A DNA stretch of 64,000 nucleotides from Asanoa ferruginea. GTDB lineage: Bacteria > Actinomycetota > Actinomycetes > Mycobacteriales > Micromonosporaceae. A program made the position numbers and the translations under genes. The stretch lies in NCBI RefSeq assembly GCF_003387075.1, contig NZ_QUMQ01000001.1, positions 1,798,001-1,862,000 on the forward strand, read 5' to 3'. Below, piece after piece: positions 1 through 64,000 of this stretch (the first letter of the stretch is position 1; each line of letters begins with the position of its first letter). The notes beneath the pieces were generated by a model. That model made no database searches, was not told the DNA's origin, and saw only the letters and a list, made by a program, of their open reading frames with translations.

Positions 1-1
1 G

Positions 2-598
2 CCTGGACCAGGGCATGGTCCGGTGCCACCGGGACCGCCGCCGGTGCCGCCCTCGCCGGTGCCGCAGCCGCCGCCCTCGCCGATGCCGCCGATTCCCGAG
101 CCGCAACCGCCGACACCACCCGGCCCACCGATCCCACCGCCGGGCCCGCCGCCCGGCCCGGCACCCGCGCCGCCGTTCCCGCCGCCGCCCGCGATCGGGC
201 CGCCCGCCGGGCCGCCGGTCGGGGTCGGGCACCAGCCTGCGCCGGCGCCGGCGCCCGCGCTGCCGAGTTGGCCTGAGTCGGTCAATCCGACCGCGCCGGG
301 CTCCTCAGGGGCGGCGACCGACTATCACCGGTGGGCGCAGGGGAAACGCTCCGGGCGCCTCTACGGCAACCAGGAGGACCCCGCGCCGATGACCACGGCC
401 TTTCCGCAGGCCACGCTGGAGAACTCCGGCTCGCTGACCGGCCACATCCTGGCCCAGGGGCACGCCGAGGCGGCCCAGGTGCGGCGGAGCTATGCCAAGG
501 TCGGGCTGGTCCTGGCCATCGGCCTGGGCGTGCTGGTCGGCATCGGGGTGCTCGTCGTGCTCTTCGTCAGCAACTCACTCACCGGGCTGCTCGACTGA
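2..598 (+). CDS. Proline-rich protein with C-terminal membrane anchor (5' truncated by window edge)
   Basis: The reading frame is open from the first base, so the true start lies outside the window; a GTG at 23 is only an internal candidate. The first ~100 visible residues are almost all Pro, Gly and Ala, followed by a charged stretch (region of YHRWAQGKR) and one strong hydrophobic segment close to the C-terminus (VGLVLAIGLGVLVGIGVLVV), leaving only a few residues after it. This looks like a tail-anchored or single-pass membrane protein with an extended cytoplasmic Pro-rich arm. No enzymatic domain is visible and the function is unknown. A weak dyad (arms 610-618 and 637-645) follows the stop codon and could end transcription. 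Confidence 0.6.
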   Translation, partial: PGPGHGPVPPGPPPVPPSPVPQPPPSPMPPIPEPQPPTPPGPPIPPPGPPPGPAPAPPFPPPPAIGPPAGPPVGVGHQPAPAPAPALPSWPESVNPTAPGSSGAATDYHRWAQGKRSGRLYGNQEDPAPMTTAFPQATLENSGSLTGHILAQGHAEAAQVRRSYAKVGLVLAIGLGVLVGIGVLVVLFVSNSLTGLLD

Positions 599-829
599 CA
601 CGTGCGCGTGATGCCGCACACGGAGGAACGCCTCGATGCGGCATCGGGCGGCCACGCACCGTACACTCGCTAAGTTCATCGACCGGCGCTTTTCCGCGCC
701 CCATGGGCGATCTTGCGAAGCGTGTGCACCCCGAATGTCGACGCGCGAGATGGCCCGCCATGCCCGGAAGGAGTGTCGACGCGACAGCGTTGAGACTTCT
801 GAGGACTTGGGTTTACTGAGAGGCCCCAC

Positions 830-2182
830 TTGACCGCGTTTGCTGACCCCAGCACGTTTCCGTCCATCTTTGAGGCGCCCGCCGACACGGCCGACGCCGC
901 ACCCGCCGAGGGCTTCGACGCCCTGGGCCTGCCCCACCAGCTCGTTCGCACGCTGGCCCGCGAGGGCATCGTCACCCCGTTCGAGATCCAGAAAGCCACC
1001 GTCCCGGACGCGCTCGCCGGCCGTGACGTGCTCGGCCGTGGCCAGACCGGCTCCGGCAAGACCCTCGCGTTCGGCCTGCCGCTGCTGGCCCGCATCGCGA
1101 AGGGTGGCAAGGCCCGCCCGCGGCACCCGCGCGCACTGATCCTGGTGCCGACCCGCGAGCTGGCGATGCAGGTCAACGACGCGCTGCTGCCGCTTGGCAA
1201 GGCCGTCGGTGTCTACCTGAAGACCGCCGTCGGCGGCGTGCCCTACGACCGGCAGATCGAGGCGCTCGACCGGGGCGTCGAGGTCATCGTCGCGACACCG
1301 GGCCGGCTCAAGGACCTGATCGAGCGCCGCGTCTGCGTGCTCGACGAAATCGAGATCACCGTCCTCGACGAGGCCGACCAGATGGCCGACCTGGGCTTCC
1401 TGCCCGAGGTCACCGAGCTCCTGGCGAAGACCCCGGAGGGCAGCCAGCGGCTGCTGTTCTCGGCGACCCTCGACGGCGACGTCGACGCGCTGGTCAAGCG
1501 CTTCATGAACGACCCGGTCACGCACGCCACCGAGGCGGCCGTCGCCAGCGTCACGACCATGGACCACCACCTGCTGCTGATCCCGCCGCACGACAAGTTC
1601 GGCGTCGCGGCCTCGATCGCCGCCCGCGAAGGTCGCACGATGATGTTCGCGCGCACCCAGATGGGCGTCGACCGGCTGGTCGAGCAGCTCGCGGCGGTCG
1701 GCGTCAGGGCCGGCGGCCTGCACGGCGGCAAGACCCAGCGCGCCCGCACCCGCACCCTGGCCGAGTTCAAGGAAGGCCGCGTGAAGGTGCTGGTGGCGAC
1801 CGACGTGGCCGCCCGCGGCATCCACGTCGACAACGTCTCGCTGGTCGTGCACATCGACCCGCCGCGCGACGCCAAGGACTACCTGCACCGTGCCGGGCGC
1901 ACCGCCCGGGCCGGTGAGTCCGGCTCGGTGGCCACGTTGGTGCTGCCCAAGCAGCGCCGCAGCACGCTCGCGATGCTGGGCAAGGCCGGCGTCGAGCCGG
2001 CCGAGACCCGGGTCCGGGTCGGCGACGCCGCCCTGGCCGAGCTGACCGGCGCGCGCGAGCCCAGCGGCGTTCCGGTGGTCATCGCCCCCGAGGAGCCGCG
2101 CCGCCCGCACCGCCCCGCCAACGGCGGCGGGCACCGGCAGGGCTTCCGCGGCCCGCGCAGCGGACCGCGCCGGACGCACTAA
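830..2182 (+). CDS. DEAD-box ATP-dependent RNA helicase
   Basis: All core superfamily 2 helicase motifs are readable in 450 residues: Q motif (PFEIQ, near residue 47), Walker A (GQTGSGKT), PTRELA, TPGRL, the DEAD box (VLDEADQMADLGF), SAT (LLFSATLD), and the C-terminal RecA-like lobe with ATDVAARGI and HRAGRTARAG. The last ~50 residues are basic and Pro/Gly/Arg-rich, a common RNA-binding tail in actinobacterial DEAD proteins. It should unwind short RNA duplexes in ribosome assembly or mRNA turnover. The start is a TTG (Leu codon) because the frame opens there and the N-terminal extension has the usual length; no strong Shine-Dalgarno sequence is seen. It stands as a single gene. Confidence 0.93.
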   Translation: MTAFADPSTFPSIFEAPADTADAAPAEGFDALGLPHQLVRTLAREGIVTPFEIQKATVPDALAGRDVLGRGQTGSGKTLAFGLPLLARIAKGGKARPRHPRALILVPTRELAMQVNDALLPLGKAVGVYLKTAVGGVPYDRQIEALDRGVEVIVATPGRLKDLIERRVCVLDEIEITVLDEADQMADLGFLPEVTELLAKTPEGSQRLLFSATLDGDVDALVKRFMNDPVTHATEAAVASVTTMDHHLLLIPPHDKFGVAASIAAREGRTMMFARTQMGVDRLVEQLAAVGVRAGGLHGGKTQRARTRTLAEFKEGRVKVLVATDVAARGIHVDNVSLVVHIDPPRDAKDYLHRAGRTARAGESGSVATLVLPKQRRSTLAMLGKAGVEPAETRVRVGDAALAELTGAREPSGVPVVIAPEEPRRPHRPANGGGHRQGFRGPRSGPRRTH

Positions 2183-2210
2183 CTAACGGATCACCGGTAA
2201 CGTTGATCGC

Positions 2211-2831
2211 ATGGCGACGTTGCCGAAGGTTCTGTTGTGGACCCGCACCGATGTGCCCGGTGCGGAGACTGTGGTCTTCGACGACCGGCGAGGGCTCGTG
2301 GCGCGCGGCACCCAGCAGGCGGTGGATCCGATCCCCTACCTGGCGCGCTACGAGCTGATCGTCGACGACAACTGGCAGACCGCGCGGCTCGACGTGAGCG
2401 CGGAGGGTGCCGGTTGGATGCGAACGGTCCGGATGCAGCGCGCCGCCGGGCGGTGGCGCGCCACCACCGGCGAGCAGGGTGACCTCGACGCCGCGCTGGT
2501 CGCGGCCGGTCAGCGCCGGGTCGGCTTCCCCGGGATCGAAGACGCCGCGCGGCTCGAACAGGCCCTCGACGTCGACCTCGGCGGCTCGCCGCTGACCAAC
2601 ACACTGGTCATCCGCCGGCTCGGGCTGCTCAACGCCACGCCCGACCGGCCAACCACCGTGATGACCGCCTGGGTGCTGCTGCCCAGCCTGGAGATCATCG
2701 CGGCCGAGCACACCTACACGCCGCTGGGCGGCAACAAGATCCGCTACGAGAGCGACACCTTCCGCGCCGAGATCAAGGTCGACGACCAGGGCTTCGTGAT
2801 CGACTACCCGGGTCTGGCGAAACGGGGCTAG
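2211..2831 (+). CDS. Putative glycolipid-binding family protein
   Basis: A 206-residue soluble protein with no signal peptide or membrane segment. The overall pattern (WTRTD near the N-terminus, a repeated beta-strand rhythm, the segment SPLTNTLVIRRLGL near residue 125, and TYTPLGGNKIRYES near 168) matches what I know of the putative glycolipid-binding family (PF06475), also described in some Gram-negative capsule loci. The biochemical role in actinobacteria is not established. It follows the helicase by only 28 bases on the same strand and could be co-transcribed, although the two functions have no obvious link. The family call rests on remembered motif shape, not on an alignment. Confidence 0.65.
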   Translation: MATLPKVLLWTRTDVPGAETVVFDDRRGLVARGTQQAVDPIPYLARYELIVDDNWQTARLDVSAEGAGWMRTVRMQRAAGRWRATTGEQGDLDAALVAAGQRRVGFPGIEDAARLEQALDVDLGGSPLTNTLVIRRLGLLNATPDRPTTVMTAWVLLPSLEIIAAEHTYTPLGGNKIRYESDTFRAEIKVDDQGFVIDYPGLAKRG

Positions 2832-2834
2832 CTC

Positions 2835-3926
2835 TCAGCCGCGCCAGTCGCCGGTGGCCAGGAAGCGGTCGAGCACCGCCCGGTGCGGCGTCAGGTCGAG
2901 GCCGGCGGCGCGCACCCAGTCGTCGGCGTAGTAGGTGTCGGCATAGCGTTCGCCGCCGTCGCAGAGCAGGGTCACCACCGATCCGCGTACGCCGGCCGCC
3001 CGCATCTCCGCGATCAGGGCGAAAGCGCCCCACACGTTCGTACCCGTGGAGCCTCCGACGCGGCGGCCGAGCACCGCGGAGGCCGCGCGCATCGCGGCGA
3101 GCGACGCGGCGTCTGGCACCGCGACCATCCGGTCGACGACGTGCGGCTGGAACGACGCCTCGACGAGCGGCCGGCCGATCCCCTCGATCCGCGAGCCGCG
3201 GCCGGTGGTGTGCGCCCAGTCGCCGGTGCGGTAGGCCGGGTAGAACGCCGAGTTCTCCGGGTCGACCACACAGATCTTGGTGGGATGCCGCTGATAACGG
3301 ACGTAGCGGCCGATCGTCGCGCTGGTGCCGCCGGTGCCCGCGCCGATGACCACCCAGGCGGGCACGGGATGCCGTTCCCGGGACATCTGACTGAAGATCG
3401 ACTCGGCGATGTTGTTGTTGCCGCGCCAGTCGGTGGCCCGCTCGGCGTAGGTGAACTGGTCCATGAAGTGCCCACCGAGGTCGCCGGCGAGGGCCCGGGC
3501 CGTGTCGACGACGGCGGACGGATCGTCGACGAGATGGCACTTGCCGCCCTGGAACTCGATCAGCGCGATCTTCTCGGCCGAGGTCGACGCCGGCATCACC
3601 GCGATGAACGGGAGCCCCAGCATCCGGGCGAAATATGCCTCGGAGACCGCGGTCGACCCGGACGACGCCTCGACGACCGTGGTGCGCGGGCCGATCCAGC
3701 CGTTGCAGAGCCCGTAGAGGAACAGCGACCGGGCCAGGCGGTGCTTGAGCGAGCCGGTGGGATGCACCGACTCGTCCTTGAGGTAGAGATCGACCCCCCA
3801 TTCCCGAGGCAGCGGGAACGGCAGCAGGTGGGTGTCGGCGGAGCGGTTCAGGTCGGCTTCGACCGCGGCGACCGCTTCGGTCACCCACGCCCGGTCAGCG
3901 TCGCTACATCGGTCGAGCTGTTCCAT
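2835..3926 (-). CDS. PLP-dependent cysteine synthase-family enzyme, Cds1-like L-cysteine desulfhydrase
   Basis: This is a fold-type II PLP enzyme. [10 protein letters not shown] (near residue 57) carries the Schiff-base lysine, EASSGSTA resembles the substrate/phosphate loop, and [14 protein letters not shown] is the glycine-rich phosphate-binding loop. Total length (363) and the long C-terminal part with [14 protein letters not shown] match the Cds1 type (M. tuberculosis Rv3684), which degrades L-cysteine to pyruvate, ammonia and sulfide, rather than a standard CysK/CysM of ~310 residues. It lies 10 bases downstream of an Lrp-family regulator on the same strand, so the two form an operon. 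Inference: amino-acid-responsive cysteine detoxification. A cystathionine beta-synthase-like role is the main alternative. Confidence 0.8.
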
Positions 3927-3936
3927 GGAATGCAGG

Positions 3937-4395
3937 CTATGCCGTGGGTGGCGCGACCGGACGCGGACGGTTCTCCCATTTGGCCGAGAGGGCGATCGCG
4001 GTGCGGGTCGAGGCCACTCCGGGCGTCCGGTTGAGCCGCACGATCAGCCGTTCCAACTCGGCGATCGTGCCGACCCGCACGGTTAGCAGGAACGACTCGA
4101 CGCCGGCCATGAAGTAACAGGTTTCGATTTCCGGTAACGCGCGCAACTGTTCGAGCAGGTCGTCGGCGTCGGTGGTCGACTCCTCGACGACGCCGATCAA
4201 CGCGGTCACGCCGAGCCCGATCGCCTCCGGGTCGACCTCCGCCCGATAGCCACGGACCACACCGGACGATTCGAGCTTTCCCACCCGCTCGTGCACCGCC
4301 GGCGCGGACAGACCGACCTGCCGGGCGAGTTCGGCGAAGGACAGCCGTGCGTTGGTACGCAACAACTCCACGAGGCGCAGGTCGATGGCATCCAC
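3937..4395 (-). CDS. Lrp/AsnC family transcriptional regulator
   Basis: The 152-residue protein has an N-terminal winged helix (residues ~1-55; [25 protein letters not shown] is the recognition region) and a C-terminal RAM/ligand-binding domain (~65-145; the [11 protein letters not shown] strand is typical). Such proteins assemble as dimers to octamers and respond to amino acids. The gene is first in a two-gene operon with the cysteine desulfhydrase-like enzyme and is divergent from bldC across a ~247-bp gap. Inference: it senses cysteine or a related amino acid and controls the enzyme, as Lrp-type cysteine-detoxification regulators do in enterobacteria. Confidence 0.9.
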
Positions 4396-4642
4396 GGCCT
4401 GTAGACCCTAACCGGGGCCGGGAGTGGACGATTCGCCGGTCCGCGTGAAACATGGTCAAAGGAGAGTACGGCTCGCAATTTTACCGGGGATCTGCCCACA
4501 CAGTGCGTTTTCCCCGATTCCAGGACAGTGCACTCGCACGGTGCTCTAATGGCCGTACGTCCCTATGAAAGCCTCTCGCGCACTGCCGGGGCGCACATCT
4601 GAGACCAGTTCGAGAGGCTTTCGCTGACGCGAGGAGGGGACC

Positions 4643-4912
4643 GTGGACACTGGAGACCGTCTGCTGACGCCGGGCGAGGTGGCTGCGCTCTTCCGGGTGG
4701 ACCCCAAGACCGTGACGCGATGGGCCGCAGCGGGTCGGATCGGTAGCATCCGGACACCAGGTGGACATCGGCGCTTCCGCGAGTCTGAAGTCCGAGCCCT
4801 GCTCGAAGGTGAAGGCGTGCTCGACGACCTCGACGGCGATGCCAACCGTCCACGCAACGCCGGGCCGCCTCAGAACGGCAGCCACGGGCCGACGAACGCC
4901 GGCCTGCACTGA
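4643..4912 (+). CDS. bldC: BldC-type MerR-like DNA-binding protein
   Basis: A small protein of 89 residues whose first ~60 form a MerR-like winged helix-turn-helix: LTPGEVAALFRVDPKTVTRW, GRIGSIRTPGGHRRF and ESEVRALL are the hallmark segments of BldC, the developmental regulator that binds DNA cooperatively as a monomer with no ligand domain. Residues 62-89 are a low-complexity tail. GAGGAGGGG lies just before the GTG start, an unusually strong ribosome-binding site for this window. BldC in Streptomyces delays sporulation and controls antibiotic genes; the same broad role is inferred here. It is monocistronic and convergent with the UbiX-like gene, four bases away. Confidence 0.93.
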   Translation: MDTGDRLLTPGEVAALFRVDPKTVTRWAAAGRIGSIRTPGGHRRFRESEVRALLEGEGVLDDLDGDANRPRNAGPPQNGSHGPTNAGLH

Positions 4913-4916
4913 GGGC

Positions 4917-5582
4917 TCAGTTTTCCGTGGCGGGCCCGCTGGGCGGGCCCGCGGCGGGGCTGCCGCCGCTGATGCCGCCGGTCCAGCGCGGCGAGAGGTC
5001 GTGCGCGACACCGATCGCGTCGAGGATCTTGCCGGCCACGAAGTCGACCAACTGAGCCGCGGTCGCCGCTGCGCCGGCGCCGTAGAAGCCCGGACTGGCC
5101 GGCAGCACCACCGCGCCGGCCGCGTCGAGTTCCAGCAGGTGCTGGAGGTGACTGCGGGTCACCGGGGTCTCCCGGGGCACAAGCACGGTCGGCCGCCGCT
5201 CCTTGAGGTTGACCTCGGCGGCTCGCTGCAACAGGTCTTTCGAGAGGCCGAGAGCGATCCCGGCACAGGCCGCCGTGCTCGCCGGCACGACCACCATGCC
5301 GCGGGCCGGGTAGGAGCCGCTGCTCGGCCCGGCGGCGAGATCACCGGCCGGCCAGAAGACCAGATCGGCCTCGGTCAGATCCCGGTCGAGCCAGCGCGCC
5401 AGGTCGTCTTTCCAGTGCCCGTCGCGCAGCGGTGACCCGGTTTCGTCGAGGATCGTCAGTCGCGCCGCCCGGGACACCACGAGATCGACAGACTCCCCGG
5501 CGTCGAGCAAGCCTCGCAGCACCGAAGCCGCATATGGCGTACCAGATGCTCCCGAGACCCCAACCACCCACGGCGTTCGCAT
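4917..5582 (-). CDS. UbiX-family flavin prenyltransferase (MqnM candidate)
   Basis: 221 residues of flavoprotein type. The N-terminal GVSGASGTPYAASVL is the phosphate/flavin loop of UbiX; SKDLLQRAAEVNLKERR and VLVPRETP are the conserved distal motifs. UbiX makes prenylated FMN, the cofactor of UbiD decarboxylases. In the futalosine menaquinone pathway the trio MqnL (UbiD), MqnM (UbiX) and MqnP (UbiA) is usually clustered; here UbiX is separated from UbiA/UbiD by a terpene synthase and ~1.9 kb of repeats but keeps the same orientation. The last ~25 residues are Gly/Pro-rich and probably disordered. The start ATG overlaps no other gene. Confidence 0.85.
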   Translation of the reverse strand: MRTPWVVGVSGASGTPYAASVLRGLLDAGESVDLVVSRAARLTILDETGSPLRDGHWKDDLARWLDRDLTEADLVFWPAGDLAAGPSSGSYPARGMVVVPASTAACAGIALGLSKDLLQRAAEVNLKERRPTVLVPRETPVTRSHLQHLLELDAAGAVVLPASPGFYGAGAAATAAQLVDFVAGKILDAIGVAHDLSPRWTGGISGGSPAAGPPSGPATEN

Positions 5583-5641
5583 ACGGTCAAGCCTATGAGC
5601 CGGGCCTGCCCTCCCAGCCAGCGCACGCGGGAGGCCGCTGC

Positions 5642-6619
5642 ATGGTGACGCCCGGTCTGTTCTGCCCCATCCCGCCGCGGATCTCCCCGCACGCCGATGA
5701 CACGCAGGACTGGCTGGCCGAGTGGCTCATCAAGCGCGGGGTGTCTTCGGAGGCCGCCGCGCGGCTGCGGGTCAGCGGCTTCGGGCGTTACGCCGGCCGC
5801 CTCTACCCCGACGCCAGCGCCGCCGACCTGCGGCTGCTGACCGCGCTGTTCACCTTCTTCTTTCTGCTCGACGACACCGTCGACGGCAGCGCTACCCCGC
5901 CGCTGTCGGTCGTCCGGGCCACCATCGACGGGGTTTACGCGACGCTCGACAGCGACGGGCGACAGCCGGCGCCGGGGCTGAGCTCGCCGATGCGCGCGAT
6001 GCTGCTCGATTCCTGGCGGGCCATCACCGGGGGGCTCTCGGAGATGTCGGTCGATCGCATCAACGACGCGTTGCGCCACCACCTCGACGGGATCCTGGTC
6101 GAGGCGAGCAACAAGTGGGTCGGGCGTAAGCCGGGGGTCGTGGAATACATCCAGCTTCGACGAGCTACGTCGGCCGCTTACGTGTCCTACGCCTTGATCG
6201 AGTTCGCCGGTGGTTCGCGGATGCGGATTCCCGAGGCGGTCTATCACCATCCGGTGTTGCGGGAGATCAGCGCGGCTGGGAATGATCTTTTGTCCTGGTT
6301 CAATGATCTGCTTTCGCTGGAGCGGGATGAGAGCACCGCTGCCGGGCACAATCTGGTGCTGGCTACCGCTCGGGAGCGGGGGTTGTCCCGGGACGGCGCG
6401 ATCCATGAGGTGATCGCTCGGTGGCAGGAGCGGATGACCCGGTTCGTGGAGTTGCGCGCGGCCGTGCCGGCGTTCGGCGCCCGCATTGACGCGGCGGTTC
6501 GGCGGTATGTGGAAGGGGTCGCTGATTCGGTGCGGGGGACCATCGACTGGTCGCTGGAGTCGCCCCGGTATCCGATGCCTTCGCTTGTCGCTGATTGGGT
6601 TGGGGATCGGGCTTCGTAG
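5642..6619 (+). CDS. Class I terpene synthase
   Basis: The ATG at 5642 is chosen because GGGAGG lies ~8 bases upstream and the resulting 325 residues match the usual bacterial terpene cyclase length. Class I metal-binding motifs are visible: LLDDTVDG (DDxxD type, near residue 80) and NDLLSLERDE (NSE-type triad, near residue 220), with the C-terminal SPRY corresponding to the Arg-Tyr pair that caps the active site. It should ionise a prenyl diphosphate (GPP, FPP or GGPP) and cyclise it. No prenyltransferase or P450 is adjacent, so the product may be a simple hydrocarbon or alcohol. The 3' half has lower codon bias than its neighbours, and it interrupts the mqn-like set, suggesting acquisition. 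Confidence 0.85.
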   Translation: MVTPGLFCPIPPRISPHADDTQDWLAEWLIKRGVSSEAAARLRVSGFGRYAGRLYPDASAADLRLLTALFTFFFLLDDTVDGSATPPLSVVRATIDGVYATLDSDGRQPAPGLSSPMRAMLLDSWRAITGGLSEMSVDRINDALRHHLDGILVEASNKWVGRKPGVVEYIQLRRATSAAYVSYALIEFAGGSRMRIPEAVYHHPVLREISAAGNDLLSWFNDLLSLERDESTAAGHNLVLATARERGLSRDGAIHEVIARWQERMTRFVELRAAVPAFGARIDAAVRRYVEGVADSVRGTIDWSLESPRYPMPSLVADWVGDRAS

Positions 6620-6710
6620 TTGTTGTTGTTGTTGGGGCTTTGCCCCTCGCCCCCACCGGGGCGCTGCCCCGGACCCCGGCCGCTCTAAAGAGATGCCAGC
6701 CCGTGGGGGC

Positions 6711-6843
6711 GGATCTCCTCGTCGGGCTTCGCTTAGGGCACCAGGATCTCCGGATGGGGACAAGGTCGTTCGTCCAGTAGGGCGCTCCACCTTGTCCCCA
6801 TCCGGAGATCCTGGTTTGTGGGCTACGCCCGACGAGGAGATCC
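6711..6843. repeat. Long inverted repeat, ~55-bp arms
   Basis: Arms 6711-6766 and 6789-6843 are reverse complements apart from a short mismatched patch: GGATCTCCTCGTCGGGC and CCAGGATCTCCGGATGGGGA are shared without change, with a 22-base loop between the arms. It begins ~90 bases after the terpene synthase stop codon. The 91 bases in between hold a (GTT)n run and a G/C-rich palindromic stretch (GGGGC...GCCCC). It may terminate transcription of the terpene synthase, or be the remnant of a palindromic mobile element; no open frame lies in it. Confidence 0.85.
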
Positions 6844-6859
6844 ACCCCTACCCTGCGGG

Positions 6860-8130
6860 TTGGGTGTGGGTTCTGGTCGAAGCCGCCGCCGCCTGGCGGT
6901 CTGTCTGCGCTGGGCGGCGGCGGCCGCCGCTTCAGCGCTCACCACACGGGCTAACGCCGCCACCGCGTCGCAGTGGATGACGAATGGGCGCCCGGCGCGC
7001 CGCTTCAGCGCCCAGCACCCGGGGTTAACGCCGCCGCCGGCGTGGCGGTCAAGGACCAATGGGCGGCGCCCGCCCCCACTTCAGCGCCCACCACGCGGAT
7101 AAACACCGCCGCCGCCTTGCGGCAGCTCACCAATGAGTGGCGCCCGGCGCCACTCATTCCGCGCTATCGCCACCGCCGCGTCGCGGCGGATCACCAACGG
7201 CCGGCGCCAGCCGCCACTTGGCCACGCACCCCGCGAGTCAACGCCATCGGCGCCTGGCGGCGGGTGACGAATGGGCGACGCCAGCCGCCACTTCAAGGCC
7301 CCACGCGGGTCAACGCCGCCGCCGCGTCGCGGCGGGTCACCAATAGGCGTCGCCTGCCACTTCAACGCCCCCACGCGGGCTAACGCCGCCGCTGCGTCGC
7401 GGTCGGTGACCAGATAGGCGGCGCCAGCCGCCACTTCAGCGCCCCGCCGCGCTGATCAACGCAGCCGCCACGTCTCGGCGGGTCACAATTAGCGCTACCC
7501 AGCACATCGGCGCCCACCACCCTGGCGAACGCCGCCGCCGCGTCGCGGTCCGTGACCAATGGTCGGCACCAGCCGCGATTTCAACGCCCACCACACGAGC
7601 CAACGCGGCCGCCGCGTGCCGGTGGGTGACCCATGGGCGGCACCAGCCGCGACTTCAGCGCCCACCACACGAGCCAACGCAGCCGCCACGTCGCGGCGGG
7701 TCACTAATAGGCGCCGCGCCTGCCACTTCAACGCCCCCACCCGGGCTAACGCCGCCGGCCGTGTGGCGGTCGGTGACCAATAGGCGGCGCCAGCCGCCAC
7801 TTCAGCGCCCCGCCACGCTGACCAACGCAGCCGCCACGTCGCGGCGGTTCACCAATAGGCGCCCCCGGCACTTCGGCGCCGTCGCCCGTTGGTCACCCAC
7901 CGGCACGCGGCTGGCGTCGTTGGCCCGGGTGGCGGGCCAACCGCCACCCCAGCTCCCACCACACGGGCCAACGACGCCGCGGCGTCGTGGTCGGTGACCA
8001 ATGGGCAGCCCCCGCCGCCGCTTGAGCGCCGGCCACTCGCTTCGGAGGCTGCCAACGCCGCTGCCACGTCGCGGTCGGTGACCAATAGGCGGCGCCAGCC
8101 GCCGCTTCAACGCCGGCCATTCGCTTCGTC
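6860..8130. repeat. Noncoding tandem array, about 17 degenerate units of ~73 bp
   Basis: The landmark TTCARCGCC (or a close variant) recurs at 6931, 7004, 7080, 7157, 7218, 7292, 7361, 7435, 7506, 7580, 7654, 7727, 7801, 7872, 7949, 8022 and 8106, so the period is mostly 69-77 bases. A typical unit contains a dyad (GGCGGCGCCAGCCGCC), the landmark, a CACCACRCGRGCYAACGCC segment, and a GTCGCGGYSGGTSACCAAT segment. The period is not a multiple of three and the units carry indels, so the array cannot be an open frame; the apparent short ORFs here are artefacts. Divergence between units points to an old array that still keeps its spacing. Function unknown. Confidence 0.9.
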
Positions 8131-8163
8131 GGTGTGTCGCGCTGCGCCGCGCCGACTGTGATG

Positions 8164-8213
8164 AGATCTAGGAAAATTCTGGTAGCCCTGGCTACCAGAA
8201 TTTTCCTAGATCT
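8164..8213. repeat. 50-bp perfect palindrome with 2-nt loop
   Basis: Arms of 24 bases (AGATCTAGGAAAATTCTGG plus TAGCC, and its reverse complement) are separated by CT. The arms are A/T-rich compared with the surrounding >70% G+C DNA, which makes the element stand out. It lies between the 73-bp array and the mqnP 3' side. It could extrude as a cruciform, act as a bidirectional terminator, or be a relic of a mobile element; there is no T-run that would make it a classical intrinsic terminator. Confidence 0.9.
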
Positions 8214-8235
8214 ACTGGGTCGGGACGTTGGGCTT

Positions 8236-8380
8236 GATCGTTTGCACCCGATCTGCATCACCTACGGCTTCCGCCATGATCATGTGTGTCAGGTCGGCAC
8301 GACACGCCGTGCGGATTGTTGATGAGGTGCACATGATCTTGCGGAGACGTCCGCCGGGTGCTGACCACGTGCAAACGATC
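8236..8380. repeat. Nested inverted repeats in gene-free region
   Basis: GATCGTTTGCAC at 8236-8247 is mirrored by GTGCAAACGATC at 8369-8380. Inside this, GATCATGTG at 8278-8286 is mirrored by CACATGATC at 8330-8338. The two dyads share roughly the same centre, so one strand could fold into a single long interrupted hairpin. No gene is seen between 8214 and 8432. Confidence 0.65.
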
Positions 8381-8432
8381 ACCGGTCACACGTCCACGAG
8401 CCGACCCGTGCCCATCACCGGCACCGGCCGAG

Positions 8433-8504
8433 GCGACCGCGACCGCGACCGCGACCGCGACCGCGACCGCGACCGCGACCGCGACCGCGACCGCGACCGC
8501 GACC
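8433..8504. repeat. Hexanucleotide microsatellite (GCGACC)12
   Basis: Twelve uninterrupted copies of GCGACC cover exactly 72 bases, ending 21 bases before the mqnP stop codon region. Pure repeats of this length are prone to slippage. It lies downstream of mqnP with respect to that gene's transcription and is not within a supported coding region. Confidence 0.95.
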
Positions 8505-8525
8505 GAGCAGCAGAAGCGACCCGCT

Positions 8526-9425
8526 CTAGGCGCGCAACCCCTGGAGGGCGACCAGGTCGAGGAGCGCGAAGACGAAGAGCACTATGCCGATCACGCCGTT
8601 TGCCGTGAAGAACGCCCGGTTGACCCGGGACATGTCCGAAGGCTTGACGATGGCGTGCTCGTAGACCAGCACCGCCGCGGTGACCGCGACCCCGGCCGTC
8701 CAGAGCCACCCCAGATCCGCCAGCGCCCCGAACCACAGGTAGAACGCGACCGTCACCACGTGCGTCACCGCGGAGATGATCAAGGCGCCGCGGACCCCAT
8801 GCTTCACCGGGACCGAACCGATGCCGATCCGGCGGTCGGCCTCCAGGTCCTGGACCGCATAAATGCAGTCGAACCCACCGATCCAGGTGCCCACCGCGAC
8901 GCCGAGCACGAACGCCGGCCAGGACCACGAACCCGTGACGCCGACCCACGCGCCGACCGGGGCCACTGCCTGCGCCGCGGCCAGGAAGAGCTGCGGATAG
9001 TTCGTGAAGCGCTTCGCGTAGGAGTAAATGACCAGCAGGAACAGCGCGACCGGCGACAGCACCAGGCACAGCGGGTTGAGTGCGGCCGCGGCCACCTCGA
9101 AGACGACCAGCGAGAGCAGCAGGCCGACCCACGCCGTACGCAGGGACACCGCCCCGGTGACGAGTTCGCGGGACGCCGTGCGCGGGTTTTCCCCGTCGAT
9201 CCGGCGGTCGATGATCCGGTTGGCGGCCATCGCGACCGTGCGGGCCGCCACCATCGCCACGGTGATCAACAGCAGGGTGCCCCACTGGACGCGGCCGCCG
9301 TCCAGGCGCATCGCGGCCAGCGCGGCTACGTAGGCGAACGGCAGGGCGAAGATCGAGTGTTCGATCACCACCAGCCGCATGAAGGCCTGGACCCGGTTTG
9401 GTGCCGGTGCCGCCATCGCGACCAT
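8526..9425 (-). CDS. mqnP: UbiA-family prenyltransferase (MqnP-like)
   Basis: 299-residue integral membrane protein with about eight or nine hydrophobic segments. The first Asp-rich site is read as NRIIDRRIDGENPRT (NDxxDxxxD type, near residue 65) and the second as DCIYAVQDLEADRR (near residue 185), the two Mg-diphosphate sites of UbiA enzymes. In futalosine-pathway organisms MqnP attaches the isoprenoid chain to the 1,4-dihydroxy-6-naphthoate ring. The start ATG at 9425 overlaps the stop of the upstream UbiD gene (TGATG), so the pair is translationally coupled; the longer upstream frame runs through mqnL and is not used. A 12-copy hexamer repeat follows the gene. Confidence 0.88.
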   Translation of the reverse strand: MVAMAAPAPNRVQAFMRLVVIEHSIFALPFAYVAALAAMRLDGGRVQWGTLLLITVAMVAARTVAMAANRIIDRRIDGENPRTASRELVTGAVSLRTAWVGLLLSLVVFEVAAAALNPLCLVLSPVALFLLVIYSYAKRFTNYPQLFLAAAQAVAPVGAWVGVTGSWSWPAFVLGVAVGTWIGGFDCIYAVQDLEADRRIGIGSVPVKHGVRGALIISAVTHVVTVAFYLWFGALADLGWLWTAGVAVTAAVLVYEHAIVKPSDMSRVNRAFFTANGVIGIVLFVFALLDLVALQGLRA

Positions 9426-10882
9426 CAGAGGCCGTACTCCTTCCACCGCTTGTCGACCAGGGCCGTGATCTCCGGCGACATGGCCATCTCGTCTGGCCAA
9501 CCGCGGGTGTAGCCCTCGGTCGGCAGCTTGCGGGTGGCGTCGACGCCCGCCTTGCCACCCCAGAACTGCTGGTAGGACGCGTGGTCCAGGTGATCGACCG
9601 GACCCTGCGTGAGCAGCAGGTCGTGCGCGTAGTCGACGTTGCCGAACGCCCGGAACGCGACCTCGGCGTAATCGTGCACGTCGCAGTCGTCGTCGACGAC
9701 CACGATCAGTTTGCTGAGCGAGAGCAGGTGGGCGCCCCAGATGGCGTTCATCACCTTCTGCGCGTGCTTCGGGTAGCGCTTGTTGATCGAGACGATCACG
9801 CAGTTGTGGAACACCCCGGCGGACGGGAGGTCGTAGTCGATGATGTCGGGGATCAGCAGCTTGAGCAGCGGCAGGAAGATGCGCTCGGTGGCCTTGCCGA
9901 GGCCGTGGTCTTCCTGCGGTGGCTTCGACGTGATGATCGAGTGGTAGACCGGATCGCGCTGCATGGTCATGCACTCGACGTGGAGCACCGGGAACGGCTC
10001 GACGGGCGTGTAGAAGCCCGTGTGGTCGCCGAACGGGCCCTCGGGCAGCCGCTCGCCCGGCTCGATGTAGCCCTCCAGCACGATCTGCGCCTGTGCCGGC
10101 ACCTGCAACGGCACGGTCAGGCAGTCGACCATCTCCACCCGCTCGCCACGCAGGAAGCCGGCGAACAGGTATTCGTCGATGTCACCGGGCAGCGGGGCGC
10201 TGGCCGCGTAGCTGACCACCGGGTCGGCGCCGATCGCGATGGCCACCGGCAGCCGCTCGCCGCGCCGCTCGGCCACCGCGTGGTGCGCGGTCGAGTCCTT
10301 GTGGATCTGCCAGTGCATGCCGAGCGTGTTGTGCGAGTGCTGCTGGAGGCGGTAGAGGCCGAGGTTGCGCTTTCCCGTCTCCGGGTGCTTGGTGTGGGTC
10401 AGCCCGAAGTTGTGGAAGATCCCGCCGTCGCCGGGCCAGACCTGTAGGCCGGGCAGCCGGTTGAGGTCGACGTCGGCGCCCTTGAAGACCACCTGCTGGC
10501 AGGGCGCTGTCTTGACCTTTTTCGGGGGTACGGACTTGAGCTGCATGACCTTGCCGAGCCCGTCGCGGATCCCCGACCAGCCGACCGGGAGATCGGGCTT
10601 GACCAGCGCGCCGATCCGGTCGCCGATCTCGTCGAGCGAGTCGACGCCCAGCGCCATCGCCATCCGCCGCTCGGTGCCGAACAGGTTGACCGTCACCGGC
10701 ATCTCGCCGCGGGTCGGGCGCTCGAACAGCAGCGCCGGACCGCCGGCCCGGACCGTGCGGGTGACCACCTCGCTGATCTCCAGCGTCGGGTCGACCGGCA
10801 CACCGACCCGGCGCAGCTCACCGGCGCTCTCGAGAGCGGAGATGAAGTCCTTGAGATCCGGGTACGGGAAGGCACGCGCCAT
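9425..10882 (-). CDS. mqnL: UbiD-family decarboxylase (MqnL-like)
   Basis: 485 residues with the layout of UbiD/menaquinone decarboxylases that use prenylated FMN. Readable anchors include NLGLYRLQQHSHNTLGMHW (prFMN/Mn site region, ~residue 170), the EGPFGDHTGFY loop with the catalytic acid near residue 285, and a C-terminal KAGVDATRKLP segment. It should decarboxylate 1,4-dihydroxy-6-naphthoate-type intermediates in the futalosine menaquinone route, with UbiX supplying the cofactor. The start codon sits inside a perfect 15-bp inverted repeat (10871-10911), and no Shine-Dalgarno sequence is seen, so initiation may be structurally controlled. It is first in a two-gene operon with mqnP. Confidence 0.9.
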   Translation of the reverse strand: MARAFPYPDLKDFISALESAGELRRVGVPVDPTLEISEVVTRTVRAGGPALLFERPTRGEMPVTVNLFGTERRMAMALGVDSLDEIGDRIGALVKPDLPVGWSGIRDGLGKVMQLKSVPPKKVKTAPCQQVVFKGADVDLNRLPGLQVWPGDGGIFHNFGLTHTKHPETGKRNLGLYRLQQHSHNTLGMHWQIHKDSTAHHAVAERRGERLPVAIAIGADPVVSYAASAPLPGDIDEYLFAGFLRGERVEMVDCLTVPLQVPAQAQIVLEGYIEPGERLPEGPFGDHTGFYTPVEPFPVLHVECMTMQRDPVYHSIITSKPPQEDHGLGKATERIFLPLLKLLIPDIIDYDLPSAGVFHNCVIVSINKRYPKHAQKVMNAIWGAHLLSLSKLIVVVDDDCDVHDYAEVAFRAFGNVDYAHDLLLTQGPVDHLDHASYQQFWGGKAGVDATRKLPTEGYTRGWPDEMAMSPEITALVDKRWKEYGL

Positions 10883-10911
10883 AGGTAGCAGTCTCGCCTA
10901 TGGCGCGTGCC
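10871..10911 (-). promoter_or_regulatory. Inverted repeat covering the ubiD/mqnL start codon
   Basis: Perfect 15-base arms (10871-10885 and 10897-10911; arm GGCACGCGCCATAGG) flank an 11-base spacer. The ATG of mqnL (10882-10880) and its first codons (Met-Ala-Arg-Ala) are the left arm. In the mRNA the start codon would be paired in a strong stem. It could be a translational switch, a regulator-binding palindrome, or a chance inverted duplication of the gene start. Confidence 0.7.
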
Positions 10912-10939
10912 CCACCTCGTCGGCCCCCAGGCCGGCGCC

Positions 10940-12067
10940 TCAGAAGGTCAGGCCATCGGCCGAGTTCGGCAGGCCGGCGGCGGAACCGATGAAGACCTCG
11001 CTGTCGTCGGCGCCCTCCGGCCGAACCACCCGCCTGGTCACCGCCCCGGTCAGATCGATCACCTCGAGGTGCTCGGCGTCGCGGCTGTCGTAGGTGCTCA
11101 CCAGCAGGTGCCCCTCGTCAGCCCAACCGATGATCCGGCCGTTGTCGTCGAGCGCGATCCGCTCGCGAACTCCCCCGGTGTCCGGATCGACGACGGCGAT
11201 CGACAATCCACCGCTGCCGACGAGCGGCCCGCTCAGGGCGAGCTGACCGTCCGGTGAGAAGACCGGTCGGGCACACAGGTCGGGTCCCGGCACCGCGAGA
11301 GTGCGCTGTGGCCGCCCCTTCAGATCGAAAAACTGGACCCCGCGCGCCGTGTACGCACTTCCCTCGCTGGGAGAATCCGCGAGCGTCACCGCGAAGCCGT
11401 CGCTGTGGGGGGTCCAGGCCATGCCGATGTCGGCGACGGACAGATCGGGCAGTTCCAGCAGCTCACCTCGCAATGTCTCCGTGTCGACCAGGACCGCACC
11501 GGGCGGGCCGTTGCGAGGCACGAATCGGAAGAGGATGCGCTGCCCATCAGGTGACCACACGCCGTCGTTGGCGTTGCCGGGGAACCCGTCAATCTTGCTT
11601 CCGTCGATCCACCGGACGACGCCGGTCGCCCGATCCATGATGCCCAGCCCGCTCGGGTTGGCGGTGCTGTTGTCGCCGGTGGCGACCAGCACCCGGTCAC
11701 CGTCGGGCGACGGGATCGCGGTCCGATAAGGAACCCGGCGGTAGGTGCCGGTCTTGCGATCCAGCAGCAACGAGTAGTTGAACGCGGGGCTGCCGTCTTC
11801 AACTCCGAGGTCGCGGACGCCGCTGTAGGCCTCGATGACCGACTCACCGGGTCCGCTCGCGACCTGGCTTCCCTGGCCGCCACCGACAGCCACGCCGGCC
11901 GCCGCGAGCACGGCGCACAGCACCAGCCCGGCACCCGCTCCGACTTGGACGCGGCGCCGGCGCCGGGCCCCGGCCAGCGCTGCCCGCGCCAGCGCAGGCG
12001 GTGGCCCGCCGTCGTCGGCGATCTGCTCGAACGTCTGGCGCAGCGCGCCGGAAAGCTCGTCGTTCAT
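10940..12067 (-). CDS. Membrane-anchored beta-propeller (TolB/WD40-like) partner of the sigma factor
   Basis: The start at 12067 overlaps the sigma-factor stop (ATGA), giving 375 residues. The N-terminus is a short cytoplasmic part with a basic patch (ARRRRRVQV), then one membrane helix (GAGLVLCAVLAAAGVAVG) and a large extracytoplasmic domain built of repeated blades, each with motifs such as SPDGDRVLVATGD, SPDGQRILFRF and SPDGQLALSG. This arrangement (sigma factor followed by a single-pass protein with propeller) is common for SigE-family loci, where the second protein is assumed to be an anti-sigma factor or surface sensor. No zinc-binding HxxxCxxC anti-sigma motif is visible, so the anti-sigma role is inference. 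Confidence 0.8.
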   Translation of the reverse strand: MNDELSGALRQTFEQIADDGGPPPALARAALAGARRRRRVQVGAGAGLVLCAVLAAAGVAVGGGQGSQVASGPGESVIEAYSGVRDLGVEDGSPAFNYSLLLDRKTGTYRRVPYRTAIPSPDGDRVLVATGDNSTANPSGLGIMDRATGVVRWIDGSKIDGFPGNANDGVWSPDGQRILFRFVPRNGPPGAVLVDTETLRGELLELPDLSVADIGMAWTPHSDGFAVTLADSPSEGSAYTARGVQFFDLKGRPQRTLAVPGPDLCARPVFSPDGQLALSGPLVGSGGLSIAVVDPDTGGVRERIALDDNGRIIGWADEGHLLVSTYDSRDAEHLEVIDLTGAVTRRVVRPEGADDSEVFIGSAAGLPNSADGLTF

Positions 12068-12579
12068 CGCTGTGCTTCCTCCTTGGCGTGGAGTTCCGGT
12101 GCGAGCTGGCGCAGCCGGGCCAGCGCCCGCGCCGCCTGGCTGCGGACGGTCGACTCGGCGCACCCGAGGATCAGGGCGATCTCCTCGTCGGGCCGGTCCT
12201 CGAAATAGCGCAGCACCAGCACCGCCCGGTGTTTGGGCGCCAGCCGGCCCAGCGCCTGCCGCAGGGCGAGGTGCAGGTCGACGGTGTGCGTCGGATCGTC
12301 GGCAGCGGCGGCTTCGGGCAGCACGTCGGTGCTCAGCTCACGATGCCGCCGCAGGCTGCGCCACCAGCTCGTCTGCTGGCGGTAGAGCGCGGTGCGCAGG
12401 TAGGCCTCGGGCGCGCCGGAGCGGATCCGCGGCCAGTGCCGGGCGCCCTTGATGAGCACCGTCTGGAGCAGGTCCTCGGCCTGCTGGCGATGCCCGGTCA
12501 GCGCCAGCGCGGTGCGGAACAGCGCATGCGACCGGGCCGCGACGAACTCGCTGAACTCCGACTCGAGATCAGCATCCAT
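12064..12579 (-). CDS. SigE-family RNA polymerase sigma factor
   Basis: 171 residues with region 2 (residues ~15-75; ALTGHRQQAEDLLQTVLIK is the core-binding helix) and region 4 (~105-160; LRYFEDRPDEEIALILGC and STVRSQAARALARL is the helix-turn-helix recognising the -35 element). The spacing and sequence style fit the Streptomyces SigE-like family (TIGR02983) of ECF sigma factors. It is translationally coupled to a propeller-type membrane protein by a 4-base overlap. Upstream (12605-12622) a G/C-rich dyad could end transcription of the preceding PH-domain gene. Target promoters cannot be told from this window. Confidence 0.92.
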   Translation of the reverse strand: MDADLESEFSEFVAARSHALFRTALALTGHRQQAEDLLQTVLIKGARHWPRIRSGAPEAYLRTALYRQQTSWWRSLRRHRELSTDVLPEAAAADDPTHTVDLHLALRQALGRLAPKHRAVLVLRYFEDRPDEEIALILGCAESTVRSQAARALARLRQLAPELHAKEEAQR

Positions 12580-12645
12580 GCTTGTCCCTCATACCCCTGA
12601 CAACGCCGGCCACCGGGCCGGCTGCTGCCTGTGGGAGCGGGAAAT

Positions 12646-13083
12646 CTAACGACGGGCCCTCGGCCGGGCGGCCTGACGGATTGCCTCGGCGACGTCGTCG
12701 GCCCGGGTGTGCTGGCCGCGCCAGTTGGCCAGGTTGGACTTCTGCACGGCCCACGCGGTGACCGCCCGCCCGGCGCGGGTCTCGATCCGCACGCCGCCGT
12801 AGCCGGTCTTGGCGTCGGTGATCTCGGCGATCGGCACACGCAGGGTACGCAGCGGGTTGCGTACGTCCACATCGGTCTCGGTCAGCGTCACGGCCGGCCG
12901 CAGCGTCAGGACCAGCGGCGCGACGACCAGCGCCACCCCGAGCAGCAGGCCGTAGGCGAGGCCCAACTCCATCCCGTCACGCGCGATGGCCAGCAGCGCG
13001 CGAACGACGACCACCAGCCCGAAGGCCGTGCCTACGAGCCCGGCCACCCGACCGGCCGTCGATACCCGCCACGTCTGTCGCAT
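12646..13083 (-). CDS. Small PH-domain-like membrane protein
   Basis: 145 residues with two N-terminal hydrophobic segments (~10-30 and ~45-62) followed by a soluble beta-rich part (TLTETDVDVRNPLRTLRVPIAEI onward; ITDAKTGYGG is typical). This matches the bacterial pleckstrin-homology (bPH) membrane proteins widely found in actinobacteria beside secreted or division proteins; their role is poorly defined. It is a single gene; a G/C-rich dyad at 12605-12622 lies just past its stop codon. Confidence 0.75.
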   Translation of the reverse strand: MRQTWRVSTAGRVAGLVGTAFGLVVVVRALLAIARDGMELGLAYGLLLGVALVVAPLVLTLRPAVTLTETDVDVRNPLRTLRVPIAEITDAKTGYGGVRIETRAGRAVTAWAVQKSNLANWRGQHTRADDVAEAIRQAARPRARR

Positions 13084-13105
13084 CGGGACAGGATAGTGAT
13101 GGGCG

Positions 13106-15673
13106 TCAGGCCGGCGACAGGTAGAACCCGGCCTGATCCACGATCACGTCGACGGTGCTTCCACCGTTGTTGTAGACCAGGAACGAGTCCTGGCCGAGGC
13201 CGACGGTGACCAGGTTGGCCACGGTCTGCCCCTTGGTGAAGTTGAGCGCCGACACGACGGGGCGAGGTTGGCCGAACGGGTAGACCGACAGATACCCGTC
13301 GGACTTCGCGTTGGTCACGGTCAGGTTCGCCACGATGGCCGTGCGGGGGCACGGTGCCGAGCCGCACACGCTGGCGTTGACCGTGACGCGCACCGTCTTG
13401 CCGGGGCCGACCGGGGTGGCCGTGGTGCGGGTGTCGAGGATCCGCGTCGGGGAGGTCGGCAGGTAGGTGTCAGTGGCACCGGGCGCAAACCAACTGGACA
13501 GATCGGCGAGGAGGTGTACGGTCCCCGCGCCACCGAACGCGAACGCCACCTTGCCGTCGACGACCGGCGCGATCACCATGTTGTTCACGGTCTGGTCGGC
13601 GAGGAAGTTGACGTTCGACGTCGTCGGCACCGCCGCCCCGGGCGGAAACACGGTGATGTGGCCGCTCGTGGTCGGCTTCGTGACGGTCAGGTTGAGCACG
13701 GCCGCGGTCGTGCCCGCCGGCACCTTTGCCGACAGGTCGACGGTCACCTTCCCGTTAGGACCGATTGGCGTCGTGCCCGGCACGCCGATCGCCGCGCGGG
13801 TGTCGAGGACCCGCACCGGGCTCGCAGAGGTCAGCCCGGACCCGGTGTTGGCGTAGTAGCCGGCGATGTCGGCAACCACGTGGGTGGTGCCCGCACTGGC
13901 ATTGGACAGGTACAACCCGTTGGGCCCGTTGCGCACGGTCACCAGGTTGGCGACCGTCTGCTTGGCCAGGAAGTTGATGCTCGACGTGGTCGGCTGGCTG
14001 TCGTCGTCTGGGTAGACCTTCAGGTAGCCGTTGGCGGTGGGCTGGGTCACGGTCACGTTGAGGACGACGGCCGCCGCCGTCCGCATCGACGCAGGCACCG
14101 AAAGGTGCAGATCAGCGCCCGGTTCCAGCGGTGCGCCGCTCGGCGCGCCGAGGCCGGAGCGGGTGTCGAGCACCCGCTGCGGCGGCACCGGGGTGAACGA
14201 GGCGCCCAGCACGACACACGGCGACGCCTGGTGTGCCAGGACGGCGCCGCGGAACCCGTCGTTGCTGACCTTGATGTCGACGCATGCGGGCCCGGCCTTC
14301 GGGAACGTGAACCGCGCGCTGCCGGTGTGGCCGACGACCGGCCACTGGCCCGGAATCGCGAAGCTGAACGCGCCCGCCGGCCCGTCCGTCCGCCACGGAT
14401 AGGTGGCGGTCGCGGTGGCGATCGCCTCGAGGCTGCCGCCGCCGGGCGCCCGCGCGATCGCCGAGGTGACCGTCGGAGCGGGAAGCAGTTCGGTCGCGCC
14501 ACGATCGACGTAGCCACCACCCACGTTGGGTGCGTCCGGGTTGTCGGCGTGCGGGTTGCCGCGCAGGTCCTGGCTCCGCACTCCCGGCGCGTCCGGTAGC
14601 GCCGAGTCGATCGCCGGCGAGTCGGCCCGCACGCTCCATCCGGCCCGGTCGCCGTCGGTGTTGGTCAGCAATGGGTCGGCCGCGATGTCGTGCGTTGCCT
14701 GCCCGGTCGCGGCCGCGAGTGCGGCCGGGTTCGGATAGGTGGTGCCGCCCCACGCGTAGAGCGATCCGCCGTGCACCGGGTCGACCAGGTTGTAGTCGAC
14801 GTGGCTGTCGGTCGTCGCCGCTCCGTCGACGGTCAACGGCGTCGCGGCCGCCGACGACTGCCCGGACCCGGCCGTGCAACCACCGGGCAGCGTGGGCCGG
14901 TTGGTCCGCAGGATCGAGTTGAAGAGGCTGAATCCCGCCGAGGCGCCCTTCACCGCGACGCCGACCAGACAGTCGGTCACGATCGTGTTGTTGGTGAGGG
15001 TGGTCCGTGGTGCGTCTTCGACGGTGACCGCCGAGGGCGTAGTGCTCGGCTGCGTCTGTGCGTAAACGCTGTTGCCCGTGAGCAGGGTGTCGGTGGCGCC
15101 GGAGTGCACAGCGAACACCGGCCCGTTGCCGCTCCGGGCGACCATGTCGCGCACGGTGACGCCGTGCGAGTCACCTTTGATCTCGAGGGCCGCGGCCCGT
15201 GAGGCGCTGACCCACCCGTCTGCGATCGTGACGTCGCTCGAGTCTTCGACCACCACGGCGGGCTTGAGCACAGTCATGCCGATGTCGAGTCCGTCGATGA
15301 CGACGTCGTGCACGCCGGAGAGAAGAAATGCCGGCCCCGCCTCGGCGCCTCGCACGGTGGTCCGCTGGCCCGTCGCCGGCATCGCCGTGATCGTGATCGG
15401 CTTGCCCGGCTGGCCGGACCTCGTCACCACCACGGACTCGTCGTAGGTGTCCGGCCACACCTCGACGGTCTGGCCCGGCTGCGCTGCCTGCACCGCCTTG
15501 GTGATCGAGCAGTAGCTTCCGGAGGAGCCGTCTGGCGTCCCGTTGCACGGCTGCGACACGCGGATCGGCGGCAGCGGATCATCCGCCGCCGCGGCGCTTC
15601 CGCCGACGGCCGACAGGCCAGCCGTCACCAACACACCGACACACAGCAGCGCCAGGCCGCGGCCAACCCGCAT
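13106..15673 (-). CDS. Secreted parallel beta-helix protein with three C-terminal LDTR repeats
   Basis: 855 residues with a Sec signal peptide (MRVGRGLALLCVGVLVTAGL, Ala-rich cleavage region near residue 30). Residues ~35-400 show repeated short strands and the DVVIDGLDI/NSILRTN type turns of right-handed beta-helix proteins, usually carbohydrate-active or adhesive. From ~490 to the end there are three copies of a ~115-residue module that each start with P-x-R-[VI]-LDTR and contain VVLNVTVT, NFLAKQTVANLV and a terminal DIAGYY or equivalent. This module is common on actinobacterial secreted proteins and its ligand is unknown. No sorting signal or catalytic residues could be identified. Confidence 0.8.
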   Translation of the reverse strand: MRVGRGLALLCVGVLVTAGLSAVGGSAAAADDPLPPIRVSQPCNGTPDGSSGSYCSITKAVQAAQPGQTVEVWPDTYDESVVVTRSGQPGKPITITAMPATGQRTTVRGAEAGPAFLLSGVHDVVIDGLDIGMTVLKPAVVVEDSSDVTIADGWVSASRAAALEIKGDSHGVTVRDMVARSGNGPVFAVHSGATDTLLTGNSVYAQTQPSTTPSAVTVEDAPRTTLTNNTIVTDCLVGVAVKGASAGFSLFNSILRTNRPTLPGGCTAGSGQSSAAATPLTVDGAATTDSHVDYNLVDPVHGGSLYAWGGTTYPNPAALAAATGQATHDIAADPLLTNTDGDRAGWSVRADSPAIDSALPDAPGVRSQDLRGNPHADNPDAPNVGGGYVDRGATELLPAPTVTSAIARAPGGGSLEAIATATATYPWRTDGPAGAFSFAIPGQWPVVGHTGSARFTFPKAGPACVDIKVSNDGFRGAVLAHQASPCVVLGASFTPVPPQRVLDTRSGLGAPSGAPLEPGADLHLSVPASMRTAAAVVLNVTVTQPTANGYLKVYPDDDSQPTTSSINFLAKQTVANLVTVRNGPNGLYLSNASAGTTHVVADIAGYYANTGSGLTSASPVRVLDTRAAIGVPGTTPIGPNGKVTVDLSAKVPAGTTAAVLNLTVTKPTTSGHITVFPPGAAVPTTSNVNFLADQTVNNMVIAPVVDGKVAFAFGGAGTVHLLADLSSWFAPGATDTYLPTSPTRILDTRTTATPVGPGKTVRVTVNASVCGSAPCPRTAIVANLTVTNAKSDGYLSVYPFGQPRPVVSALNFTKGQTVANLVTVGLGQDSFLVYNNGGSTVDVIVDQAGFYLSPA

Positions 15674-15745
15674 CGCACAACCCCCGTCAGAACATGATCA
15701 TCTGGAGACTAGCGAGTCGGTCGATCTTGGGCTATGGCCGATCGG

Positions 15746-16705
15746 TCAGAGGCCGCCGTACGAGTGCAGGCCCGTGAAGAAGATGTTCACGCCGAACAGG
15801 TTCATCAGCATCGTCAGGAAGCCCAGCACGGCGATCCAGGTGGCCGTCGTCTTCTTGACGCTGGGCGTGGCCCGGGCGTGCAGGTAGCCGGCGTAGACGA
15901 TCCAGGAGATGAACGCCCACACCTCTTTGGGGTCCCAGCCCCAGTAGCGGCCCCACGCCGACTCCGCCCAGATCGGGCCGGCGATCAGCGCGCCGAAGGT
16001 CCAGATCGGGAACGCGAACGCGTGCAGGCGGAACGACAGGCGCTCGAGGACGTCGGCGGCGGGAAGGCGGTCGCCGAGGCTGAACGGGAAGCCGTTGCGG
16101 CCCTTGTCGTAGCCGGATTTGATCAGGAAGAGGCTGGCCGGCACGAAGCCGATCAGGAAGACGCCCGACGAGATGGCGATGGCGGTCACGTGGATCGCCA
16201 GCCAGTAGGAGTCGAGCGCCGGCACCAGCGGCCCGACCGGCACGTAGAGGATCAGGCCGGCGACGCCGAGCAGGACCACCTGGGTCAGCGCGACGTAGAG
16301 GCCGAGGTGGCGCAGCGCCGGGCGGCGGACCATCACGATGATCCAGGCCACGGCGGCGACCGAGGTGGCCGCGAGGACGTACTCGTACATGTTGCCCCAG
16401 GGCAGCCGGTGCCCGGCGACGCCGCGGCTGATCAGGGAGCTGATCTGGGCGACGGCCGCGAGCACCAGAAAACCGGCGGCGATGCGGCCGGCCCAGGAGG
16501 TGCGTCGGGGAGCGGGCGGCGGCGAAACCTCTTCGATCGGCGAAACCACCGCGACCGGCGGCCCGCCCGCGCCGACGAGTTCACGTTCAGCGACCCGGGC
16601 GACCACGCCCTTGTCGCCGAAGGCGTAGACGGCCGCGTAACCGATCATCGCGGCCAGGTAGCCGAGCATGGCCACCACCAGTAGGGCGTCCGACAAGGCG
16701 GCCAT
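15746..16705 (-). CDS. ccsB: Cytochrome c synthase subunit CcsB (CcsA/ResC family)
   Basis: 319-residue polytopic membrane protein with about eight hydrophobic segments. The tryptophan-rich heme-handling motif is clear (WGRYWGWDPKEVWAF, near residue 250), and conserved histidines flank it. With ResB it forms the System II heme exporter and ligase that attaches heme to apocytochrome c outside the membrane. It is the last gene of the block hemL-phosphatase-tlpA-ccdA-resB-ccsB, the same order as Rv0524-Rv0529 in M. tuberculosis; its ATG overlaps the resB stop codon by one base. It ends the operon with no clear hairpin. Confidence 0.94.
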   Translation of the reverse strand: MAALSDALLVVAMLGYLAAMIGYAAVYAFGDKGVVARVAERELVGAGGPPVAVVSPIEEVSPPPAPRRTSWAGRIAAGFLVLAAVAQISSLISRGVAGHRLPWGNMYEYVLAATSVAAVAWIIVMVRRPALRHLGLYVALTQVVLLGVAGLILYVPVGPLVPALDSYWLAIHVTAIAISSGVFLIGFVPASLFLIKSGYDKGRNGFPFSLGDRLPAADVLERLSFRLHAFAFPIWTFGALIAGPIWAESAWGRYWGWDPKEVWAFISWIVYAGYLHARATPSVKKTTATWIAVLGFLTMLMNLFGVNIFFTGLHSYGGL

Positions 16706-18282
16706 CAGGTCTTCTCTCTCACGGCGGCGACGGTCGAAGCGAACTCCTCGGCGAAGCCGGGGTAGTCGGTGCGCGGTAGGCCACCGGCCTCGAGCAATCT
16801 ACTACTGGATGTCGGAGACGGGGAAGCCAACCGGAAGAAGATCCGCCGGCGCTTGCCGAACAGCGAGCCCATCAGACCGACCAGCGCGCACACCGCCGCG
16901 ACCAGAGCGATGTCCTGGCCGGGGTCGTGTCGCACGGACAGCGTCACGTATTTCTTCGTCCCGACGAACTGGACGGACGAACCGTCGTCGAGCGTCCAGG
17001 TCTCGCCGGGCTTGAGCAGCTTGCCCTCGCCGACCTGCTTGAGCCGGCCGGCGTCGATCTGGTTCTGGTCGAGGTGGTAGACCGAACTCGGGATGCCCGC
17101 ATCGAGGCCGAGGTTGCCGCGATAGGCCGTGAGCAGCAGGCCAGGGTTGTTCTCCGCGGGGAACTCGGAGCGCAGATAGGGCGGCTGCTTCGGCGCGGTC
17201 GGCATGTAGAGGCCGTCGAAGCCCATCTGCAACGACGAGTCACGCTTGCCGGTCTTCGGGTCGATGTTGGCGTCGGGGAAAGAGATCGCGCCGGAACTGG
17301 TCTGCATCCCGTCTTCCGACAGGAACGGACCCTCCTTGGTCTGCGTCTTCCCGAACCGGTCGGTGTAGCGCAGGATCGGCGCGTAGCCGTGGCCGAGCAG
17401 GTAGATCGAAGCCCCGCCGAGCCGCAGCGGGTCGTTGACGGAGAAGTCGGCGGTGCGGGTCGGCCCGTCGCCCTCGACGGTCACCGTCGCCTTGAACTGC
17501 TTGGGCTGCCCGCTGGTCTGGAACGTCGCCTCGAACTGGTCGAGGGTCACGCAGAACGGCGGCAGCTTGCTCTCGTCGACCCGCGGGCCGAGCTTGGACT
17601 CGTCGTATTGCTGGAGGCTGTTGCAGAACCCCGAGTCCGGGCCGGTGACCAGGATCCGGTTGCCGTGCCAGCCATACCAGGAGCCGAGCGCGACCGCGAC
17701 CAGCACCGCCATCAGCGAGAGGTGGAAGACCAGGTTGCCGGTCTCCTTGAGATAGCCCTTCTCCGCCGACACCGTGTCGCCGCGCACGACCACCCGCCAG
17801 CGCCGCTTGCGCAGCGTGGCCGCGACCGCCTTCAGGTCACCGTCGTGGTCGTCGACCGTCGCGTGTTGCGGCAACCGGTCGAGCCGGGCCGGCGCGTTGG
17901 GTGGCACCGACCGGATCGCGCGGTAATGGTCGCGCAGCCGCGGCACCACACAGCCGATCAGCGAGGTGAACAGCAGCAGGTAGATCGCGGCGAACCAGGG
18001 CGAGCCGAAGACGTTGAACCCGTCGACCTTCTCGATCCACGGCGCCAGCGTCGGGTGGGCGCGGTAGTAGGCCTGGACCTTCTCGATGCCGACGTTGGTC
18101 TGCGGCAGGATCGAGCCCGGAATCGACGCGACGGCGAGCAGGAAGAGCAACACCAACGCCGTACGCATGCTGGTGAGTTGTCGCCAGGCGTTGCGGCCGA
18201 CGGCGACGAGCCAGTTGCCCCAGCCGGGCGGGCGGGGCGGCGGCGCGGCCGGCGGCGCGGGTCGGGTGTCGGTCGCGGTCAT
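16705..18282 (-). CDS. resB: ResB-family cytochrome c biogenesis protein
   Basis: 525 residues from the ATG at 18282, which overlaps the ccdA stop (TGATG); the longer upstream frame is an extension into ccdA. An N-terminal Pro-rich stretch precedes the first membrane helices (ALVLLFLLAVASIPGSILPQ, near 40), with a second pair near ~80-100 and ~185-205, a large extracytoplasmic domain (~210-460), and a last helix near 475. ResB works with CcsB to hold and deliver heme for cytochrome c maturation. The conserved core (TALVLLFLL, SIPGSILPQTNV, EKGYLKETGNLVFHLSL) is intact. Confidence 0.93.
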   Translation of the reverse strand: MTATDTRPAPPAAPPPRPPGWGNWLVAVGRNAWRQLTSMRTALVLLFLLAVASIPGSILPQTNVGIEKVQAYYRAHPTLAPWIEKVDGFNVFGSPWFAAIYLLLFTSLIGCVVPRLRDHYRAIRSVPPNAPARLDRLPQHATVDDHDGDLKAVAATLRKRRWRVVVRGDTVSAEKGYLKETGNLVFHLSLMAVLVAVALGSWYGWHGNRILVTGPDSGFCNSLQQYDESKLGPRVDESKLPPFCVTLDQFEATFQTSGQPKQFKATVTVEGDGPTRTADFSVNDPLRLGGASIYLLGHGYAPILRYTDRFGKTQTKEGPFLSEDGMQTSSGAISFPDANIDPKTGKRDSSLQMGFDGLYMPTAPKQPPYLRSEFPAENNPGLLLTAYRGNLGLDAGIPSSVYHLDQNQIDAGRLKQVGEGKLLKPGETWTLDDGSSVQFVGTKKYVTLSVRHDPGQDIALVAAVCALVGLMGSLFGKRRRIFFRLASPSPTSSSRLLEAGGLPRTDYPGFAEEFASTVAAVREKT

Positions 18283-19034
18283 CAGATGCCGATGCTTCCG
18301 GGGCCGATGCTGCTCTGCAGCCAGATCAGGAAGCTGTTCCAGCCGCCGGTGACCAGCGCGAGCCCCATCAGCATGAGCAGGCCGGCGCCGATCCGGGTGA
18401 CCCACTGGCTGTTGCGCCGGATCGCCTTGAACAGCCCGAGCAGCCGGGTGAAGAACACCCCGAAGATCACGAACGGAATGCCCAACCCGAGGCAGTACGC
18501 CACGGCGAGCACCACCGCCCGGTCAGCCTTGCCGGCCGTGCTGGCCAGCAGCAGCACCGACCCCATGGTCGGGCCGACGCAGGGCACCCAGGACAGCGCG
18601 AACACGGCACCGAAGACCGGCGCGGCGAGCAGGCCGGCCCTGGGCAGCGCCTGGATTCGCACCTCGCGCTGTAGGCCCGGGATCACGCCGAGGAACGCCA
18701 GCGCGAGCACGATGATCAGCGAGCCGACCACGATCTCCAGCAGCCGGCGGTGCTCGACCATCACCCAGCCGACCCGCGAAACGAGCACGGCGACCAGCAC
18801 GAAGACCGTGGTGAAGCCGACGACGAAGAGCATCGTGCCGGCCAGCACCCGGCTGCGCTCGCGGACCTTGCGCTCGAGTTCCGAGCCGGCCAGGCCCGTG
18901 ACGTAGGACAGGTAGCCGGGCACCAGCGGCAGCACGCATGGCGACAGGAAGCTGACCAGGCCGGCCAGCGCGGCGCCGCCGATCGCGAACGCCAGCGGGC
19001 CGCTGGTCGCCAGGTCGCCGAACGTGCTCCCCAT
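18282..19034 (-). CDS. ccdA: CcdA-type thiol-disulfide transporter
   Basis: 250 residues with six predicted membrane segments. The two redox cysteines sit in SFLSPCVLPLVPGY (near residue 32) and SWVPCVGPTMGS (near residue 155), the characteristic pair of DsbD-beta/CcdA transporters. It moves reducing power from cytoplasmic thioredoxin to the extracytoplasmic TlpA/ResA protein encoded just upstream, keeping apocytochrome c cysteines reduced. The start ATG overlaps the tlpA stop codon. Confidence 0.94.
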   Translation of the reverse strand: MGSTFGDLATSGPLAFAIGGAALAGLVSFLSPCVLPLVPGYLSYVTGLAGSELERKVRERSRVLAGTMLFVVGFTTVFVLVAVLVSRVGWVMVEHRRLLEIVVGSLIIVLALAFLGVIPGLQREVRIQALPRAGLLAAPVFGAVFALSWVPCVGPTMGSVLLLASTAGKADRAVVLAVAYCLGLGIPFVIFGVFFTRLLGLFKAIRRNSQWVTRIGAGLLMLMGLALVTGGWNSFLIWLQSSIGPGSIGI

Positions 19035-19606
19035 CAGGACGCCTCGGCCGCGACCCGCTCGACGATCGGCTGCAACTGCTCCTGGGTGACCCCGCGGCGG
19101 ATCACGTAGGCGATGTCGCCGGCCCGGTCGACGATGATGGTCGCCGGGATCGAGTTGGGCGGGATCTCGAAGCCGAGCGCCAACTTGCTCGACGGGTCGA
19201 AGATGCTCGGGTAGGTCACCTGCTGGTTGTGGAAGGCCAGCGCGGCGTCGCGGCCGTCGCGGATGTTGATGCCGAGGAAGTCGACGCCCTTGGCCTTCGT
19301 GGCCTCGTAGGTGTGCTCCAGGTCGTCGATCTCGGCCCGGCAGGGCGCGCACCAGGAACCCCAGAAGTTGACCACCAGGACCTTGCCGGCGTCGGCGGCC
19401 GTGTCGTAGCGGCCGCCCTCGAGCAGGTCACCGGCGACGTCCGGCGCGGCCGGCCGCTTACCCGCGGCGCACTCGATGAAGCCCTCGCTCGACGTCTGGC
19501 ACAGGTCTTTCCAGCTGTCGCCGCCGCGGCCGGCCACCACGTAGACGAGCGCGGCCACCGCGACCGCGGCGACCACCAGGCCGACAAGCAGACCACGACG
19601 GCGCAT
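19034..19606 (-). CDS. TlpA/ResA-family thioredoxin-like protein
   Basis: 190 residues with an N-terminal signal anchor (LLVGLVVAAVAVAALVYVVAG) and an extracytoplasmic thioredoxin fold. VVNFWGSWCAPCRAEI (near residue 77) is the active-site CxxC, and IPATIIVDRAG (near 152) carries the cis-Pro loop. It probably reduces the CxxCH cysteines of apocytochrome c, taking electrons from CcdA. Two further cysteines occur before the domain (near 37 and 46), suggesting an extra structural disulfide. Two bases separate it from the phosphatase gene. Confidence 0.92.
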   Translation of the reverse strand: MRRRGLLVGLVVAAVAVAALVYVVAGRGGDSWKDLCQTSSEGFIECAAGKRPAAPDVAGDLLEGGRYDTAADAGKVLVVNFWGSWCAPCRAEIDDLEHTYEATKAKGVDFLGINIRDGRDAALAFHNQQVTYPSIFDPSSKLALGFEIPPNSIPATIIVDRAGDIAYVIRRGVTQEQLQPIVERVAAEAS

Positions 19607-19607
19607 G

Positions 19608-20255
19608 TCAGGCGCCCTTGGCGTTCCGGGCGTTGGGTGAGAGCGCGACGAGATGGGCTGCCGGCTCGGAATAGCCGATGCCGACCACTTTGGCGCCGTC
19701 GAAGTGGAACGAGGTCAGGCTGCACAGTCCACATTGGCGCTTGCGCGGGTCGTGCCAGAGGCGCTTGTGCTCGACGTAGCGGCGCAGCGTCCAGATCGGG
19801 AGTTGGTGTGAGATGCAGACCGCCTCGTGGCCTTCGGCGGCCACCCGCGCGGCGTGCACGGCGGCGAACATCCGCTCGGCGATCGCCCGGTAGGCCTCGC
19901 CCCACGACGGCGTCAGCGGGTCGCGCAGCACCCACCAGTTGCGCGGGTCGCGGAACGAGCCGTCGCCCGGCGAGACCCGCTTGCCCTCGAACCAGTTGGC
20001 GCTCTCGATCAGCCGCTCGTCGACCCCGACCGGGAGACCGAACTGGGCCGCGATCGGTTCGGCGGTCTCCTGGGCGCGCTCCAGCGGGCTGGCCACGACG
20101 TGCGTGACGTCACGGTCGGCGAGCGCCTGCGCGGCCGCCTTGGCCATCTGGGTGCCGAGTTCGCTGAGTTTGAAGCCGGGCAGCCGCCCGTACAACACCT
20201 TGCCGGGGTTGTGCACCTCGCCGTGCCGAAGCACGTGCACCACCGTCGTCGTCAA
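19608..20255 (-). CDS. Histidine phosphatase family protein
   Basis: The TTG at 20255 overlaps the hemL stop (TTGA), giving 215 residues that begin just before the catalytic motif [11 protein letters not shown] (RHG, near residue 10). The second histidine is in ISHQLPIW (near residue 155) and the Arg of [13 protein letters not shown] is also present, so the branched phosphohistidine fold should be active. Its substrate is unknown; in M. tuberculosis the orthologous position is Rv0525. The fixed place between hemL and tlpA suggests a role linked to heme or respiration, but this is inference. An alternative GTG lies a few codons downstream. Confidence 0.87.
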
Positions 20256-21589
20256 CTCGCGCCCCCCGCAGCAGCCGCCGCTCGCGCCGCGCCCGGCAGG
20301 GCCGCGGCCAACACCTCGAGGGCGGCGTCGTCGATCGCCGCCGACACGAACCAGGCCTCGAACGCACTCGGCGGCAGGTAGACACCGGCGTCGAGCATCG
20401 CGTGGAAGAACGCCTTGAACGCGGCCACGTTCTGGGCGCGCGCGCCGTCGAAGTCGACCACGTCCGCGTCGGTGAAGAAGATCGAGAACATGTTGCCGGC
20501 GTACGAGAGCCGGTGCGGAACACCCGCGCCGGCGAGCGCCTCGCTGGCCATCTTGCTGACCGTGGTCGAGGTCTCGTCGAGCCGGCGGTAGACCGCGTCG
20601 TCGGCGAGCCGCAGCGACGCGAGGCCGGCCGCGCAGGCCAGCGGGTTTCCGGAGAGGGTGCCGGCCTGGTAGACCGGCCCGGCCGGGGCGAGCTTGCCCA
20701 TGATCTCGGCGGAGCCGCCGAACGCCGCCGCCGGCAGCCCGCCGCCCATCACCTTGCCGTAGGTGTAAAGGTCGGCGCCGGTCTCCTCGATGCCGGCCCA
20801 ACCGGAGCGCGACACCCGGAAGCCGGTCATCACCTCGTCGACGATGAACAGCGCGCCGTGTGCGTGTGCGATCCGGGCGACGCCCGCGTTGAAGCCCTCG
20901 CGCGGCGCGATCACGCCCATATTGCCGGGCGCGGCCTCGGTGATCACGGCGGCGATCTCGGCGCCGTCGGCCGCGAAGGCCGCCTCGACCGCGGCGAGGT
21001 CGTTGTAGGGCAGCACGATCGTGTCGGCCGCCGCCGCGCCGGTGACGCCGGGCGAGTCGGGCAGGCCGAACGTGACGACTCCGGAACCGGCCGACGCGAG
21101 CAGTGAGTCGACGTGGCCGTGGTAGCAGCCGGCGAACTTCACGATCTTCGACCGGCCGGTGTAGCCGCGGGCCAGCCGGATCGCCGACATCGTCGCCTCG
21201 GTGCCCGAGTTGACCAGGCGCACCTGCTCGATCGGGGTGCGCGCGACCATCTCGGCGGCCAGGTCGACCTCGCCCGGTGTCGGCGTGCCGAAACTGGTGC
21301 CACGGGTGGCGGCCGCGGTGACGGCCTCGACGATGACCGGGTGCGCGTGCCCGTGGATCAGCGGACCCCACGAGCAGACCAGGTCGAGATAGCGCCGGTC
21401 GTCGGCGTCGAAGAGCCAGGGGCCCTGGCCCCGGACCATGAAGCGCGGGGTGCCGCCGACCGCACGGAACGCGCGCACCGGCGAGTTGACCCCGCCCGGC
21501 GTGAGCTCACGGGCGCGGCTGAACAAGGCCTCGGATGCCGGCGCGTCGGATGGGTACCGACCGGGGCCGGCCGAATTTGTTTCGGTCAC
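20252..21589 (-). CDS. hemL: Glutamate-1-semialdehyde 2,1-aminomutase
   Basis: 445 residues from the GTG at 21589, chosen because the protein then begins in the usual way a little before [22 protein letters not shown]. It is a fold-type I PLP enzyme: [15 protein letters not shown] is the cofactor site and [17 protein letters not shown] carries the Schiff-base lysine (~residue 275). It makes 5-aminolevulinate from glutamate-1-semialdehyde, the second step of the C5 heme pathway. It is the first gene of the heme/cytochrome block and the phosphatase start overlaps its stop. No Shine-Dalgarno sequence precedes the GTG. Confidence 0.95.
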
Positions 21590-21697
21590 GGTGCAGCCAT
21601 TCTGACAGCGTGTAGGAGATGGCGGGCAGGCACCCCTGGCCCGCCAGCGGGCGACGCTCGACGGGCCGGTCCTGGGAGATCGCGATAGGCTGCTCGC

Positions 21698-22033
21698 GTG
21701 GAACGTCCGGAACTGTCGATCACCGTGCGGCGCACGCCTGAAGAGGTCGTGCTGAGTCTCGCCGGCGAGATTGACATGCTCACCGGCACCCGGCTCGCCA
21801 ACGCGGTGACCGAGGTGCTGGCCGAGCCGCCGCCGCGGGTCACCCTCGATCTCGCCGGCGTCACGTTCTGTGACTCTACGGGCCTCGGCACGCTCGTCGT
21901 GCTCAGTCGCAAGGTGAGCCACGCGCAGAGCGTGTTGGTGCTGACCAACGTCGGCGACTTCCTGATGCGAGTGCTCGACATCACCGGCCTCCGCTCGGCC
22001 CTGATGGTCAAGAACAGCGAGCCCTCGTCTTAG
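21698..22033 (+). CDS. STAS-domain anti-sigma factor antagonist
   Basis: 111 residues forming a complete STAS domain: [14 protein letters not shown] at the start, [19 protein letters not shown] (~residue 48) with the DSTGLG loop whose serine is the usual phosphorylation site, and a C-terminal helix. It should bind an anti-sigma kinase in its unphosphorylated state and be reset by a PP2C phosphatase. The SpoIIE phosphatase and its HATPase domain encoded 5 kb away, and the neighbouring response regulator and hybrid kinase, form an obvious candidate circuit. It is divergent from hemL and convergent with the response regulator gene. Confidence 0.9.
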
Positions 22034-22038
22034 CTCGC

Positions 22039-22584
22039 TTAACCCCAGCGGGCCTGTTCGAGCAGTTGCACCGCCCGTTCCCGGGCGCCTTCCTCGTCTG
22101 AGCGCAGCAGCGTGGTGGCCGCGTCAACCGCTTCGCTCAGGGTGCGCCAGCGCGCGTCGCGCTCGCGGACGTCTTCACTGTGTGCGGCCAACTGGCGACT
22201 CTTCGTCCACAGGTCGACGAAGACCGAGACCTTGGCGCGCAGCACCCACGGGTCGAACGGCTTCGTCAGGTAGTCGACCGCTCCCGCCGCGTAACCACGC
22301 AGCGCGAGTTGGGCGTCACGGTCGGCCGCGGTCAGGAAGATGATCGGCACGTGCCGGGTCCGCTCGCGGCGTTTGATGTGGTTGGCCGTCTCGAACCCGT
22401 CCATGTCGGGCATCTGGGCGTCCAACAGGATGACCGCGAAGTCGTCGACCAGGAGCTGTTTGAGTGCCGCCTCCCCGCTTTCGACCGCGACGGATTTAAC
22501 CGGCAGCCCTTGGAGGATCGCCTCCAGCGCGAGGAGGTTTTCCTTACGGTCGTCGACCAGCAGTGCCTTCGCCGTCCCACTCAC
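22039..22584 (-). CDS. Response regulator receiver protein
   Basis: 181 residues: an N-terminal receiver domain (1-120) with the acidic pocket ([10 protein letters not shown]), phosphoacceptor [10 protein letters not shown] (Asp near 55), conserved Thr/Ser (FLTAADR) and Lys (DYLTKPF), followed by ~60 residues of predicted helix with many charged residues and no DNA-binding domain. The tail may be a coiled coil or output helix. It lies 16 bases downstream of the giant hybrid kinase gene on the same strand, so the two are very likely co-transcribed and it is a plausible phosphoacceptor or regulator of the kinase. Confidence 0.92.
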
Positions 22585-22600
22585 CGTCCCACCCTAACGG

Positions 22601-25600
22601 TCAAACCGCTCCGCCTTCCTGGGTCGGCTGGCCGGCGGTGCCGTGCACCCAGCTCGCCATCAGGTTGATCAGCTCATCGAGGTCGACCGGTTTGGTGATG
22701 TAGTCGGTCGCTCCGGCGGCGATCGCCGACTCCCGGTCGCCCGGCATCGCCTTCGCGGTGAGGAAGACCACCGGCAGGCCGACGTTGTGGTGGTTGCGGC
22801 GGATCACCCGGGTCGTCTCGTAGCCGTCCTGGTCGGGCATCATCGCGTCCATCAGCACGATGTCGACCTCGGGGTGCTCGGCCAGGGCCCGCACGCCGTC
22901 GCCGCCGTTGTCGGCGTAGAGCACCGACATGCCGTGCAGCTCCAGCGCGCTGGTCAGGGCGAACACGTTGCGCACGTCGTCGTCGATGATCAGCACGGTG
23001 GCGCCGTCGAGGGCCCGGCTGGCCGCGCTCGGCTGCCGCACCTGGTCGGTCGACGGGCGCAGCAGCGGCTGGGTGATGGCCCGCGGCGGGACCGGTGCGG
23101 GCATCGGCGCGACGACCGCGTCAGGTGCCAGCACGTCGGGCACGAGCAGGGTGAACGTCGAGCCGACCTCGGGCTCGGAGACCACCGTGATGGTGCCGCC
23201 GAGCAGCCGGGCCAGGTCGCGGCTGATCGACAGGCCGAGCCCGGTGCCGCCGTAACGGCGGCTGGTCGTGCCGTCGGCCTGCTGGAACGCCTCGAAGATC
23301 AGCGAGAGCTTGTCGTCGGGCACCCCGATGCCGGTGTCGATGACCGAGAACGCGAACACCCGGTGTGCCGCCTGCAACGCCGGCGAGTCGAGGTCGGGGC
23401 TCGGCTCCGCGGTCTGGATGCGCAACGTCACCTCGCCGCTGTCGGTGAACTTGACCGCGTTGGAGAGCAGGTTGCGCAGGATCTGCTGGAGCCGCTGGGC
23501 GTCGGTGATCAGCATCTCCGGCAGGTCGGGCGCCACCATCACCTCGAACCGCAGGCCCTTGTCTTCGGCCTGGGGCGCGAACGCCTGCTCGACGTAGCCG
23601 CGGATCTCGTCGAAGGCCAACTCGGTCGGCGCGACGTCCATCCGGCCGACCTCGATCTTCGACAGGTCGAGGATGTCGTCGATCAGCGAGAGCAGGTCGG
23701 AGCCCGCACTGTGGATGGTGCGGGCGAACTCGATCTGCTTCGCGGTCAGGTTCTCCTCCGGGTTGTCGGCCAGCAGCCGGGCTAGTAGCAAGAGCGAGTT
23801 GAGCGGGGTACGCAGCTCGTGGCTCATGTTGGCGAGGAACTCGGTCTTGTAGGCGCTGGCCGCGGAGAGCTGCCGGGCCTTCTCTTCCAGACCGATCCGG
23901 GCCAGCTCGATCTCGCGGTTCTTCGTCTCGATGTTGATGTTCTGGTCGGAGAGCAGCTTGGCCTTCTCCTCCAGCTCGTTGTTGGTGCGCTGCAACTCGG
24001 CCGACTGCTCCTGCAACTCGTGCGCCAGCCGCTGCGACTGGGCCAGCAGCTCTTCCGTACGCCGGTTGGCCTGGATGGTGTTCAGCGCGATGCCGATGGT
24101 GGCCACCAGCCGCTCCAGGAACGTCAGGTGCAGGTCGGAGAACGCGTCGATGCAGGCGAACTCGATGACGCCGAGCACCTCGCCCTCGAACAGCACCGGC
24201 AGCACGACCAGGTCGCGCGGCTTGGCGTCGAGCATCCCGGAGCGCAACGTGAGCGTGCCGGTGGGCTCGGCGCCGACCCTGATCGGCCGGCGCGACAGGG
24301 CGGCCTGGCCGACCAGTCCCTCACCGGGGCCGAACACCACGTGGTGGTCGCGGGCGACGTAGCCGTAGGAGGCGGTCAGCCGCAGCCGGACCACGCCCTC
24401 ATCGGTGTCGGCCAGGAAGAACGCACCGAGCTGGGCGTCGACCAGCGGGGTGACCTCCGTCATGATCATGCGGCAGACCTCGCCGAGGTCGCGCTGGCCC
24501 TGCAACAGGCCGCCGATCCGGGCCACGTTGGAGTCGAGCCAGCCCTGCTCGGCGTTCTTCTTCGTGGTCTCGCGCAGGGTGACGATCATCTGGTTGATGT
24601 TGTCCTTGAGGTCGGCGACCTCGCCTTGGGCCTCGACCGTGATCCGCTGGGTCAGGTCGCCCCGGGTCACCGACGTGGACACTTCCGCGATCGCCCGGAG
24701 CTGGGTGGTCAGCGTCGACGCGAGTTGGTTGACGTTGTCGGTCAGGTCACGCCAGGTGCCGCTGACCCCCTTGACCTGGGCCTGGCCGCCGAGCTTGCCC
24801 TCGATGCCGACCTCCCGGCCGACCCGGGTGACCTCGTCGGCGAAGCTGCTGAGCTGGTCGACCATCGTGTTGACGGTGTTCTTCAGCTCCAGGATCTCGC
24901 CCTGCGCGTCAACCGTGATCTTCTGACCGAGGTCACCGCGCGCCACCGCCGTGGTGACGGAGGCGATGTTGCGGACCTGGCTGGTCAGGTTGGACGCCAT
25001 CGAGTTGACGTTGTCGGTCAGGTCACGCCAGGTGCCAGACACGCCCTTGACCTGGGCCTGACCGCCGAGTTGACCCTCGATGCCGACCTCGCGGGCCACT
25101 CGGGTGACCTCGTCGGCGAAGCTGCTGAGCTGGTCGACCATCGTGTTGACCGTGCTCTTGAGCTCGAGGATCTCGCCCTGGGCGTCGACGGTGATCTTCT
25201 GGCTCAGATCGCCCCGGGCCACGGCCGTGGAGACCTGGGCGATGTTGCGGACCTGGCTGGTCAGGTTGGACGCCATGAAGTTGACGTTGTCGGTCAGGTC
25301 ACGCCAGGTGCCGGCGATGCCACGGACCTGGGCCTGGCCGCCGAGCTTTCCTTCGGTGCCGACCTCGCGGGCGACGCGGGTGACCTCGTCGGCGAAGCTG
25401 CTGAGCTGATCGACCATCGTGTTGACCGTCGACTTGAGCTCGAGGATCTCGCCGCGGGCGTCGACCGTGATCTTCTGGCCGAGGTCGCCCTTCGCGACGG
25501 CGGTGGTGACGCTGGCGATGTTGCGGACCTGGCTGGTCAGGTTGGACGCCATCGAGTTGACGTTGTCGGTCAGGTCACGCCAGGTGCCGGAGACGCCCTT

Positions 25601-27010
25601 CACCTGGGCCTGACCGCCGAGCTTGCCTTCGGTGCCCACCTCGCGGGCAACCCGGGTCACCTCGTCGGCGAAGCTGCTGAGCTGGTCGACCATCGTGTTG
25701 ACGGTGTTCTTCAGCTCCAGGATCTCGCCGCGGGCGTCGACCGTGATCTTCTGGCTCAGGTCGCCCTTGGCGACGGCGGTGGACACCTGCGAGATGTTGC
25801 GGACCTGGCTGGTCAGGTTGCCGGCGAGCTGGTTGACGTTTTCGGTCAGGTCGCGCCAGGTGCCGGAGACGCCGCGGACCTGGGCCTGACCGCCGAGCTT
25901 GCCCTCGGTGCCCACCTCGCGGGCAACACGGGTGACCTCGTCGGCGAAGCTCGACAGCTGGTCGACCATCGTGTTGACGGTGTCCTTCAGCTCGAGGATC
26001 TCGCCCTGCGCGGCCACGGTGATCTTCTGGGAGAGGTCACCGTTGGCGACGGCGGTGCTCACCTGGGCGATGTTGCGGACCTGGGCGGTCAGGTTGCTCG
26101 CCATGGAGTTGACCGAGTCGGTGAGGTCTTTCCAGGTGCCGGCCACGTTGGGCACCGCCGCCTGGCCGCCCAGCTTGCCCTCGGTGCCCACCTCGCGGGC
26201 CACCCGGGTGACCTGCTCGGCGAACAGCCGCAGGGTGTCGGTGAGGGCGTTCATCGTGTCGGCGAGCGCGGCCACCTCGCCCCGGGCGCTCACGGTGATC
26301 TTCTGGCTGAGGTCGCCCCGGGCCACGGCGGTCGCCACCGCGGAGATCGACCGCACCTGGTGGGTCAGGTTGGACGCCATCGTGTTGACCGAGTCGGTGA
26401 GGTCTTTCCAGGTGCCGGCGACGCCGCGCACGTCGGCCTGGCCGCCCAGCTCACCCTCGGTGCCCACCTCACGGGCCACCCGGGTGACCTCGTTGGAGAA
26501 GCTGGAGAGCTGGTCAACCATGGTGTTGACGGTGCGGCCGATGCGCAGGAACTCACCGCGCAGCGGGCGGCCGTCCATCTCCAGGGCCATGTGCTGCGAG
26601 AGGTCGCCGTCGGCGACGGCGACGATGACCCGGGCGATCTCGGTGGTCGGCCGGCCCAGGTCGTCGATCAGCGAGTTGATCGCCCGCTGGCTCTCCGCCC
26701 ACGACCCGTCGTAGCCCTCTTCGTCGAGCCGCTCGGTCAGCCGGCCGTCGCGGCCGACGATCCGGGCGATCCGCCGCACGTCGAGATGTTGCCGCTCCTG
26801 CATGGCGACGACGTCGTTGAACGCGTCGGCCACCTCGCCGGCCTGGCCCGCCCGGCGGGGCAGGCGCACCTTGAGGTCGCCCCGGGCGACCCGGCGCAGG
26901 GCCTCGGAGAGCTCCGCGAGCTGTCGCTGTGAATCGGCCAACTCCCGACGCTGATTGGACTCGTCAGCGGCGGACTGGTCCGCGGCGGTGATCGTTTTCG
27001 CCGTGGTCAT
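22601..27010 (-). CDS. Giant HAMP-repeat hybrid sensor histidine kinase
   Basis: 1469 residues from the ATG at 27010. There is no membrane segment. Residues ~35-185 hold HAMP-like helices, then seven near-identical 92-residue units (~186-820; each with [27 protein letters not shown] and GDLSQKITV) form a long stack of HAMP coiled-coils. A GAF domain follows (~825-985), a coiled coil (~985-1050), HisKA with the phosphorylated His in [10 protein letters not shown] (~1062), HATPase_c (GGTGLGLSI, ~1160-1275) and a C-terminal receiver ([12 protein letters not shown], Asp ~1386). Cytosolic multi-HAMP hybrid kinases of this architecture are known in actinobacteria and fungi (group III, osmotic). The signal is unknown; the response regulator follows it directly. 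Confidence 0.95.
24580..26480 (-). repeat. 276-bp tandem repeats encoding the HAMP units
   Basis: Within the kinase gene, a block of 276 bases (92 codons) recurs seven times, recognisable by the AGCTGGTCGACCATCGTGTT segment near 24852, 25128, 25404, 25680 and 25956. The central copies are far more alike in DNA than is needed for protein conservation, so recent duplication or gene conversion is likely. Copy number could vary between strains by slippage. Confidence 0.9.
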
Positions 27011-27263
27011 GGTTCCTCGCTCGGTCTGCGTGTGAGGTATCGACGGGGGGAGGCCGCCGGCAGCCCTCCCATCATGGCCTTTGCCGCAAGCCGGACGCGA
27101 GGCCACAGGCCCGACTCATGAATCCGGGTGGGATCTCGCTCTTTTGCGGGGGTTCCGTAGTCGACCGATCACGGTGTGCGATCGGGCGGCGACATGATTC
27201 GCGAGACATGCCCGGGCGTGGCCAGACCGGGCGGCTTGGAACATTCCGCCCCGGCGGGGCAGG

Positions 27264-29435
27264 ATGCTAAGCGTGTCAGGGGAGGTCGTCGCGGGCCAGG
27301 TCGAGCACATCCGTCATGTGCGGCTGCCCGCCGACCGGCGTACGCCGGCAGCGGCGCGGGCGCTGGTGCGGGCCGTGCTGGCCGAGGCCGGCCTCGACGA
27401 TCTCAGCAACGAGGCACTTCTGCTGACCACGGAGCTGTCCACCAACGCGGTGGTGCACGCGGGCACCGAGCTCGACATCGAGGTCGCCGCCGACGGAGTG
27501 GGCCTGACCGTGACGGTCACGGACTTCGCGGGCGGACCCATCGAGACGGTGCTGGCCCGACCCCGCCCAGACACTTCTGACCTTTCCGAAATTTCTGAAA
27601 TTTCGGAAAGAGGGCGTGGGCTCCTCCTCGTCGATCATTTCGCGGCCCGGTGGGGAACGATCCACGAGGGCGCCCGCAAGGGTGTCTGGTTCCGGCTCGA
27701 CCGGCCGGCCGCGGCTGCGCCGCCGGCCCAGGCCGTGGTGCCCCGGCAGCTCGCCACCGGCTCCGCGCTCGGCAGCGGCGCCGTGCTCGGCAGCGGCTCG
27801 GGGCTCGGCGGCGGCTCCGCGCTCGGCAGCGGCTCCGTGTTCGGCGGCGCGCCGGCTGTGCCCGGCCCGACGCCGACCGCCACCGAGATGGCCGCCCTCA
27901 GCCAGACCGCGCCGGACCCTTACGCCGACGACCCGCTCCCCGACTTCGCCGCCGACCTGCTGGCCCGGGTGGCCGAGATGGTCGGCGCGGCCGGCGGCGT
28001 GGTCCGGCTCGACCGCGGCGACGGCAGCGGCCCGCGGTCGCTGGCCCGCTACGGCCGGCCGCCGCGCCCCGACGACGAGCTGGTCCGGGTGCCGCTGGCG
28101 GTCAACCGGCCCTACAACGGCGAGCTCGAGTTGGACGCCGCGCCGTCGGCCTACGCCCGGCCGCTCGCCGCGCTGGTGGCCGAGCGGCTCTCCCTCTACG
28201 TCGAGAACGACCGCCTGCGCCGGGCCGACCTGCGCCGGCAGAGCTGGCTGACGTTCCTCGCCGAGGCGAGCGAGTTGTTGGCGCAGTCGCTCGACGTACA
28301 CCTGACGATGGCTCTCATCCCTCAGCTCGTGGTGCCGCGGCTCGGTCAGTGGTGCGCGGTGCACACGACCGACGAGTGGGGCCGGCTCGACCTGGCCGCG
28401 GCCAGCCACGCCGACGAGTCGGTGCTGCCGCGTCTGCACGCGGTGCTCGCGGAGACCGGCCCCGATTCGATGCTGGCGCGGCTGCGCGAGGCGTCGCGGA
28501 CCGAGTCGCAGGTGATGCTCGGGCCGCCGATGGAGGGCTTCGCGGTGCCGCTGGTGGCGCGCGGGCAGCGGCTCGGCACCCTCGCCGTCGGCCGGCACCA
28601 GCGACAGCGGCACGACCCCGACGAGGTCGCGGTGATCGAAGACGTGGCCCGCCGCGCCGGCCTCGCGATCGAGAACGCGCGGATCCACGAGGAGCGCCGC
28701 AAGGTCGCCCACACGCTGCAACAGTCGCTGCTGCCGCCGGTGCTGCCGGTGGTCAAGGGCATCGGCTTCGCGGCCGAATACGTGCCGACGGGCGACGCCG
28801 CCGAGGTTGGTGGCGACTTCTACGACGTGGTGCCGCTGCCCGACGACCGCTGGCTGGTGGTCGTCGGCGACGTGTCCGGCAAGGGCGTGCCTGCGGCCGC
28901 GGTGACCGGCCTGGTCCGCGACGTGATCCGGGTGCTGGTGCACGACGGCCGGCCGCTGCCCGAGGCGCTGCAACGGCTCAACGAGACGCTGGTCGAGCGC
29001 GGCGCCGGCCGCTATTGCACGCTGGCCCTGGCCGCGGTCGGCCCGGCCGCCTCCGGTGAAGGCGACCTCGCGGTCTCCCTGCACCTGGCCGGGCACGACC
29101 GGCCGGTCGCGGTCCGCGCCGACGGACGAGCAACTTTCGTGGGTACGGGCGGCACCGCGCTCGGCCTCCTCGACGAGGTCGCGACGCCGGTGGCCGAGCT
29201 GACCCTGCGCCCCGGCGACGCGCTGGTGTTCTACACCGACGGCGTCACCGAGCGGCGGCGCGGGCGCGACCTGTTCGGCCCGGAGCGGTTGCGCGACGCC
29301 GCCGCGCCGCTGGCCGGCTATTCCGCCGACGTGGTCGCGGGCCGGCTGAAGACCACGGTGCTCGGCTTCTCCGCCGACGCGCCGCGCGACGACATCGCGA
29401 TCCTCGTGCTGCGCAACGACTTCGTGCCGGGGTAA
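27264..29435 (+). CDS. SpoIIE-type PP2C phosphatase with anti-sigma-like kinase and GAF domains
   Basis: 723 residues. N-terminal HATPase_c_2 domain (~20-145; LTTELSTNAVVHAG is the N box and GRGLLLVDHFA the G box), a Gly/Ser repeat linker (~165-200), a short segment, a GAF domain (~325-480) and a SpoIIE/PP2C domain (~490-720; GGDFYDVVPL, GDVSGKGVPAA, FYTDGVTERR). Both a switch-protein kinase and a phosphatase activity are thus combined. The natural target is a STAS antagonist such as the one at 21698. The gene is divergent from the hybrid kinase across 253 bp. An ATG at 27264 or the GTG nine bases later could be the start. Confidence 0.92.
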   Translation: MLSVSGEVVAGQVEHIRHVRLPADRRTPAAARALVRAVLAEAGLDDLSNEALLLTTELSTNAVVHAGTELDIEVAADGVGLTVTVTDFAGGPIETVLARPRPDTSDLSEISEISERGRGLLLVDHFAARWGTIHEGARKGVWFRLDRPAAAAPPAQAVVPRQLATGSALGSGAVLGSGSGLGGGSALGSGSVFGGAPAVPGPTPTATEMAALSQTAPDPYADDPLPDFAADLLARVAEMVGAAGGVVRLDRGDGSGPRSLARYGRPPRPDDELVRVPLAVNRPYNGELELDAAPSAYARPLAALVAERLSLYVENDRLRRADLRRQSWLTFLAEASELLAQSLDVHLTMALIPQLVVPRLGQWCAVHTTDEWGRLDLAAASHADESVLPRLHAVLAETGPDSMLARLREASRTESQVMLGPPMEGFAVPLVARGQRLGTLAVGRHQRQRHDPDEVAVIEDVARRAGLAIENARIHEERRKVAHTLQQSLLPPVLPVVKGIGFAAEYVPTGDAAEVGGDFYDVVPLPDDRWLVVVGDVSGKGVPAAAVTGLVRDVIRVLVHDGRPLPEALQRLNETLVERGAGRYCTLALAAVGPAASGEGDLAVSLHLAGHDRPVAVRADGRATFVGTGGTALGLLDEVATPVAELTLRPGDALVFYTDGVTERRRGRDLFGPERLRDAAAPLAGYSADVVAGRLKTTVLGFSADAPRDDIAILVLRNDFVPG
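27582..27610 (+). repeat. 29-bp perfect palindrome inside the SpoIIE gene
   Basis: CTTTCCGAAATTT at 27582-27594 is mirrored by AAATTTCGGAAAG at 27598-27610, with a CTG loop. It is markedly A/T-rich against the surroundings and encodes the acidic, repeated Ser-Glu-Ile-Ser-Glu-Ile-Ser-Glu stretch just after the N box region of the anti-sigma-like domain. It may be a small inserted element, or a binding site within the gene. Confidence 0.85.
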
Positions 29436-29438
29436 TCC

Positions 29439-29602
29439 AGGCCGTGTCCTGTCGATCGTCGTGAGCCGAGACGGAGTCCAGATGTTGTCTGGTGGTGGCC
29501 CGGGATTGCCGGGATACCGGTGTTGTATCTCGGTGATCCCGGGACGCCGCCAGGCGGCAGCTGGGCCCGGCGCAGGCCGCGATGATCGACAGGACACGGC
29601 CT
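29439..29602. mobile_element. 164-bp MITE-like element with 19-bp terminal inverted repeats
   Basis: AGGCCGTGTCCTGTCGATC at 29439-29457 is exactly mirrored at 29584-29602, and one more mismatch-then-match extends the arms inward. The inside is noncoding and holds further dyads (CCCGGGAT/ATCCCGGG). The size, perfect ends and lack of an ORF fit a nonautonomous miniature element mobilised in trans; the GGCCGTGTCC-type end resembles actinobacterial insertion sequences. I see no clear target-site duplication. It lies right between the SpoIIE stop and the methyltransferase start. Confidence 0.75.
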
Positions 29603-29604
29603 AG

Positions 29605-30123
29605 ATGGATCGGATCCGGTGGTCCGTTGATCGGGTCGATCCGGCGCCCGGTGAGCGCATTTTGGAGATCGGCTGCGGGGGCGGCACGGCGGTGGAGCTG
29701 GTCTGTGCCCGGCTCGGCAGCGCCGGATCCGTGACCGCGATCGACCGGTCGCTGACGGCGGTGAAGAAGACGCTGGCCCGCAACGCTTCGTGTGTCGCCG
29801 CCGGGCGGGCCACGGTGTTTCAGGCCGCGTTCACGTTCGAAGGGCTGGCGCGGTTGGCCGACCACTCGTTCGACAAGGTGTTCTCCAACAACGTGAACCT
29901 GTTCTGGACCAGCCCGGCCGAGGAGGAACTCGCGCTGCTGCGCCGGCTGCTGGTGCCGGGCGGCACGATGTTCGCCTGCTGGGGGCGGGGCCCGACGGCC
30001 GGGCGCTCCGACCAGATCGCCGCGCGGGCGGCGGCCCGCTTCACGAGCGCCGGCTTCCGCACCGAGGTGACCTCTTTCGAGGGAATGCAGTGCGTAGCCG
30101 CCACACCGATTCCGACACCCTGA
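29605..30123 (+). CDS. Class I SAM-dependent methyltransferase
   Basis: 172 residues. Motif I is plain (ERILEIGCGGGTAVEL, near residue 22), motif II/acidic residue TAIDRS, and a post-II region (HSFDKVFSNNVNLFW, ~90). The C-terminal part is short and the substrate is unknown. Immediately upstream is the 164-bp MITE-like element, whose right end abuts the start codon, so the original promoter or N-terminal codons may have been displaced. The ATG at 29605 is the only reasonable start left. Confidence 0.8.
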   Translation: MDRIRWSVDRVDPAPGERILEIGCGGGTAVELVCARLGSAGSVTAIDRSLTAVKKTLARNASCVAAGRATVFQAAFTFEGLARLADHSFDKVFSNNVNLFWTSPAEEELALLRRLLVPGGTMFACWGRGPTAGRSDQIAARAAARFTSAGFRTEVTSFEGMQCVAATPIPTP

Positions 30124-30149
30124 GGGCTATGTCCGTTTAGCGTGGTTCA

Positions 30150-31832
30150 ATGGCCACCCCCACCACGGCGCCCGGGTCCAACAAATACACCGCGCTCGCA
30201 GCAATGGTGTTCGCCGTCGCGATGACGTTCATCGACCAGACGATCGTGTCGATCGCCGTGCCGGACATCTCCGGCGAGCTGGGCATCTCGGCCTCGGCCA
30301 TCCAGTGGGTGATCAACGGGTACCTGCTGTCACTGTCGGCCTTCTTCGCCTTCGGCGGCCGGCTGGCCGACATCCTCGGCCACCGCCGGATGGTGCTGAT
30401 CGGCGTCACGATCTTCGCGGTCTCGTCGGCCCTGTGCGGCGCGACCCCGAAAGGCGACGGCGCCGAGGCCTGGCTGATCATCTTCCGGGTCATCCAGGGC
30501 TTCGGCGCGGCGCTGCTCTTCCCCGCCGCACTGGCCATCGTGGTGGCGGCCTTCCCGCTCCAGCAACGCGGCCGGGCGCTGGCGATCTTCTTCGGCATCA
30601 GCGGCGGCCTGACCGCGATCGGCCCGATCCTGGGCGGGTGGCTCACCCAGTACACGTGGCGGGCGATCTTCTGGGTGAACGTACCCGTGGCGATCATCGC
30701 AGTTGTCCTGACCTTGCTCGCCCGGGTGAACCCGTCGCACCGTCGCGAAAAGCTCGACTGGCGCGGTGCGTGCCTGATCGTCGCGGGCATGGCGCTGAGC
30801 GTGCTGGGCCTGCAACAGGCCAGCACGTGGGGTTGGGACAGTTGGCGCACCTGGCTGTCCATTGTCGCGGGCATCGTGATCCTGGTGATCTTCGTGCTGG
30901 TCGAGCTGCGCACCGAGGTCCCGCTGATCAAGGTCCGGATCTTCAAGGACCGCGCGTTCACCATCGACAACGCGGTCCTGTTCTTCGGCCTGATGGCCTT
31001 CGTACCCCTGTTCTTCTTCGCCAGCGTCTACTCGCAGCTCTCGCTGGGCCTGTCCGCGAACGGCGCGGGCCTCTACCTGTTGATCTTCTTCGGCGGATTC
31101 GTGGTGGCCGCGCAGATCGGCGGCCGGATGCTCGACAGCGGCGGCGCCCGAAGCCCGCTGATCCTGGGCTGTGCGATCGGCACGATCGGCTTCGCCTTGT
31201 GGGCCCGCAGCCTGACCACACTCCAGGAAGACAACCAGTGGTATTGGATCGTGCTCTCCGGCGCCGGCATCGGCTTCTTCCTCGGGCCGGCGAGCACGGA
31301 CGCGGTCAACCGCGCGATCAACGCGTCGTACGGCGAGGTCACCGGCATCACCCAGACGCTGCGCAACTACGGCTCGAGCCTGAGCCTGGCCATCCTCGGC
31401 ACGGTCCTGCTCCAGGTCGGCCGTTCGAAATTCACGGACTCGCTGACCGGTCTGGGTGTGCCGCCGGCTGATGCCTCGGCGGCCGCGAACTCGCTGATGT
31501 CGTCGACCGGCGGCGGCGCGACGGCCGCCAACGCCGTGCCACCGTCGATCCGCGAGGCGGCGTTCGCGGCGATCCAACGGGACTACGCCGAAGCGAGCCG
31601 GGTCGTTTTCTACGGGATGGCGATCGCCTTGTTCGTGGCGCTGTGTTTCGCGCTGTTCCACCCCGGCGGCAAAGTGACGGTCGAGAACTCCGAGCCGGCC
31701 GGGCCGGCCCGAAAGTCCGAGCCGACCGGCCCGGTCGAGAAGTCCGGGCCGGTCGAGAAGTCCGGGCCGGTCGAGAAGTCCGGGCCGGTCGAGAAGTCCG
31801 GGCCGGTCGATCCGCCGGTCGCGCCGGCGTAG
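30150..31832 (+). CDS. DHA2-family MFS multidrug transporter
   Basis: 560 residues with 14 predicted membrane segments, typical of the EmrB/QacA drug:H+ antiporter (DHA2) family. Readable family signatures: MTFIDQTIVSIAVPDI in helix 1, GRLADILGHRRM in the 2-3 loop, and AIFFGISGGLTAIGPILGG in helix 5. The C-terminal tail is cytoplasmic and contains four perfect copies of Val-Glu-Lys-Ser-Gly-Pro encoded by an 18-bp repeat. It should export a hydrophobic or cationic compound; the substrate is unknown. It follows the methyltransferase by 26 bases and may be co-transcribed. Confidence 0.92.
   Translation: MATPTTAPGSNKYTALAAMVFAVAMTFIDQTIVSIAVPDISGELGISASAIQWVINGYLLSLSAFFAFGGRLADILGHRRMVLIGVTIFAVSSALCGATPKGDGAEAWLIIFRVIQGFGAALLFPAALAIVVAAFPLQQRGRALAIFFGISGGLTAIGPILGGWLTQYTWRAIFWVNVPVAIIAVVLTLLARVNPSHRREKLDWRGACLIVAGMALSVLGLQQASTWGWDSWRTWLSIVAGIVILVIFVLVELRTEVPLIKVRIFKDRAFTIDNAVLFFGLMAFVPLFFFASVYSQLSLGLSANGAGLYLLIFFGGFVVAAQIGGRMLDSGGARSPLILGCAIGTIGFALWARSLTTLQEDNQWYWIVLSGAGIGFFLGPASTDAVNRAINASYGEVTGITQTLRNYGSSLSLAILGTVLLQVGRSKFTDSLTGLGVPPADASAAANSLMSSTGGGATAANAVPPSIREAAFAAIQRDYAEASRVVFYGMAIALFVALCFALFHPGGKVTVENSEPAGPARKSEPTGPVEKSGPVEKSGPVEKSGPVEKSGPVDPPVAPA
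31734..31805 (+). repeat. 18-bp tandem repeat (x4) at the transporter C-terminus
   Basis: GTCGAGAAGTCCGGGCCG is repeated exactly four times and reads in frame as Val-Glu-Lys-Ser-Gly-Pro. Degenerate copies flank it on both sides. Such a charged tail is not needed for transport; slippage would change its length in multiples of six residues. Confidence 0.95.
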
Positions 31833-32121
31833 GGGTCGGGGTTTCGCCGGCCGCGAACGAGCGGGCCCGGTCCTCCCAGCGGGTATACGGTCGGCGTAGG
31901 GCCTCTGCTGCCCGTTCGCGGGTGCCCCACGCGCGCTGCGGCCGGTTGGGGTCTTGTGCCGGCTGCCCACCCGTCAGCGCTTTCGGGATCGAGGCGGCTG
32001 GCTTGGTCCGGGTCGCGCGGGCGAGATGTGTCGCCGCAGCGTCGTCGACAGTGGAGGATGGCGTCGGCGGTGGATGGCCGGTTCCAGTTCAGGTTCGGTG
32101 ACGACGGAGGGACTGACGACG

Positions 32122-32763
32122 ATGCCGCTCGACGACCGGCCACGCCGGTGGAACATCACGCCCGGGAGTCCGCAGTGGTCGGAGCAGCCGCCGCCGGTTG
32201 AGAGCGGCCCCCCGCTATCACCCTGGCTCGAGGAGAAGCTCTTCGACCGGCGCATCGTCATCCTGCAAGGCTCGGTGACCGGCGCGGCAGCCACCCGGAC
32301 GGTGGCGGCCCTGATGACCCTCGACGTGCAGGGCGGCGACCCGGTCGAGCTCCACCTGCGCAGCCCCGACGGCGACCTCGACGCCGTCTTCGCCGTCATC
32401 GACGCCGTCGACGTCATGCACGCCCCGGTGCACGCCTTGGCCTCAGCCGAGATCGGCGGCGCCGCCGTCGGCCTGTATGCGGTCGCCCCACACCGCAAGG
32501 CCTTCCCGCACAGCCGCTTCCGGCTCCGCGAACCCCGAGCGGCCGGCGTCGCCGGCACCGCCGAAGACGTCGCACACGCCGCGGGCCAACACCTCCGCGC
32601 CCTCGACGACCTGATCGTGCGCATCGCCGAAGCCACCGGCCAACCCCGCAGCCGCGTCGAAGACGACATGTCCCGCGGCCGCCAACTCACCGCGGAAGAG
32701 GCCCGCGAATATGGCCTCGTCCACGAGATCATCGCCCCAGGCAAGAAGGGCGACCCAGCCTGA
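32122..32763 (+). CDS. Catalytically dead ClpP-family protein (ClpR-like)
   Basis: 213 residues from the ATG at 32122, with the ClpP fold easily followed (FDRRIVILQGSV, HLRSPDGDLDAVFAVIDAV, AEEAREYGLVHEII). The catalytic Ser region, usually x-S-M-G, is SAEIGG, so Ser is replaced by Glu, and the catalytic His region, usually LHQP, is LREP, so His is replaced by Arg. It cannot be a serine peptidase by the normal mechanism. Inactive ClpP paralogues (ClpR in cyanobacteria and plastids) form mixed rings with active ClpP. It is preceded by a 289-bp gap and followed by a 52-bp repeat array related to its own 3' end. Confidence 0.82.
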   Translation: MPLDDRPRRWNITPGSPQWSEQPPPVESGPPLSPWLEEKLFDRRIVILQGSVTGAAATRTVAALMTLDVQGGDPVELHLRSPDGDLDAVFAVIDAVDVMHAPVHALASAEIGGAAVGLYAVAPHRKAFPHSRFRLREPRAAGVAGTAEDVAHAAGQHLRALDDLIVRIAEATGQPRSRVEDDMSRGRQLTAEEAREYGLVHEIIAPGKKGDPA

Positions 32764-32771
32764 CCGGCCAC

Positions 32772-32960
32772 AAGGCCCACGGTCACCCACCCGCCAGGAA
32801 CGGCAACCCGGCCCGACCAGCCTCAAGGCCCGCAGCCTCCCACCAGCAGGAACGGCAACCCAGCCCGACCAGCCTCAAGGCCCGCAGCCTCCCACCAGCA
32901 GGAACGGCAACCCAGCCCGACCAGCCTCAAGGCACGCGAGCCACCCTCCCGCCAGGAATG
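32772..32960. repeat. 52-bp tandem array downstream of the ClpP-like gene (about 3.6 copies)
   Basis: Units begin at 32772, 32825, 32877 and 32929 with AAGGCCCGCAGCCTCCCACC or a near copy and contain CAGGAACGGCAACCCAGCCC. The last two full units are almost identical. The sequence resembles the 3' end of the clpP-like gene itself (GGCGACCCAGCCTGACC around 32744-32766), but here the stop codon position reads CGA. The array ends near 32960; the remaining ~85 bases to the next gene hold nothing recognisable. Confidence 0.85.
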
Positions 32961-33046
32961 GCGGCCTGACAAAGCCGGCCGCCACGGCCGTCGTCGTGTG
33001 GCGACAACCGCGGGCCGAACCAAGAGGATCGGCCGTAGGCCTTCGG

Positions 33047-34336
33047 CTAGAGGCCGCCGATGTAGCGGCCCGGCGCCATGCGCCGATGTGGGTCGAAGCG
33101 TTGCTTCACCTCCCGCAGCGTGGGTAGGGCGGCCACCGGCCCCCAGAGGTCGATCGACCGCCGTACCGATGGCGGCGCCGACGTGACCACGCACGTGCCG
33201 CCGCGGAAGAGCAGCACCCCGCGCACCGCCGTCAGGATCGCCGACACCCGCTCGACGCCCAGGCTTGCCGGGAGAGCGGCGTGGACGACGCCGGTGCCGG
33301 CGGCGCCGCGGACCGGGACCGGGCCGCCGACCGCGTCGCGAAGCGCGTAGATCGCCGCGTGCAGGTCGCTGATCGGCACCTGTAGCCGGAGCGCCACCTC
33401 GCCCGGCTCGAACGGGTAGCGGTGCCACCAGCGGGGTGGGGTCTCGACCGCTCGGGCGTCGCCGCTCAGGACGGTGACCAGTTGTTCGGCGCGGTCGAGG
33501 ACCTCGGCTCGGCCGCCCTCCAGGAGCAGGGCCACCGTGCCCGGGCCCTGGCGGCTGCGTTGGCGCGGGATCAGGATCGCCCGGTGGGCGGGCAGGTCGA
33601 CCTCGATCGCCGAGGGGGCGACGGAGGCGGCCAGCGCCTGGCGGACCAGGTCGTGCACCTCGAGCGGGGTCCAGACCGAGCGGGTCACCCAGACCCGGGC
33701 CGCGGGAGCGGCCTGGGTGCGCAGCGTCGCCGAGACCAGCAGTGCCAGCGCGCCCTGGGAACCGCACAGCACCTGGTTGAGGCCCGGCCCGTCGGCGGCG
33801 CGCATCGACCAGCCGTCGGCGTGGTGCAGCCGGCCCTCGGCATCGATGTAGCTCACCCCGGTCACCTGCTCGCACGGCGTGCCGTAGCGATGCCGCAGCG
33901 GGCCCGCCTCGTCGGCCGCCAGGATGCCGCCGATCGTGGCGCCGGCCGAGCGCGGGTCGCAGGCCAGCCGGTGGCCGCGCTGGCCCAGCGTGGCCTGCAC
34001 CGCCCGCAAAGGTGTCCCGGCGCCGACCTCGACGGTGAGTTCGCCCGCGTCGCGGTGCCAGATGCCCGCCAGCCGGCCGGTGTCGATGAGCAGGTCGAGC
34101 CGGGCCGGTGGGGAGCCCCAGTCGAGCTTGGTCGCGGCGCCACGCGGGATGACGGCCAGGTTGTGGCTCGCGGCCAGGGCCAGGACGGCCGCAGCGGCCT
34201 CGACCGTGCCGGGTGCGGCCACCCAGCGGGCGGGCACGCCGGCGACCTCGTCGGCCGGGCCGGCCTCCCGCGCGAACTGCGGGCCACAGATCGCTGCCAG
34301 ACGCCGCCCGACGTCGGAGTCGCCCGCCACAGTCAT
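33047..34336 (-). CDS. FAD-linked oxidase, GlcE-like
   Basis: 429 residues from the ATG at 34336 (the earlier ATG would add 15 residues without a clear ribosome-binding site). It has the FAD_binding_4 (VAO-type) fold: VIPRGAATKLDWG, EVGAGTPLRAVQATLGQRG, DPRSAGATIGGILAADEAG and GSQGALALLVSA. Length, low residue conservation in the C-terminal half and lack of an iron-sulfur domain resemble GlcE, a subunit of glycolate oxidase, but no glcD or glcF is adjacent. It may act alone on an alpha-hydroxy acid. It is divergent from oligopeptidase B. Confidence 0.75.
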   Translation of the reverse strand: MTVAGDSDVGRRLAAICGPQFAREAGPADEVAGVPARWVAAPGTVEAAAAVLALAASHNLAVIPRGAATKLDWGSPPARLDLLIDTGRLAGIWHRDAGELTVEVGAGTPLRAVQATLGQRGHRLACDPRSAGATIGGILAADEAGPLRHRYGTPCEQVTGVSYIDAEGRLHHADGWSMRAADGPGLNQVLCGSQGALALLVSATLRTQAAPAARVWVTRSVWTPLEVHDLVRQALAASVAPSAIEVDLPAHRAILIPRQRSRQGPGTVALLLEGGRAEVLDRAEQLVTVLSGDARAVETPPRWWHRYPFEPGEVALRLQVPISDLHAAIYALRDAVGGPVPVRGAAGTGVVHAALPASLGVERVSAILTAVRGVLLFRGGTCVVTSAPPSVRRSIDLWGPVAALPTLREVKQRFDPHRRMAPGRYIGGL

Positions 34337-34405
34337 GCCGCAATCGTACACATGTTCGAATGGCCTGCAACGACTGTCCACAGCCGGCCGGGTAGCGTGA
34401 CTTCC

Positions 34406-36508
34406 GTGACCGACGAGTCAAAGCCCCCTGTCGCGAAGCGGGTTCACCGCGAACGCACCCATCACGGCGACACCATCGTCGACGAGTACGCATGGCTCGC
34501 GGAAAAGGACGATCCCGACACGCTCGACTACCTCAAGGCCGAAAACCGCTACACCGAGGCGGTGACCGCCCACCTCGCGCCGCTGCGGGAGAAGCTGTTC
34601 GGCGAGATCCGGGCCCGCACCCAGGAGACCGATCTCTCGGTGCCCACCCGGATGGGGCAGTTCTGGTATTACACCCGCACCGTCGAGGGCCAGCAGTATC
34701 CGATCCACTGCCGGGTGCCGCTCGACGACCCGACCGACACGACGCCGCCCGCCACCGGCGACGGCGCCCCGCTGCCGGGCGAGCAGATCCTGCTCGACGG
34801 CAACGCGCTCGCCGAGGGGCACGAGTTCTTCTCCCTGGGGGCGTTCGACGTCAGCCCTGACGGCAACCGGCTCGCCTACTCGACCGACTTCACCGGCGAC
34901 GAGCGCTTCACCCTGAAGATCAAAGACCTGCGCACCGGCGAGGTGCTTCCCGACGAGGTGCCGGACACCTTCTATGGCACTGCCTGGTCGTACGACGGTG
35001 GCACGCTCTTCTATCTGACCGTCGACGACGCGTGGCGCCCGCACCGCGTGTGGCGGCACACGGTCGGCGCACCGACCGGCGACGACGCGATCGTCTACGA
35101 GGAGCTCGACGAGCGGTTCTGGGTCGGTGTCGACCTGACCCGCTCGCAGCGCTACGTGCTGATCGACGCCGGCAGCAAGATCACCAGCGAGGTCCGGGTG
35201 ATCCCGGCCGACGACCCGACCTCCGAGCCGGCGTTGATCGCGCCGCGGCGGCAGGGCGTCGAATACTCCGTGGAGCACCACGGGCACCGCTTCCTGATCT
35301 TGCACAACGACGGCGCCGAAGACTTCGAGTTGGCCTACACGTCGGTCGACGACCCCAGCGGCTGGGTCACAATGGTTCCGCACCAGCCCGGCACCCGGCT
35401 CGAGTCGGTCGACGCGTTCGCCGAGCACCTGGTCATCTCGTTGCGCCGCGACGGCCTCAGTGGCCTGCGGATCCTTCCGCTCGGCGAAACCGACGGCTAT
35501 GACATGCGGTTCCCCGAACCGATCTACAGCGTCAACATCGATTCAAACCCGGAATACCAGACCGCCAGCGTACGGCTGCGCTACACCTCACTGACCACAC
35601 CGGAATCGGTGTACGACTACGACCTGGCCACCAGTGAGCTGATCCTGCGCAAGCGCAAGCCGGTGCGACCCGGCCCTGACGGGCGCGAGTTCGACCCGGC
35701 CGACTACGAGCAGCAGCGCGAGTGGGCGCTGGCCGACGACGGCACCCGGGTGCCGATCTCGCTGATCCGCCGCAAGGGCACCCCGCGCGACGGCTCGGCG
35801 CCGTGTGTCCTCTACGGCTACGGCTCCTACGAGGCCTCGATGGACCCGTGGTTCTCGGTGCCCCGCCTGTCGTTGCTCGACCGCGGCATGGTCTTCGCGG
35901 TCGCGCACGTGCGCGGCGGCGGCGAGCTGGGCCGGCACTGGTATGAGGACGGCAAGCTGCTCGCCAAGAAGAACACGTTCAGCGACTTCGTCGCCTGCGC
36001 GCAGCACCTCGCCAAGGCCGGCTGGACCTCGCCCGACCGGCTGGTCGCCCGCGGCGGCTCGGCCGGCGGCCTGCTGATGGGCGCGGTGGCCAACCTCGCG
36101 CCGCAGGCGTTCACGGCGATCGTGGCCGAAGTGCCCTTTGTGGACCCGCTGACGTCCATCCTGGACCCGTCGTTGCCGCTGACCGTGATGGAGTGGGAGG
36201 AGTGGGGCAACCCGCTCGCCGACGCCGAGGTCTACGAATACATGAAGTCCTACTCGCCCTACGAGAACGTCTCCGATGTGGACTATCCGGCGATCCTGGC
36301 GGCCAGCAGCCTCAACGACACCCGGGTGCTCTACCACGAGCCGACCAAGTGGGTGGCCCGGCTGCGGGCCACCGCGGAGCGCGGCCATTACCTGTTGAAG
36401 ACCGAGATGGGTGCGGGCCACGGCGGTCCGAGCGGCCGCTACGACGCGTGGAAGGACGAGGCCTTCATCGCGGCCTGGATCCTCGACCGCGTCGGTCTCG
36501 CTGGCTGA
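34406..36508 (+). CDS. ptrB: Oligopeptidase B (S9A family serine peptidase)
   Basis: 700 residues from the GTG at 34406. The N-terminal propeller (~75-400) is followed by an alpha/beta-hydrolase domain. The nucleophile is ARGGSAGGLLMG (Ser near residue 550), the charge-relay Asp is in ASSLNDTRV (~635) and the His in MGAGHGGPSG (~670). LYGYGSYEASMDP and VAHVRGGGELGRHWYEDGK are signatures of oligopeptidase B, which cuts short peptides after Arg/Lys in the cytoplasm. The Glu residues that set the basic P1 preference cannot be confirmed here. The gene is followed by a strong hairpin at 36520. Confidence 0.93.
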   Translation: MTDESKPPVAKRVHRERTHHGDTIVDEYAWLAEKDDPDTLDYLKAENRYTEAVTAHLAPLREKLFGEIRARTQETDLSVPTRMGQFWYYTRTVEGQQYPIHCRVPLDDPTDTTPPATGDGAPLPGEQILLDGNALAEGHEFFSLGAFDVSPDGNRLAYSTDFTGDERFTLKIKDLRTGEVLPDEVPDTFYGTAWSYDGGTLFYLTVDDAWRPHRVWRHTVGAPTGDDAIVYEELDERFWVGVDLTRSQRYVLIDAGSKITSEVRVIPADDPTSEPALIAPRRQGVEYSVEHHGHRFLILHNDGAEDFELAYTSVDDPSGWVTMVPHQPGTRLESVDAFAEHLVISLRRDGLSGLRILPLGETDGYDMRFPEPIYSVNIDSNPEYQTASVRLRYTSLTTPESVYDYDLATSELILRKRKPVRPGPDGREFDPADYEQQREWALADDGTRVPISLIRRKGTPRDGSAPCVLYGYGSYEASMDPWFSVPRLSLLDRGMVFAVAHVRGGGELGRHWYEDGKLLAKKNTFSDFVACAQHLAKAGWTSPDRLVARGGSAGGLLMGAVANLAPQAFTAIVAEVPFVDPLTSILDPSLPLTVMEWEEWGNPLADAEVYEYMKSYSPYENVSDVDYPAILAASSLNDTRVLYHEPTKWVARLRATAERGHYLLKTEMGAGHGGPSGRYDAWKDEAFIAAWILDRVGLAG

Positions 36509-36519
36509 ATGAACGCGAA

Positions 36520-36550
36520 GGGCCTATCCGGTGTGCCCGGATAGGCCCTC
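36520..36550. terminator. Bidirectional hairpin terminator
   Basis: 13-base arms (AGGGCCTATCCGG and its complement at 36538-36550) with a five-base loop lie between the convergent ends of ptrB and the small membrane protein. There is no T tail, as is common for actinobacterial terminators. Confidence 0.75.
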
Positions 36551-36561
36551 GACCAGCGCTG

Positions 36562-36804
36562 TCAGTTGGCCAGCGCGGCGCCGATGATGATGCCGAGCAC
36601 CGCGCCCACCACGCTCGCGCCGGCGGCATACCAGCCGAGCGGCTTGTCGCCGAGCATGGCTGCGACGATGCCCAGGATCAGGCCGAGCAGGCCGAAGGGC
36701 AGCGGAAAGAGGAGCACCGCGCCCACGGCGAAGACGAACGCGATGATGGTGCAGATGCGGGCGGCCGAGCTACGCGGCCGTGCAGGGCTGGTCGGGTAGG
36801 ACAT
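36562..36804 (-). CDS. Small two-helix membrane protein (DUF4190-like)
   Basis: 80 residues with two hydrophobic segments (~17-45 and ~57-78) separated by a short Gly/Lys turn (MLGDKPLGWY). The pattern fits small DUF4190-type proteins common in actinobacteria, of unknown role. GAGGAGTGACGGC lies just before the ATG, a usable ribosome-binding site. It is convergent with ptrB and its start is ~60 bases from the end of the dehydratase gene. Confidence 0.75.
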   Translation of the reverse strand: MSYPTSPARPRSSAARICTIIAFVFAVGAVLLFPLPFGLLGLILGIVAAMLGDKPLGWYAAGASVVGAVLGIIIGAALAN

Positions 36805-36864
36805 GCCGTCACTCCTCGGTTTGTCGGGACGGCGAAGTCATTACCCAACCGGCCCCCGAGATAT

Positions 36865-37815
36865 TCAGGCGGTTGCCGCCACCGACAACACTGCCGGGTC
36901 GACGTTGCCGCCCGAGATCACCGCGACCGTGCGTCCTTGGCGCAGCAGGTCGCGGCGGAACAGGAACGCCGCCGTCGCCACCGCCCCGCTCGGCTCGACG
37001 ACGAGCCGGGAGCGTTGCACCAACCTGGCCGTCGCGGCGGCGATCTGCGCCTCGGTGACGGTGATGATGCCGTCGAGCCGCGCCCGCAGGTGCGCGAAGG
37101 TCAACTCGCTCAGCGGCACCCGCAGCCCGTCGGCGCTGGTGCGGACCAGATCCGCGACGTCCCAGTTGACCAGCGTGCCGCGCTCCAGCGACTCGTGCGC
37201 GTCGCCGGCGAGTTCCGGCTCCACACCGAACACCTGCACGTCGGGCCGGCTGGCCTTGATTGCGGTCGCCACGCCGGAGGCGAGCCCGCCGCCGCCGACC
37301 GGGACCAGCACCACCTCGACGTCGGGACAGTCGGCGAGGATCTCCAGGCCGACCGTGCCCTGCCCGGCGATGATGTCGCGGTGGTCGTAGGGCGGGATCA
37401 GCGTCAGCCCGCGCTCGTCGGCCAGCCGTTGCGCTTCGGCCGCGCGCCGGCTCGGCGGGACCATCAGGATTTCGGCACCGATGTCGCGTACGGCGGCAAT
37501 CTTGATCTTTGGTGCGGTGTCCGGGATGACGACCACGCAGGGTGCGGCGTAGACCCGGGCCGCATAGGCGAGGGCCTGGCCGTGGTTGCCGGACGAGTGC
37601 GTGACCACGCCGCGGGCGCGCTGCTCGGGAGTCAGCCGGGAGACCGCATTGGTGGCACCGCGGAGCTTGAACGAGCCGACGGGTTGCAGGCTCTCGGGCT
37701 TGAGGTGCAGGCCGGGGGCCCAGGCGGCCGGCAGCACGGTGGTGCGCACCACGGAGCCGGCGATCGCCCGGGCCGCGGCTTCGACGTCGTCGACCGAGAT
37801 GAGGTCGACCGTCAC
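36865..37815 (-). CDS. Threonine/serine dehydratase (catabolic type, no ACT domain)
   Basis: 316 residues from the GTG at 37815, which overlaps the GntR stop (GTGA). It is a fold-type II PLP enzyme: VGSFKLRGATNA carries the lysine, THSSGNHGQALAYAA binds the substrate, and VPVGGGGLASG is the phosphate loop. Length and absence of a C-terminal regulatory ACT domain match catabolic threonine ammonia-lyase or serine dehydratase, which release ammonia and a 2-oxoacid. Serine racemase is a related alternative that cannot be excluded. The partner GntR regulator has only a DNA-binding domain. Confidence 0.88.
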   Translation of the reverse strand: MTVDLISVDDVEAAARAIAGSVVRTTVLPAAWAPGLHLKPESLQPVGSFKLRGATNAVSRLTPEQRARGVVTHSSGNHGQALAYAARVYAAPCVVVIPDTAPKIKIAAVRDIGAEILMVPPSRRAAEAQRLADERGLTLIPPYDHRDIIAGQGTVGLEILADCPDVEVVLVPVGGGGLASGVATAIKASRPDVQVFGVEPELAGDAHESLERGTLVNWDVADLVRTSADGLRVPLSELTFAHLRARLDGIITVTEAQIAAATARLVQRSRLVVEPSGAVATAAFLFRRDLLRQGRTVAVISGGNVDPAVLSVAATA

Positions 37816-38045
37816 CCCTCGCTCTCCGGACGGGCAACGTAGACACCCTTGCCCTGGCGACCGTCGAGCAGGCCCTCGGTCTTGAGGACCAGCATGGCGG
37901 ACTCGATCGTCTGGCTGCTCACGCCGTATTGCGCGCACATCTCGCGCTTGGTCGGCAGCTTGGCACCCGGCGCTAGTCGACCATCCTTGATCTGCTCGCG
38001 GAGGTCGTCGGCGACACGTCGGTAGTCCGGCTTGTAAGGGGACAT
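37812..38045 (-). CDS. GntR-family HTH protein lacking an effector domain
   Basis: 77 residues from the ATG at 38045 (MSPYKPDYRRVAD), essentially just the GntR winged helix (LAPGAKLPTKREMCAQYGVS is the recognition unit) with LLDGRQGKGVYVA closing it. No FCD or UTRA ligand domain follows, so it may be a constitutive binder or work with a partner. It begins the operon with the dehydratase (GTGA overlap). The intergenic region upstream is A/T-richer and carries a repeated 14-bp motif (38053-38196). Confidence 0.85.
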   Translation of the reverse strand: MSPYKPDYRRVADDLREQIKDGRLAPGAKLPTKREMCAQYGVSSQTIESAMLVLKTEGLLDGRQGKGVYVARPESEG

Positions 38046-38052
38046 CGGCTCA

Positions 38053-38196
38053 CTTCCGAGTTGGCCTGTCCAGTAGATCACCCTGTTTGCAATCTTGCAA
38101 CTACAAGACGACTAACCAAAGTTGCGAGGCAATGTAGACGTGCCAGAGTTGCCCTGACAGCATGTGTATCTGAAGGCGTTCGCTTCCGAGTTGGCC
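38053..38196. promoter_or_regulatory. Gene-free region upstream of GntR with a 14-bp direct repeat
   Basis: CTTCCGAGTTGGCC occurs at 38053-38066 and again at 38183-38196, bracketing ~115 bases of A/T-richer DNA with short dyads such as TTGCAATCTTGCAA. This is a natural place for a divergent promoter and operator of the GntR protein. From ~38200 to 38428 the sequence is very G+C-rich with no supportable gene (a 71-codon frame from GTG 38164 looks spurious). Confidence 0.5.
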
Positions 38197-38428
38197 CTTG
38201 CGAGACGGGCTCCTTCACCCCCGGTTCGGGCACCGCGCCCGTTCCGAGCCGGGGCGGGCCCGGCGACCCGTCACCGACCCGCCCCGGCGACTCCAGATGG
38301 CCATGCCCGCTCCCGCGCACGCCCCAGCGTGATCCCCCGCGGGAACCGGTCAACGGCCTGCGGCGGCAGCGGTCCGTGACGCAAGGTCCGGGCCGCTGTC
38401 TGTCGCGGACCCTCGAGGAGCTCGGCGG

Positions 38429-38626
38429 ATGTTCTTCAAACGCCCAGACCCCGCCCAGGTGGAGGCGTGGAACCGCACCTACCTGGAGCACACCCGCGAC
38501 CCGCAGGACCCGAGCCGATGCGCGGTCTCCGGGTGCACGGGCCGGTTTCCGTGCGCGCCTCGGGTCGAGGCTGCGGAACTGCTGATCCTGGCCGGCATCG
38601 GCGTGCCCGACGACCCAGGTCAATAG
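38429..38626 (+). CDS. Small Cys-containing hypothetical protein
   Basis: 65 residues (start ATG preceded by GAGGAGC at the right distance). It contains RCAVSGCTGRFPC, a possible metal-binding cluster, and a short helical N-terminus (VEAWNRTYLEHTR). No family is recognised with confidence. It is shorter than most annotated genes but has a good ribosome-binding site and does not overlap anything else. From 38627 to 38796 nothing was found. Confidence 0.5.
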   Translation: MFFKRPDPAQVEAWNRTYLEHTRDPQDPSRCAVSGCTGRFPCAPRVEAAELLILAGIGVPDDPGQ

Positions 38627-38796
38627 GCGGACCTGCAAAGGCGTTTACCAAGAAATCGGGCTGGGACCACCATGGGAGCGCACGAGGAACTGCCATCGCA
38701 GCAGACGAGGCCGACGGCTGATCGAATATCTGTCGGCGCACCCCGGTTCTGTTCCTCCGCCAGCGCGGATTTAGCACCCAACCAGTCGAACGTGGT

Positions 38797-40344
38797 TCAG
38801 CTCTGCTTCGCCGGTGGGCGGGCCGGACCGGCGGCGATTTGGGCCAGGCGGGCGACCGCGGCCACCACGATCGCCTCGGTTTCGGTGCCCTGCAACGGGA
38901 GCTTTTTGCGCCGGCGGACCGCCCACGTGTGGTTGAGGTCGTCGACGAAGCGTTGCCGGTCGGACAGGAACGCCAGCTCCGGGTCGGCGCGGGCCTGGTC
39001 CCACATCAGCTCTTCGGTCGCGGCCAGTAGGGCACGTCCGAGGTTTGCCCATGCCAGCGGCAGGTAGGCGGCGGACTCGACCCGCTCGGCCGCGCACGAA
39101 TAGAGACAAGCGATCGCGTAGAGGGTGCTCGAGTCGGCGGCGGCCTTTGGCGGCTGGTCGCGCAACTCCTCGGCCGCTACCGCGGTCGCGGCCGGGTCGC
39201 CGGAGAGTAAAGCGCACTTGAGGCGGCGGACGCGTTGGCGCTCGCGTTCGTCGGCCAGCTCCGTCGCGGTCGCCGAGCCGGCGTTGTCGCCTGGGTTGGT
39301 GGCCAGCCGCTGCTCCGCCTCGCCCCAGCTCTCGCTCGCGTCGAGGAACGCCCGACGGGCCTTGGCCTCGACGTTTTCGACGCGGTAGGCGAAGCCCAGC
39401 CGCTCTTGCACCGCGCCGCGGATCGACGCCGGGCGGTGGTAGGCGCTCAGTGCGGTGCCGACCTGGGAAAGGTCGTCGAGTGCCTCGGCGCCGAAGGCCA
39501 GCGAGTGGTCGGCGAACTCCTTCATCGCGTCCAAGGTCAGCGCAGCCGCCAGCATGCGCTGGAGCTCGAGGCGGGTGGTCAGGGTCTTGCGCCGGCTCAG
39601 CCACGGCACCGCCAGCGAGCGCGCCGGGGTCGCCCGCAGCCGGCGGGCGACCAGCCGCAGCGCCACCCAGTGCGCGGCCGGCTCGATCAGGGTGACCAGG
39701 CGCTCCTGCCACGACTGGCCGGCCGGTTGGACGCCCGGCGGCTCCCAGAGCGTCGTCGCCGCGATCGGTGATCCGTCGAGCTCGTGCAGCTCGATCGCGA
39801 GCCCGAGCCGCTGGTTGCCGCTCTCGCCGCGGAGCAGCGGCGCCGTCTGCACCAGGCAGCCGCGTGGGTTGGGCAGCGCCGAGCTGAGCGCGCCCAGGAT
39901 GCCGTCGGCCTGCCCCGGCGCGACCGCGCGCAGGCCGTTGGCCACGGTCGCCATCGTGTCTTTGGCCGCCGAGGTGATCGGCTCGGTGTCGTTGGTGATC
40001 GCGACCTCGGCCGGCAGCCGGCGCAGCCGCACGTCGCGCCGGAACACGTCGTCGACGATCCCCCGCGCCGCCGCGGCCTCGTCGGTCAGCGCTGCCTGGA
40101 CGCGTTGCCGCAGCCAGGGTGACAGCGTCAACGCCTCGCCCTCGCTGCCGGCGATCGCCGCTGGCAGGGGTGCGGTGTCGTTGATGACGAGTTGCTGGCG
40201 CAACCGCTCGCGGATCGCCCGGGACAGCCCGACCAGGATCACCACCACCGCGACGACCGCGGCGGCGGCCAGCGTCGCCTTGCTGATCGTGTCGGCGAGC
40301 GCGCCGACATCGTCGATGCTGAAAGCGAGCAGGGGCCGCGCCAT
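38797..40344 (-). CDS. Membrane-anchored protein with helical repeat-like domain, unknown function
   Basis: 515 residues. One membrane segment near the N-terminus (AAAVVAVVVILVGL, ~27-42) is followed by a long soluble region. The middle (~60-270) has beta/alpha character, and the second half (~270-500) is a succession of Ala/Leu-rich amphipathic helices resembling TPR-like repeats (LGFAYRVENVEAKARRAFLDASESW; YLPLAWANLGRALLAA). No catalytic motif is recognised. It is divergent from a papain-like cysteine protease candidate across an ~83-bp gap, so the pair may act together, but this is inference. Confidence 0.75.
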   Translation of the reverse strand: MARPLLAFSIDDVGALADTISKATLAAAAVVAVVVILVGLSRAIRERLRQQLVINDTAPLPAAIAGSEGEALTLSPWLRQRVQAALTDEAAAARGIVDDVFRRDVRLRRLPAEVAITNDTEPITSAAKDTMATVANGLRAVAPGQADGILGALSSALPNPRGCLVQTAPLLRGESGNQRLGLAIELHELDGSPIAATTLWEPPGVQPAGQSWQERLVTLIEPAAHWVALRLVARRLRATPARSLAVPWLSRRKTLTTRLELQRMLAAALTLDAMKEFADHSLAFGAEALDDLSQVGTALSAYHRPASIRGAVQERLGFAYRVENVEAKARRAFLDASESWGEAEQRLATNPGDNAGSATATELADERERQRVRRLKCALLSGDPAATAVAAEELRDQPPKAAADSSTLYAIACLYSCAAERVESAAYLPLAWANLGRALLAATEELMWDQARADPELAFLSDRQRFVDDLNHTWAVRRRKKLPLQGTETEAIVVAAVARLAQIAAGPARPPAKQS

Positions 40345-40427
40345 TGCATCTCCAATCGTCCCGGCTCAATCTAGAGAAAGCGCCGCCGTCGGGCGACCCC
40401 TGTGGACAACCAGCCGAGGGAGGGAAG

Positions 40428-41120
40428 GTGCCGGAGAGCTTCCTGCCGTCGCGACATGGGTTCACATTCGACAACGTGTGGCCCGCCCAACCTGCCGTCG
40501 TCGTGCCGACCCCGTTCGGCGACGTGCCGTTCGGCAAAGCCAACGGTGGTCTCTGCGGCGGCATGGTGTTCGCCGCCCTCGACTATTGGAACGCCGGCCG
40601 GCAACCGCCCGCCAGCCGCCCGCCGCTGGGCACCCCGCTCTACGCGTTCATCGTCCGCCGCCTGCTGGAGTCGTGGCGGCTGCCCGGCGGCGTCGCGAAA
40701 TACTACGAGTGGATGGGCATGCCCGACACCGACTCGCCCGGCCTCCAGCTCTTCGGCCGCCCGTTGCTGACCCGGCGCGGCATCGCCTACCGCACCGTCA
40801 GCGGCGAGTGGCCGGCCATCCGCGGCGAGCTCGACCGTGGCGCGCCGGTGCCCCTCGGCGTGATCACCGTGGCCTCGCGGCAGCCCCGCGACCTCGCGCT
40901 CAACCATCAGGTGCTGGCCTACGGCTACACCAACACGGGCAACGAGATCAAAGTGAAGGTGTACGACCCCAACCGCGGCCGCCGTGACGACATCGCGATC
41001 AGCTTCAAGTCTGGCGCCGCACCGGTCACGTTCAGCCACAACCTCGGCATCGGCGGGCGGCCCGTGCGCGGCTTCTTCCGCACCGGCTACCGCGCCCAGC
41101 GGCTACCGTCCGGCGGCTGA
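40428..41120 (+). CDS. Putative papain-like cysteine peptidase (C39-like)
   Basis: 230 residues from the GTG at 40428, preceded by GAGGGAGGGAAG. The order of candidate catalytic residues fits a papain-type fold: Cys in NGGLCGGMVFAALDYW (near residue 47), His in LALNHQVLAYGY (~160), and Asp/Asn in KVYDPNRG (~185). The short length and lack of a signal peptide suggest a cytoplasmic or effector-like enzyme, for example a domain used by polymorphic toxins. Substrate unknown; catalytic assignment is by residue order only. Confidence 0.65.
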   Translation: MPESFLPSRHGFTFDNVWPAQPAVVVPTPFGDVPFGKANGGLCGGMVFAALDYWNAGRQPPASRPPLGTPLYAFIVRRLLESWRLPGGVAKYYEWMGMPDTDSPGLQLFGRPLLTRRGIAYRTVSGEWPAIRGELDRGAPVPLGVITVASRQPRDLALNHQVLAYGYTNTGNEIKVKVYDPNRGRRDDIAISFKSGAAPVTFSHNLGIGGRPVRGFFRTGYRAQRLPSGG

Positions 41121-42098
41121 CATCGCTTTGGCCAACTCCGGCGCGGTCTCCTCGGGCCGGCTGGGGTTGACCAGCAGGCCGGTCGCCAGTTCCAGGCCCG
41201 CGAACGTCGTCGTACGCGGGAAGATCTCGACGTGCCACTGGCACCAGCGCGCCAGTTCTCGGGCGTCCACATCAGACGGTCCGGCGTGGACCACGAGGTT
41301 GTAGGCCGGGTCGCCGAGCACCTCGGCCAGCCCGCGCAGCAACGCCGGCAGGGTCCGGGCAACGGCCGCGAGGCCGTCGTCGGTCGCGTCGGCCAGCGAG
41401 CCGCGCCCGTCATCAGGAAAGAGCACGGTCTGCTGGGGTACGGAGGCCGCGTACGGCTGATAGACCAGCACCCCGTTGTCGGCGACGATCCGCTCGCCGG
41501 TGCCGCGCTCGGCGGCGGCCAGGTCGTCGACCAACCGGCGCCCGGTGTCGGCATAGTGCCCGCGAGCCAGCCGCCACCGCGCGGCCAGCCCGGGCGGCGC
41601 CTGGTCGAGCGCGACGAGTTGGCTGTGCGGATGCCGCAGCGAGGCTCCGGCGGCCGCGCCGTAGTTGCGGAACACCACAACCGCGGCCGGCCGACCCGCC
41701 GCCAGCGCCCGGGCCCGCTCGCGGAGGCCGAGCAGCACTTCGAGGGCCTTCTCGGTGCTGGCGAAGCGCAGGTCCCAGTCGTGCTCCGGCGACTCGACCA
41801 GCACCTCGTGGTCGCCGGTCGCCGGGAACCGGGAGAACAGGCCGGTCGCCGTACTCCCGTCTGTTCCTGCTGGGCTCACGATCGGGAACTTGTTGGCGAA
41901 CGCCCGCACCTGCCACGGACCGTCGCCAGCGGGCAGCCGCATGCGCTCGGGCGGCGTCTGATCCTCATGACCCGGACAGAACGGACAACCGACCGAGGTC
42001 GGCCGCGCGTCGTCCGGCCGCTCCGCCCGCCGCGGCGCGCTCAGTCGCCACTCACCCGTTTCCGCGTCGACCCTCGTCTCCGTGATCACATTGTTCAA
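41103..42098 (-). CDS. galT: Galactose-1-phosphate uridylyltransferase
   Basis: 331 residues of the GalT/HIT superfamily. GCPFCPGHE (near residue 37) holds the zinc cysteines, and SLRHPHSQLVAL (~155) is the active-site HPHxQ that forms the uridylyl-histidine intermediate. Other conserved stretches are NKFPIVSP and HVEIFPR. It would convert galactose-1-phosphate plus UDP-glucose to UDP-galactose, the middle Leloir step; no galE or galK is adjacent. Its last bases overlap the convergent cysteine peptidase gene by 18 bp. Confidence 0.88.
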   Translation of the reverse strand: MNNVITETRVDAETGEWRLSAPRRAERPDDARPTSVGCPFCPGHEDQTPPERMRLPAGDGPWQVRAFANKFPIVSPAGTDGSTATGLFSRFPATGDHEVLVESPEHDWDLRFASTEKALEVLLGLRERARALAAGRPAAVVVFRNYGAAAGASLRHPHSQLVALDQAPPGLAARWRLARGHYADTGRRLVDDLAAAERGTGERIVADNGVLVYQPYAASVPQQTVLFPDDGRGSLADATDDGLAAVARTLPALLRGLAEVLGDPAYNLVVHAGPSDVDARELARWCQWHVEIFPRTTTFAGLELATGLLVNPSRPEETAPELAKAMSAAGR

Positions 42099-42129
42099 CT
42101 TAAGGGATCAAGGAAGGCGTTAGCACTCT

Positions 42130-42147
42130 TGTGCTAAGTGGCGCTAC
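42130..42147. promoter_or_regulatory. Palindromic operator-like site upstream of the alkB-like gene
   Basis: TTAGCAC-TCTT-GTGCTAA is a perfect 7-bp inverted repeat, 10 bases before the alkB-like start and 31 bases from the galT start, in the divergent promoter region. Each half matches the outer half of a CIRCE element, but the CIRCE nine-base spacer is absent. Confidence 0.6.
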
Positions 42148-42156
42148 GCTGCGGTA

Positions 42157-42792
42157 ATGCACGGGATCGCACACCAGCCCTCGATGTTTGACCTGGTCGA
42201 CGAGCCGACCCTCGGTCGGCTGGAAGATCGCATCCAACGCACCACGCTCACCCGCGGCGCGTGGGTCGACCACCTGCCCGGTTGGGTCGGCGGCTCCGAG
42301 TCGATCCTGGAAACGCTGCTCGGCGACATCGGCTGGCGGGCCGAGCGCCGCGAGATGTATGAGCGCGAGGTCGACGTCCCGCGGCTGCTCCGCTGGTATG
42401 ACGTCGATGAGGAACTGCCGCACCCGCTGCTGACGGAGGCCCGGGAGCGGCTGACCGCCTACTACGCCGAGGAGTTGCGCGAGCCCTTCGTCACCACCGG
42501 CATGTGCCTTTACCGCGACGGCCGCGACAGTGTGGCCTGGCACGGCGACACCACCGGCCGCTCGTCGAGCCAGGACACGCTGGTCGCGATCGTCTCGTTC
42601 GGCTCGCCCCGCCCGCTGATGCTCCGCCCACGCGGCGGTGGCGGCGACAGCCTCAAGTTCCCCCTGGGCCACGGCGACCTGGTCGTCATGGGCGGCTCCT
42701 GCCAGCGCACCTGGGAACACGCCATCCCGAAGACCGCCAAGAAGGTCGGCCCCCGGGTCAGCGTCCAGTTCCGCCCAATCGGCGTCAGCTAG
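42157..42792 (+). CDS. AlkB-like 2-oxoglutarate/Fe(II) dioxygenase
   Basis: 211 residues of the 2OG-Fe(II) dioxygenase fold. The iron ligands can be read as His and Asp in VAWHGDTTG (near residue 129) and His in WEHAIPK (near 190), and the 2-oxoglutarate arginines in RVSVQFRP (C-terminus). This arrangement is that of AlkB-type enzymes that oxidatively demethylate alkylated DNA or RNA bases. A palindromic site sits just upstream. The 3' end continues into a 15-bp repeat array that appears to copy it. Confidence 0.85.
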   Translation: MHGIAHQPSMFDLVDEPTLGRLEDRIQRTTLTRGAWVDHLPGWVGGSESILETLLGDIGWRAERREMYEREVDVPRLLRWYDVDEELPHPLLTEARERLTAYYAEELREPFVTTGMCLYRDGRDSVAWHGDTTGRSSSQDTLVAIVSFGSPRPLMLRPRGGGGDSLKFPLGHGDLVVMGGSCQRTWEHAIPKTAKKVGPRVSVQFRPIGVS

Positions 42793-42994
42793 CAGACCGC
42801 CCGGCGCCAGACCCCGCAGGCGCCAGACCCGCAGGCGCCAGACCCGCAGGCGCCAGACCCGCAGGCGCCAGACCCGCAGGCGCCAGACCCGCAGGCGCCA
42901 GACCCGCAGGCGCCAGGCCCGCAGGCCGACCCGGCGTCAGGCCAGCAGAGCCGGCCCCGCGCCAGGCCAGCAGACCCACCCGGCGTCAGCTAGC
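42781..42994. repeat. 15-bp tandem array between convergent genes, flanked by a 13-bp direct repeat
   Basis: GCAGGCGCCAGACCC recurs at 42816, 42831, 42846, 42861, 42876, 42891 and 42906, giving seven near-perfect copies. GGCGTCAGCTAGC stands on both sides (42781-42793 and 42982-42994) and contains the stop codons of both convergent genes (alkB-like and epimerase). The ~60 bases on the right are a degraded extension of the same sequence. Confidence 0.9.
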
Positions 42995-43877
42995 GAAAAT
43001 AGTGGCCGGCGTCCAGGTCGGCGATCAGTCCAGGATGGACCGGGTCCCAGCCGAGCAGTTCCCGGGTGGCCGCGTTCTCCGCCAAGGCGTCAAGGGCGAA
43101 GAAGCGCCCCATCCAGCCGAAGTGGTCGACGGCCTGGGCCGCCGGGATGGAAACGACCGGCAGGTCGAGCCCTCGGCCGATCGCCTCGGCGATGACGCGG
43201 GTGGGCACGCCCTCGTCGGCGACGGCGTGCAGCGCCGCACCGGCCGGCGCCCCCGCGACGGCGAGCCGCACGAGCTTGGCGGCGTCCAGCCGGTGCACCG
43301 CCGACCAGTGGTTGGCGCCCTCGTCGATGTAGGCGGAGACACCCTTGTCGCGGGCGATGCCGACCAGGGTCGCCAGGAAGCCGTGGTCGCCGGGGCCGTG
43401 GACGGTAGGTGCGAACCGCACGGACGACGGGCGTACCCCGCGCTCGGCCAACGCCATCGCCGCCTGGATGCCGGCGATCCGCGGGTGGGCGCGCGGGTCG
43501 GGTTGGTCCCACTCGGTCGCGGCCCGGCCGGACGCCAGCCCGAGCACGCCGGCGGCGACGACGAACGGCCGGTCGGTGCCTGCCAACTCGCCGCCGATCG
43601 TGTTGATCGCCGCCAGGTCGGTCTGTGCCGCGGCCTCCATCCGGGAGAAATCGTGGCTGTAGCCCAGGTGGACCACGCCGTCGCTGGCGGCCGTGGCCGA
43701 CCGCAGGCTGTCGAGGTCGTCGAGGTTGCCCCGCTGGACCTCGGCCCCGAGCGCGGCGACCGACGCGGCCGCCGCGTCCGACCGGGCCAGGCCGACGACC
43801 TTGTATCCGGCGTCGAGCAACTCGGGGATGACGGCCGAGCCGATCCACCCGCTGGCGCCGGTGACGAAGATGCGCAT
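42990..43877 (-). CDS. NAD-dependent epimerase/dehydratase (extended SDR)
   Basis: 295 residues from the ATG at 43877. The N-terminal GASGWIGSAV (near residue 7) is the Rossmann nucleotide-binding loop. The active-site Tyr/Lys pair of classical SDRs is not obvious, so this may be an atypical NAD(P)H-binding member (NmrA-like) rather than a true epimerase. The gene is divergent from a TetR regulator, with two palindromes between them, which strongly suggests that it is the TetR target. Confidence 0.82.
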   Translation of the reverse strand: MRIFVTGASGWIGSAVIPELLDAGYKVVGLARSDAAAASVAALGAEVQRGNLDDLDSLRSATAASDGVVHLGYSHDFSRMEAAAQTDLAAINTIGGELAGTDRPFVVAAGVLGLASGRAATEWDQPDPRAHPRIAGIQAAMALAERGVRPSSVRFAPTVHGPGDHGFLATLVGIARDKGVSAYIDEGANHWSAVHRLDAAKLVRLAVAGAPAGAALHAVADEGVPTRVIAEAIGRGLDLPVVSIPAAQAVDHFGWMGRFFALDALAENAATRELLGWDPVHPGLIADLDAGHYFR

Positions 43878-43887
43878 GAGACCCTCC

Positions 43888-43944
43888 AGTGATGTCACTT
43901 GATGACATCACTACCGTAGCAGGTGATGTCACCAAGTGACATGA
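43888..43944. promoter_or_regulatory. Two TetR operators in the divergent promoter
   Basis: Site 1 (43888-43912) is AGTGATGTCA-CTTGA-TGACATCACT, a perfect 10-bp inverted repeat. Site 2 (43924-43944) is TGATGTCAC-CAA-GTGACATGA with one mismatch. Both share the core GATGTCA and lie between the epimerase and TetR starts. Confidence 0.8.
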
Positions 43945-43959
43945 CTAGACTCACTCGCT

Positions 43960-44520
43960 GTGGGGCGATGGGAGGCAGACGCGAGCGGCCGGCTCCGCGA
44001 GGCGGCGCTCCAGCTCTATGTCGAGCGCGGCTTCGAGCAGACCACCGTCGCCGAGATCGCTGCCCGGGCCGGGCTCACCGCCCGCACGTTCTTCCGGCAC
44101 TTCGCCGACAAGCGGGAGGTGCTCTTCGGCGGTGCGGCCGACCTGCAGGCGCACCTCGTCGACGCGTTGGCCACAGCGCCGACGTCGGCCTCACCCATGC
44201 AGGCCGTCGGCGCCGCCCTGGACGCCGCCGCCGCGGCGTTGGGGCAGCACCGCGAACACTCCGTGCAGCGCCAATCCGTCATCAACAGCAATGCCGAGCT
44301 ACGCGAACGCGAGTTGATCAAGATGGCGACGCTGTCCAACGCGCTGGCTGAGGGCCTGCGGCAGCGCGGCGTCCACGAGCCGGACGCGAGCCTGGCCGCC
44401 GAGACCGGCATCGTCGTGCTGCGGGTCGCCTACGAACGCTGGATCAGCGAGCCCGACGGGCCAGACCTGGCCCAGACCATGCGCGACGCGCTCGACCGGC
44501 TGAAGACCGTCGCCGGCTGA
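43960..44520 (+). CDS. TetR-family regulator
   Basis: 186 residues. N-terminal helix-turn-helix (VERGFEQTTVAEIAARAGLTARTFFRHFADKREVLF, ~20-60) followed by an all-helical ligand domain that has no recognised family. The GTG start is chosen because the protein then begins just before the typical first helix. It is divergent from the SDR-like gene and likely represses it and itself through the two palindromes at 43888-43944. A 33-bp repeat array follows its stop codon, although that array belongs to the opposite-strand kinase gene. Confidence 0.9.
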   Translation: MGRWEADASGRLREAALQLYVERGFEQTTVAEIAARAGLTARTFFRHFADKREVLFGGAADLQAHLVDALATAPTSASPMQAVGAALDAAAAALGQHREHSVQRQSVINSNAELRERELIKMATLSNALAEGLRQRGVHEPDASLAAETGIVVLRVAYERWISEPDGPDLAQTMRDALDRLKTVAG

Positions 44521-44545
44521 CCGCCCGCGCGAAGCCCGACCAGCC

Positions 44546-45067
44546 GACCGCGCCGGGCGCCTCAGAGGCCGGCCAACACCAGCGCCGGGCGCTTCAGAGG
44601 TCGGCCGGCCGCCCCGCGCGGGGCGGCTTCAGAGGCCGGCCAGCCAACCGCGCCGGGCGCCTCAGAGGTCGGCCAGCCAACCGCGCCTGGCGCGTCAGAG
44701 GCCGGCCAGCCAACCGCGCCGGGCGCCTCAAAGGTCGGCCAGCCAACCGCGCCGGGCGCTTCAGAGGTCGGCCAGCCAACCGCGCCTGGCGCCTCAAAGG
44801 TCGGCCAGCCAACCGCGCCGGGCGCTTCAGAGGTCGGCCAGCCAACCGCGCCTGGCGCGTCAGAGGCCGGCCAGCCAACCGCGCCGGGCGCCTCAAAGGT
44901 CGGCCAGCCAACCGCGCCTGGCGCGTCAGAGGCCGGCCAGCCAACCGCGCCTGGCGCCTCAAAGGTCGGCCAGCCAACCGCGCCGGGCGCGTCAGAGGTC
45001 GGCCAGCCAACCGCGCCTGGCGCGTCAGAGGCCGGCCAGCCAACCGCGCCGGGCGCGTCAGACGTCG
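44546..45067. repeat. 33-bp tandem array, ~16 units, each containing a copy of the kinase 3' end with its stop codon
   Basis: The landmark TCAGAGG or TCAAAGG occurs every 33 bases from 44661 to 45057 (13 exact spacings), with three degraded units before (44561, 44593, 44629). The last unit is the true 3' end of the kinase gene (TCAGACGTCGGCC). As 33 is eleven codons, the kinase reading frame and the TGA stop (TCA on the plus strand) are preserved in every unit. No gene can be supported between 44521 and 45057; the long minus-strand frame here is only a repeat artefact. Confidence 0.93.
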
Positions 45068-45978
45068 GCCAACACCCGCGCCTCGCCCATGATCGCGGCG
45101 CCGCCGGGCACGTTGTCGTGGTGCGCTAGCCACAGCGCCGCCTCGACCCGGCGGGCCACCGACCACAGCACGATTCGTTCGGCGGCGAGCGAGAGTTCGT
45201 CGGCCAACACCTGGACGCGGCGGCGCAGCACCGCTGCCGGGTCGGGATGGGCGAGCGGATCATCGACCTGTTCGAGCAACGGCCACGGGTCGTACCCCGG
45301 GTCGCCGATCATCGGTTTGGGGTCTATCGCGACCCAGCCACCGTCGTACGCCGAGAGGATGTTTCCGGGGTTGAAGTCGCCGTGCAGCAACACCGCGCGA
45401 TCGGCCGACCCGGGGAGTTGCCGCAACAACCCGACGCCCTCGGCAACCAGACCGGGGTCATAGCCCGGGCGGATCCGGGCCATCCGCTCCTCCGCGACGT
45501 CCGCCCACTCGGCGGTCACCGAGCCGAGCCGTTCGAGCTCCTCGGCCGGCCGCGCCTGCCAGAGGAGGCGCAACACCGCGCAGCCGGCGCGCAACCGGTC
45601 TTCGGGCTCGGCCGTCGAGTCGGCGAGTGGCAGCCCGGGCTCGCACCGCTCGAGCAGAAGCGCGTGCCGAGACGGATCATGAGCCAGCAGGTGTACGGCG
45701 CCCCGCCCGTTCCACGAACGCAGTGCCACGGGCTCGCCGTACATCCCGCGGTGTGGCCAGCCGATTTTGACTATCGCCCTGGTGCCGTCGGGCAGTTCGG
45801 CCGGCGCGACCCAGCTACAGCTACCGGCGTGTAGCGGCGGCGCCAACCGCAGCCCGAAGGCCGCGCGCACCTGCTCGACGAGCGACGGCAGCTCGGCCAG
45901 CCACCGCCGCCCGTCGGGGAGCCGGCTGAGCTGCTGCACCATCGGCAGCGTCGCCGGCACCAGGTCGAAACCGCGCAT
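45058..45978 (-). CDS. APH(6)/streptomycin-kinase-like phosphotransferase
   Basis: 306 residues with the kinase-like fold of aminoglycoside phosphotransferases. The catalytic loop LLHGDFNPGNIL (near residue 200, HxDxxxxN) and the metal-binding IDPKPMIGDPGYD (~220) are intact. The IDPKPxxGDPxYD form and the ALLLERCEPG stretch are typical of the aminoglycoside/hydroxyurea resistance kinase family (PF04655). Whether it phosphorylates streptomycin or another compound is unknown. Its 3' end is repeated as a 33-bp array downstream. Confidence 0.83.
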   Translation of the reverse strand: MRGFDLVPATLPMVQQLSRLPDGRRWLAELPSLVEQVRAAFGLRLAPPLHAGSCSWVAPAELPDGTRAIVKIGWPHRGMYGEPVALRSWNGRGAVHLLAHDPSRHALLLERCEPGLPLADSTAEPEDRLRAGCAVLRLLWQARPAEELERLGSVTAEWADVAEERMARIRPGYDPGLVAEGVGLLRQLPGSADRAVLLHGDFNPGNILSAYDGGWVAIDPKPMIGDPGYDPWPLLEQVDDPLAHPDPAAVLRRRVQVLADELSLAAERIVLWSVARRVEAALWLAHHDNVPGGAAIMGEARVLADV

Positions 45979-45988
45979 GGGCCAAAGG

Positions 45989-46537
45989 TTAGGGCTGATA
46001 GTGGCTCACGACGACCCGGCCGTCGAGCACGCGCGAATCGATCAGTTTCAGGTTGTGGCGTTGCCCTGGGTCGGTGAAAAGCTGCCGGCCACCGCCGAGC
46101 ACGACCGGGTGCACGGCGACGTGGTATTCGTCGATGAGCCCCAACGCGGTCAACGACGCGGCGGCCGCGGCGCCGCCGGTCAACAGCAGATCGCCGCCGG
46201 GCCGGTCCTTGAGCGCGGCAACCTCGTCGGCGCCGACCACCTTGCTGGTCCAGTCATCGCCCGGATGGCTGTGCGAGATCACGATCTTCTCCGTCGCCCG
46301 CCAGAAGGGCGCGAAGGACGCGACGTGTGGATCGTCCGACATGGACTCAGCGTTCGGCCAGAAGCCCACCATCATCTGCCACACCGCGCGCCCGAACAGC
46401 AGGGTGTCGACCCGCTTGTCCAGGCTCTCGGAGTAGGCCGACAGCTCCGGACCCATCACCGTCCAGTCGAACTCGCCGTTGGGTCCGTCGATGAAACCGT
46501 CGACCGACGCGTGCACCCAGTAAATGATCTTCCGCAT
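45989..46537 (-). CDS. Dihydrofolate reductase-like protein (RibD C-terminal family)
   Basis: 182 residues from the ATG at 46537, with GAGGAGCC just upstream. It starts in the usual way (MRKIIYWVHASVDGFIDG), has TLLFGRAVWQMM and a glycine-rich nucleotide-binding loop (LLTGGAAAAASL), and the VVLGGGRQLF motif near the end, as in the RibD_C family of NADPH-dependent reductases. These are unlikely to be the essential DHFR; the substrate is unknown. It lies 10 bases upstream of the kinase gene on the same strand. Confidence 0.85.
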   Translation of the reverse strand: MRKIIYWVHASVDGFIDGPNGEFDWTVMGPELSAYSESLDKRVDTLLFGRAVWQMMVGFWPNAESMSDDPHVASFAPFWRATEKIVISHSHPGDDWTSKVVGADEVAALKDRPGGDLLLTGGAAAAASLTALGLIDEYHVAVHPVVLGGGRQLFTDPGQRHNLKLIDSRVLDGRVVVSHYQP

Positions 46538-46568
46538 GGCTGGCTCCTCGGGCTCGCTCGTGTTGCGT

Positions 46569-47690
46569 TCACCCTGAGGTCGGAGCCGACTCGCGCTCTT
46601 CGACATGCCGGAGGAACCGTTCGCCAATCTCGGTGACGTCGGTTGCGGTCAGGTCCAGCGCGGGCCCCGAGACGGTGATCTCCGTCATCGCCACACCCGG
46701 CACCTCCGTCTCCCGCCAACCAGCGGCGAACCACACCTTCTCCTGCTCGGCGAGGGCCAGCGCAGCGGCGTCGAGCGCCTCGGCCGGGTGCGGCAGCCAG
46801 AGCCGGAAGCGTTGGGTGTGCGGCGGTTCCGGGTAGACGCGCGCACCGGGCAGCCCGGCCAGCGCCGCGGCGACGGGCTGCGCGTGCCGCACGTAGTCGG
46901 GGACCCGCGGCAACTCGCGGTCGATACCCGCGAGCGCGCTCAGCGCGGCCGGCCACTGCTGGTAGAGCATGCCGCCGTAGCGGTGCCGCCAGACGCGGGC
47001 GTAGGCGACGAACTCCGCGGTGCCCGCCAGCGCCGCACCGCTGATGCCGCCGATCGTCTTGTAGAACGAGACATAGATGCTGTCGGCGAGGCCGGCGATC
47101 TCGGCCAGGCCGTGCCCGAGGTGCGGCACGGACTCCCAGATCCGGGCGCCGTCGAAATGCACCCGCGCACCGATGCCCCGGGCCGCTTCGGAGACGGCGA
47201 CGAGCTCGTCCCAGGTCGGCAGGACAAACCCGGCATCCCGGAGCGGGAGTTCGATGACCACGGCGCTGACCGGCTCGGCGAGGGCGGTGATCTCCTCGGC
47301 GGTGGGATTGCGCGGCTCGGTCGTGGGCCAAGTGCTGCACAAACCGCTGAGCTGGGCGTACGCGTGCCGCTCGTGCACCTCGAGATGCGTCAGCGGATGC
47401 ATGGCGACGGTGTGCCGCCCGCTGCGATCGGCGCCGTAGCGCAGGGCCACCTGCTGGGCCATCGTGCCGGTGGGAAAGAAGACCGCGGCCTCGGTGCCGA
47501 GCAGGCCGGCCACCCGCTCTTCGAGGGCGGTCACCGGGCCGTCGCCGTAGGCGTCTGGCTGACCATCCAGGTCGCCGCCGGCTTCGAGGTCGGCCAGCCG
47601 GTCGCGCATGGTCCGCGGCCGGTCGCCGGACAGGATCTGCTCGCACGCCGCCATCGCGGCAATGCGACGGTGCTTCGTGTTGTCGGCCAC
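46569..47690 (-). CDS. Threonine aldolase/beta-eliminating lyase-like PLP enzyme
   Basis: 373 residues of the aminotransferase-fold beta-eliminating lyase family (Beta_elim_lyase). The Schiff-base lysine lies in YVSFYKTIGGISGAALAG (near residue 215), the conserved Asp/Gly region is RVHFDGARIWES, and AVFFPTGTMAQQVAL is the cofactor pocket. Low-specificity L-threonine aldolase is the closest activity (threonine or allo-threonine to glycine and acetaldehyde). It lies 31 bases upstream of the DHFR-like gene in the same direction. Confidence 0.85.
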   Translation of the reverse strand: MADNTKHRRIAAMAACEQILSGDRPRTMRDRLADLEAGGDLDGQPDAYGDGPVTALEERVAGLLGTEAAVFFPTGTMAQQVALRYGADRSGRHTVAMHPLTHLEVHERHAYAQLSGLCSTWPTTEPRNPTAEEITALAEPVSAVVIELPLRDAGFVLPTWDELVAVSEAARGIGARVHFDGARIWESVPHLGHGLAEIAGLADSIYVSFYKTIGGISGAALAGTAEFVAYARVWRHRYGGMLYQQWPAALSALAGIDRELPRVPDYVRHAQPVAAALAGLPGARVYPEPPHTQRFRLWLPHPAEALDAAALALAEQEKVWFAAGWRETEVPGVAMTEITVSGPALDLTATDVTEIGERFLRHVEERESAPTSG

Positions 47691-47737
47691 CCGCGAATCC
47701 TCCCAGGCGTCACCCGCCTGGTCGCGGTCGCGCCGGC

Positions 47738-48091
47738 TCAGCTACCGAGGTAGAGCTCACCATCGCGCTCGGTCACCGGCTTCCGCCCGAGCGGCAGCAC
47801 CCGGGTCAGCATGCGGTAAAGGAAGTCCAGACCGGGCACCTTGGCGTAGTTGCCCTGCGGTCCCCGGACCATCCGGCCGGTGCCGACGTCGTAGGCCGAG
47901 TGGTGCCAGGGGCAAACCAGGCAACCGTTCTCGTCGATGTTGCCGCCCGCCAGGTCAGCGCCGAGGTGGCGACACTTGCGCGTGACCGCGAAGTAGCGCC
48001 CATTGGCATTCCCGACCGCATAGCGGCCCACGCCCACCACCTTGCCCGGTGAGAGGTCGGCGGCGGTGCCCACTCGCTGCGGTGCGCTCAT
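47738..48091 (-). CDS. Rieske [2Fe-2S] ferredoxin-like protein
   Basis: 117 residues from the ATG at 48091, with an excellent ribosome-binding site (GGAAGGAGG). Both cluster-binding motifs are complete: CRHLGADLAGG (C-x-H) and CLVCPWHHSAYD (C-x2-H). There is no oxygenase or nitrite reductase domain and no membrane anchor, so it probably acts as a soluble electron carrier or small redox partner. The redox partner is not in the window. The 294 bases upstream contain no gene apart from the tRNA at their far end. Confidence 0.87.
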   Translation of the reverse strand: MSAPQRVGTAADLSPGKVVGVGRYAVGNANGRYFAVTRKCRHLGADLAGGNIDENGCLVCPWHHSAYDVGTGRMVRGPQGNYAKVPGLDFLYRMLTRVLPLGRKPVTERDGELYLGS

Positions 48092-48385
48092 GGTGCCTCC
48101 TTCCACAGGCCTGCGAGCCCTGCCTTTCGCTATCCACGCTAGGCCCGGCTTGCCGACCTGGCGGATAGCTTGCCCAAGATCGTGCTTCGGATGTGGCTCG
48201 GCCCACACCGGCCCGGGAGCAGCTCCGCCACGGGCGTCTGCTCCGCCCGACAGGCCGCTGACCTGCACTGTTCCGAGCCCGTTGGTGCTCTGGAGCAACC
48301 CGGGCGGTTGCCAGGAGGCGACATCCCGGCCTAATCCGGGAACCCCCTCCACGTTTTCTCGCAGGTCAGGTACCCTAAGCCCCGC

Positions 48386-48458
48386 GGGCTGCTAGCTCAA
48401 CCGGCAGAGCAGTGGACTTTTAATCCATGGGTTCAGGGTTCGAGTCCCTGGCGGCCCA
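48386..48458 (+). tRNA. tRNA-Lys (anticodon TTT)
   Basis: A 73-base cloverleaf: acceptor GGGCTGC pairs with GCGGCCC (one G-U), the T arm CAGGGTTCGAGTCCCTG is standard, and the anticodon loop CTTTTAA gives TTT. The CCA end is not encoded (the sequence goes on as CACA). A 33-bp hairpin follows at 48482. Confidence 0.96.
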
Positions 48459-48481
48459 CAATTCGGCATGCTGATGCCGCC

Positions 48482-48514
48482 TGGCTCATTTCAAGCGATG
48501 CTTGAAATGAGCCA
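48482..48514. terminator. Strong hairpin after the tRNA
   Basis: 14-base perfect arms (TGGCTCATTTCAAG and its complement) with a five-base CGATG loop. The arms are A/T-richer than the surroundings, and the hairpin ends 2 bases before the opposite-strand orphan gene. It probably terminates both transcripts. Confidence 0.8.
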
Positions 48515-48516
48515 CG

Positions 48517-49341
48517 TCAAAGAGAAGCGACCAGTGCCGCGTCTATTGCACGCCGAAGGTCACCAAATCGCGCAACCAGATTCTCGTAACGCGTCAAAAA
48601 TGACCTGATGTTCGAGCTACTGGTCCGCCCGGTCGGGAAATCTCGCTCGAGAGCACTGTAGCGGTCGGCCGGATTCGCCGACGACAAGGCCGACCAAAGG
48701 CGATCCAGGCATTGGTCGACCTTCGCCAGGTTGGCGTTCTCCAGCGGAGGCAGCCCGGCTTGGATAATTCGCGCCTTGGCGCCTTCGTGTGCACCCTTCC
48801 AGAGATCCGTCAGCTGCCGAACGTTGGCGTCGGATTCGCTATCCGGATGCCATACGGTCCAGAGCCTTACGATGGCTCCCAGCACTTTCTGCCACTCCCG
48901 CGCCGTGCCGGCACCCTCCGCGCCGTGGGCCGTGTCGTATAGCTCGCGAGCCTCGCGCAAGCCGGATTCCAGCCTGTCCGCCAAGCTCTTGCCAATGACC
49001 TCGTCGAGGGACGTCGACATTGCGATGAGCGCGTTCCGCAGGTCGCTCAGCGATTCCGCCCTTATGCGCTGGACGGATTGCAGGTAGCGGAGGACCAACA
49101 TGGCGAAGGGGATGCCGAAACACGCCGCCGTCAAAGACGAGACGAAGTTGATGAAGAATGGCCGGTCAGTCCACCAACCCTGGTCATCCCCGAGAATCCC
49201 CAAGATCCAAAGGCCGGACCCGCACACGAGAAGGAGGAGCATTATCCGTTGAATCTGCCGTCCCGCGTCACGCCACGATGCGACGACGCCTGCGCGATTG
49301 AAGTGGGCATTCCCGGTCGAGGGCATAAACAATTTTGGCAC
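48517..49341 (-). CDS. Orphan membrane protein with cytoplasmic helical domain
   Basis: 274 residues (GTG at 49341; an ATG five codons later is equally possible). Two N-terminal membrane segments (~33-50 and ~63-83) are followed by ~190 residues of charged helix, probably a coiled coil or bundle. No family is recognised. By eye its base composition is clearly lower in G+C than its neighbours, with codons such as AAA, TTT and ATT, and it sits directly beside a tRNA gene, a common target for integration. It may have arrived by horizontal transfer, although no integrase is seen. Confidence 0.7.
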   Translation of the reverse strand: MPKLFMPSTGNAHFNRAGVVASWRDAGRQIQRIMLLLLVCGSGLWILGILGDDQGWWTDRPFFINFVSSLTAACFGIPFAMLVLRYLQSVQRIRAESLSDLRNALIAMSTSLDEVIGKSLADRLESGLREARELYDTAHGAEGAGTAREWQKVLGAIVRLWTVWHPDSESDANVRQLTDLWKGAHEGAKARIIQAGLPPLENANLAKVDQCLDRLWSALSSANPADRYSALERDFPTGRTSSSNIRSFLTRYENLVARFGDLRRAIDAALVASL

Positions 49342-49376
49342 TAGTCGTCAAGTCTCTGTCGATCAGTGCCGAGTCG

Positions 49377-49997
49377 TCAGGTGCCGGTCGGAGGCGCGCT
49401 CATCGCTGCCGCCAGGAATGTGATCGCCCATTGTCGGGCTGCCACGGAGGACGGGCTGGCCGGGGCGCGCTGGTTGTAGATCTGGACCCGGTCCACGGCG
49501 GTCACGGCGAGGATCCCCCGCATCCGGAACCACAGTTCGTCTTCGGAGAGGGCGGGCAGTGCGCGGGCGAGGGCCGCCAGATAGCGATCGCGAACCAGGT
49601 CCTCGGCCGGGCCGGTCCAGTCGCGCATTTCCTGGGCCGGGTCGCTGATGATCGTCACGATCAGCCGGGACGTCTGGGCACCGCCCTCATCGCCGGCGGG
49701 CATCTCGTCGAACAGCGGCCCCGCGAACGCCTCCACCAGGGCGGCCACCGAAGGATCCGGCGTTCGGGCAAGAAGTTGGTCGAGCCCGGCGGACTGCGCG
49801 GCGTTGATGGGCTCGATCACGCGGCGAGCGACCGCGGCGAGCAGCTGCGCCTTCGAGCCGAAGTAGTAGCCGACGGCGGCCAGGTTCGCTCCCGCGAGGT
49901 CGGTGACCGCGCGGATCGAGGTGCCACGGAAACCGCGCTCGGCGAAGAGGCGTTCGGCTGCGTCGAGGATCTGGGTGCGGGTGTCGGGGGACGCCAC
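49377..49997 (-). CDS. TetR-family regulator
   Basis: 206 residues from the GTG at 49997. The helix-turn-helix (FAERGFRGTSIRAVTDLAGANLAAVGYYFGSKAQLL) is typical, and the C-terminal domain resembles the TetR_C_36 type. It is divergent from a PanE-like gene, and a palindrome (50008-50036) lies between them. Confidence 0.9.
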   Translation of the reverse strand: MASPDTRTQILDAAERLFAERGFRGTSIRAVTDLAGANLAAVGYYFGSKAQLLAAVARRVIEPINAAQSAGLDQLLARTPDPSVAALVEAFAGPLFDEMPAGDEGGAQTSRLIVTIISDPAQEMRDWTGPAEDLVRDRYLAALARALPALSEDELWFRMRGILAVTAVDRVQIYNQRAPASPSSVAARQWAITFLAAAMSAPPTGT

Positions 49998-50007
49998 GCG
50001 GCGTACT

Positions 50008-50036
50008 ATACAGACGTTTGAATCAAACGTTCGTAT
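50008..50036. promoter_or_regulatory. TetR operator between tetR and panE-like genes
   Basis: The core ACGTTTG-AAT-CAAACGT is perfect, and 13-base arms from ATAC to GTAT pair with two mismatches. It sits 11 bases from the TetR start and 20 bases from the proposed panE start, so binding would block both promoters. Confidence 0.75.
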
Positions 50037-50055
50037 GAACCGCGAAGGGGCTGCC

Positions 50056-50937
50056 GTGAAGCTGCTCGTGTACGGGGCCGGAGTGCTCGGCAGCATCTAC
50101 GCCGCCCGGCTGCACGAGGCCGGGCACGATGTCTCGCTCCTGGCCCGGGGCGAGCGCCTGGCCGCGCTGCGGCGTGACGGTGTGCGGCTCGCCGAGGGAA
50201 CCAGCCAGGTGGTCAGGCGGATACCGGTGCCGGTGGTCGAGCGCCCGTCCGGCGGCTACGACCTGATCACCGTCTTCGTCCGCACCCACCAGGTGGACGC
50301 GGTGTTGGAGTCGCTCGCTGGGGTCGAGGGCGACGTGCTGTTCCTGCTCAACTGGGCGGCCGGCGCGGAGCCGCTGGGTGCGGTGATCGGCCACGAGCGG
50401 GTGTTGCTCGGCTTCGGCACGACCGGCGGCACGATGGACGGCGATGTGGTCCGCTACCGCCCGACCAGCCTGCTCACCCGCCTGGTGTCGATGCCGGTCG
50501 GCGAACCCGACGGCCGCACCACCCCGCGAGTCCAACGGATCGTGCGGGCGTTCCGGGCCGCCGGGATCAACGCCAAGGCCGAACCCCGGATGGATGCCTG
50601 GCTCAAGACGCACGCCGCGTTCGAGGTGCCGCTCGGGCAGGCGGTGATCGCGGCCGGCGGCCCGACCGCACTGGCCGACGATCCGGGCGCCGTCCGCGAC
50701 ATGGTCCGCCTCATGCGGCAGAACCTGGCCGCCATGCCGACGGCGCCCGTCCCGCGCGGGTTCGTCGCGTTGCGAACGCTGCCCGAAGGGCTGCTCGTGA
50801 CCGTGCTGCGGCGCTTTCTGCGCAGTCAGACAGCCGCACACAGCGGGCTCAACACCGCTTCTCCCGGGGCGGAGGCCGCCGAACTCGACCGGCTGGCCGA
50901 GCAGTTGCGGGCCATGCGAGGGTCCGGCCGGCGATAG
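50056..50937 (+). CDS. Ketopantoate reductase family protein (PanE/ApbA)
   Basis: 293 residues from the GTG at 50056 (GAAGGGG upstream); an ATG 21 bases earlier would begin inside the operator. The N-terminal YGAGVLGSIYAARL is the NADP-binding loop, and AWLKTHAAFEVPLGQAV is the central region with the conserved lysine. The enzyme may make pantoate or reduce another 2-oxo acid. Regulation by the divergent TetR suggests an inducible role rather than housekeeping pantothenate synthesis. A 38-bp repeat array begins at its stop codon. Confidence 0.85.
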   Translation: MKLLVYGAGVLGSIYAARLHEAGHDVSLLARGERLAALRRDGVRLAEGTSQVVRRIPVPVVERPSGGYDLITVFVRTHQVDAVLESLAGVEGDVLFLLNWAAGAEPLGAVIGHERVLLGFGTTGGTMDGDVVRYRPTSLLTRLVSMPVGEPDGRTTPRVQRIVRAFRAAGINAKAEPRMDAWLKTHAAFEVPLGQAVIAAGGPTALADDPGAVRDMVRLMRQNLAAMPTAPVPRGFVALRTLPEGLLVTVLRRFLRSQTAAHSGLNTASPGAEAAELDRLAEQLRAMRGSGRR

Positions 50938-51040
50938 CCGACCGCGGTCACCTCGCCCGGCCGAGCAGCAACCAGCCGACCGCGGTCACCTCGCCCGGCC
51001 GAGCAGCAACCAGCCGACCGCGGTCACCTCGCCCGGCCGA
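50936..51040. repeat. 38-bp tandem array (three units) carrying copies of the neighbouring gene 3' end
   Basis: GTCACCTCGCCCGGCCGAG recurs with TCA at 50948, 50986 and 51024. The third unit is the true 3' end (Leu-Leu-Leu-Gly-Arg-Ala-Arg and stop) of the membrane protein on the minus strand; the other two are nearly exact copies, stop codon included. The period is not a multiple of three, so copies are in different frames. Confidence 0.93.
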
Positions 51041-51587
51041 GCAGTAACCAGCCGATGGCGGCCCACAGCGCGCCGGCGACGAGGTTCCCGCCCTGCTGCG
51101 AGAGCACGATCGAGGTCAACCAGATCAGCGGGAGGGCCGCCGCTATCGGTCTGGGTAGGGTGCGTGCGCGATACGTGGCAACGGCGAGCAGGATCGAGCC
51201 GATTCCCCAGAGCCCGTTGGCCGGGATCGCCAGCGCCGCGAACCACGGGTAGTCCTCGTTGTGCAGGTTGCTCGCGGTCATGGCGACCGCCAGCGTGCCG
51301 GTGCCGACCACGACCGACCATGCCCCGATCCGGCCGAGTCGGCGCTTGGCGGGGGATGCCTCGGCGCCGAGCGCGAGGTAACCGGGAATCCACAGCACCA
51401 GCATCACCGCGCACAGGGCGAGGATGACGTGCTCGCCGCGATCGACGAGCGGATCGTCGCTGAACGGCCGCATTGCCTGGATGGCGCCAACGACGCCGGA
51501 CACCGCAGCGCCGGCCAGGGCGGCCCACGCGGTGATCCGCCGCCGGCCGGCTGGTAGCGGCGTAGTGAGCACGATGGAATCTGTCAT
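51024..51587 (-). CDS. Small polytopic membrane protein
   Basis: 187 residues with about six hydrophobic segments and short loops. The sequence is unremarkable (LILALCAVMLVLWIPGYLALG-type helices; LPLIWLTSIVLSQQGGNLV near 150) and does not match a family I can name with confidence. Its 3' end is repeated twice more downstream in a 38-bp array. It is divergent from the two-component system at 51717. Confidence 0.75.
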   Translation of the reverse strand: MTDSIVLTTPLPAGRRRITAWAALAGAAVSGVVGAIQAMRPFSDDPLVDRGEHVILALCAVMLVLWIPGYLALGAEASPAKRRLGRIGAWSVVVGTGTLAVAMTASNLHNEDYPWFAALAIPANGLWGIGSILLAVATYRARTLPRPIAAALPLIWLTSIVLSQQGGNLVAGALWAAIGWLLLGRAR

Positions 51588-51716
51588 GCGGCGACGGTAG
51601 GTGCGGGCTGACCGGGCCGGCGTCGCCCGGCGGGCGCTGGGGTCGCGCCGGCGGAATGATCGGCACTACATCTGAAGGCTGATGTCGCGTGACCTGAGGC
51701 TGGTTAGTCTGCGGGC

Positions 51717-52925
51717 GTGGATCCGCTGTCGACGTCACCGCGGGTGCCGCCCCGGATCCGCACCTCCGACGCGTTGCTGACCCTCGCGCTGATGGGTTGG
51801 GCGGCGATCGAGGCGCTCGCCGCGCAGGGGCCCGGATCGCTGGGCCAGCGGCTGGTGTTCGCGGTCGCGGTCACCGCGCCCTTGCTGCTTCGGCGCCGGG
51901 CCCCCGTGGCCGTCGTGCTGGTGTTGATCGGTGTGCTGGCGGCGCGGATCCTGCTGCTTCCAGGGCTCGAGGAGAGCACTTTCCCGTTCCCGAGTCTGCT
52001 GGTCGCCACCTTCTCGGTGGCGCTTTACGAGCGACGCCGGTGGGCCGGTGTGCTGGCGGGCATCGCCATCGCGGCGGCGATGGTGTCGTTGCCGCAGGTC
52101 GGCTACTACGACGGCCCGGCCAGCCTCGGCGAGTTGCTGCTCCTCGCCTTCTTCGTCAGCGGCGCGTGGATCGGAGGTTGGCTCGTCCGGCTGCGCCTGC
52201 GACAACTGGCCGTGGCCAACGTCGCCGCCGAGCGGGCGGCCTCGCACGCCGACCAGCTGGCCGAGGAGATCGCCCGCACGGCGTTGGAGGCCGAACGCGC
52301 GGCCGAGGAGGCGGTCGCCACCGAACGGGCCCGGATCGCACGCGAGATCCATGACGTCGTCGCTCATTCGTTGTCGATCGTGGTCGTCCAGGCCGGCGCC
52401 GCGGAGTCCTTGATGGACGGTGACCCGGACCGGGCGCGGGAGCACATCGCGGCGGCACGACGCACGGCACGTGAGGCGCTGACGGAGATGCGGCACGTGC
52501 TCGACGTGACGCGGGACGACGAGACCCAGCCGGACCTGGCGCCGCAGCCGACGCTGGAGCGGATCGGCGACCTGGTCGATGACTCGCGCGCGGCGGGGCT
52601 GGCGGTGACCCTGTCCGTCGAAGGTCGACGCGGGGCGGTGCCAGCGGGTCTCGACCTCGCCGCGTTCCGGATCGTGCAGGAGGCGTTGACCAATGCCCGG
52701 CGCCATGCCGGCCAGACACCGACCACCGTCCGGCTTCGCTACGACGACGAGGGGATCGACATCGAGGTATCCAACGCGATGACCGCCGAGGTCGGTGGCC
52801 GCGGCGGCGAGCGCGGTCTGATCGGCATGCGGGAGCGGGCACGGTTGTATGGCGGAAGCCTCGACGCCGGCCGGCATGGCGGCATGTTCACCGTGCGTGC
52901 CCGACTCCCCCGCAGTGCCACGTGA
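51717..52925 (+). CDS. Membrane sensor histidine kinase (HisKA_3, NarL type)
   Basis: 402 residues: four to five N-terminal membrane helices (~20-155), a helical linker, the HisKA_3 dimerisation domain with phosphorylated His in AREIHDVVAHSLSIV (near residue 220), and a HATPase_c domain (~300-400; ALTNARRHAGQTPTTV, GERGLIGMRERARLYGG). Such kinases sense the membrane or envelope state. The response regulator overlaps its stop by four bases, so they form a classical pair. Confidence 0.92.
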   Translation: MDPLSTSPRVPPRIRTSDALLTLALMGWAAIEALAAQGPGSLGQRLVFAVAVTAPLLLRRRAPVAVVLVLIGVLAARILLLPGLEESTFPFPSLLVATFSVALYERRRWAGVLAGIAIAAAMVSLPQVGYYDGPASLGELLLLAFFVSGAWIGGWLVRLRLRQLAVANVAAERAASHADQLAEEIARTALEAERAAEEAVATERARIAREIHDVVAHSLSIVVVQAGAAESLMDGDPDRAREHIAAARRTAREALTEMRHVLDVTRDDETQPDLAPQPTLERIGDLVDDSRAAGLAVTLSVEGRRGAVPAGLDLAAFRIVQEALTNARRHAGQTPTTVRLRYDDEGIDIEVSNAMTAEVGGRGGERGLIGMRERARLYGGSLDAGRHGGMFTVRARLPRSAT

Positions 52926-53605
52926 TAACCGTGTTGGTGGCCGACGACCACGCACTCATCCGGTCCGGCCTCAGCGGAATGCTCGGCGCACAACAGGACA
53001 TCGAGGTGCTCGGCGCTGTCGAAGACGGCCGGGCAGCGGTGCGGGCGGCCCGCGAACTGCGCCCGGAGGTCGTCGTGATGGACATCCGCATGCCGCGACT
53101 CAACGGCATCGAGGCCACCCGAGAGATCCGGCGCGCGCCACAAGGCCCGCGCGTGCTGGTGCTCACCACGTTCGACCTCGACGAATACGTCTACGAGGCG
53201 TTGCGTGCAGGCGCGGGCGGGTTCCTGCTCAAGGACGCGCCGCCCGGGCAGTTGGCCGAGGCCGTCCGCACCGTCGCCCGCGGCGACGCTCTGCTCGCGC
53301 CTGCGGTGACGCGCCGGCTGATCGGCCGCTTCCTGCGCGTGCCACCACCGGGCCGTGTCGCGGAACAGGTGACGGCATCGCTGACCGAGCGCGAAACCGA
53401 GGTGTTGCGCCAGGTCGCCGCCGGGCGCAGCAACGCCGAGATCGCGGCCCGCATGCACATCGCCGAGGCGACGGTGAAGACCCATGTGAGCCGCGTCCTG
53501 ACCAAACTCGGCCTCCGCGACCGGGTGCAGGCGGTGGTTTTCGCGTATGAGAACGGACTGGTCGCGCCCGGCGACAGTTCACCCAGAGAATCGGCTGAGC
53601 AGTAG
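52922..53605 (+). CDS. NarL/LuxR-type response regulator
   Basis: 227 residues: receiver domain (LVADDHALIRSGL, phosphoacceptor VVMDIRMPRLNG near Asp 54, Lys in FLLKDAPP) and a LuxR helix-turn-helix (LTERETEVLRQVAAGRSNAEIA, ~150-210). The GTG start overlaps the kinase stop codon (GTGA). It should be phosphorylated by the adjacent kinase. Its last 27 bases overlap the convergent TetR gene. Confidence 0.94.
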   Translation: MITVLVADDHALIRSGLSGMLGAQQDIEVLGAVEDGRAAVRAARELRPEVVVMDIRMPRLNGIEATREIRRAPQGPRVLVLTTFDLDEYVYEALRAGAGGFLLKDAPPGQLAEAVRTVARGDALLAPAVTRRLIGRFLRVPPPGRVAEQVTASLTERETEVLRQVAAGRSNAEIAARMHIAEATVKTHVSRVLTKLGLRDRVQAVVFAYENGLVAPGDSSPRESAEQ

Positions 53606-54151
53606 CGCCAGGCGTCGCTCGTGGGCGTCGCGGGGAAGCCGCCCGCCGCGGGTGAGGGAGACCAGCCCGTGCAGGCCGCTCCACAGCACCTCCGCGAGCA
53701 GGTCCTCGTTGTCGTCGCCGGCGACGGGGCGGACCACCTGGCGCAACTCGTCGAACCCGGCCAGCAGAGCCGCCGGCGCCTCGGGTGTGGCAAACGGCAG
53801 GTTGACCGTCTGGTTGAACATCGCGTCGTAGAGGGCCGGCCGCTGCTCGGCGAACGCGACATAGGCCGCCGCGACCTTGGCCAGGGCCCGCTGTGGGCTT
53901 CGGGTCGAGGTGCGGGCGGCCCGCATCTCCGCGGCGAGGTCGGCGAAGCCCTCCACCGCCACTGCCGCCACGATCGCGTCTTTGCCCTTGAAGTGGCTGT
54001 AGAGCACCGGCTGGCTGTATTCGACGCGTTCGGCCAACCGCCGGGTGGTCACCGCTTCCCAGCCCTCGGCCTCGGCCAGTTGCCGGGCCGCCGTGACGAT
54101 CAAGCGTTCGCGGTCGGCTCGTTCGCGCTCCCGGCGCGCCTGGATCGACAT
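53579..54151 (-). CDS. TetR-family regulator
   Basis: 190 residues with the N-terminal helix-turn-helix (LAEAEGWEAVTTRRLAERVEYSQPVLYSHFKGKDAIV) and a helical ligand domain (WHG-type TetR_C_33). It is divergent from a DUF4267 gene with two operator-like sites between them. Its 3' end overlaps the response regulator gene by 27 bases on the other strand. Confidence 0.9.
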   Translation of the reverse strand: MSIQARRERERADRERLIVTAARQLAEAEGWEAVTTRRLAERVEYSQPVLYSHFKGKDAIVAAVAVEGFADLAAEMRAARTSTRSPQRALAKVAAAYVAFAEQRPALYDAMFNQTVNLPFATPEAPAALLAGFDELRQVVRPVAGDDNEDLLAEVLWSGLHGLVSLTRGGRLPRDAHERRLALLLSRFSG

Positions 54152-54161
54152 GACCGCAATT

Positions 54162-54224
54162 CTAGCACCGCTAGCGCGAGTGCCGTCGCTATGTTAGCGT
54201 CGACCTTGTTCCTAGCGGTGCTAG
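54162..54224. promoter_or_regulatory. Pair of CTAGC-N3-GCTAG operator sites
   Basis: CTAGCACCGCTAG (54162-54174) and CTAGCGGTGCTAG (54212-54224) are each palindromic and exact reverse complements of one another. They lie just upstream of the TetR gene and the DUF4267 gene respectively, so both promoters are likely repressed by the same TetR protein. Confidence 0.8.
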
Positions 54225-54240
54225 ATATTGGAGACCTCTC

Positions 54241-54603
54241 ATGCTCAGCCCCATCGCGTACACCCTGGCCATCGTTCTTGATCTGTTCGTCGCCTTTATC
54301 GGCGCCCGCTTCCTGCTCCAGCCCGAGGCCGCCGCGACCGGCTATGGCGTGCCGGCCAGGCCCAACGCCTATCTGAGCGTCAAAGGGCTGCGCGACCTGA
54401 GCTACGGCATCCTCGGCCTGGCCCTGATCGCCTTCGCCGGGCCCCTAGCGGCCGCCTGGTTCATGCTCGTCGTGGCACTGAACCCGCTCGGCGACACCCT
54501 GATCGTGTTGCGCAACGGCGGCACCAAAGCCGTCGCCTTCGGCATCCACTTCGCTACCGCGGTGGTTGTCCTGATCAGTGCCGCGCTCCTGTTCGCCCTG
54601 TGA
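54241..54603 (+). CDS. DUF4267 small membrane protein
   Basis: 120 residues with about four hydrophobic segments (LAIVLDLFVAFIGARFLL; YGILGLALIAFAG; FMLVVALNPLGD; HFATAVVVLISAALLFAL). The phrase GVPARPNAYLSVKGLRDLSYGI is typical of DUF4267 proteins, which often sit under TetR control. Their function is unknown. Roughly the last 200 bases overlap the C-terminal extension of the Lnt-like gene on the other strand. Confidence 0.85.
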   Translation: MLSPIAYTLAIVLDLFVAFIGARFLLQPEAAATGYGVPARPNAYLSVKGLRDLSYGILGLALIAFAGPLAAAWFMLVVALNPLGDTLIVLRNGGTKAVAFGIHFATAVVVLISAALLFAL

Positions 54604-56027
54604 CCCTGCCGACGGGCCACCGCGATCAGCACGCCGACGGCAGCGACGCAGAGCCAGGCGAAGACATCGCCGATGCGGGCGTACGGGGTAGCACCGGTGC
54701 CGGTCGGCACGTCAGCGATGATGACCGCGCCGGGATCGCGGACGTTGTCGGCCTCGGCCCGCACGTGGCCGGCGGGGTCACTGATGACCGGACGACCGTT
54801 GCGACCGGCGCGGGCCACGGACATGCCGGCTTCGACACCGCGGACGAGCGCCATCCGCCCGTGCAGCCAGCCGTCGCCGCCCATGTCCCACGCCGGTGTG
54901 AGCAGCACGGCGGCACCGGCGGCGCGGTTGGCCCGGACGAGGGCTGGGAAGTCCAGGTCCTTGCAGATGACCAGCGCGAGCGCGGGCGCACCCGGAACGC
55001 CCACCGGTGGGCCCGAACCCGGGGTCAAATGGTCTTCAAGACCAGGAATCAAATGCCTTTTCGTGTACGTCGCCGGCGCGCTGCCGTCCGCCGGGAACGC
55101 GACCGCGACGTTGCTGGCCACGCCCTCGTGCCGCGCGGTGGCGCCGACGACCACGTCGACGTGTCGCGTGGTCGCGATCCGGGCCAGCGGGTCGGCGAGC
55201 AGCGGCCAGCTCTGCTCATCGGTGTCGAAGGCCTTCTCGGGCAACACCACGACCCGGGCACCGCGGTCGGCCTGCTCACCGATCTGCCGCAGATAGGTGT
55301 CGAGTTGCGCGCGGCCCTCGCCGGTGTCGGGCGACAGTTCCGCGTCGGGTGGGCCGCCGAGCACCGCGACCCGGATGCTCGGACCCTGCGGCGAGGCGAG
55401 CAGCCTCACCGTCGCGTAGGCCCCCGCCACCGTGAGGATGACCAGGGCCGACGCGGCCACCCGGAGCCGGCCCCGCCGGTCGCCCGGTGCCGCTATCGCC
55501 GCGATGGCCGAAGCCGCGCCGGTGACCAGGAAGGTCACGCCCCACACACCGGTGACGGCGGCGACCTGGAGCACGGGCAGCACGCCGGCCTGGGTGTAGC
55601 CGAGACTGAGCCAGGCGCCGTGTGGCTGAGCCAACGAGATCAGGTATTCGCCGGCGGTCCAGAGCGCGGGGACGGCGAGTGCCGCGGCCACCGGTCGACC
55701 CTGCCTGATCAAGGCCCGGAACAACACCGCGCCGCCCGCCGCCAGCAGTGGGTAGCAGGCCAGCACGCCGACCACGATCGGCGGCGGCATCTCGAGGGTG
55801 GTGGCGAAGTAGGCCCAGAGGCCGCTCTGCCCGATCACCCAACTCGCGGCGGCGGCGCCGGCCGCCCAGCCCCATCGGACCCGGGGCGCGATCAGCAGCA
55901 CCGGCAGCATCGCCAGCCAGGTGAGCGCGGGCAGCGGGTGCAGGCCGGTGCCCAGGTAGGCGAACAGACCCGACAGCGCCGCGGCGCCGAGGGCCAGGGC
56001 GGGGCGCCGCTCAGGCACGGATTCCAT
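54402..56027 (-). CDS. Apolipoprotein N-acyltransferase-like protein (Lnt family)
   Basis: 541 residues. Six or seven membrane helices (~10-200) precede a nitrilase-like domain (~215-450) and a last helix (~465). The catalytic triad is present: Glu in VVVLPEKAF, Lys in TYTKRHLIPGLE and Cys in ALVICKDLDF. Lnt N-acylates mature lipoproteins; actinobacteria use related enzymes (Ppm2/Lnt). The ~65 residues after the final helix come from DNA that is antisense to the DUF4267 gene, suggesting that the original stop codon was lost. The start ATG overlaps the end of the TetR gene by 17 bases. Confidence 0.85.
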   Translation of the reverse strand: MESVPERRPALALGAAALSGLFAYLGTGLHPLPALTWLAMLPVLLIAPRVRWGWAAGAAAASWVIGQSGLWAYFATTLEMPPPIVVGVLACYPLLAAGGAVLFRALIRQGRPVAAALAVPALWTAGEYLISLAQPHGAWLSLGYTQAGVLPVLQVAAVTGVWGVTFLVTGAASAIAAIAAPGDRRGRLRVAASALVILTVAGAYATVRLLASPQGPSIRVAVLGGPPDAELSPDTGEGRAQLDTYLRQIGEQADRGARVVVLPEKAFDTDEQSWPLLADPLARIATTRHVDVVVGATARHEGVASNVAVAFPADGSAPATYTKRHLIPGLEDHLTPGSGPPVGVPGAPALALVICKDLDFPALVRANRAAGAAVLLTPAWDMGGDGWLHGRMALVRGVEAGMSVARAGRNGRPVISDPAGHVRAEADNVRDPGAVIIADVPTGTGATPYARIGDVFAWLCVAAVGVLIAVARRQGHRANRSAALIRTTTAVAKWMPKATALVPPLRNTIRVSPSGFSATTSMNQAAARGPAKAIRARPRMP

Positions 56028-56586
56028 CGAAGATCCTCCTGACGTTGTCGTGGCAGAGCACCCGGAAGTCGTCGTCGGGCAGCCCGATGCGGCCGCCGTG
56101 GTGCAACGCGATGAGGCCGTGTAGCTGCGCGGCCAGGGTCAGGGCCACGCCGACCGGATCGTCGGGCCGCAACGCGCCCTTGGCCATCCCGTCGGTCAGC
56201 GCCTCGATCAGCAGGTTGAGGGTCGGCGACCGGCCGTCGGCGAAGTCGCCCGGGTATTGGCGGGCGCCCGGCCGCGGCGCGGTGAACATGTAGTCGTAGA
56301 GGCGCGGTCGAGCCAGGGCGAAGTCGAGCAGTAGGTCGGCGGCGGCCAGCAGGTCGTCGCGGGGGTCGGCGCGTCGGCCGCGATCCCGCCATTGGGCGGC
56401 GACCTCGTCGAACGCGCTCGCGCAGACCGCCTCGAGCAGCGCGTCACGGTTGGCGAAATGCCAGTAGGGCGCCATCGCGCTGAGCTGACACTCGGCGGCG
56501 ATGCGCCGCATGCTCACCGCCGCGGCGCCCTCTTCCTCCAGCAGCCGCCGGGTCGCAGCGACGATTCTCTCTTTCGCGTCGGACAC
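56011..56586 (-). CDS. TetR-family regulator
   Basis: 191 residues from the GTG at 56586. Helix-turn-helix region EEEGAAAVSMRRIAAECQLSAMAPYWHFANRDALLEAV and a C-terminal domain of the TetR_C_13/WHG type. A palindrome (56586-56602) overlaps the start codon, which would make the gene autoregulated. It is immediately upstream of the Lnt-like gene with overlapping ends, so the two are probably co-transcribed. Confidence 0.9.
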   Translation of the reverse strand: MSDAKERIVAATRRLLEEEGAAAVSMRRIAAECQLSAMAPYWHFANRDALLEAVCASAFDEVAAQWRDRGRRADPRDDLLAAADLLLDFALARPRLYDYMFTAPRPGARQYPGDFADGRSPTLNLLIEALTDGMAKGALRPDDPVGVALTLAAQLHGLIALHHGGRIGLPDDDFRVLCHDNVRRIFDGIRA

Positions 56587-56602
56587 CTTTACACCGTAAA
56601 GG
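56586..56602. promoter_or_regulatory. Operator palindrome CCTTTAC-ACC-GTAAAGG
   Basis: Perfect seven-base arms with a three-base spacer; the left arm includes the start-codon base of the TetR gene. Likely autoregulatory site of that TetR. Confidence 0.75.
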
Positions 56603-56721
56603 CGCGCGCTGAGCCCGTCACTGGTGCTAACACCCCATTGAGGACGGGGGTTTACCTGGCGCGTGTCCGGCGTACACGTTGGCCTTGGGATGTCCTCACC
56701 CCTGGTCGCCAATCTGTGCGG

Positions 56722-58680
56722 ATGCTCAGATCGGTTCGGTCACGCGCAGCCGTTGGCCTGGTGGTGCTGCTCGGCAGCCTGGTCGCGTGGCCGTCGCCCG
56801 CCGACGCCGCGCCGCGCCGGGTGCCCATCAACGGTGCCGGGTCGACGTCGAGCAGCAACCTGATCGACATGTGGCGCCGCGACGTGCTCCCGAACCAGCT
56901 TTTCGTCAACTACCAGCCGACGGGGTCGACCGACGGCCGGCGCCAGTTCGCCGAGGGCACCGTTGACTTCGCCGCCTCCCAAGTCCCTTATGGACTGGGC
57001 GGCGAGCCCTTGCCGAGCCGGCAGTTCACCTACGTGCCCGCCGTCGGCAGCGGTCTCGCCTTCACCTACAACCTGCGCGCGAACGGGAAGCAGATCTCGA
57101 ACCTTCGCGTGTCGGGCGACGTCATCGTCAAGATCTTCACCGGCGGCATCAGGCGCTGGGACGACCCGCTGATCGCGGCGGACAATCCGGGGATCACGCT
57201 GCCGGCCCGGGACATCGTCTCCGTCGTCCGGCAGGACTCGGCGGGCAACAGCCTGCAACTCACCCGCTGGATGAGCACGCACTATCCGGACCAGTGGCAG
57301 GCTTTCTGCCAGGCCAGCGGCGGCACGCCGCCATGCGCGGCCACGGCCGTCTTCCCGACCGCGGGGCACGTCGCGATGCAGGGTGCGACCGGCGTCGCCG
57401 GCTACGTCGCGCAGGCCGACGGCACGATCGGTTACGTCGACTACCAATACGCCATCGGGGCGCGGCTCCCGGTCGCCAAGGTGCTCAACCAGGCCGGCTA
57501 CTACGTCGGGCCCCGGGCCGACGCGGTGGCGGTCGGGCTCACCGGAGACCCTGACGCCGACCGCCGGGCCTACCCGTTCTCCACCTACTCCTTCCTGGTC
57601 GTCCCGACGGTGCTCGAGCGCGGGCTGACCGTCGACAAGGGATACACGCTGGCCCAGTTCGCCCAATACGCGGTGTGTGCCGGACAACAGACGGCCGACG
57701 TGCTCGGCTACGCCCCGCTCCCGATCAACCTGGCCCGCGAGGCCATGGAACAGATCCGCCGTATCCCCGGTGCGGAAGTCCCGACGGATCCGATCGCCGG
57801 CTGCGACAACCCCACGTTCGCGCCGGACGGCACGAACACGTTGCTGGCGAACGCGCCACAACCGCCGGAGTGTGACAACCGGGCCAGCGGGCAGCAGTGC
57901 GCCGGCCCCAGCAACGCGATCGCCACGTCGACCGAGCTGACCGTCAGCTCCACCGCGGTCAACCCGGGCGACCGGGTGACCCTGACCGCCACGGTGGGAC
58001 CGGTCGGCGTGGCGGGCTACGTCCAGTTCCTCCGCGGCCCCGGTGGCGTCCCGATCGGTTCCCCGGTCGAGGTCGTCGGCGGAGTCACCGCGCAACTCAC
58101 CACGTACACCCTGCCGCCGGGCTCATACGATCTGACCGCCCGCCTGGAGCCGGCCGATCCGACCCGCTACGCGATGTCGACCTCCGCCCCGGTGCGGATC
58201 ACCGTGGGCGATACGCCCGCGGCGGGCAACACGGTCGCGATCACGGCGGACATCGCGCCGGGCGCTTTCTCGCTCACGACCGCGTCGTCCACGGCCGAGC
58301 TCGCCGGCGGCAGCGTCGGTGGATCGGCCACCGGCGCGCTCCCCGAGGTCACCGTGGTCGACCTGCGTGGCACCAACGCCGGCTGGTACGTCACCGCTCA
58401 GGTCGGCGACTTCGACAACGAAGGTGTCACCATTCCCGGCGCCCAGCTCGGCTGGACCCCGTCGGCCAGCAAGGTCGGCGGCTCCGGTGCCGTGCTGTCG
58501 GGAGGCGCGGTCGTGCCGGGCACGACCTCGGGCGGGCTGGCGGAAGGCGTCACGCTCTGTTCGGGCCCGCCGCAGAGCAGCGCCGGAACTTTCCACTGCG
58601 GCGCCGACCTCCGGCTCGACATACCGGACACCACCGCGCCCGGTCTCTACGCCGCCACCCTCACGCTGACCCTGGCCTAA
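56722..58680 (+). CDS. Secreted PstS/SBP-like protein with Ig-like C-terminal domain
   Basis: 652 residues from the ATG at 56722, with a Sec signal peptide (MLRSVRSRAAVGLVVLLGSL). Residues ~35-350 follow the phosphate-binding PstS pattern: INGAGSTSSSNLIDMWRRD at the start and GVAGYVAQADGTIGYVDYQY later, with ligand-type Ser/Thr/Asp residues. From ~395 an Ig-like domain follows (VNPGDRVTLTATVGP), then a beta-rich Gly/Ser region. It may capture phosphate at the cell surface or act as an adhesin. No pstCAB transporter genes are near. The 3' end overlaps the LLM gene by 20 bases. Confidence 0.82.
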   Translation: MLRSVRSRAAVGLVVLLGSLVAWPSPADAAPRRVPINGAGSTSSSNLIDMWRRDVLPNQLFVNYQPTGSTDGRRQFAEGTVDFAASQVPYGLGGEPLPSRQFTYVPAVGSGLAFTYNLRANGKQISNLRVSGDVIVKIFTGGIRRWDDPLIAADNPGITLPARDIVSVVRQDSAGNSLQLTRWMSTHYPDQWQAFCQASGGTPPCAATAVFPTAGHVAMQGATGVAGYVAQADGTIGYVDYQYAIGARLPVAKVLNQAGYYVGPRADAVAVGLTGDPDADRRAYPFSTYSFLVVPTVLERGLTVDKGYTLAQFAQYAVCAGQQTADVLGYAPLPINLAREAMEQIRRIPGAEVPTDPIAGCDNPTFAPDGTNTLLANAPQPPECDNRASGQQCAGPSNAIATSTELTVSSTAVNPGDRVTLTATVGPVGVAGYVQFLRGPGGVPIGSPVEVVGGVTAQLTTYTLPPGSYDLTARLEPADPTRYAMSTSAPVRITVGDTPAAGNTVAITADIAPGAFSLTTASSTAELAGGSVGGSATGALPEVTVVDLRGTNAGWYVTAQVGDFDNEGVTIPGAQLGWTPSASKVGGSGAVLSGGAVVPGTTSGGLAEGVTLCSGPPQSSAGTFHCGADLRLDIPDTTAPGLYAATLTLTLA

Positions 58681-59599
58681 CCAGGTCGGGGATCAACGCG
58701 GCAACGCGCTCGAGCTGCTCCCGCTGGTCGTGCACGCCCAGCGCACCCAGGCGGATGACGAGGTGGCGCGCCCCGGCGGCGACATATCGGGCCAGTCCCG
58801 CCCGGACCTCGCCGGCCGAGCCACCGACCACCGCCTGGATCTTCGCCAACTCCTCCAGCGGCATGCCGTAGGTGCCGCGGGCATAGCGATCCAGGCCCGC
58901 GCGGGCCCCCTCGTCGTCGATCAGCACCGAGACGAACAGCGCCGGTGTGATGCCCTCAGCCGCGCGACCGGCGTCGACGGCGGCCTGCTGGACGTCGGCG
59001 AGGCCAACGGCATAGTCGGCCGGATCGGGCGGGTAGGGCAGCCACCCGTCGTACAGCCGTCCCGTCCGGGCCAGCGCCGCCGGTGTGGCACCGCCGAGCC
59101 AGATCGGCGGCCCGCCGGCACGGTAGGGCTTGAGCGCCGGCGGCAGGTCGGTGAACCGGAGGAGCTCGCCCTCGAACGATCCGGCGCCGCCCCAGAGGGC
59201 CCGCCACAGCGCGACCGTCTCGTCCAACCGGGTGAACCGCCGGGCCCACGGCACCTCCGACAGCGTGTAGAACGGCCGCCCGAACCGGCCGGGAAAGCCC
59301 GCGCCCACCGCGACCGTGAGCCGGCCACCGGACAGCAGGTCGATCGACGCCAGCGACTGGGCGGCCTGCACCGGCCGGCGCAGGAACGGCAGCAGCGCGC
59401 CGGTGCCCAGGGTCACGGTCTCGGTGGCCGGGGCGAGCGCGGCCAACATCGTCAGCGCCTCGATCCGTGGGTTGATCAAGGAGTCGTTGACGAACAGCGA
59501 CGAGAAGCCCAGCCCCTCGGCGGCCCGGCCGAAGGCGACCAACTCGCGCGGGGCGTCCCACTGGGCGGTTCCGGTCGGAAGCAACACACCGATGTCCAT
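58661..59599 (-). CDS. LLM-class (luciferase-like) flavin/F420-dependent oxidoreductase
   Basis: 312 residues from the ATG at 59599; the TIM-barrel luciferase-like family is clear (MDIGVLLPTGTAQWD, SLFVNDSL, LLSGGRLTVAVGAG, PPIWLGGATPAALARTGRLYDGW). The start is typical of the BA3436-type LLM group. It probably uses FMN or F420. It is divergent from an MmyB-type regulator, and a palindrome shared with the regulator's second target lies between them. Confidence 0.87.
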   Translation of the reverse strand: MDIGVLLPTGTAQWDAPRELVAFGRAAEGLGFSSLFVNDSLINPRIEALTMLAALAPATETVTLGTGALLPFLRRPVQAAQSLASIDLLSGGRLTVAVGAGFPGRFGRPFYTLSEVPWARRFTRLDETVALWRALWGGAGSFEGELLRFTDLPPALKPYRAGGPPIWLGGATPAALARTGRLYDGWLPYPPDPADYAVGLADVQQAAVDAGRAAEGITPALFVSVLIDDEGARAGLDRYARGTYGMPLEELAKIQAVVGGSAGEVRAGLARYVAAGARHLVIRLGALGVHDQREQLERVAALIPDLVRPGSA

Positions 59600-59634
59600 G
59601 CCGACGATGCTCGCGGCCGGCCCGACTAACGACA

Positions 59635-59650
59635 ATTCCCTGCGGGGAAT
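59635..59650. promoter_or_regulatory. Operator ATTCCC-TGCG-GGGAAT (site 1)
   Basis: Six-base perfect arms. The surrounding CGACAATTCCCTGCGGGGAA followed by TGG is identical at site 2 (60863-60878). It lies between the divergent LLM and MmyB-type genes. Confidence 0.8.
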
Positions 59651-59685
59651 GGCCGGGACGCCCTCGGCCGCGTTACAACGGGGTC

Positions 59686-60426
59686 GTGGACTTCCCCCGT
59701 GCGCTGCGCGAACGCCGCACCCGATCGCATCTGAGCCAGCTCGACCTGGCGCTGCGGGCCGGCACGACCCAGCGGCACCTCAGCTTCATCGAGTCGGGCC
59801 GCTCGGTCGCCGGCCGCAACATGGTCATCCGGCTCGCCGAGTCCCTCGAACTGCCGCTGCGCGACCGCAACGAGCTGCTGGTCTCGGCCGGCTACGCACC
59901 CGCGTACGCGGAAAGCCCGCTCGACGACCCGACGCTGGCACCGGTGCGCACGGCGATCGACCACATCCTGCGCGGCTACCAGCCCTATCCGGCGCTGGTC
60001 GTCGACCGGCAGGGCGACCTGATCGCCGCGAACGACGCGTTCGGCCTGATCGCCGAGGGCGCCGCCGCCGAGCTGGTCGGGCCCGGCCGCAACGTCTACC
60101 GGCTCGCACTGCACCCGGACGGCGTAGCACCCCGGATCCGCAACCTGGCCGAGTGGGCGCGCCACATCCTGGCGAGGCTCGGCCACCTGCCGGAACTGCG
60201 CGACGAACTGGCCGGCTATGTCCCCGACCTGGAGCCGTCGGCCGGGCAACTCGGTTTCGCGGTGCCCCTGGACCTGCTGTCCTCGCGCGGGGAGCTGCAC
60301 CTGATGACGACCATCACGACGTTCGCCACCGCGGTCGACGTGACGCTGGCCGAGCTGAAACTGGAGGCGTTCCTGCCCGTCGATCCGGCGACCGCCGCCA
60401 TTCTTCACGCCCCGGGAAACATGTAA
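59686..60426 (+). CDS. MmyB-like XRE-family regulator
   Basis: 246 residues: N-terminal helix-turn-helix (LRERRTRSHLSQLDLALRAGTTQRHLSFIESG, ~5-55) and the MmyB-type ligand domain (~90-240; YPALVVDRQGDLIAANDAF is typical). This domain binds fatty acids or similar molecules in MmyB/MltR regulators. The GTG start is used. It very likely binds the two identical palindromes at 59635 and 60863, controlling the LLM gene and the NTF2-like gene. Confidence 0.92.
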   Translation: MDFPRALRERRTRSHLSQLDLALRAGTTQRHLSFIESGRSVAGRNMVIRLAESLELPLRDRNELLVSAGYAPAYAESPLDDPTLAPVRTAIDHILRGYQPYPALVVDRQGDLIAANDAFGLIAEGAAAELVGPGRNVYRLALHPDGVAPRIRNLAEWARHILARLGHLPELRDELAGYVPDLEPSAGQLGFAVPLDLLSSRGELHLMTTITTFATAVDVTLAELKLEAFLPVDPATAAILHAPGNM

Positions 60427-60827
60427 TCCGCCTTGATCCGCCCGTCGTCGTCGAGCACCAGCACCTCCAGGCCGCCGCCCGCCGGCTCCTCGGTCTCGAC
60501 GGAAACCATCTCCCAACCGAACTTCACCACCCCATCCAGGCGTACGGCACCAGCGCGCGGCCGGAACGTGAACCCGCCCTTGGCCACCCACTCCTCGTAA
60601 CTGCGGGTCACCCGCACCTCGATGGCGTCATACCCCTGTGCCTCCAGGGTGCTGTGGTCGAACCCGAGCGTCGCCGCGATCTCCCGGATCTCCGCCGGCG
60701 GCTGAAGGATGTGGCGGCCGTCCCGCGCCCACAGCGCCTCGATCGCCGCCCGGCGCCTTGCCGCGTCCGGCTCCGTCCACTGTGCGATGTAGCGGTCGGC
60801 CAAGTCCTGCGGGTCAATGTCAGTCAT
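60405..60827 (-). CDS. NTF2-like (SnoaL-type) protein
   Basis: 140 residues from the ATG at 60827. The fold is that of NTF2-like proteins (LADRYIAQWTEPDAARRRAAIEALWARDGRHI; VLDDDGRIKADYMF at the end). Such proteins are enzymes or ligand-binding modules; the substrate is unknown. Operator site 2 is 35 bases upstream. The 3' end overlaps the MmyB-type gene by 22 bases on the other strand. Confidence 0.8.
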   Translation of the reverse strand: MTDIDPQDLADRYIAQWTEPDAARRRAAIEALWARDGRHILQPPAEIREIAATLGFDHSTLEAQGYDAIEVRVTRSYEEWVAKGGFTFRPRAGAVRLDGVVKFGWEMVSVETEEPAGGGLEVLVLDDDGRIKADYMFPGA

Positions 60828-60862
60828 GGGCCCCATCCTGCGAGCGGCGCGGAAACCCGACA

Positions 60863-60878
60863 ATTCCCTGCGGGGAAT
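60863..60878. promoter_or_regulatory. Operator ATTCCC-TGCG-GGGAAT (site 2)
   Basis: Same 23-base neighbourhood as site 1 (59635), here between the NTF2-like gene and the small membrane protein at 60900. Confidence 0.8.
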
Positions 60879-60899
60879 GGGTGTGCTCTACTCCCAGGC

Positions 60900-61214
60900 A
60901 TGAGGCGGCGGGCCAGCTTGATAATCGGCGTCGTCATGCTGCTCGTCGCGGTCGCCGGCGTGACCGGCTGGCGCTGGTGGCACAACCGCCCGCCATACCC
61001 GCCGGAAGTCTTGATGGCCACCGCGAGCCTCAGCCTGGTCGACCAGGCAACCGCCGACGCCGCGTTCAACCCGCAGGCGATGCAGCAGGCCGGTGCCGGC
61101 GATCAGATCTTCCTCGGCCGCGTCGCCTGGGCGGCGCCGCCGAAGGTGTTGATCGCGCTGATCAGCGTCGGGCCGGACGGTCAGGTCTACTGGGCCCAAC
61201 GACTACTGAACTGA
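60900..61214 (+). CDS. Small single-pass membrane protein
   Basis: 104 residues from the ATG at 60900. One N-terminal membrane helix (ASLIIGVVMLLVAVAGVTGW), then a short, probably extracytoplasmic domain (residues ~30-104) containing PKVLIALISVGPDGQVYW. It has no recognised family. It is divergent from the NTF2-like gene and shares operator site 2. Confidence 0.65.
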   Translation: MRRRASLIIGVVMLLVAVAGVTGWRWWHNRPPYPPEVLMATASLSLVDQATADAAFNPQAMQQAGAGDQIFLGRVAWAAPPKVLIALISVGPDGQVYWAQRLLN

Positions 61215-61279
61215 CCTGTAAGAAACGGCGCTGGGCGCGGATTACTCGGTGATGACAACCTCCGAGTGAAGGAGAGCCA

Positions 61280-61828
61280 GTGACGCATGCCGACGCCCAG
61301 CGGCGGTTCACCTCGATTTACTACGAGCATCACCCCCAGGTGTACGCGTACGCCGTCAGCCGGGCCGGTCGTGATCTCGCCGATGACGTCGTCGGGGAGA
61401 CCTTCCTCATTGCGTGGCGCAAGCTCGCCTCCGTCCCGGCGGACGCGCCGCTGCCGTGGCTGCTCGGCGTGGCCCGCAACGTGGTGCGCCGGCGCTACCA
61501 CGCCGAAGTGCGGCAGGCCGCCCTCGCCGTGGAGTTGCGGGCCTGGGTCGACGACGCGCAGCACGATGTGGCCGACGGCGTGACCGAGAAGGCGGCGATG
61601 CTGGCCGCGCTCGCCGCGCTCGGCGATGACGATCGCGAACTGCTCACCCTCGTGGCCTGGCACGGCCTGAGCCCCCGCGAAGCCGCCCGCGTGGTCGGGT
61701 GTTCGACCGCCACCTACTCCGTCCGGTTGCACCGCGCCCGCAAACGGCTGCAACAGGCCCTCTCCGCACCGGCCAAGGCCGAGCGTCGCACCCCCATCAA
61801 CCTCACCAGCAAGGAGTTCAGCCGATGA
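61280..61828 (+). CDS. ECF RNA polymerase sigma factor
   Basis: 182 residues. Region 2 (FTSIYYEHHPQVYAYAVSRAGRDLADDVVGETFLIAW, ~10-65) and region 4 (~110-165; LLTLVAWHGLSPREAARVVGCSTATYSVRLHRARKRL). The GTG start has GAAGGAGAG upstream. Translationally coupled (ATGA) to the next gene, a CU044_5270-type membrane protein that probably senses the signal or acts as anti-sigma factor. Confidence 0.92.
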   Translation: MTHADAQRRFTSIYYEHHPQVYAYAVSRAGRDLADDVVGETFLIAWRKLASVPADAPLPWLLGVARNVVRRRYHAEVRQAALAVELRAWVDDAQHDVADGVTEKAAMLAALAALGDDDRELLTLVAWHGLSPREAARVVGCSTATYSVRLHRARKRLQQALSAPAKAERRTPINLTSKEFSR

Positions 61829-62766
61829 CCACCCACCGCGACGCCCTCCGCGAACTCGCCGAGGCCCGCCCGGGCCGGCTCACGCCGGACGCACCTCCGG
61901 CCGACCCGATCGCCTTCACCGCGCACCCGCAGCAGACCCGCGGTCTGCCCACCCGGCGCCTGGTGCTCGCCGGCGGGGCCCTGGTCGCCGCCGCGGCCGT
62001 CGGGGTCACCGCGATCGTGGTGCCGAAGGCCACGCAACCGCCGGCGGACACGGCGACGGCCGCCGGCCCGGCGCCCGCACCTCAAACGGCGCAGGATTGG
62101 CTATTGGTCGCCGCGACGTCCAGCGCCACAGCTCCGGCCCGTGCCGGCCGCTACTGGGTCTACCGCAGTGAGGAGGCCGCCAAGGACCACCCCACGCTCG
62201 TCATCGAGCAGTGGCTGTCCACGGTGGACCGGGCGCCGACGGCCGCATACTTCCGGGATCCGGTCAGTGGCGCGTGGAGCCGGCGCGACATGCAGGGCCA
62301 CAGCGCGGCGAACAACTTCCTGCTCGGCGGCCAGGGCAGGTCCGCGCAGGCGATCGCCGCGCTCCCCGCCGACCCCGACAAGCTCAAGGCGAAACTGCTC
62401 ACCTGGTACGCCGGCGGCGACGGCGACCAGGCCGATTTCCTGTTCTACTCCGCCAGCGCGCTCGTGCTGAGCCTGCCGGCCCGGCCGCAGGTGCGGTCGG
62501 CCGCCTACCGGATGCTGGCCGGCGTGCCGGGCATCACCGCTCTGGGCCGGGTCACCGACGCGGCGGGGCGCACCGGCATCGCCGTGGCGATCAGCCACCG
62601 GGGCGACAGCGGCGCGCAGGGCCAGGTCCGACTGATCATCGACCCGACGACCGGTGCGGCGCTCGCTCAGGAGCGGTGGACCGACGGGGTGAGGAGCAGC
62701 TACACGGCGCTGCTGACGGCCGGCTGGTCAAACGAAGACCCGCCAGCGGCCGCCGACATCCACTGA
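61825..62766 (+). CDS. CU044_5270-family membrane protein
   Basis: 313 residues from the ATG at 61825. A cytoplasmic N-terminus, one helix (LVLAGGALVAAAAVGVTAIVV, ~50-70) and a large extracytoplasmic domain (ARAGRYWVYRSEEAAK; RTGIAVAISHRG; RLIIDPTTGAALAQE). These proteins follow ECF sigma genes throughout actinobacteria and are thought to control them, but this has not been shown. A hairpin follows at 62785. Confidence 0.87.
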   Translation: MTTHRDALRELAEARPGRLTPDAPPADPIAFTAHPQQTRGLPTRRLVLAGGALVAAAAVGVTAIVVPKATQPPADTATAAGPAPAPQTAQDWLLVAATSSATAPARAGRYWVYRSEEAAKDHPTLVIEQWLSTVDRAPTAAYFRDPVSGAWSRRDMQGHSAANNFLLGGQGRSAQAIAALPADPDKLKAKLLTWYAGGDGDQADFLFYSASALVLSLPARPQVRSAAYRMLAGVPGITALGRVTDAAGRTGIAVAISHRGDSGAQGQVRLIIDPTTGAALAQERWTDGVRSSYTALLTAGWSNEDPPAAADIH

Positions 62767-62784
62767 CGGCCTCGACAGCACCCG

Positions 62785-62814
62785 CTGCCCCCGCCCATCA
62801 TCGGGTGGGGGCAG
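62785..62814 (+). terminator. Hairpin terminator of the ECF operon
   Basis: CTGCCCCCGCCC pairs with GGGTGGGGGCAG (one G-T), with a six-base loop, 19 bases after the stop codon. Confidence 0.75.
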
Positions 62815-62837
62815 CACCGTCCTGGCGGAGGTGAGCG

Positions 62838-63041
62838 ATGCGACGCGGCACCTGGCCGCTGGTCGGGCTGGTCGTCGGCGCCCTCGGCGGCGGGCTCTGG
62901 GGCTGGTTCGGCAACGACTACGAGTCGGCCGACTCGGCCGTCGGCACCGGCTTCCTCGGTGCGCTGGCAGGGCTGCTCGCCGGTGCGGTCGCCTATTCGC
63001 TGGCTGGCCGCCGCCGTTCTCCGGGAAACCGCAAAAGCTGA
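62838..63041 (+). CDS. Small glycine-rich membrane protein
   Basis: 67 residues with two membrane segments of the glycine-zipper kind (WPLVGLVVGALGGGLWGWFG; GTGFLGALAGLLAGAVAYSL). GGCGGAGGTGAGCG precedes the ATG. Function unknown. Between it and the next gene, 135 bases hold nothing recognisable. Confidence 0.6.
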   Translation: MRRGTWPLVGLVVGALGGGLWGWFGNDYESADSAVGTGFLGALAGLLAGAVAYSLAGRRRSPGNRKS

Positions 63042-63176
63042 GCACGGTCCGCCTTACGGTGGGTGCTTGACGCCGCGACGGCCGTCGCCTCGAGCGCGCC
63101 GCCGCCGAGAGGTTCAGGCCCTGGTGTCCGGAGCGCGCGCAGTCCGCCACCACGGGCGCTGAGGGAGCTGGCCCAC

Positions 63177-64000
63177 ATGACCGCGCAGACGAACATCAAG
63201 ACCACCGTGCACAGCGTTACCTACGACCTGCTCCGGTCGCTGGGGTTGACCACCATCTTCGGCAACCCGGGGTCGACCGAGGAGACGTTCCTGGCGGATT
63301 TCCCCGACGACTTCACCTATGTGCTGGCGCTCCAGGAGGCCTCGGCGGTCGCCATGGCCGACGGGTATGCCCAGGCCACCCGACATCCCACGCTGGTCAA
63401 CCTGCATTCGCACGCCGGCCTGGGCAACGGCATGGGCAACATCGTCAACGCCAGCCAGGGGCACACGCCGCTCATCGTGCTGGCCGGCAACCAGCACCGC
63501 GAGATGATGATCGGCGACCCCTACCTCAGCAACCCGGACGCGCCGGTGATGCCCCGCCCGTGGGTCAAGTGGGCCTACGAGCCCTACCGCGCCGAGGACG
63601 TACCCGAAGCGTTCATGCGGGCTTATGTCACCGCTCTTCAGCCGCCCGCCGGTCCGGTGTTCCTGTCGGTCCCGCTCGACGACTGGAACCAGCCGCTCGA
63701 AGGTCCCGCGGTGCGGCGCCAGTTCAGCACCGGCTTCGCGCCGGACGCGGAGCGGTTGCGGCACTTCGCGCAACGCATCACCGACAGCGACCGGCCAGCG
63801 CTGGTTTTCGGTCCTGACGTCGACCGCGCCGGGGGTTGGGACGCGGCCGTCGCGCTGGCGGAGAAGCTCAACGCCGGCGTGTATGGCACGCCGCTGCCCG
63901 ACCGGGTCTCGTTCCCCGAGGACCACCCGCTCTACCAGGGCCCGATCGGCGAGTCGCTCAAGTCGATCAGTGACACCCTGGCCGGCCATGACGTGGTCGT
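63177..64000 (+). CDS. Thiamine-diphosphate enzyme, benzoylformate decarboxylase-like (3' truncated by window edge)
   Basis: About 274 residues are visible from the ATG at 63177 (GAGGGAGCT upstream). The N-terminal Pyr domain has the catalytic Glu in ALQEASAVAMADGYA, GNPGSTEETF, and NLHSHAGLGNGMGNI with the His important in benzoylformate decarboxylase (MdlC). The central domain begins near 200. It could act on benzoylformate, or another 2-oxo acid such as those made by acetolactate synthase-like enzymes. The product and the rest of the pathway lie beyond the window. Confidence 0.88.
   Translation, partial: MTAQTNIKTTVHSVTYDLLRSLGLTTIFGNPGSTEETFLADFPDDFTYVLALQEASAVAMADGYAQATRHPTLVNLHSHAGLGNGMGNIVNASQGHTPLIVLAGNQHREMMIGDPYLSNPDAPVMPRPWVKWAYEPYRAEDVPEAFMRAYVTALQPPAGPVFLSVPLDDWNQPLEGPAVRRQFSTGFAPDAERLRHFAQRITDSDRPALVFGPDVDRAGGWDAAVALAEKLNAGVYGTPLPDRVSFPEDHPLYQGPIGESLKSISDTLAGHDVV

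Follow-up and report, generated by a model that had tools for sequence, protein, structure and literature searches.

Repeat arrays at gene 3' ends in the window, i.e., the whole stretch of 64,000 nucleotides analyzed here, are most probably the outcome of ordinary random tandem duplication that is filtered by selection, without any new class of element. A gene end is clearly the source of three of the four arrays, the placement of arrays relative to genes fits random placement, and overlaps with 5' ends fall below expectation. The initial annotation had proposed that four arrays within the window share a common mechanism and may form a new class of minisatellites seeded by gene 3' ends.

Arrays between convergent genes

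All four arrays that had been described were recovered by TRF (Table 1), and their existence is not a matter of chance. With a score of at least 60 and a period of at least 10, TRF returned 2 rows for a dinucleotide-shuffled set of 204 kb, made of spacers and 60-nt flanks, and 44 intergenic arrays for 1.18 Mb of unshuffled sequence sampled from this genome. Each of the four arrays sits between a convergent gene pair, and by reading their units differ from one another in both length and sequence. With head-to-tail units of 15, 24, 33, 38 and 52 bp, each at a single locus according to TRF, they have the structure of minisatellites (VNTRs); arrays were seen to differ between species.

The arrays had been described as beginning at a stop codon. 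Three of them instead start within the gene and comprise its final codons and stop codon together with part of the spacer. The first copy of array 1 includes the final 23 nt of the ClpP-like gene, array 3 extends 25 nt into the coding end of the kinase, and array 4 extends 32 nt into that of the 187-aa gene, for which no Pfam family was found at an E value of 0.001. The kinase and the membrane protein, to which the 33- and 38-bp units are assigned, are both encoded on the minus strand. The opposite borders also touch genes: the stop of the ketopantoate reductase-like gene lies at the left edge of array 4 with an overlap of 2 nt (TRF), and the CTAG in the outer copy of the alkB end also contains the stop codon of the epimerase-like gene that converges on alkB. 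A search of the genome itself with positions 32700-33900 as query, covering the array 1 region and scoring 40 of 531 candidates, gave five matches of 31-44 bases besides the self-match, none of which covered the array.

Table 1 Genes and repeat arrays analyzed (positions in the window, except for the window itself, which is given on the contig).
Feature	Position	Strand	Description	Basis
Window	1798001-1862000		part of a 9.07-Mb single-contig genome	
ClpP-like protease gene	32101-32763	+	source of array 1	Pfam CLP_protease, 1.3e-26
Array 1	32741-32962	+	52 bp x 4.2, 87% matches	TRF
FAD-binding protein gene	33047-34381	-	convergent partner of ClpP-like gene; start at 34330 by codon-model gene caller	Pfam FAD_binding_4, 4e-23
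AlkB-like 2OG-Fe(II) oxygenase gene	42157-42792	+	probable source of array 2	Pfam 2OG-FeII_Oxy_2, 3.7e-15
alkB end and stop	42780-42793	+	first copy of exact 14-bp repeat	sequence reading
Array 2a	42803-42926	+	15 bp x 8.2, 98% matches	TRF
Array 2b	42909-42989	+	24 bp x 3.3, 79% matches	TRF
Outer copy of alkB end	42981-42994	+		sequence reading
NAD-dependent epimerase-like gene	42990-43898	-	convergent partner of alkB	Pfam Epimerase, 7.3e-13
TetR-family regulator gene	43960-44520	+	convergent partner of kinase	Pfam TetR_N, 4.8e-14
Array 3	44540-45082	-	33 bp x 16.5, 87% matches	TRF
APH_6_hur-family kinase gene	45058-45978	-	source of array 3	Pfam APH_6_hur, 3.4e-32
Ketopantoate reductase-like gene	50035-50937	+	convergent partner of 187-aa gene	Pfam ApbA, 5.8e-20
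Array 4	50936-51055	-	38 bp x 3.2, 98% matches	TRF
187-aa gene ("membrane protein" of the initial annotation)	51024-51587	-	source of array 4	ORF list

The window also holds intergenic arrays away from gene ends, which had been left out of the earlier description. At 6911-8128, a long degenerate array occupies the convergent spacer 6620-8525 and touches neither gene end; it consists of 73/74-bp units with higher orders of 146 and 366 bp at 68-77% matches, and ends in an 84-bp unit at 7967-8128. Further along, at 8433-8505, the hexamer GCGACC is repeated perfectly 12.2 times, some 20 bases beyond the stop codon of the minus-strand gene 8526-9425. A 276-bp unit, a multiple of three, is repeated 6.9 times at 82% at 24620-26534 (TRF); as a guess, it is perhaps a repeated signaling domain of a large protein.

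Gene ends as clear or probable source of the repeat units

To compare each unit with its own gene end, the 3'-terminal 36 nt of the gene were aligned to the array spacer, and the score was set against those of 1078 other ends from the same genome. The membrane-protein end (score 30) and the kinase end (score 19) were each the best of 1079, with none of the other ends as good, and the ClpP end (score 16.5) was equaled by one. The proposed resemblance thus held for three genes. It did not hold for the AlkB end (score 11), which was matched by 101 of the 1078 other ends, and therefore the 15-bp unit alone is no proof of descent. The ends of the convergent partners were unremarkable, since 962 (FAD), 271 (epimerase), 323 (TetR) and 656 (ketopantoate reductase) of the 1078 ends aligned as well. 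From these alignments, the clpP, kinase and membrane-protein ends are clearly the source of their arrays. Array 2 probably derives from the alkB end, as suggested by the 14 bases at the alkB stop, which recur exactly at the far edge of the array, and by arrays over the same stop in relatives. An origin from gene 3' ends is hence clear for three arrays and probable for the fourth.

The order of events is indicated by relatives. The four closest named relatives of the ClpP-like protein, at 85-88% identity, belong to Asanoa (Micromonosporaceae), which was taken as the genus. In all six genomes of the genus examined, the ClpP-like gene has the FAD gene as its neighbor; in two of these species (L025/G004 and L027/G005), a further gene, putatively HAD-like by reading, lies between them. 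The ClpP-like orthologs are 85-89% identical in all five genus relatives, and none of the five has an array in the clpP-FAD spacer by TRF, with the gene pair kept. The clpP end is recognizable throughout, with GKK in 6/6 genomes followed by GDP or PDP in three. Spacer length varies: the stops overlap in G003, and the spacers of G005 and G004 are the longest at about 0.7 kb and 1 kb. With the array absent and the clpP end kept, the gene end must therefore be old and the array new. Likewise, no kinase-end array was found in the three nearest relatives of the kinase among 30 loci (G021, G003 and G001, 67-69% identity). Relatives that have the clpP or kinase gene and lack the array thus point to the gene end as the source. 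Downstream of the kinase relative in G003 (locus L085) lies a 20-bp x 9.1 array that by reading is unlike the kinase end.

For alkB, 79 of 121 family genomes had a match, and the best 30 loci were compared. Arrays on or beside the alkB stop occur at four of these 30 loci, namely in the window (15 bp), in two genus relatives (27 bp each) and in one member of another genus (23 bp). A fifth locus (L080), at which a 10-bp array begins 40 nt past the stop, was left out of the count. The two 27-bp arrays may reflect one event. Judging from the different repeat borders, the alkB end was duplicated at least twice, and probably three times when the window array is counted. Relatives of the membrane protein (58% and 49% identity, two of 11 loci) have no TRF array within 250 nt of their stops, and their ends have diverged. 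The ketopantoate reductase-like genes of the genus are too distant for dating array 4, at a best identity of 34-36%.

To survey gene ends genome-wide, we sampled 60 stretches of 20 kb from the genome itself (59 used) and 20 from each of three relatives (G005, G074 and G003). The window and the stretch overlapping it (L128) were excluded from the sample statistics and used in gene-model training. Genes were called with a purpose-written codon model, whose calls outside the four pairs may misplace some ends. For each gene, the final 45 nt were aligned with its own downstream spacer; matches were counted from a score of 20, and spacers under 40 bp were excluded. In the genome of the window, 8 of 438 3' ends had a copy in the spacer, in comparison to 0.10 expected from swapped ends. 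The phenomenon recurs in other Micromonosporaceae: in the sampled parts of the three relatives, 2/163 (G005), 1/217 (G074) and 3/155 (G003) ends had a copy, far above the swapped-end control. Copies of 5' ends in upstream spacers were seen for 0/642 ends in the genome itself, 0/213 in G005, 0/239 in G074 and 2/217 in G003. Pooled, 14/973 3' ends stand against 2/1311 5' ends (Fisher P=0.0004), so that 1.4% of 3' ends overall, and 0.5-1.9% by genome, carry a recognizable copy. By the same measure, 2 of 29 ends in the window reach a score of 18 and one reaches 20. In 200 kb of E. coli K-12, with genes called by the codon model, none of 101 3' ends had a copy, a number too small to differ from 1.4%; over 33.8 kb of spacer, TRF gave three intergenic rows, and the metZWV tRNA genes account for one.

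Inspection showed that the eight matches in the genome of the window are mostly clear stop-spanning duplications. Four of the alignments cover 41-45 nt with the stop included. One of these four, at L143, belongs to a 62-bp duplication and has 42/42 aligned end bases identical. At L183 (5942-6087), a 71-bp duplication crosses both stops of a convergent pair, and each gene keeps a copy. The weakest match (L153, score 21) is doubtful. These data bear on the idea that the similarity is fortuitous and merely reflects low-complexity, GC-rich repeats beside GC-rich ends. The alkB end, which does not stand out from other ends, would agree with such a coincidence, and for the 15-bp unit alone it is possible. 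The excess over swapped ends and the long alignments that run through the stop refute it for the overall pattern, for which coincidence is extremely improbable.

Placement, tolerance and function

Similarity to gene ends does not by itself imply a preference for them. For the placement null, the coordinates of each array were reduced to those of a single unit, which was placed randomly over the spacer and flanking ends. The model was applied to periods of 15-200 bp, which include 42 of the 44 arrays of the genome itself, and arrays that lay in coding sequence for over 60% of their length were tallied separately. Across the four genomes, 14 of 75 intergenic arrays overlapped a 3' end in comparison to 12.2 expected (P=0.29), and P remained between 0.29 and 0.55 across six settings (scores of 60, 100 and 150, two tolerances each). 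In the window itself, 3 of 6 intergenic arrays with periods of 15-200 bp overlap a 3' end, with 3.3 expected from random placement. Enrichment at stop codons, whose genome-wide absence had been named as refuting the idea, disappears in this sample once spacer size and unit length are accounted for, and uniform placement speaks against a mechanism directed at 3' ends. Overlaps with 5' ends were rarer than expected, at 1 of 75 versus 5.6 (P=0.015); with higher TRF thresholds the depletion is less marked (P 0.09-0.10). Periods were divisible by three for 155 of 172 coding arrays and for 39 of 75 intergenic ones. Between 2.1 and 2.7 overlaps were expected in co-directional spacers of the genome itself and 4 were observed, which speaks against a pure filter.

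Array density around the four loci exceeds the sample mean, since all four fall in 18 kb and three of these in 8.3 kb. Over 59 stretches, the number of intergenic arrays per 20 kb averaged 0.75, with a variance of 0.66 and a maximum of 3, and by Poisson arithmetic such clustering is expected in ~0.5% of stretches, or at two or three places per such genome. The present locus was picked for this very clustering.

A process at transcription ends, in which termination, R-loops or converging polymerases stall or break DNA, could raise the rate of duplication at 3' ends. Besides the position of all four window arrays between convergent genes, the density of arrays lends it some weight. Per 10 kb, convergent spacers of the genome itself held 5.67 arrays in comparison to 2.24 in divergent and 2.5 in co-directional ones; G074 showed a similar excess (5.11 versus 0.42 and 1.84), and G005 a slight one (2.94 versus 1.65 and 2.42). 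However, G003 has no convergent excess (1.74 versus 2.97 in co-directional spacers), 3' overlaps equal those of uniform placement, and convergent spacers lack promoters of the flanking genes, so that tolerance alone predicts the same excess. We therefore regard a raised rate at transcription ends as unlikely, even though the excess in the genome itself could reflect more than tolerance. It is similarly improbable that colliding transcription makes convergent ends in Micromonosporaceae hot spots of tandem duplication, with a rate exceeding that in other untranslated DNA, and stop-spanning duplication a main route by which bacterial convergent spacers originate and lengthen.

Selection for a function, with the arrays acting as bidirectional terminators, RNA stability elements or insulators, was assessed by folding and by pattern scans. 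In the window, 5 of 8 array strands had a folding z below -2, in comparison to 28% of control strands, with the minus strands of the kinase array (-3.3) and the membrane array (-3.6) among them. Across the genome sample, array strands folded no better than controls (mean z -0.67 versus -1.16, 54 strands each, P=0.76; the controls were 27 convergent spacers on both strands, and z was taken against shuffles), and the clpP array gave +1.1 and +0.7. Five terminator-like sites were found in 32000-51500, with 6.2 expected from shuffles, and none lay inside an array; an Rfam scan identified no RNA family in the arrays and reported only a tRNA at 48386-48458. A terminator role is thus unsupported by the pattern scan and by folding relative to control spacers. 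Together with the lack of the clpP array in all five relatives that have the same gene pair, this renders selection for function very unlikely, and nothing in the folding, terminator and Rfam scans points to a selected role that the arrays share.

Since arrays are mostly in frame within genes, few at starts and free at stops and in spacers, random duplication combined with a filter fits the observations. Slippage or unequal recombination would generate duplications without regard to position. Where a local segment spanning a stop codon is duplicated in tandem, copy gain and mutational decay would follow. At 3' ends, such duplications would be kept, since the gene still ends in its upstream copy and stop and the protein is unchanged; in a convergent pair, each gene would retain the outermost copy of its own flank. 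Within genes, duplications would survive mostly in frame, and those at 5' ends would be depleted. The process would be both generic and lineage-specific. We infer slippage as the molecular step, neutrality of the arrays and small ancestral spacers. Slippage predicts microhomology at the junctions; there, residual matches in 16 two-copy arrays measured -1 to 4 nt in nine cases (chance mean 0.86) and 11-12 nt in three, and four were unreadable.

Read by eye, the repeat borders suggest an ancestral convergent spacer of perhaps ~10 bp for array 4 and of almost nothing for array 2; for the clpP-FAD pair, the stops overlap in G003 and the spacers of the other relatives are longer. Near-zero convergent spacers may in this way lengthen to tens or hundreds of bases, and stop-spanning duplication would offer a simple account of convergent spacer growth that is harmless to both genes. 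More generally, repeats that mimic gene ends need a placement null before they are called mobile or seeded elements, and the 1.4% of 3' ends with a copy is a figure that can be checked in annotated genomes.

Comparison with known repeat systems

Among the literature matches listed, no title concerned stop-spanning duplication in bacteria. Mycobacterial MIRUs are spacer repeats whose units overlap codons of the flanking genes, as do those described here. Unlike the arrays of the window, each of which has its own unit, MIRUs form one dispersed family that shares a sequence. They have been described as scattered repetitive sequences at 41 places (PMC2734929).

The rnc-fpg1 spacer of the M. tuberculosis complex is another parallel. 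This minisatellite/VNTR locus consists of direct repeats that occupy a spacer of 279-358 bp, which outside the complex measures only a few base pairs (PMC2734929). There, the array starts 40 bp past the rnc stop, whereas the units found here include the gene end. Reportedly, its length also affects how the gene downstream is expressed (PMC2734929). Repeats of the archaeal Borg elements likewise have independent origins, with periods that are multiples of three in open reading frames and mostly not in intergenic regions, and flanking partial repeats have been proposed as their seeds (PMC9879509). Borg repeats are perfect, A-rich and extrachromosomal (PMC9879509), whereas those studied here are GC-rich, often decayed and chromosomal. 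Set beside these systems, the arrays are a case of local tandem duplication under selection, which is of a known kind and makes a new class unneeded.
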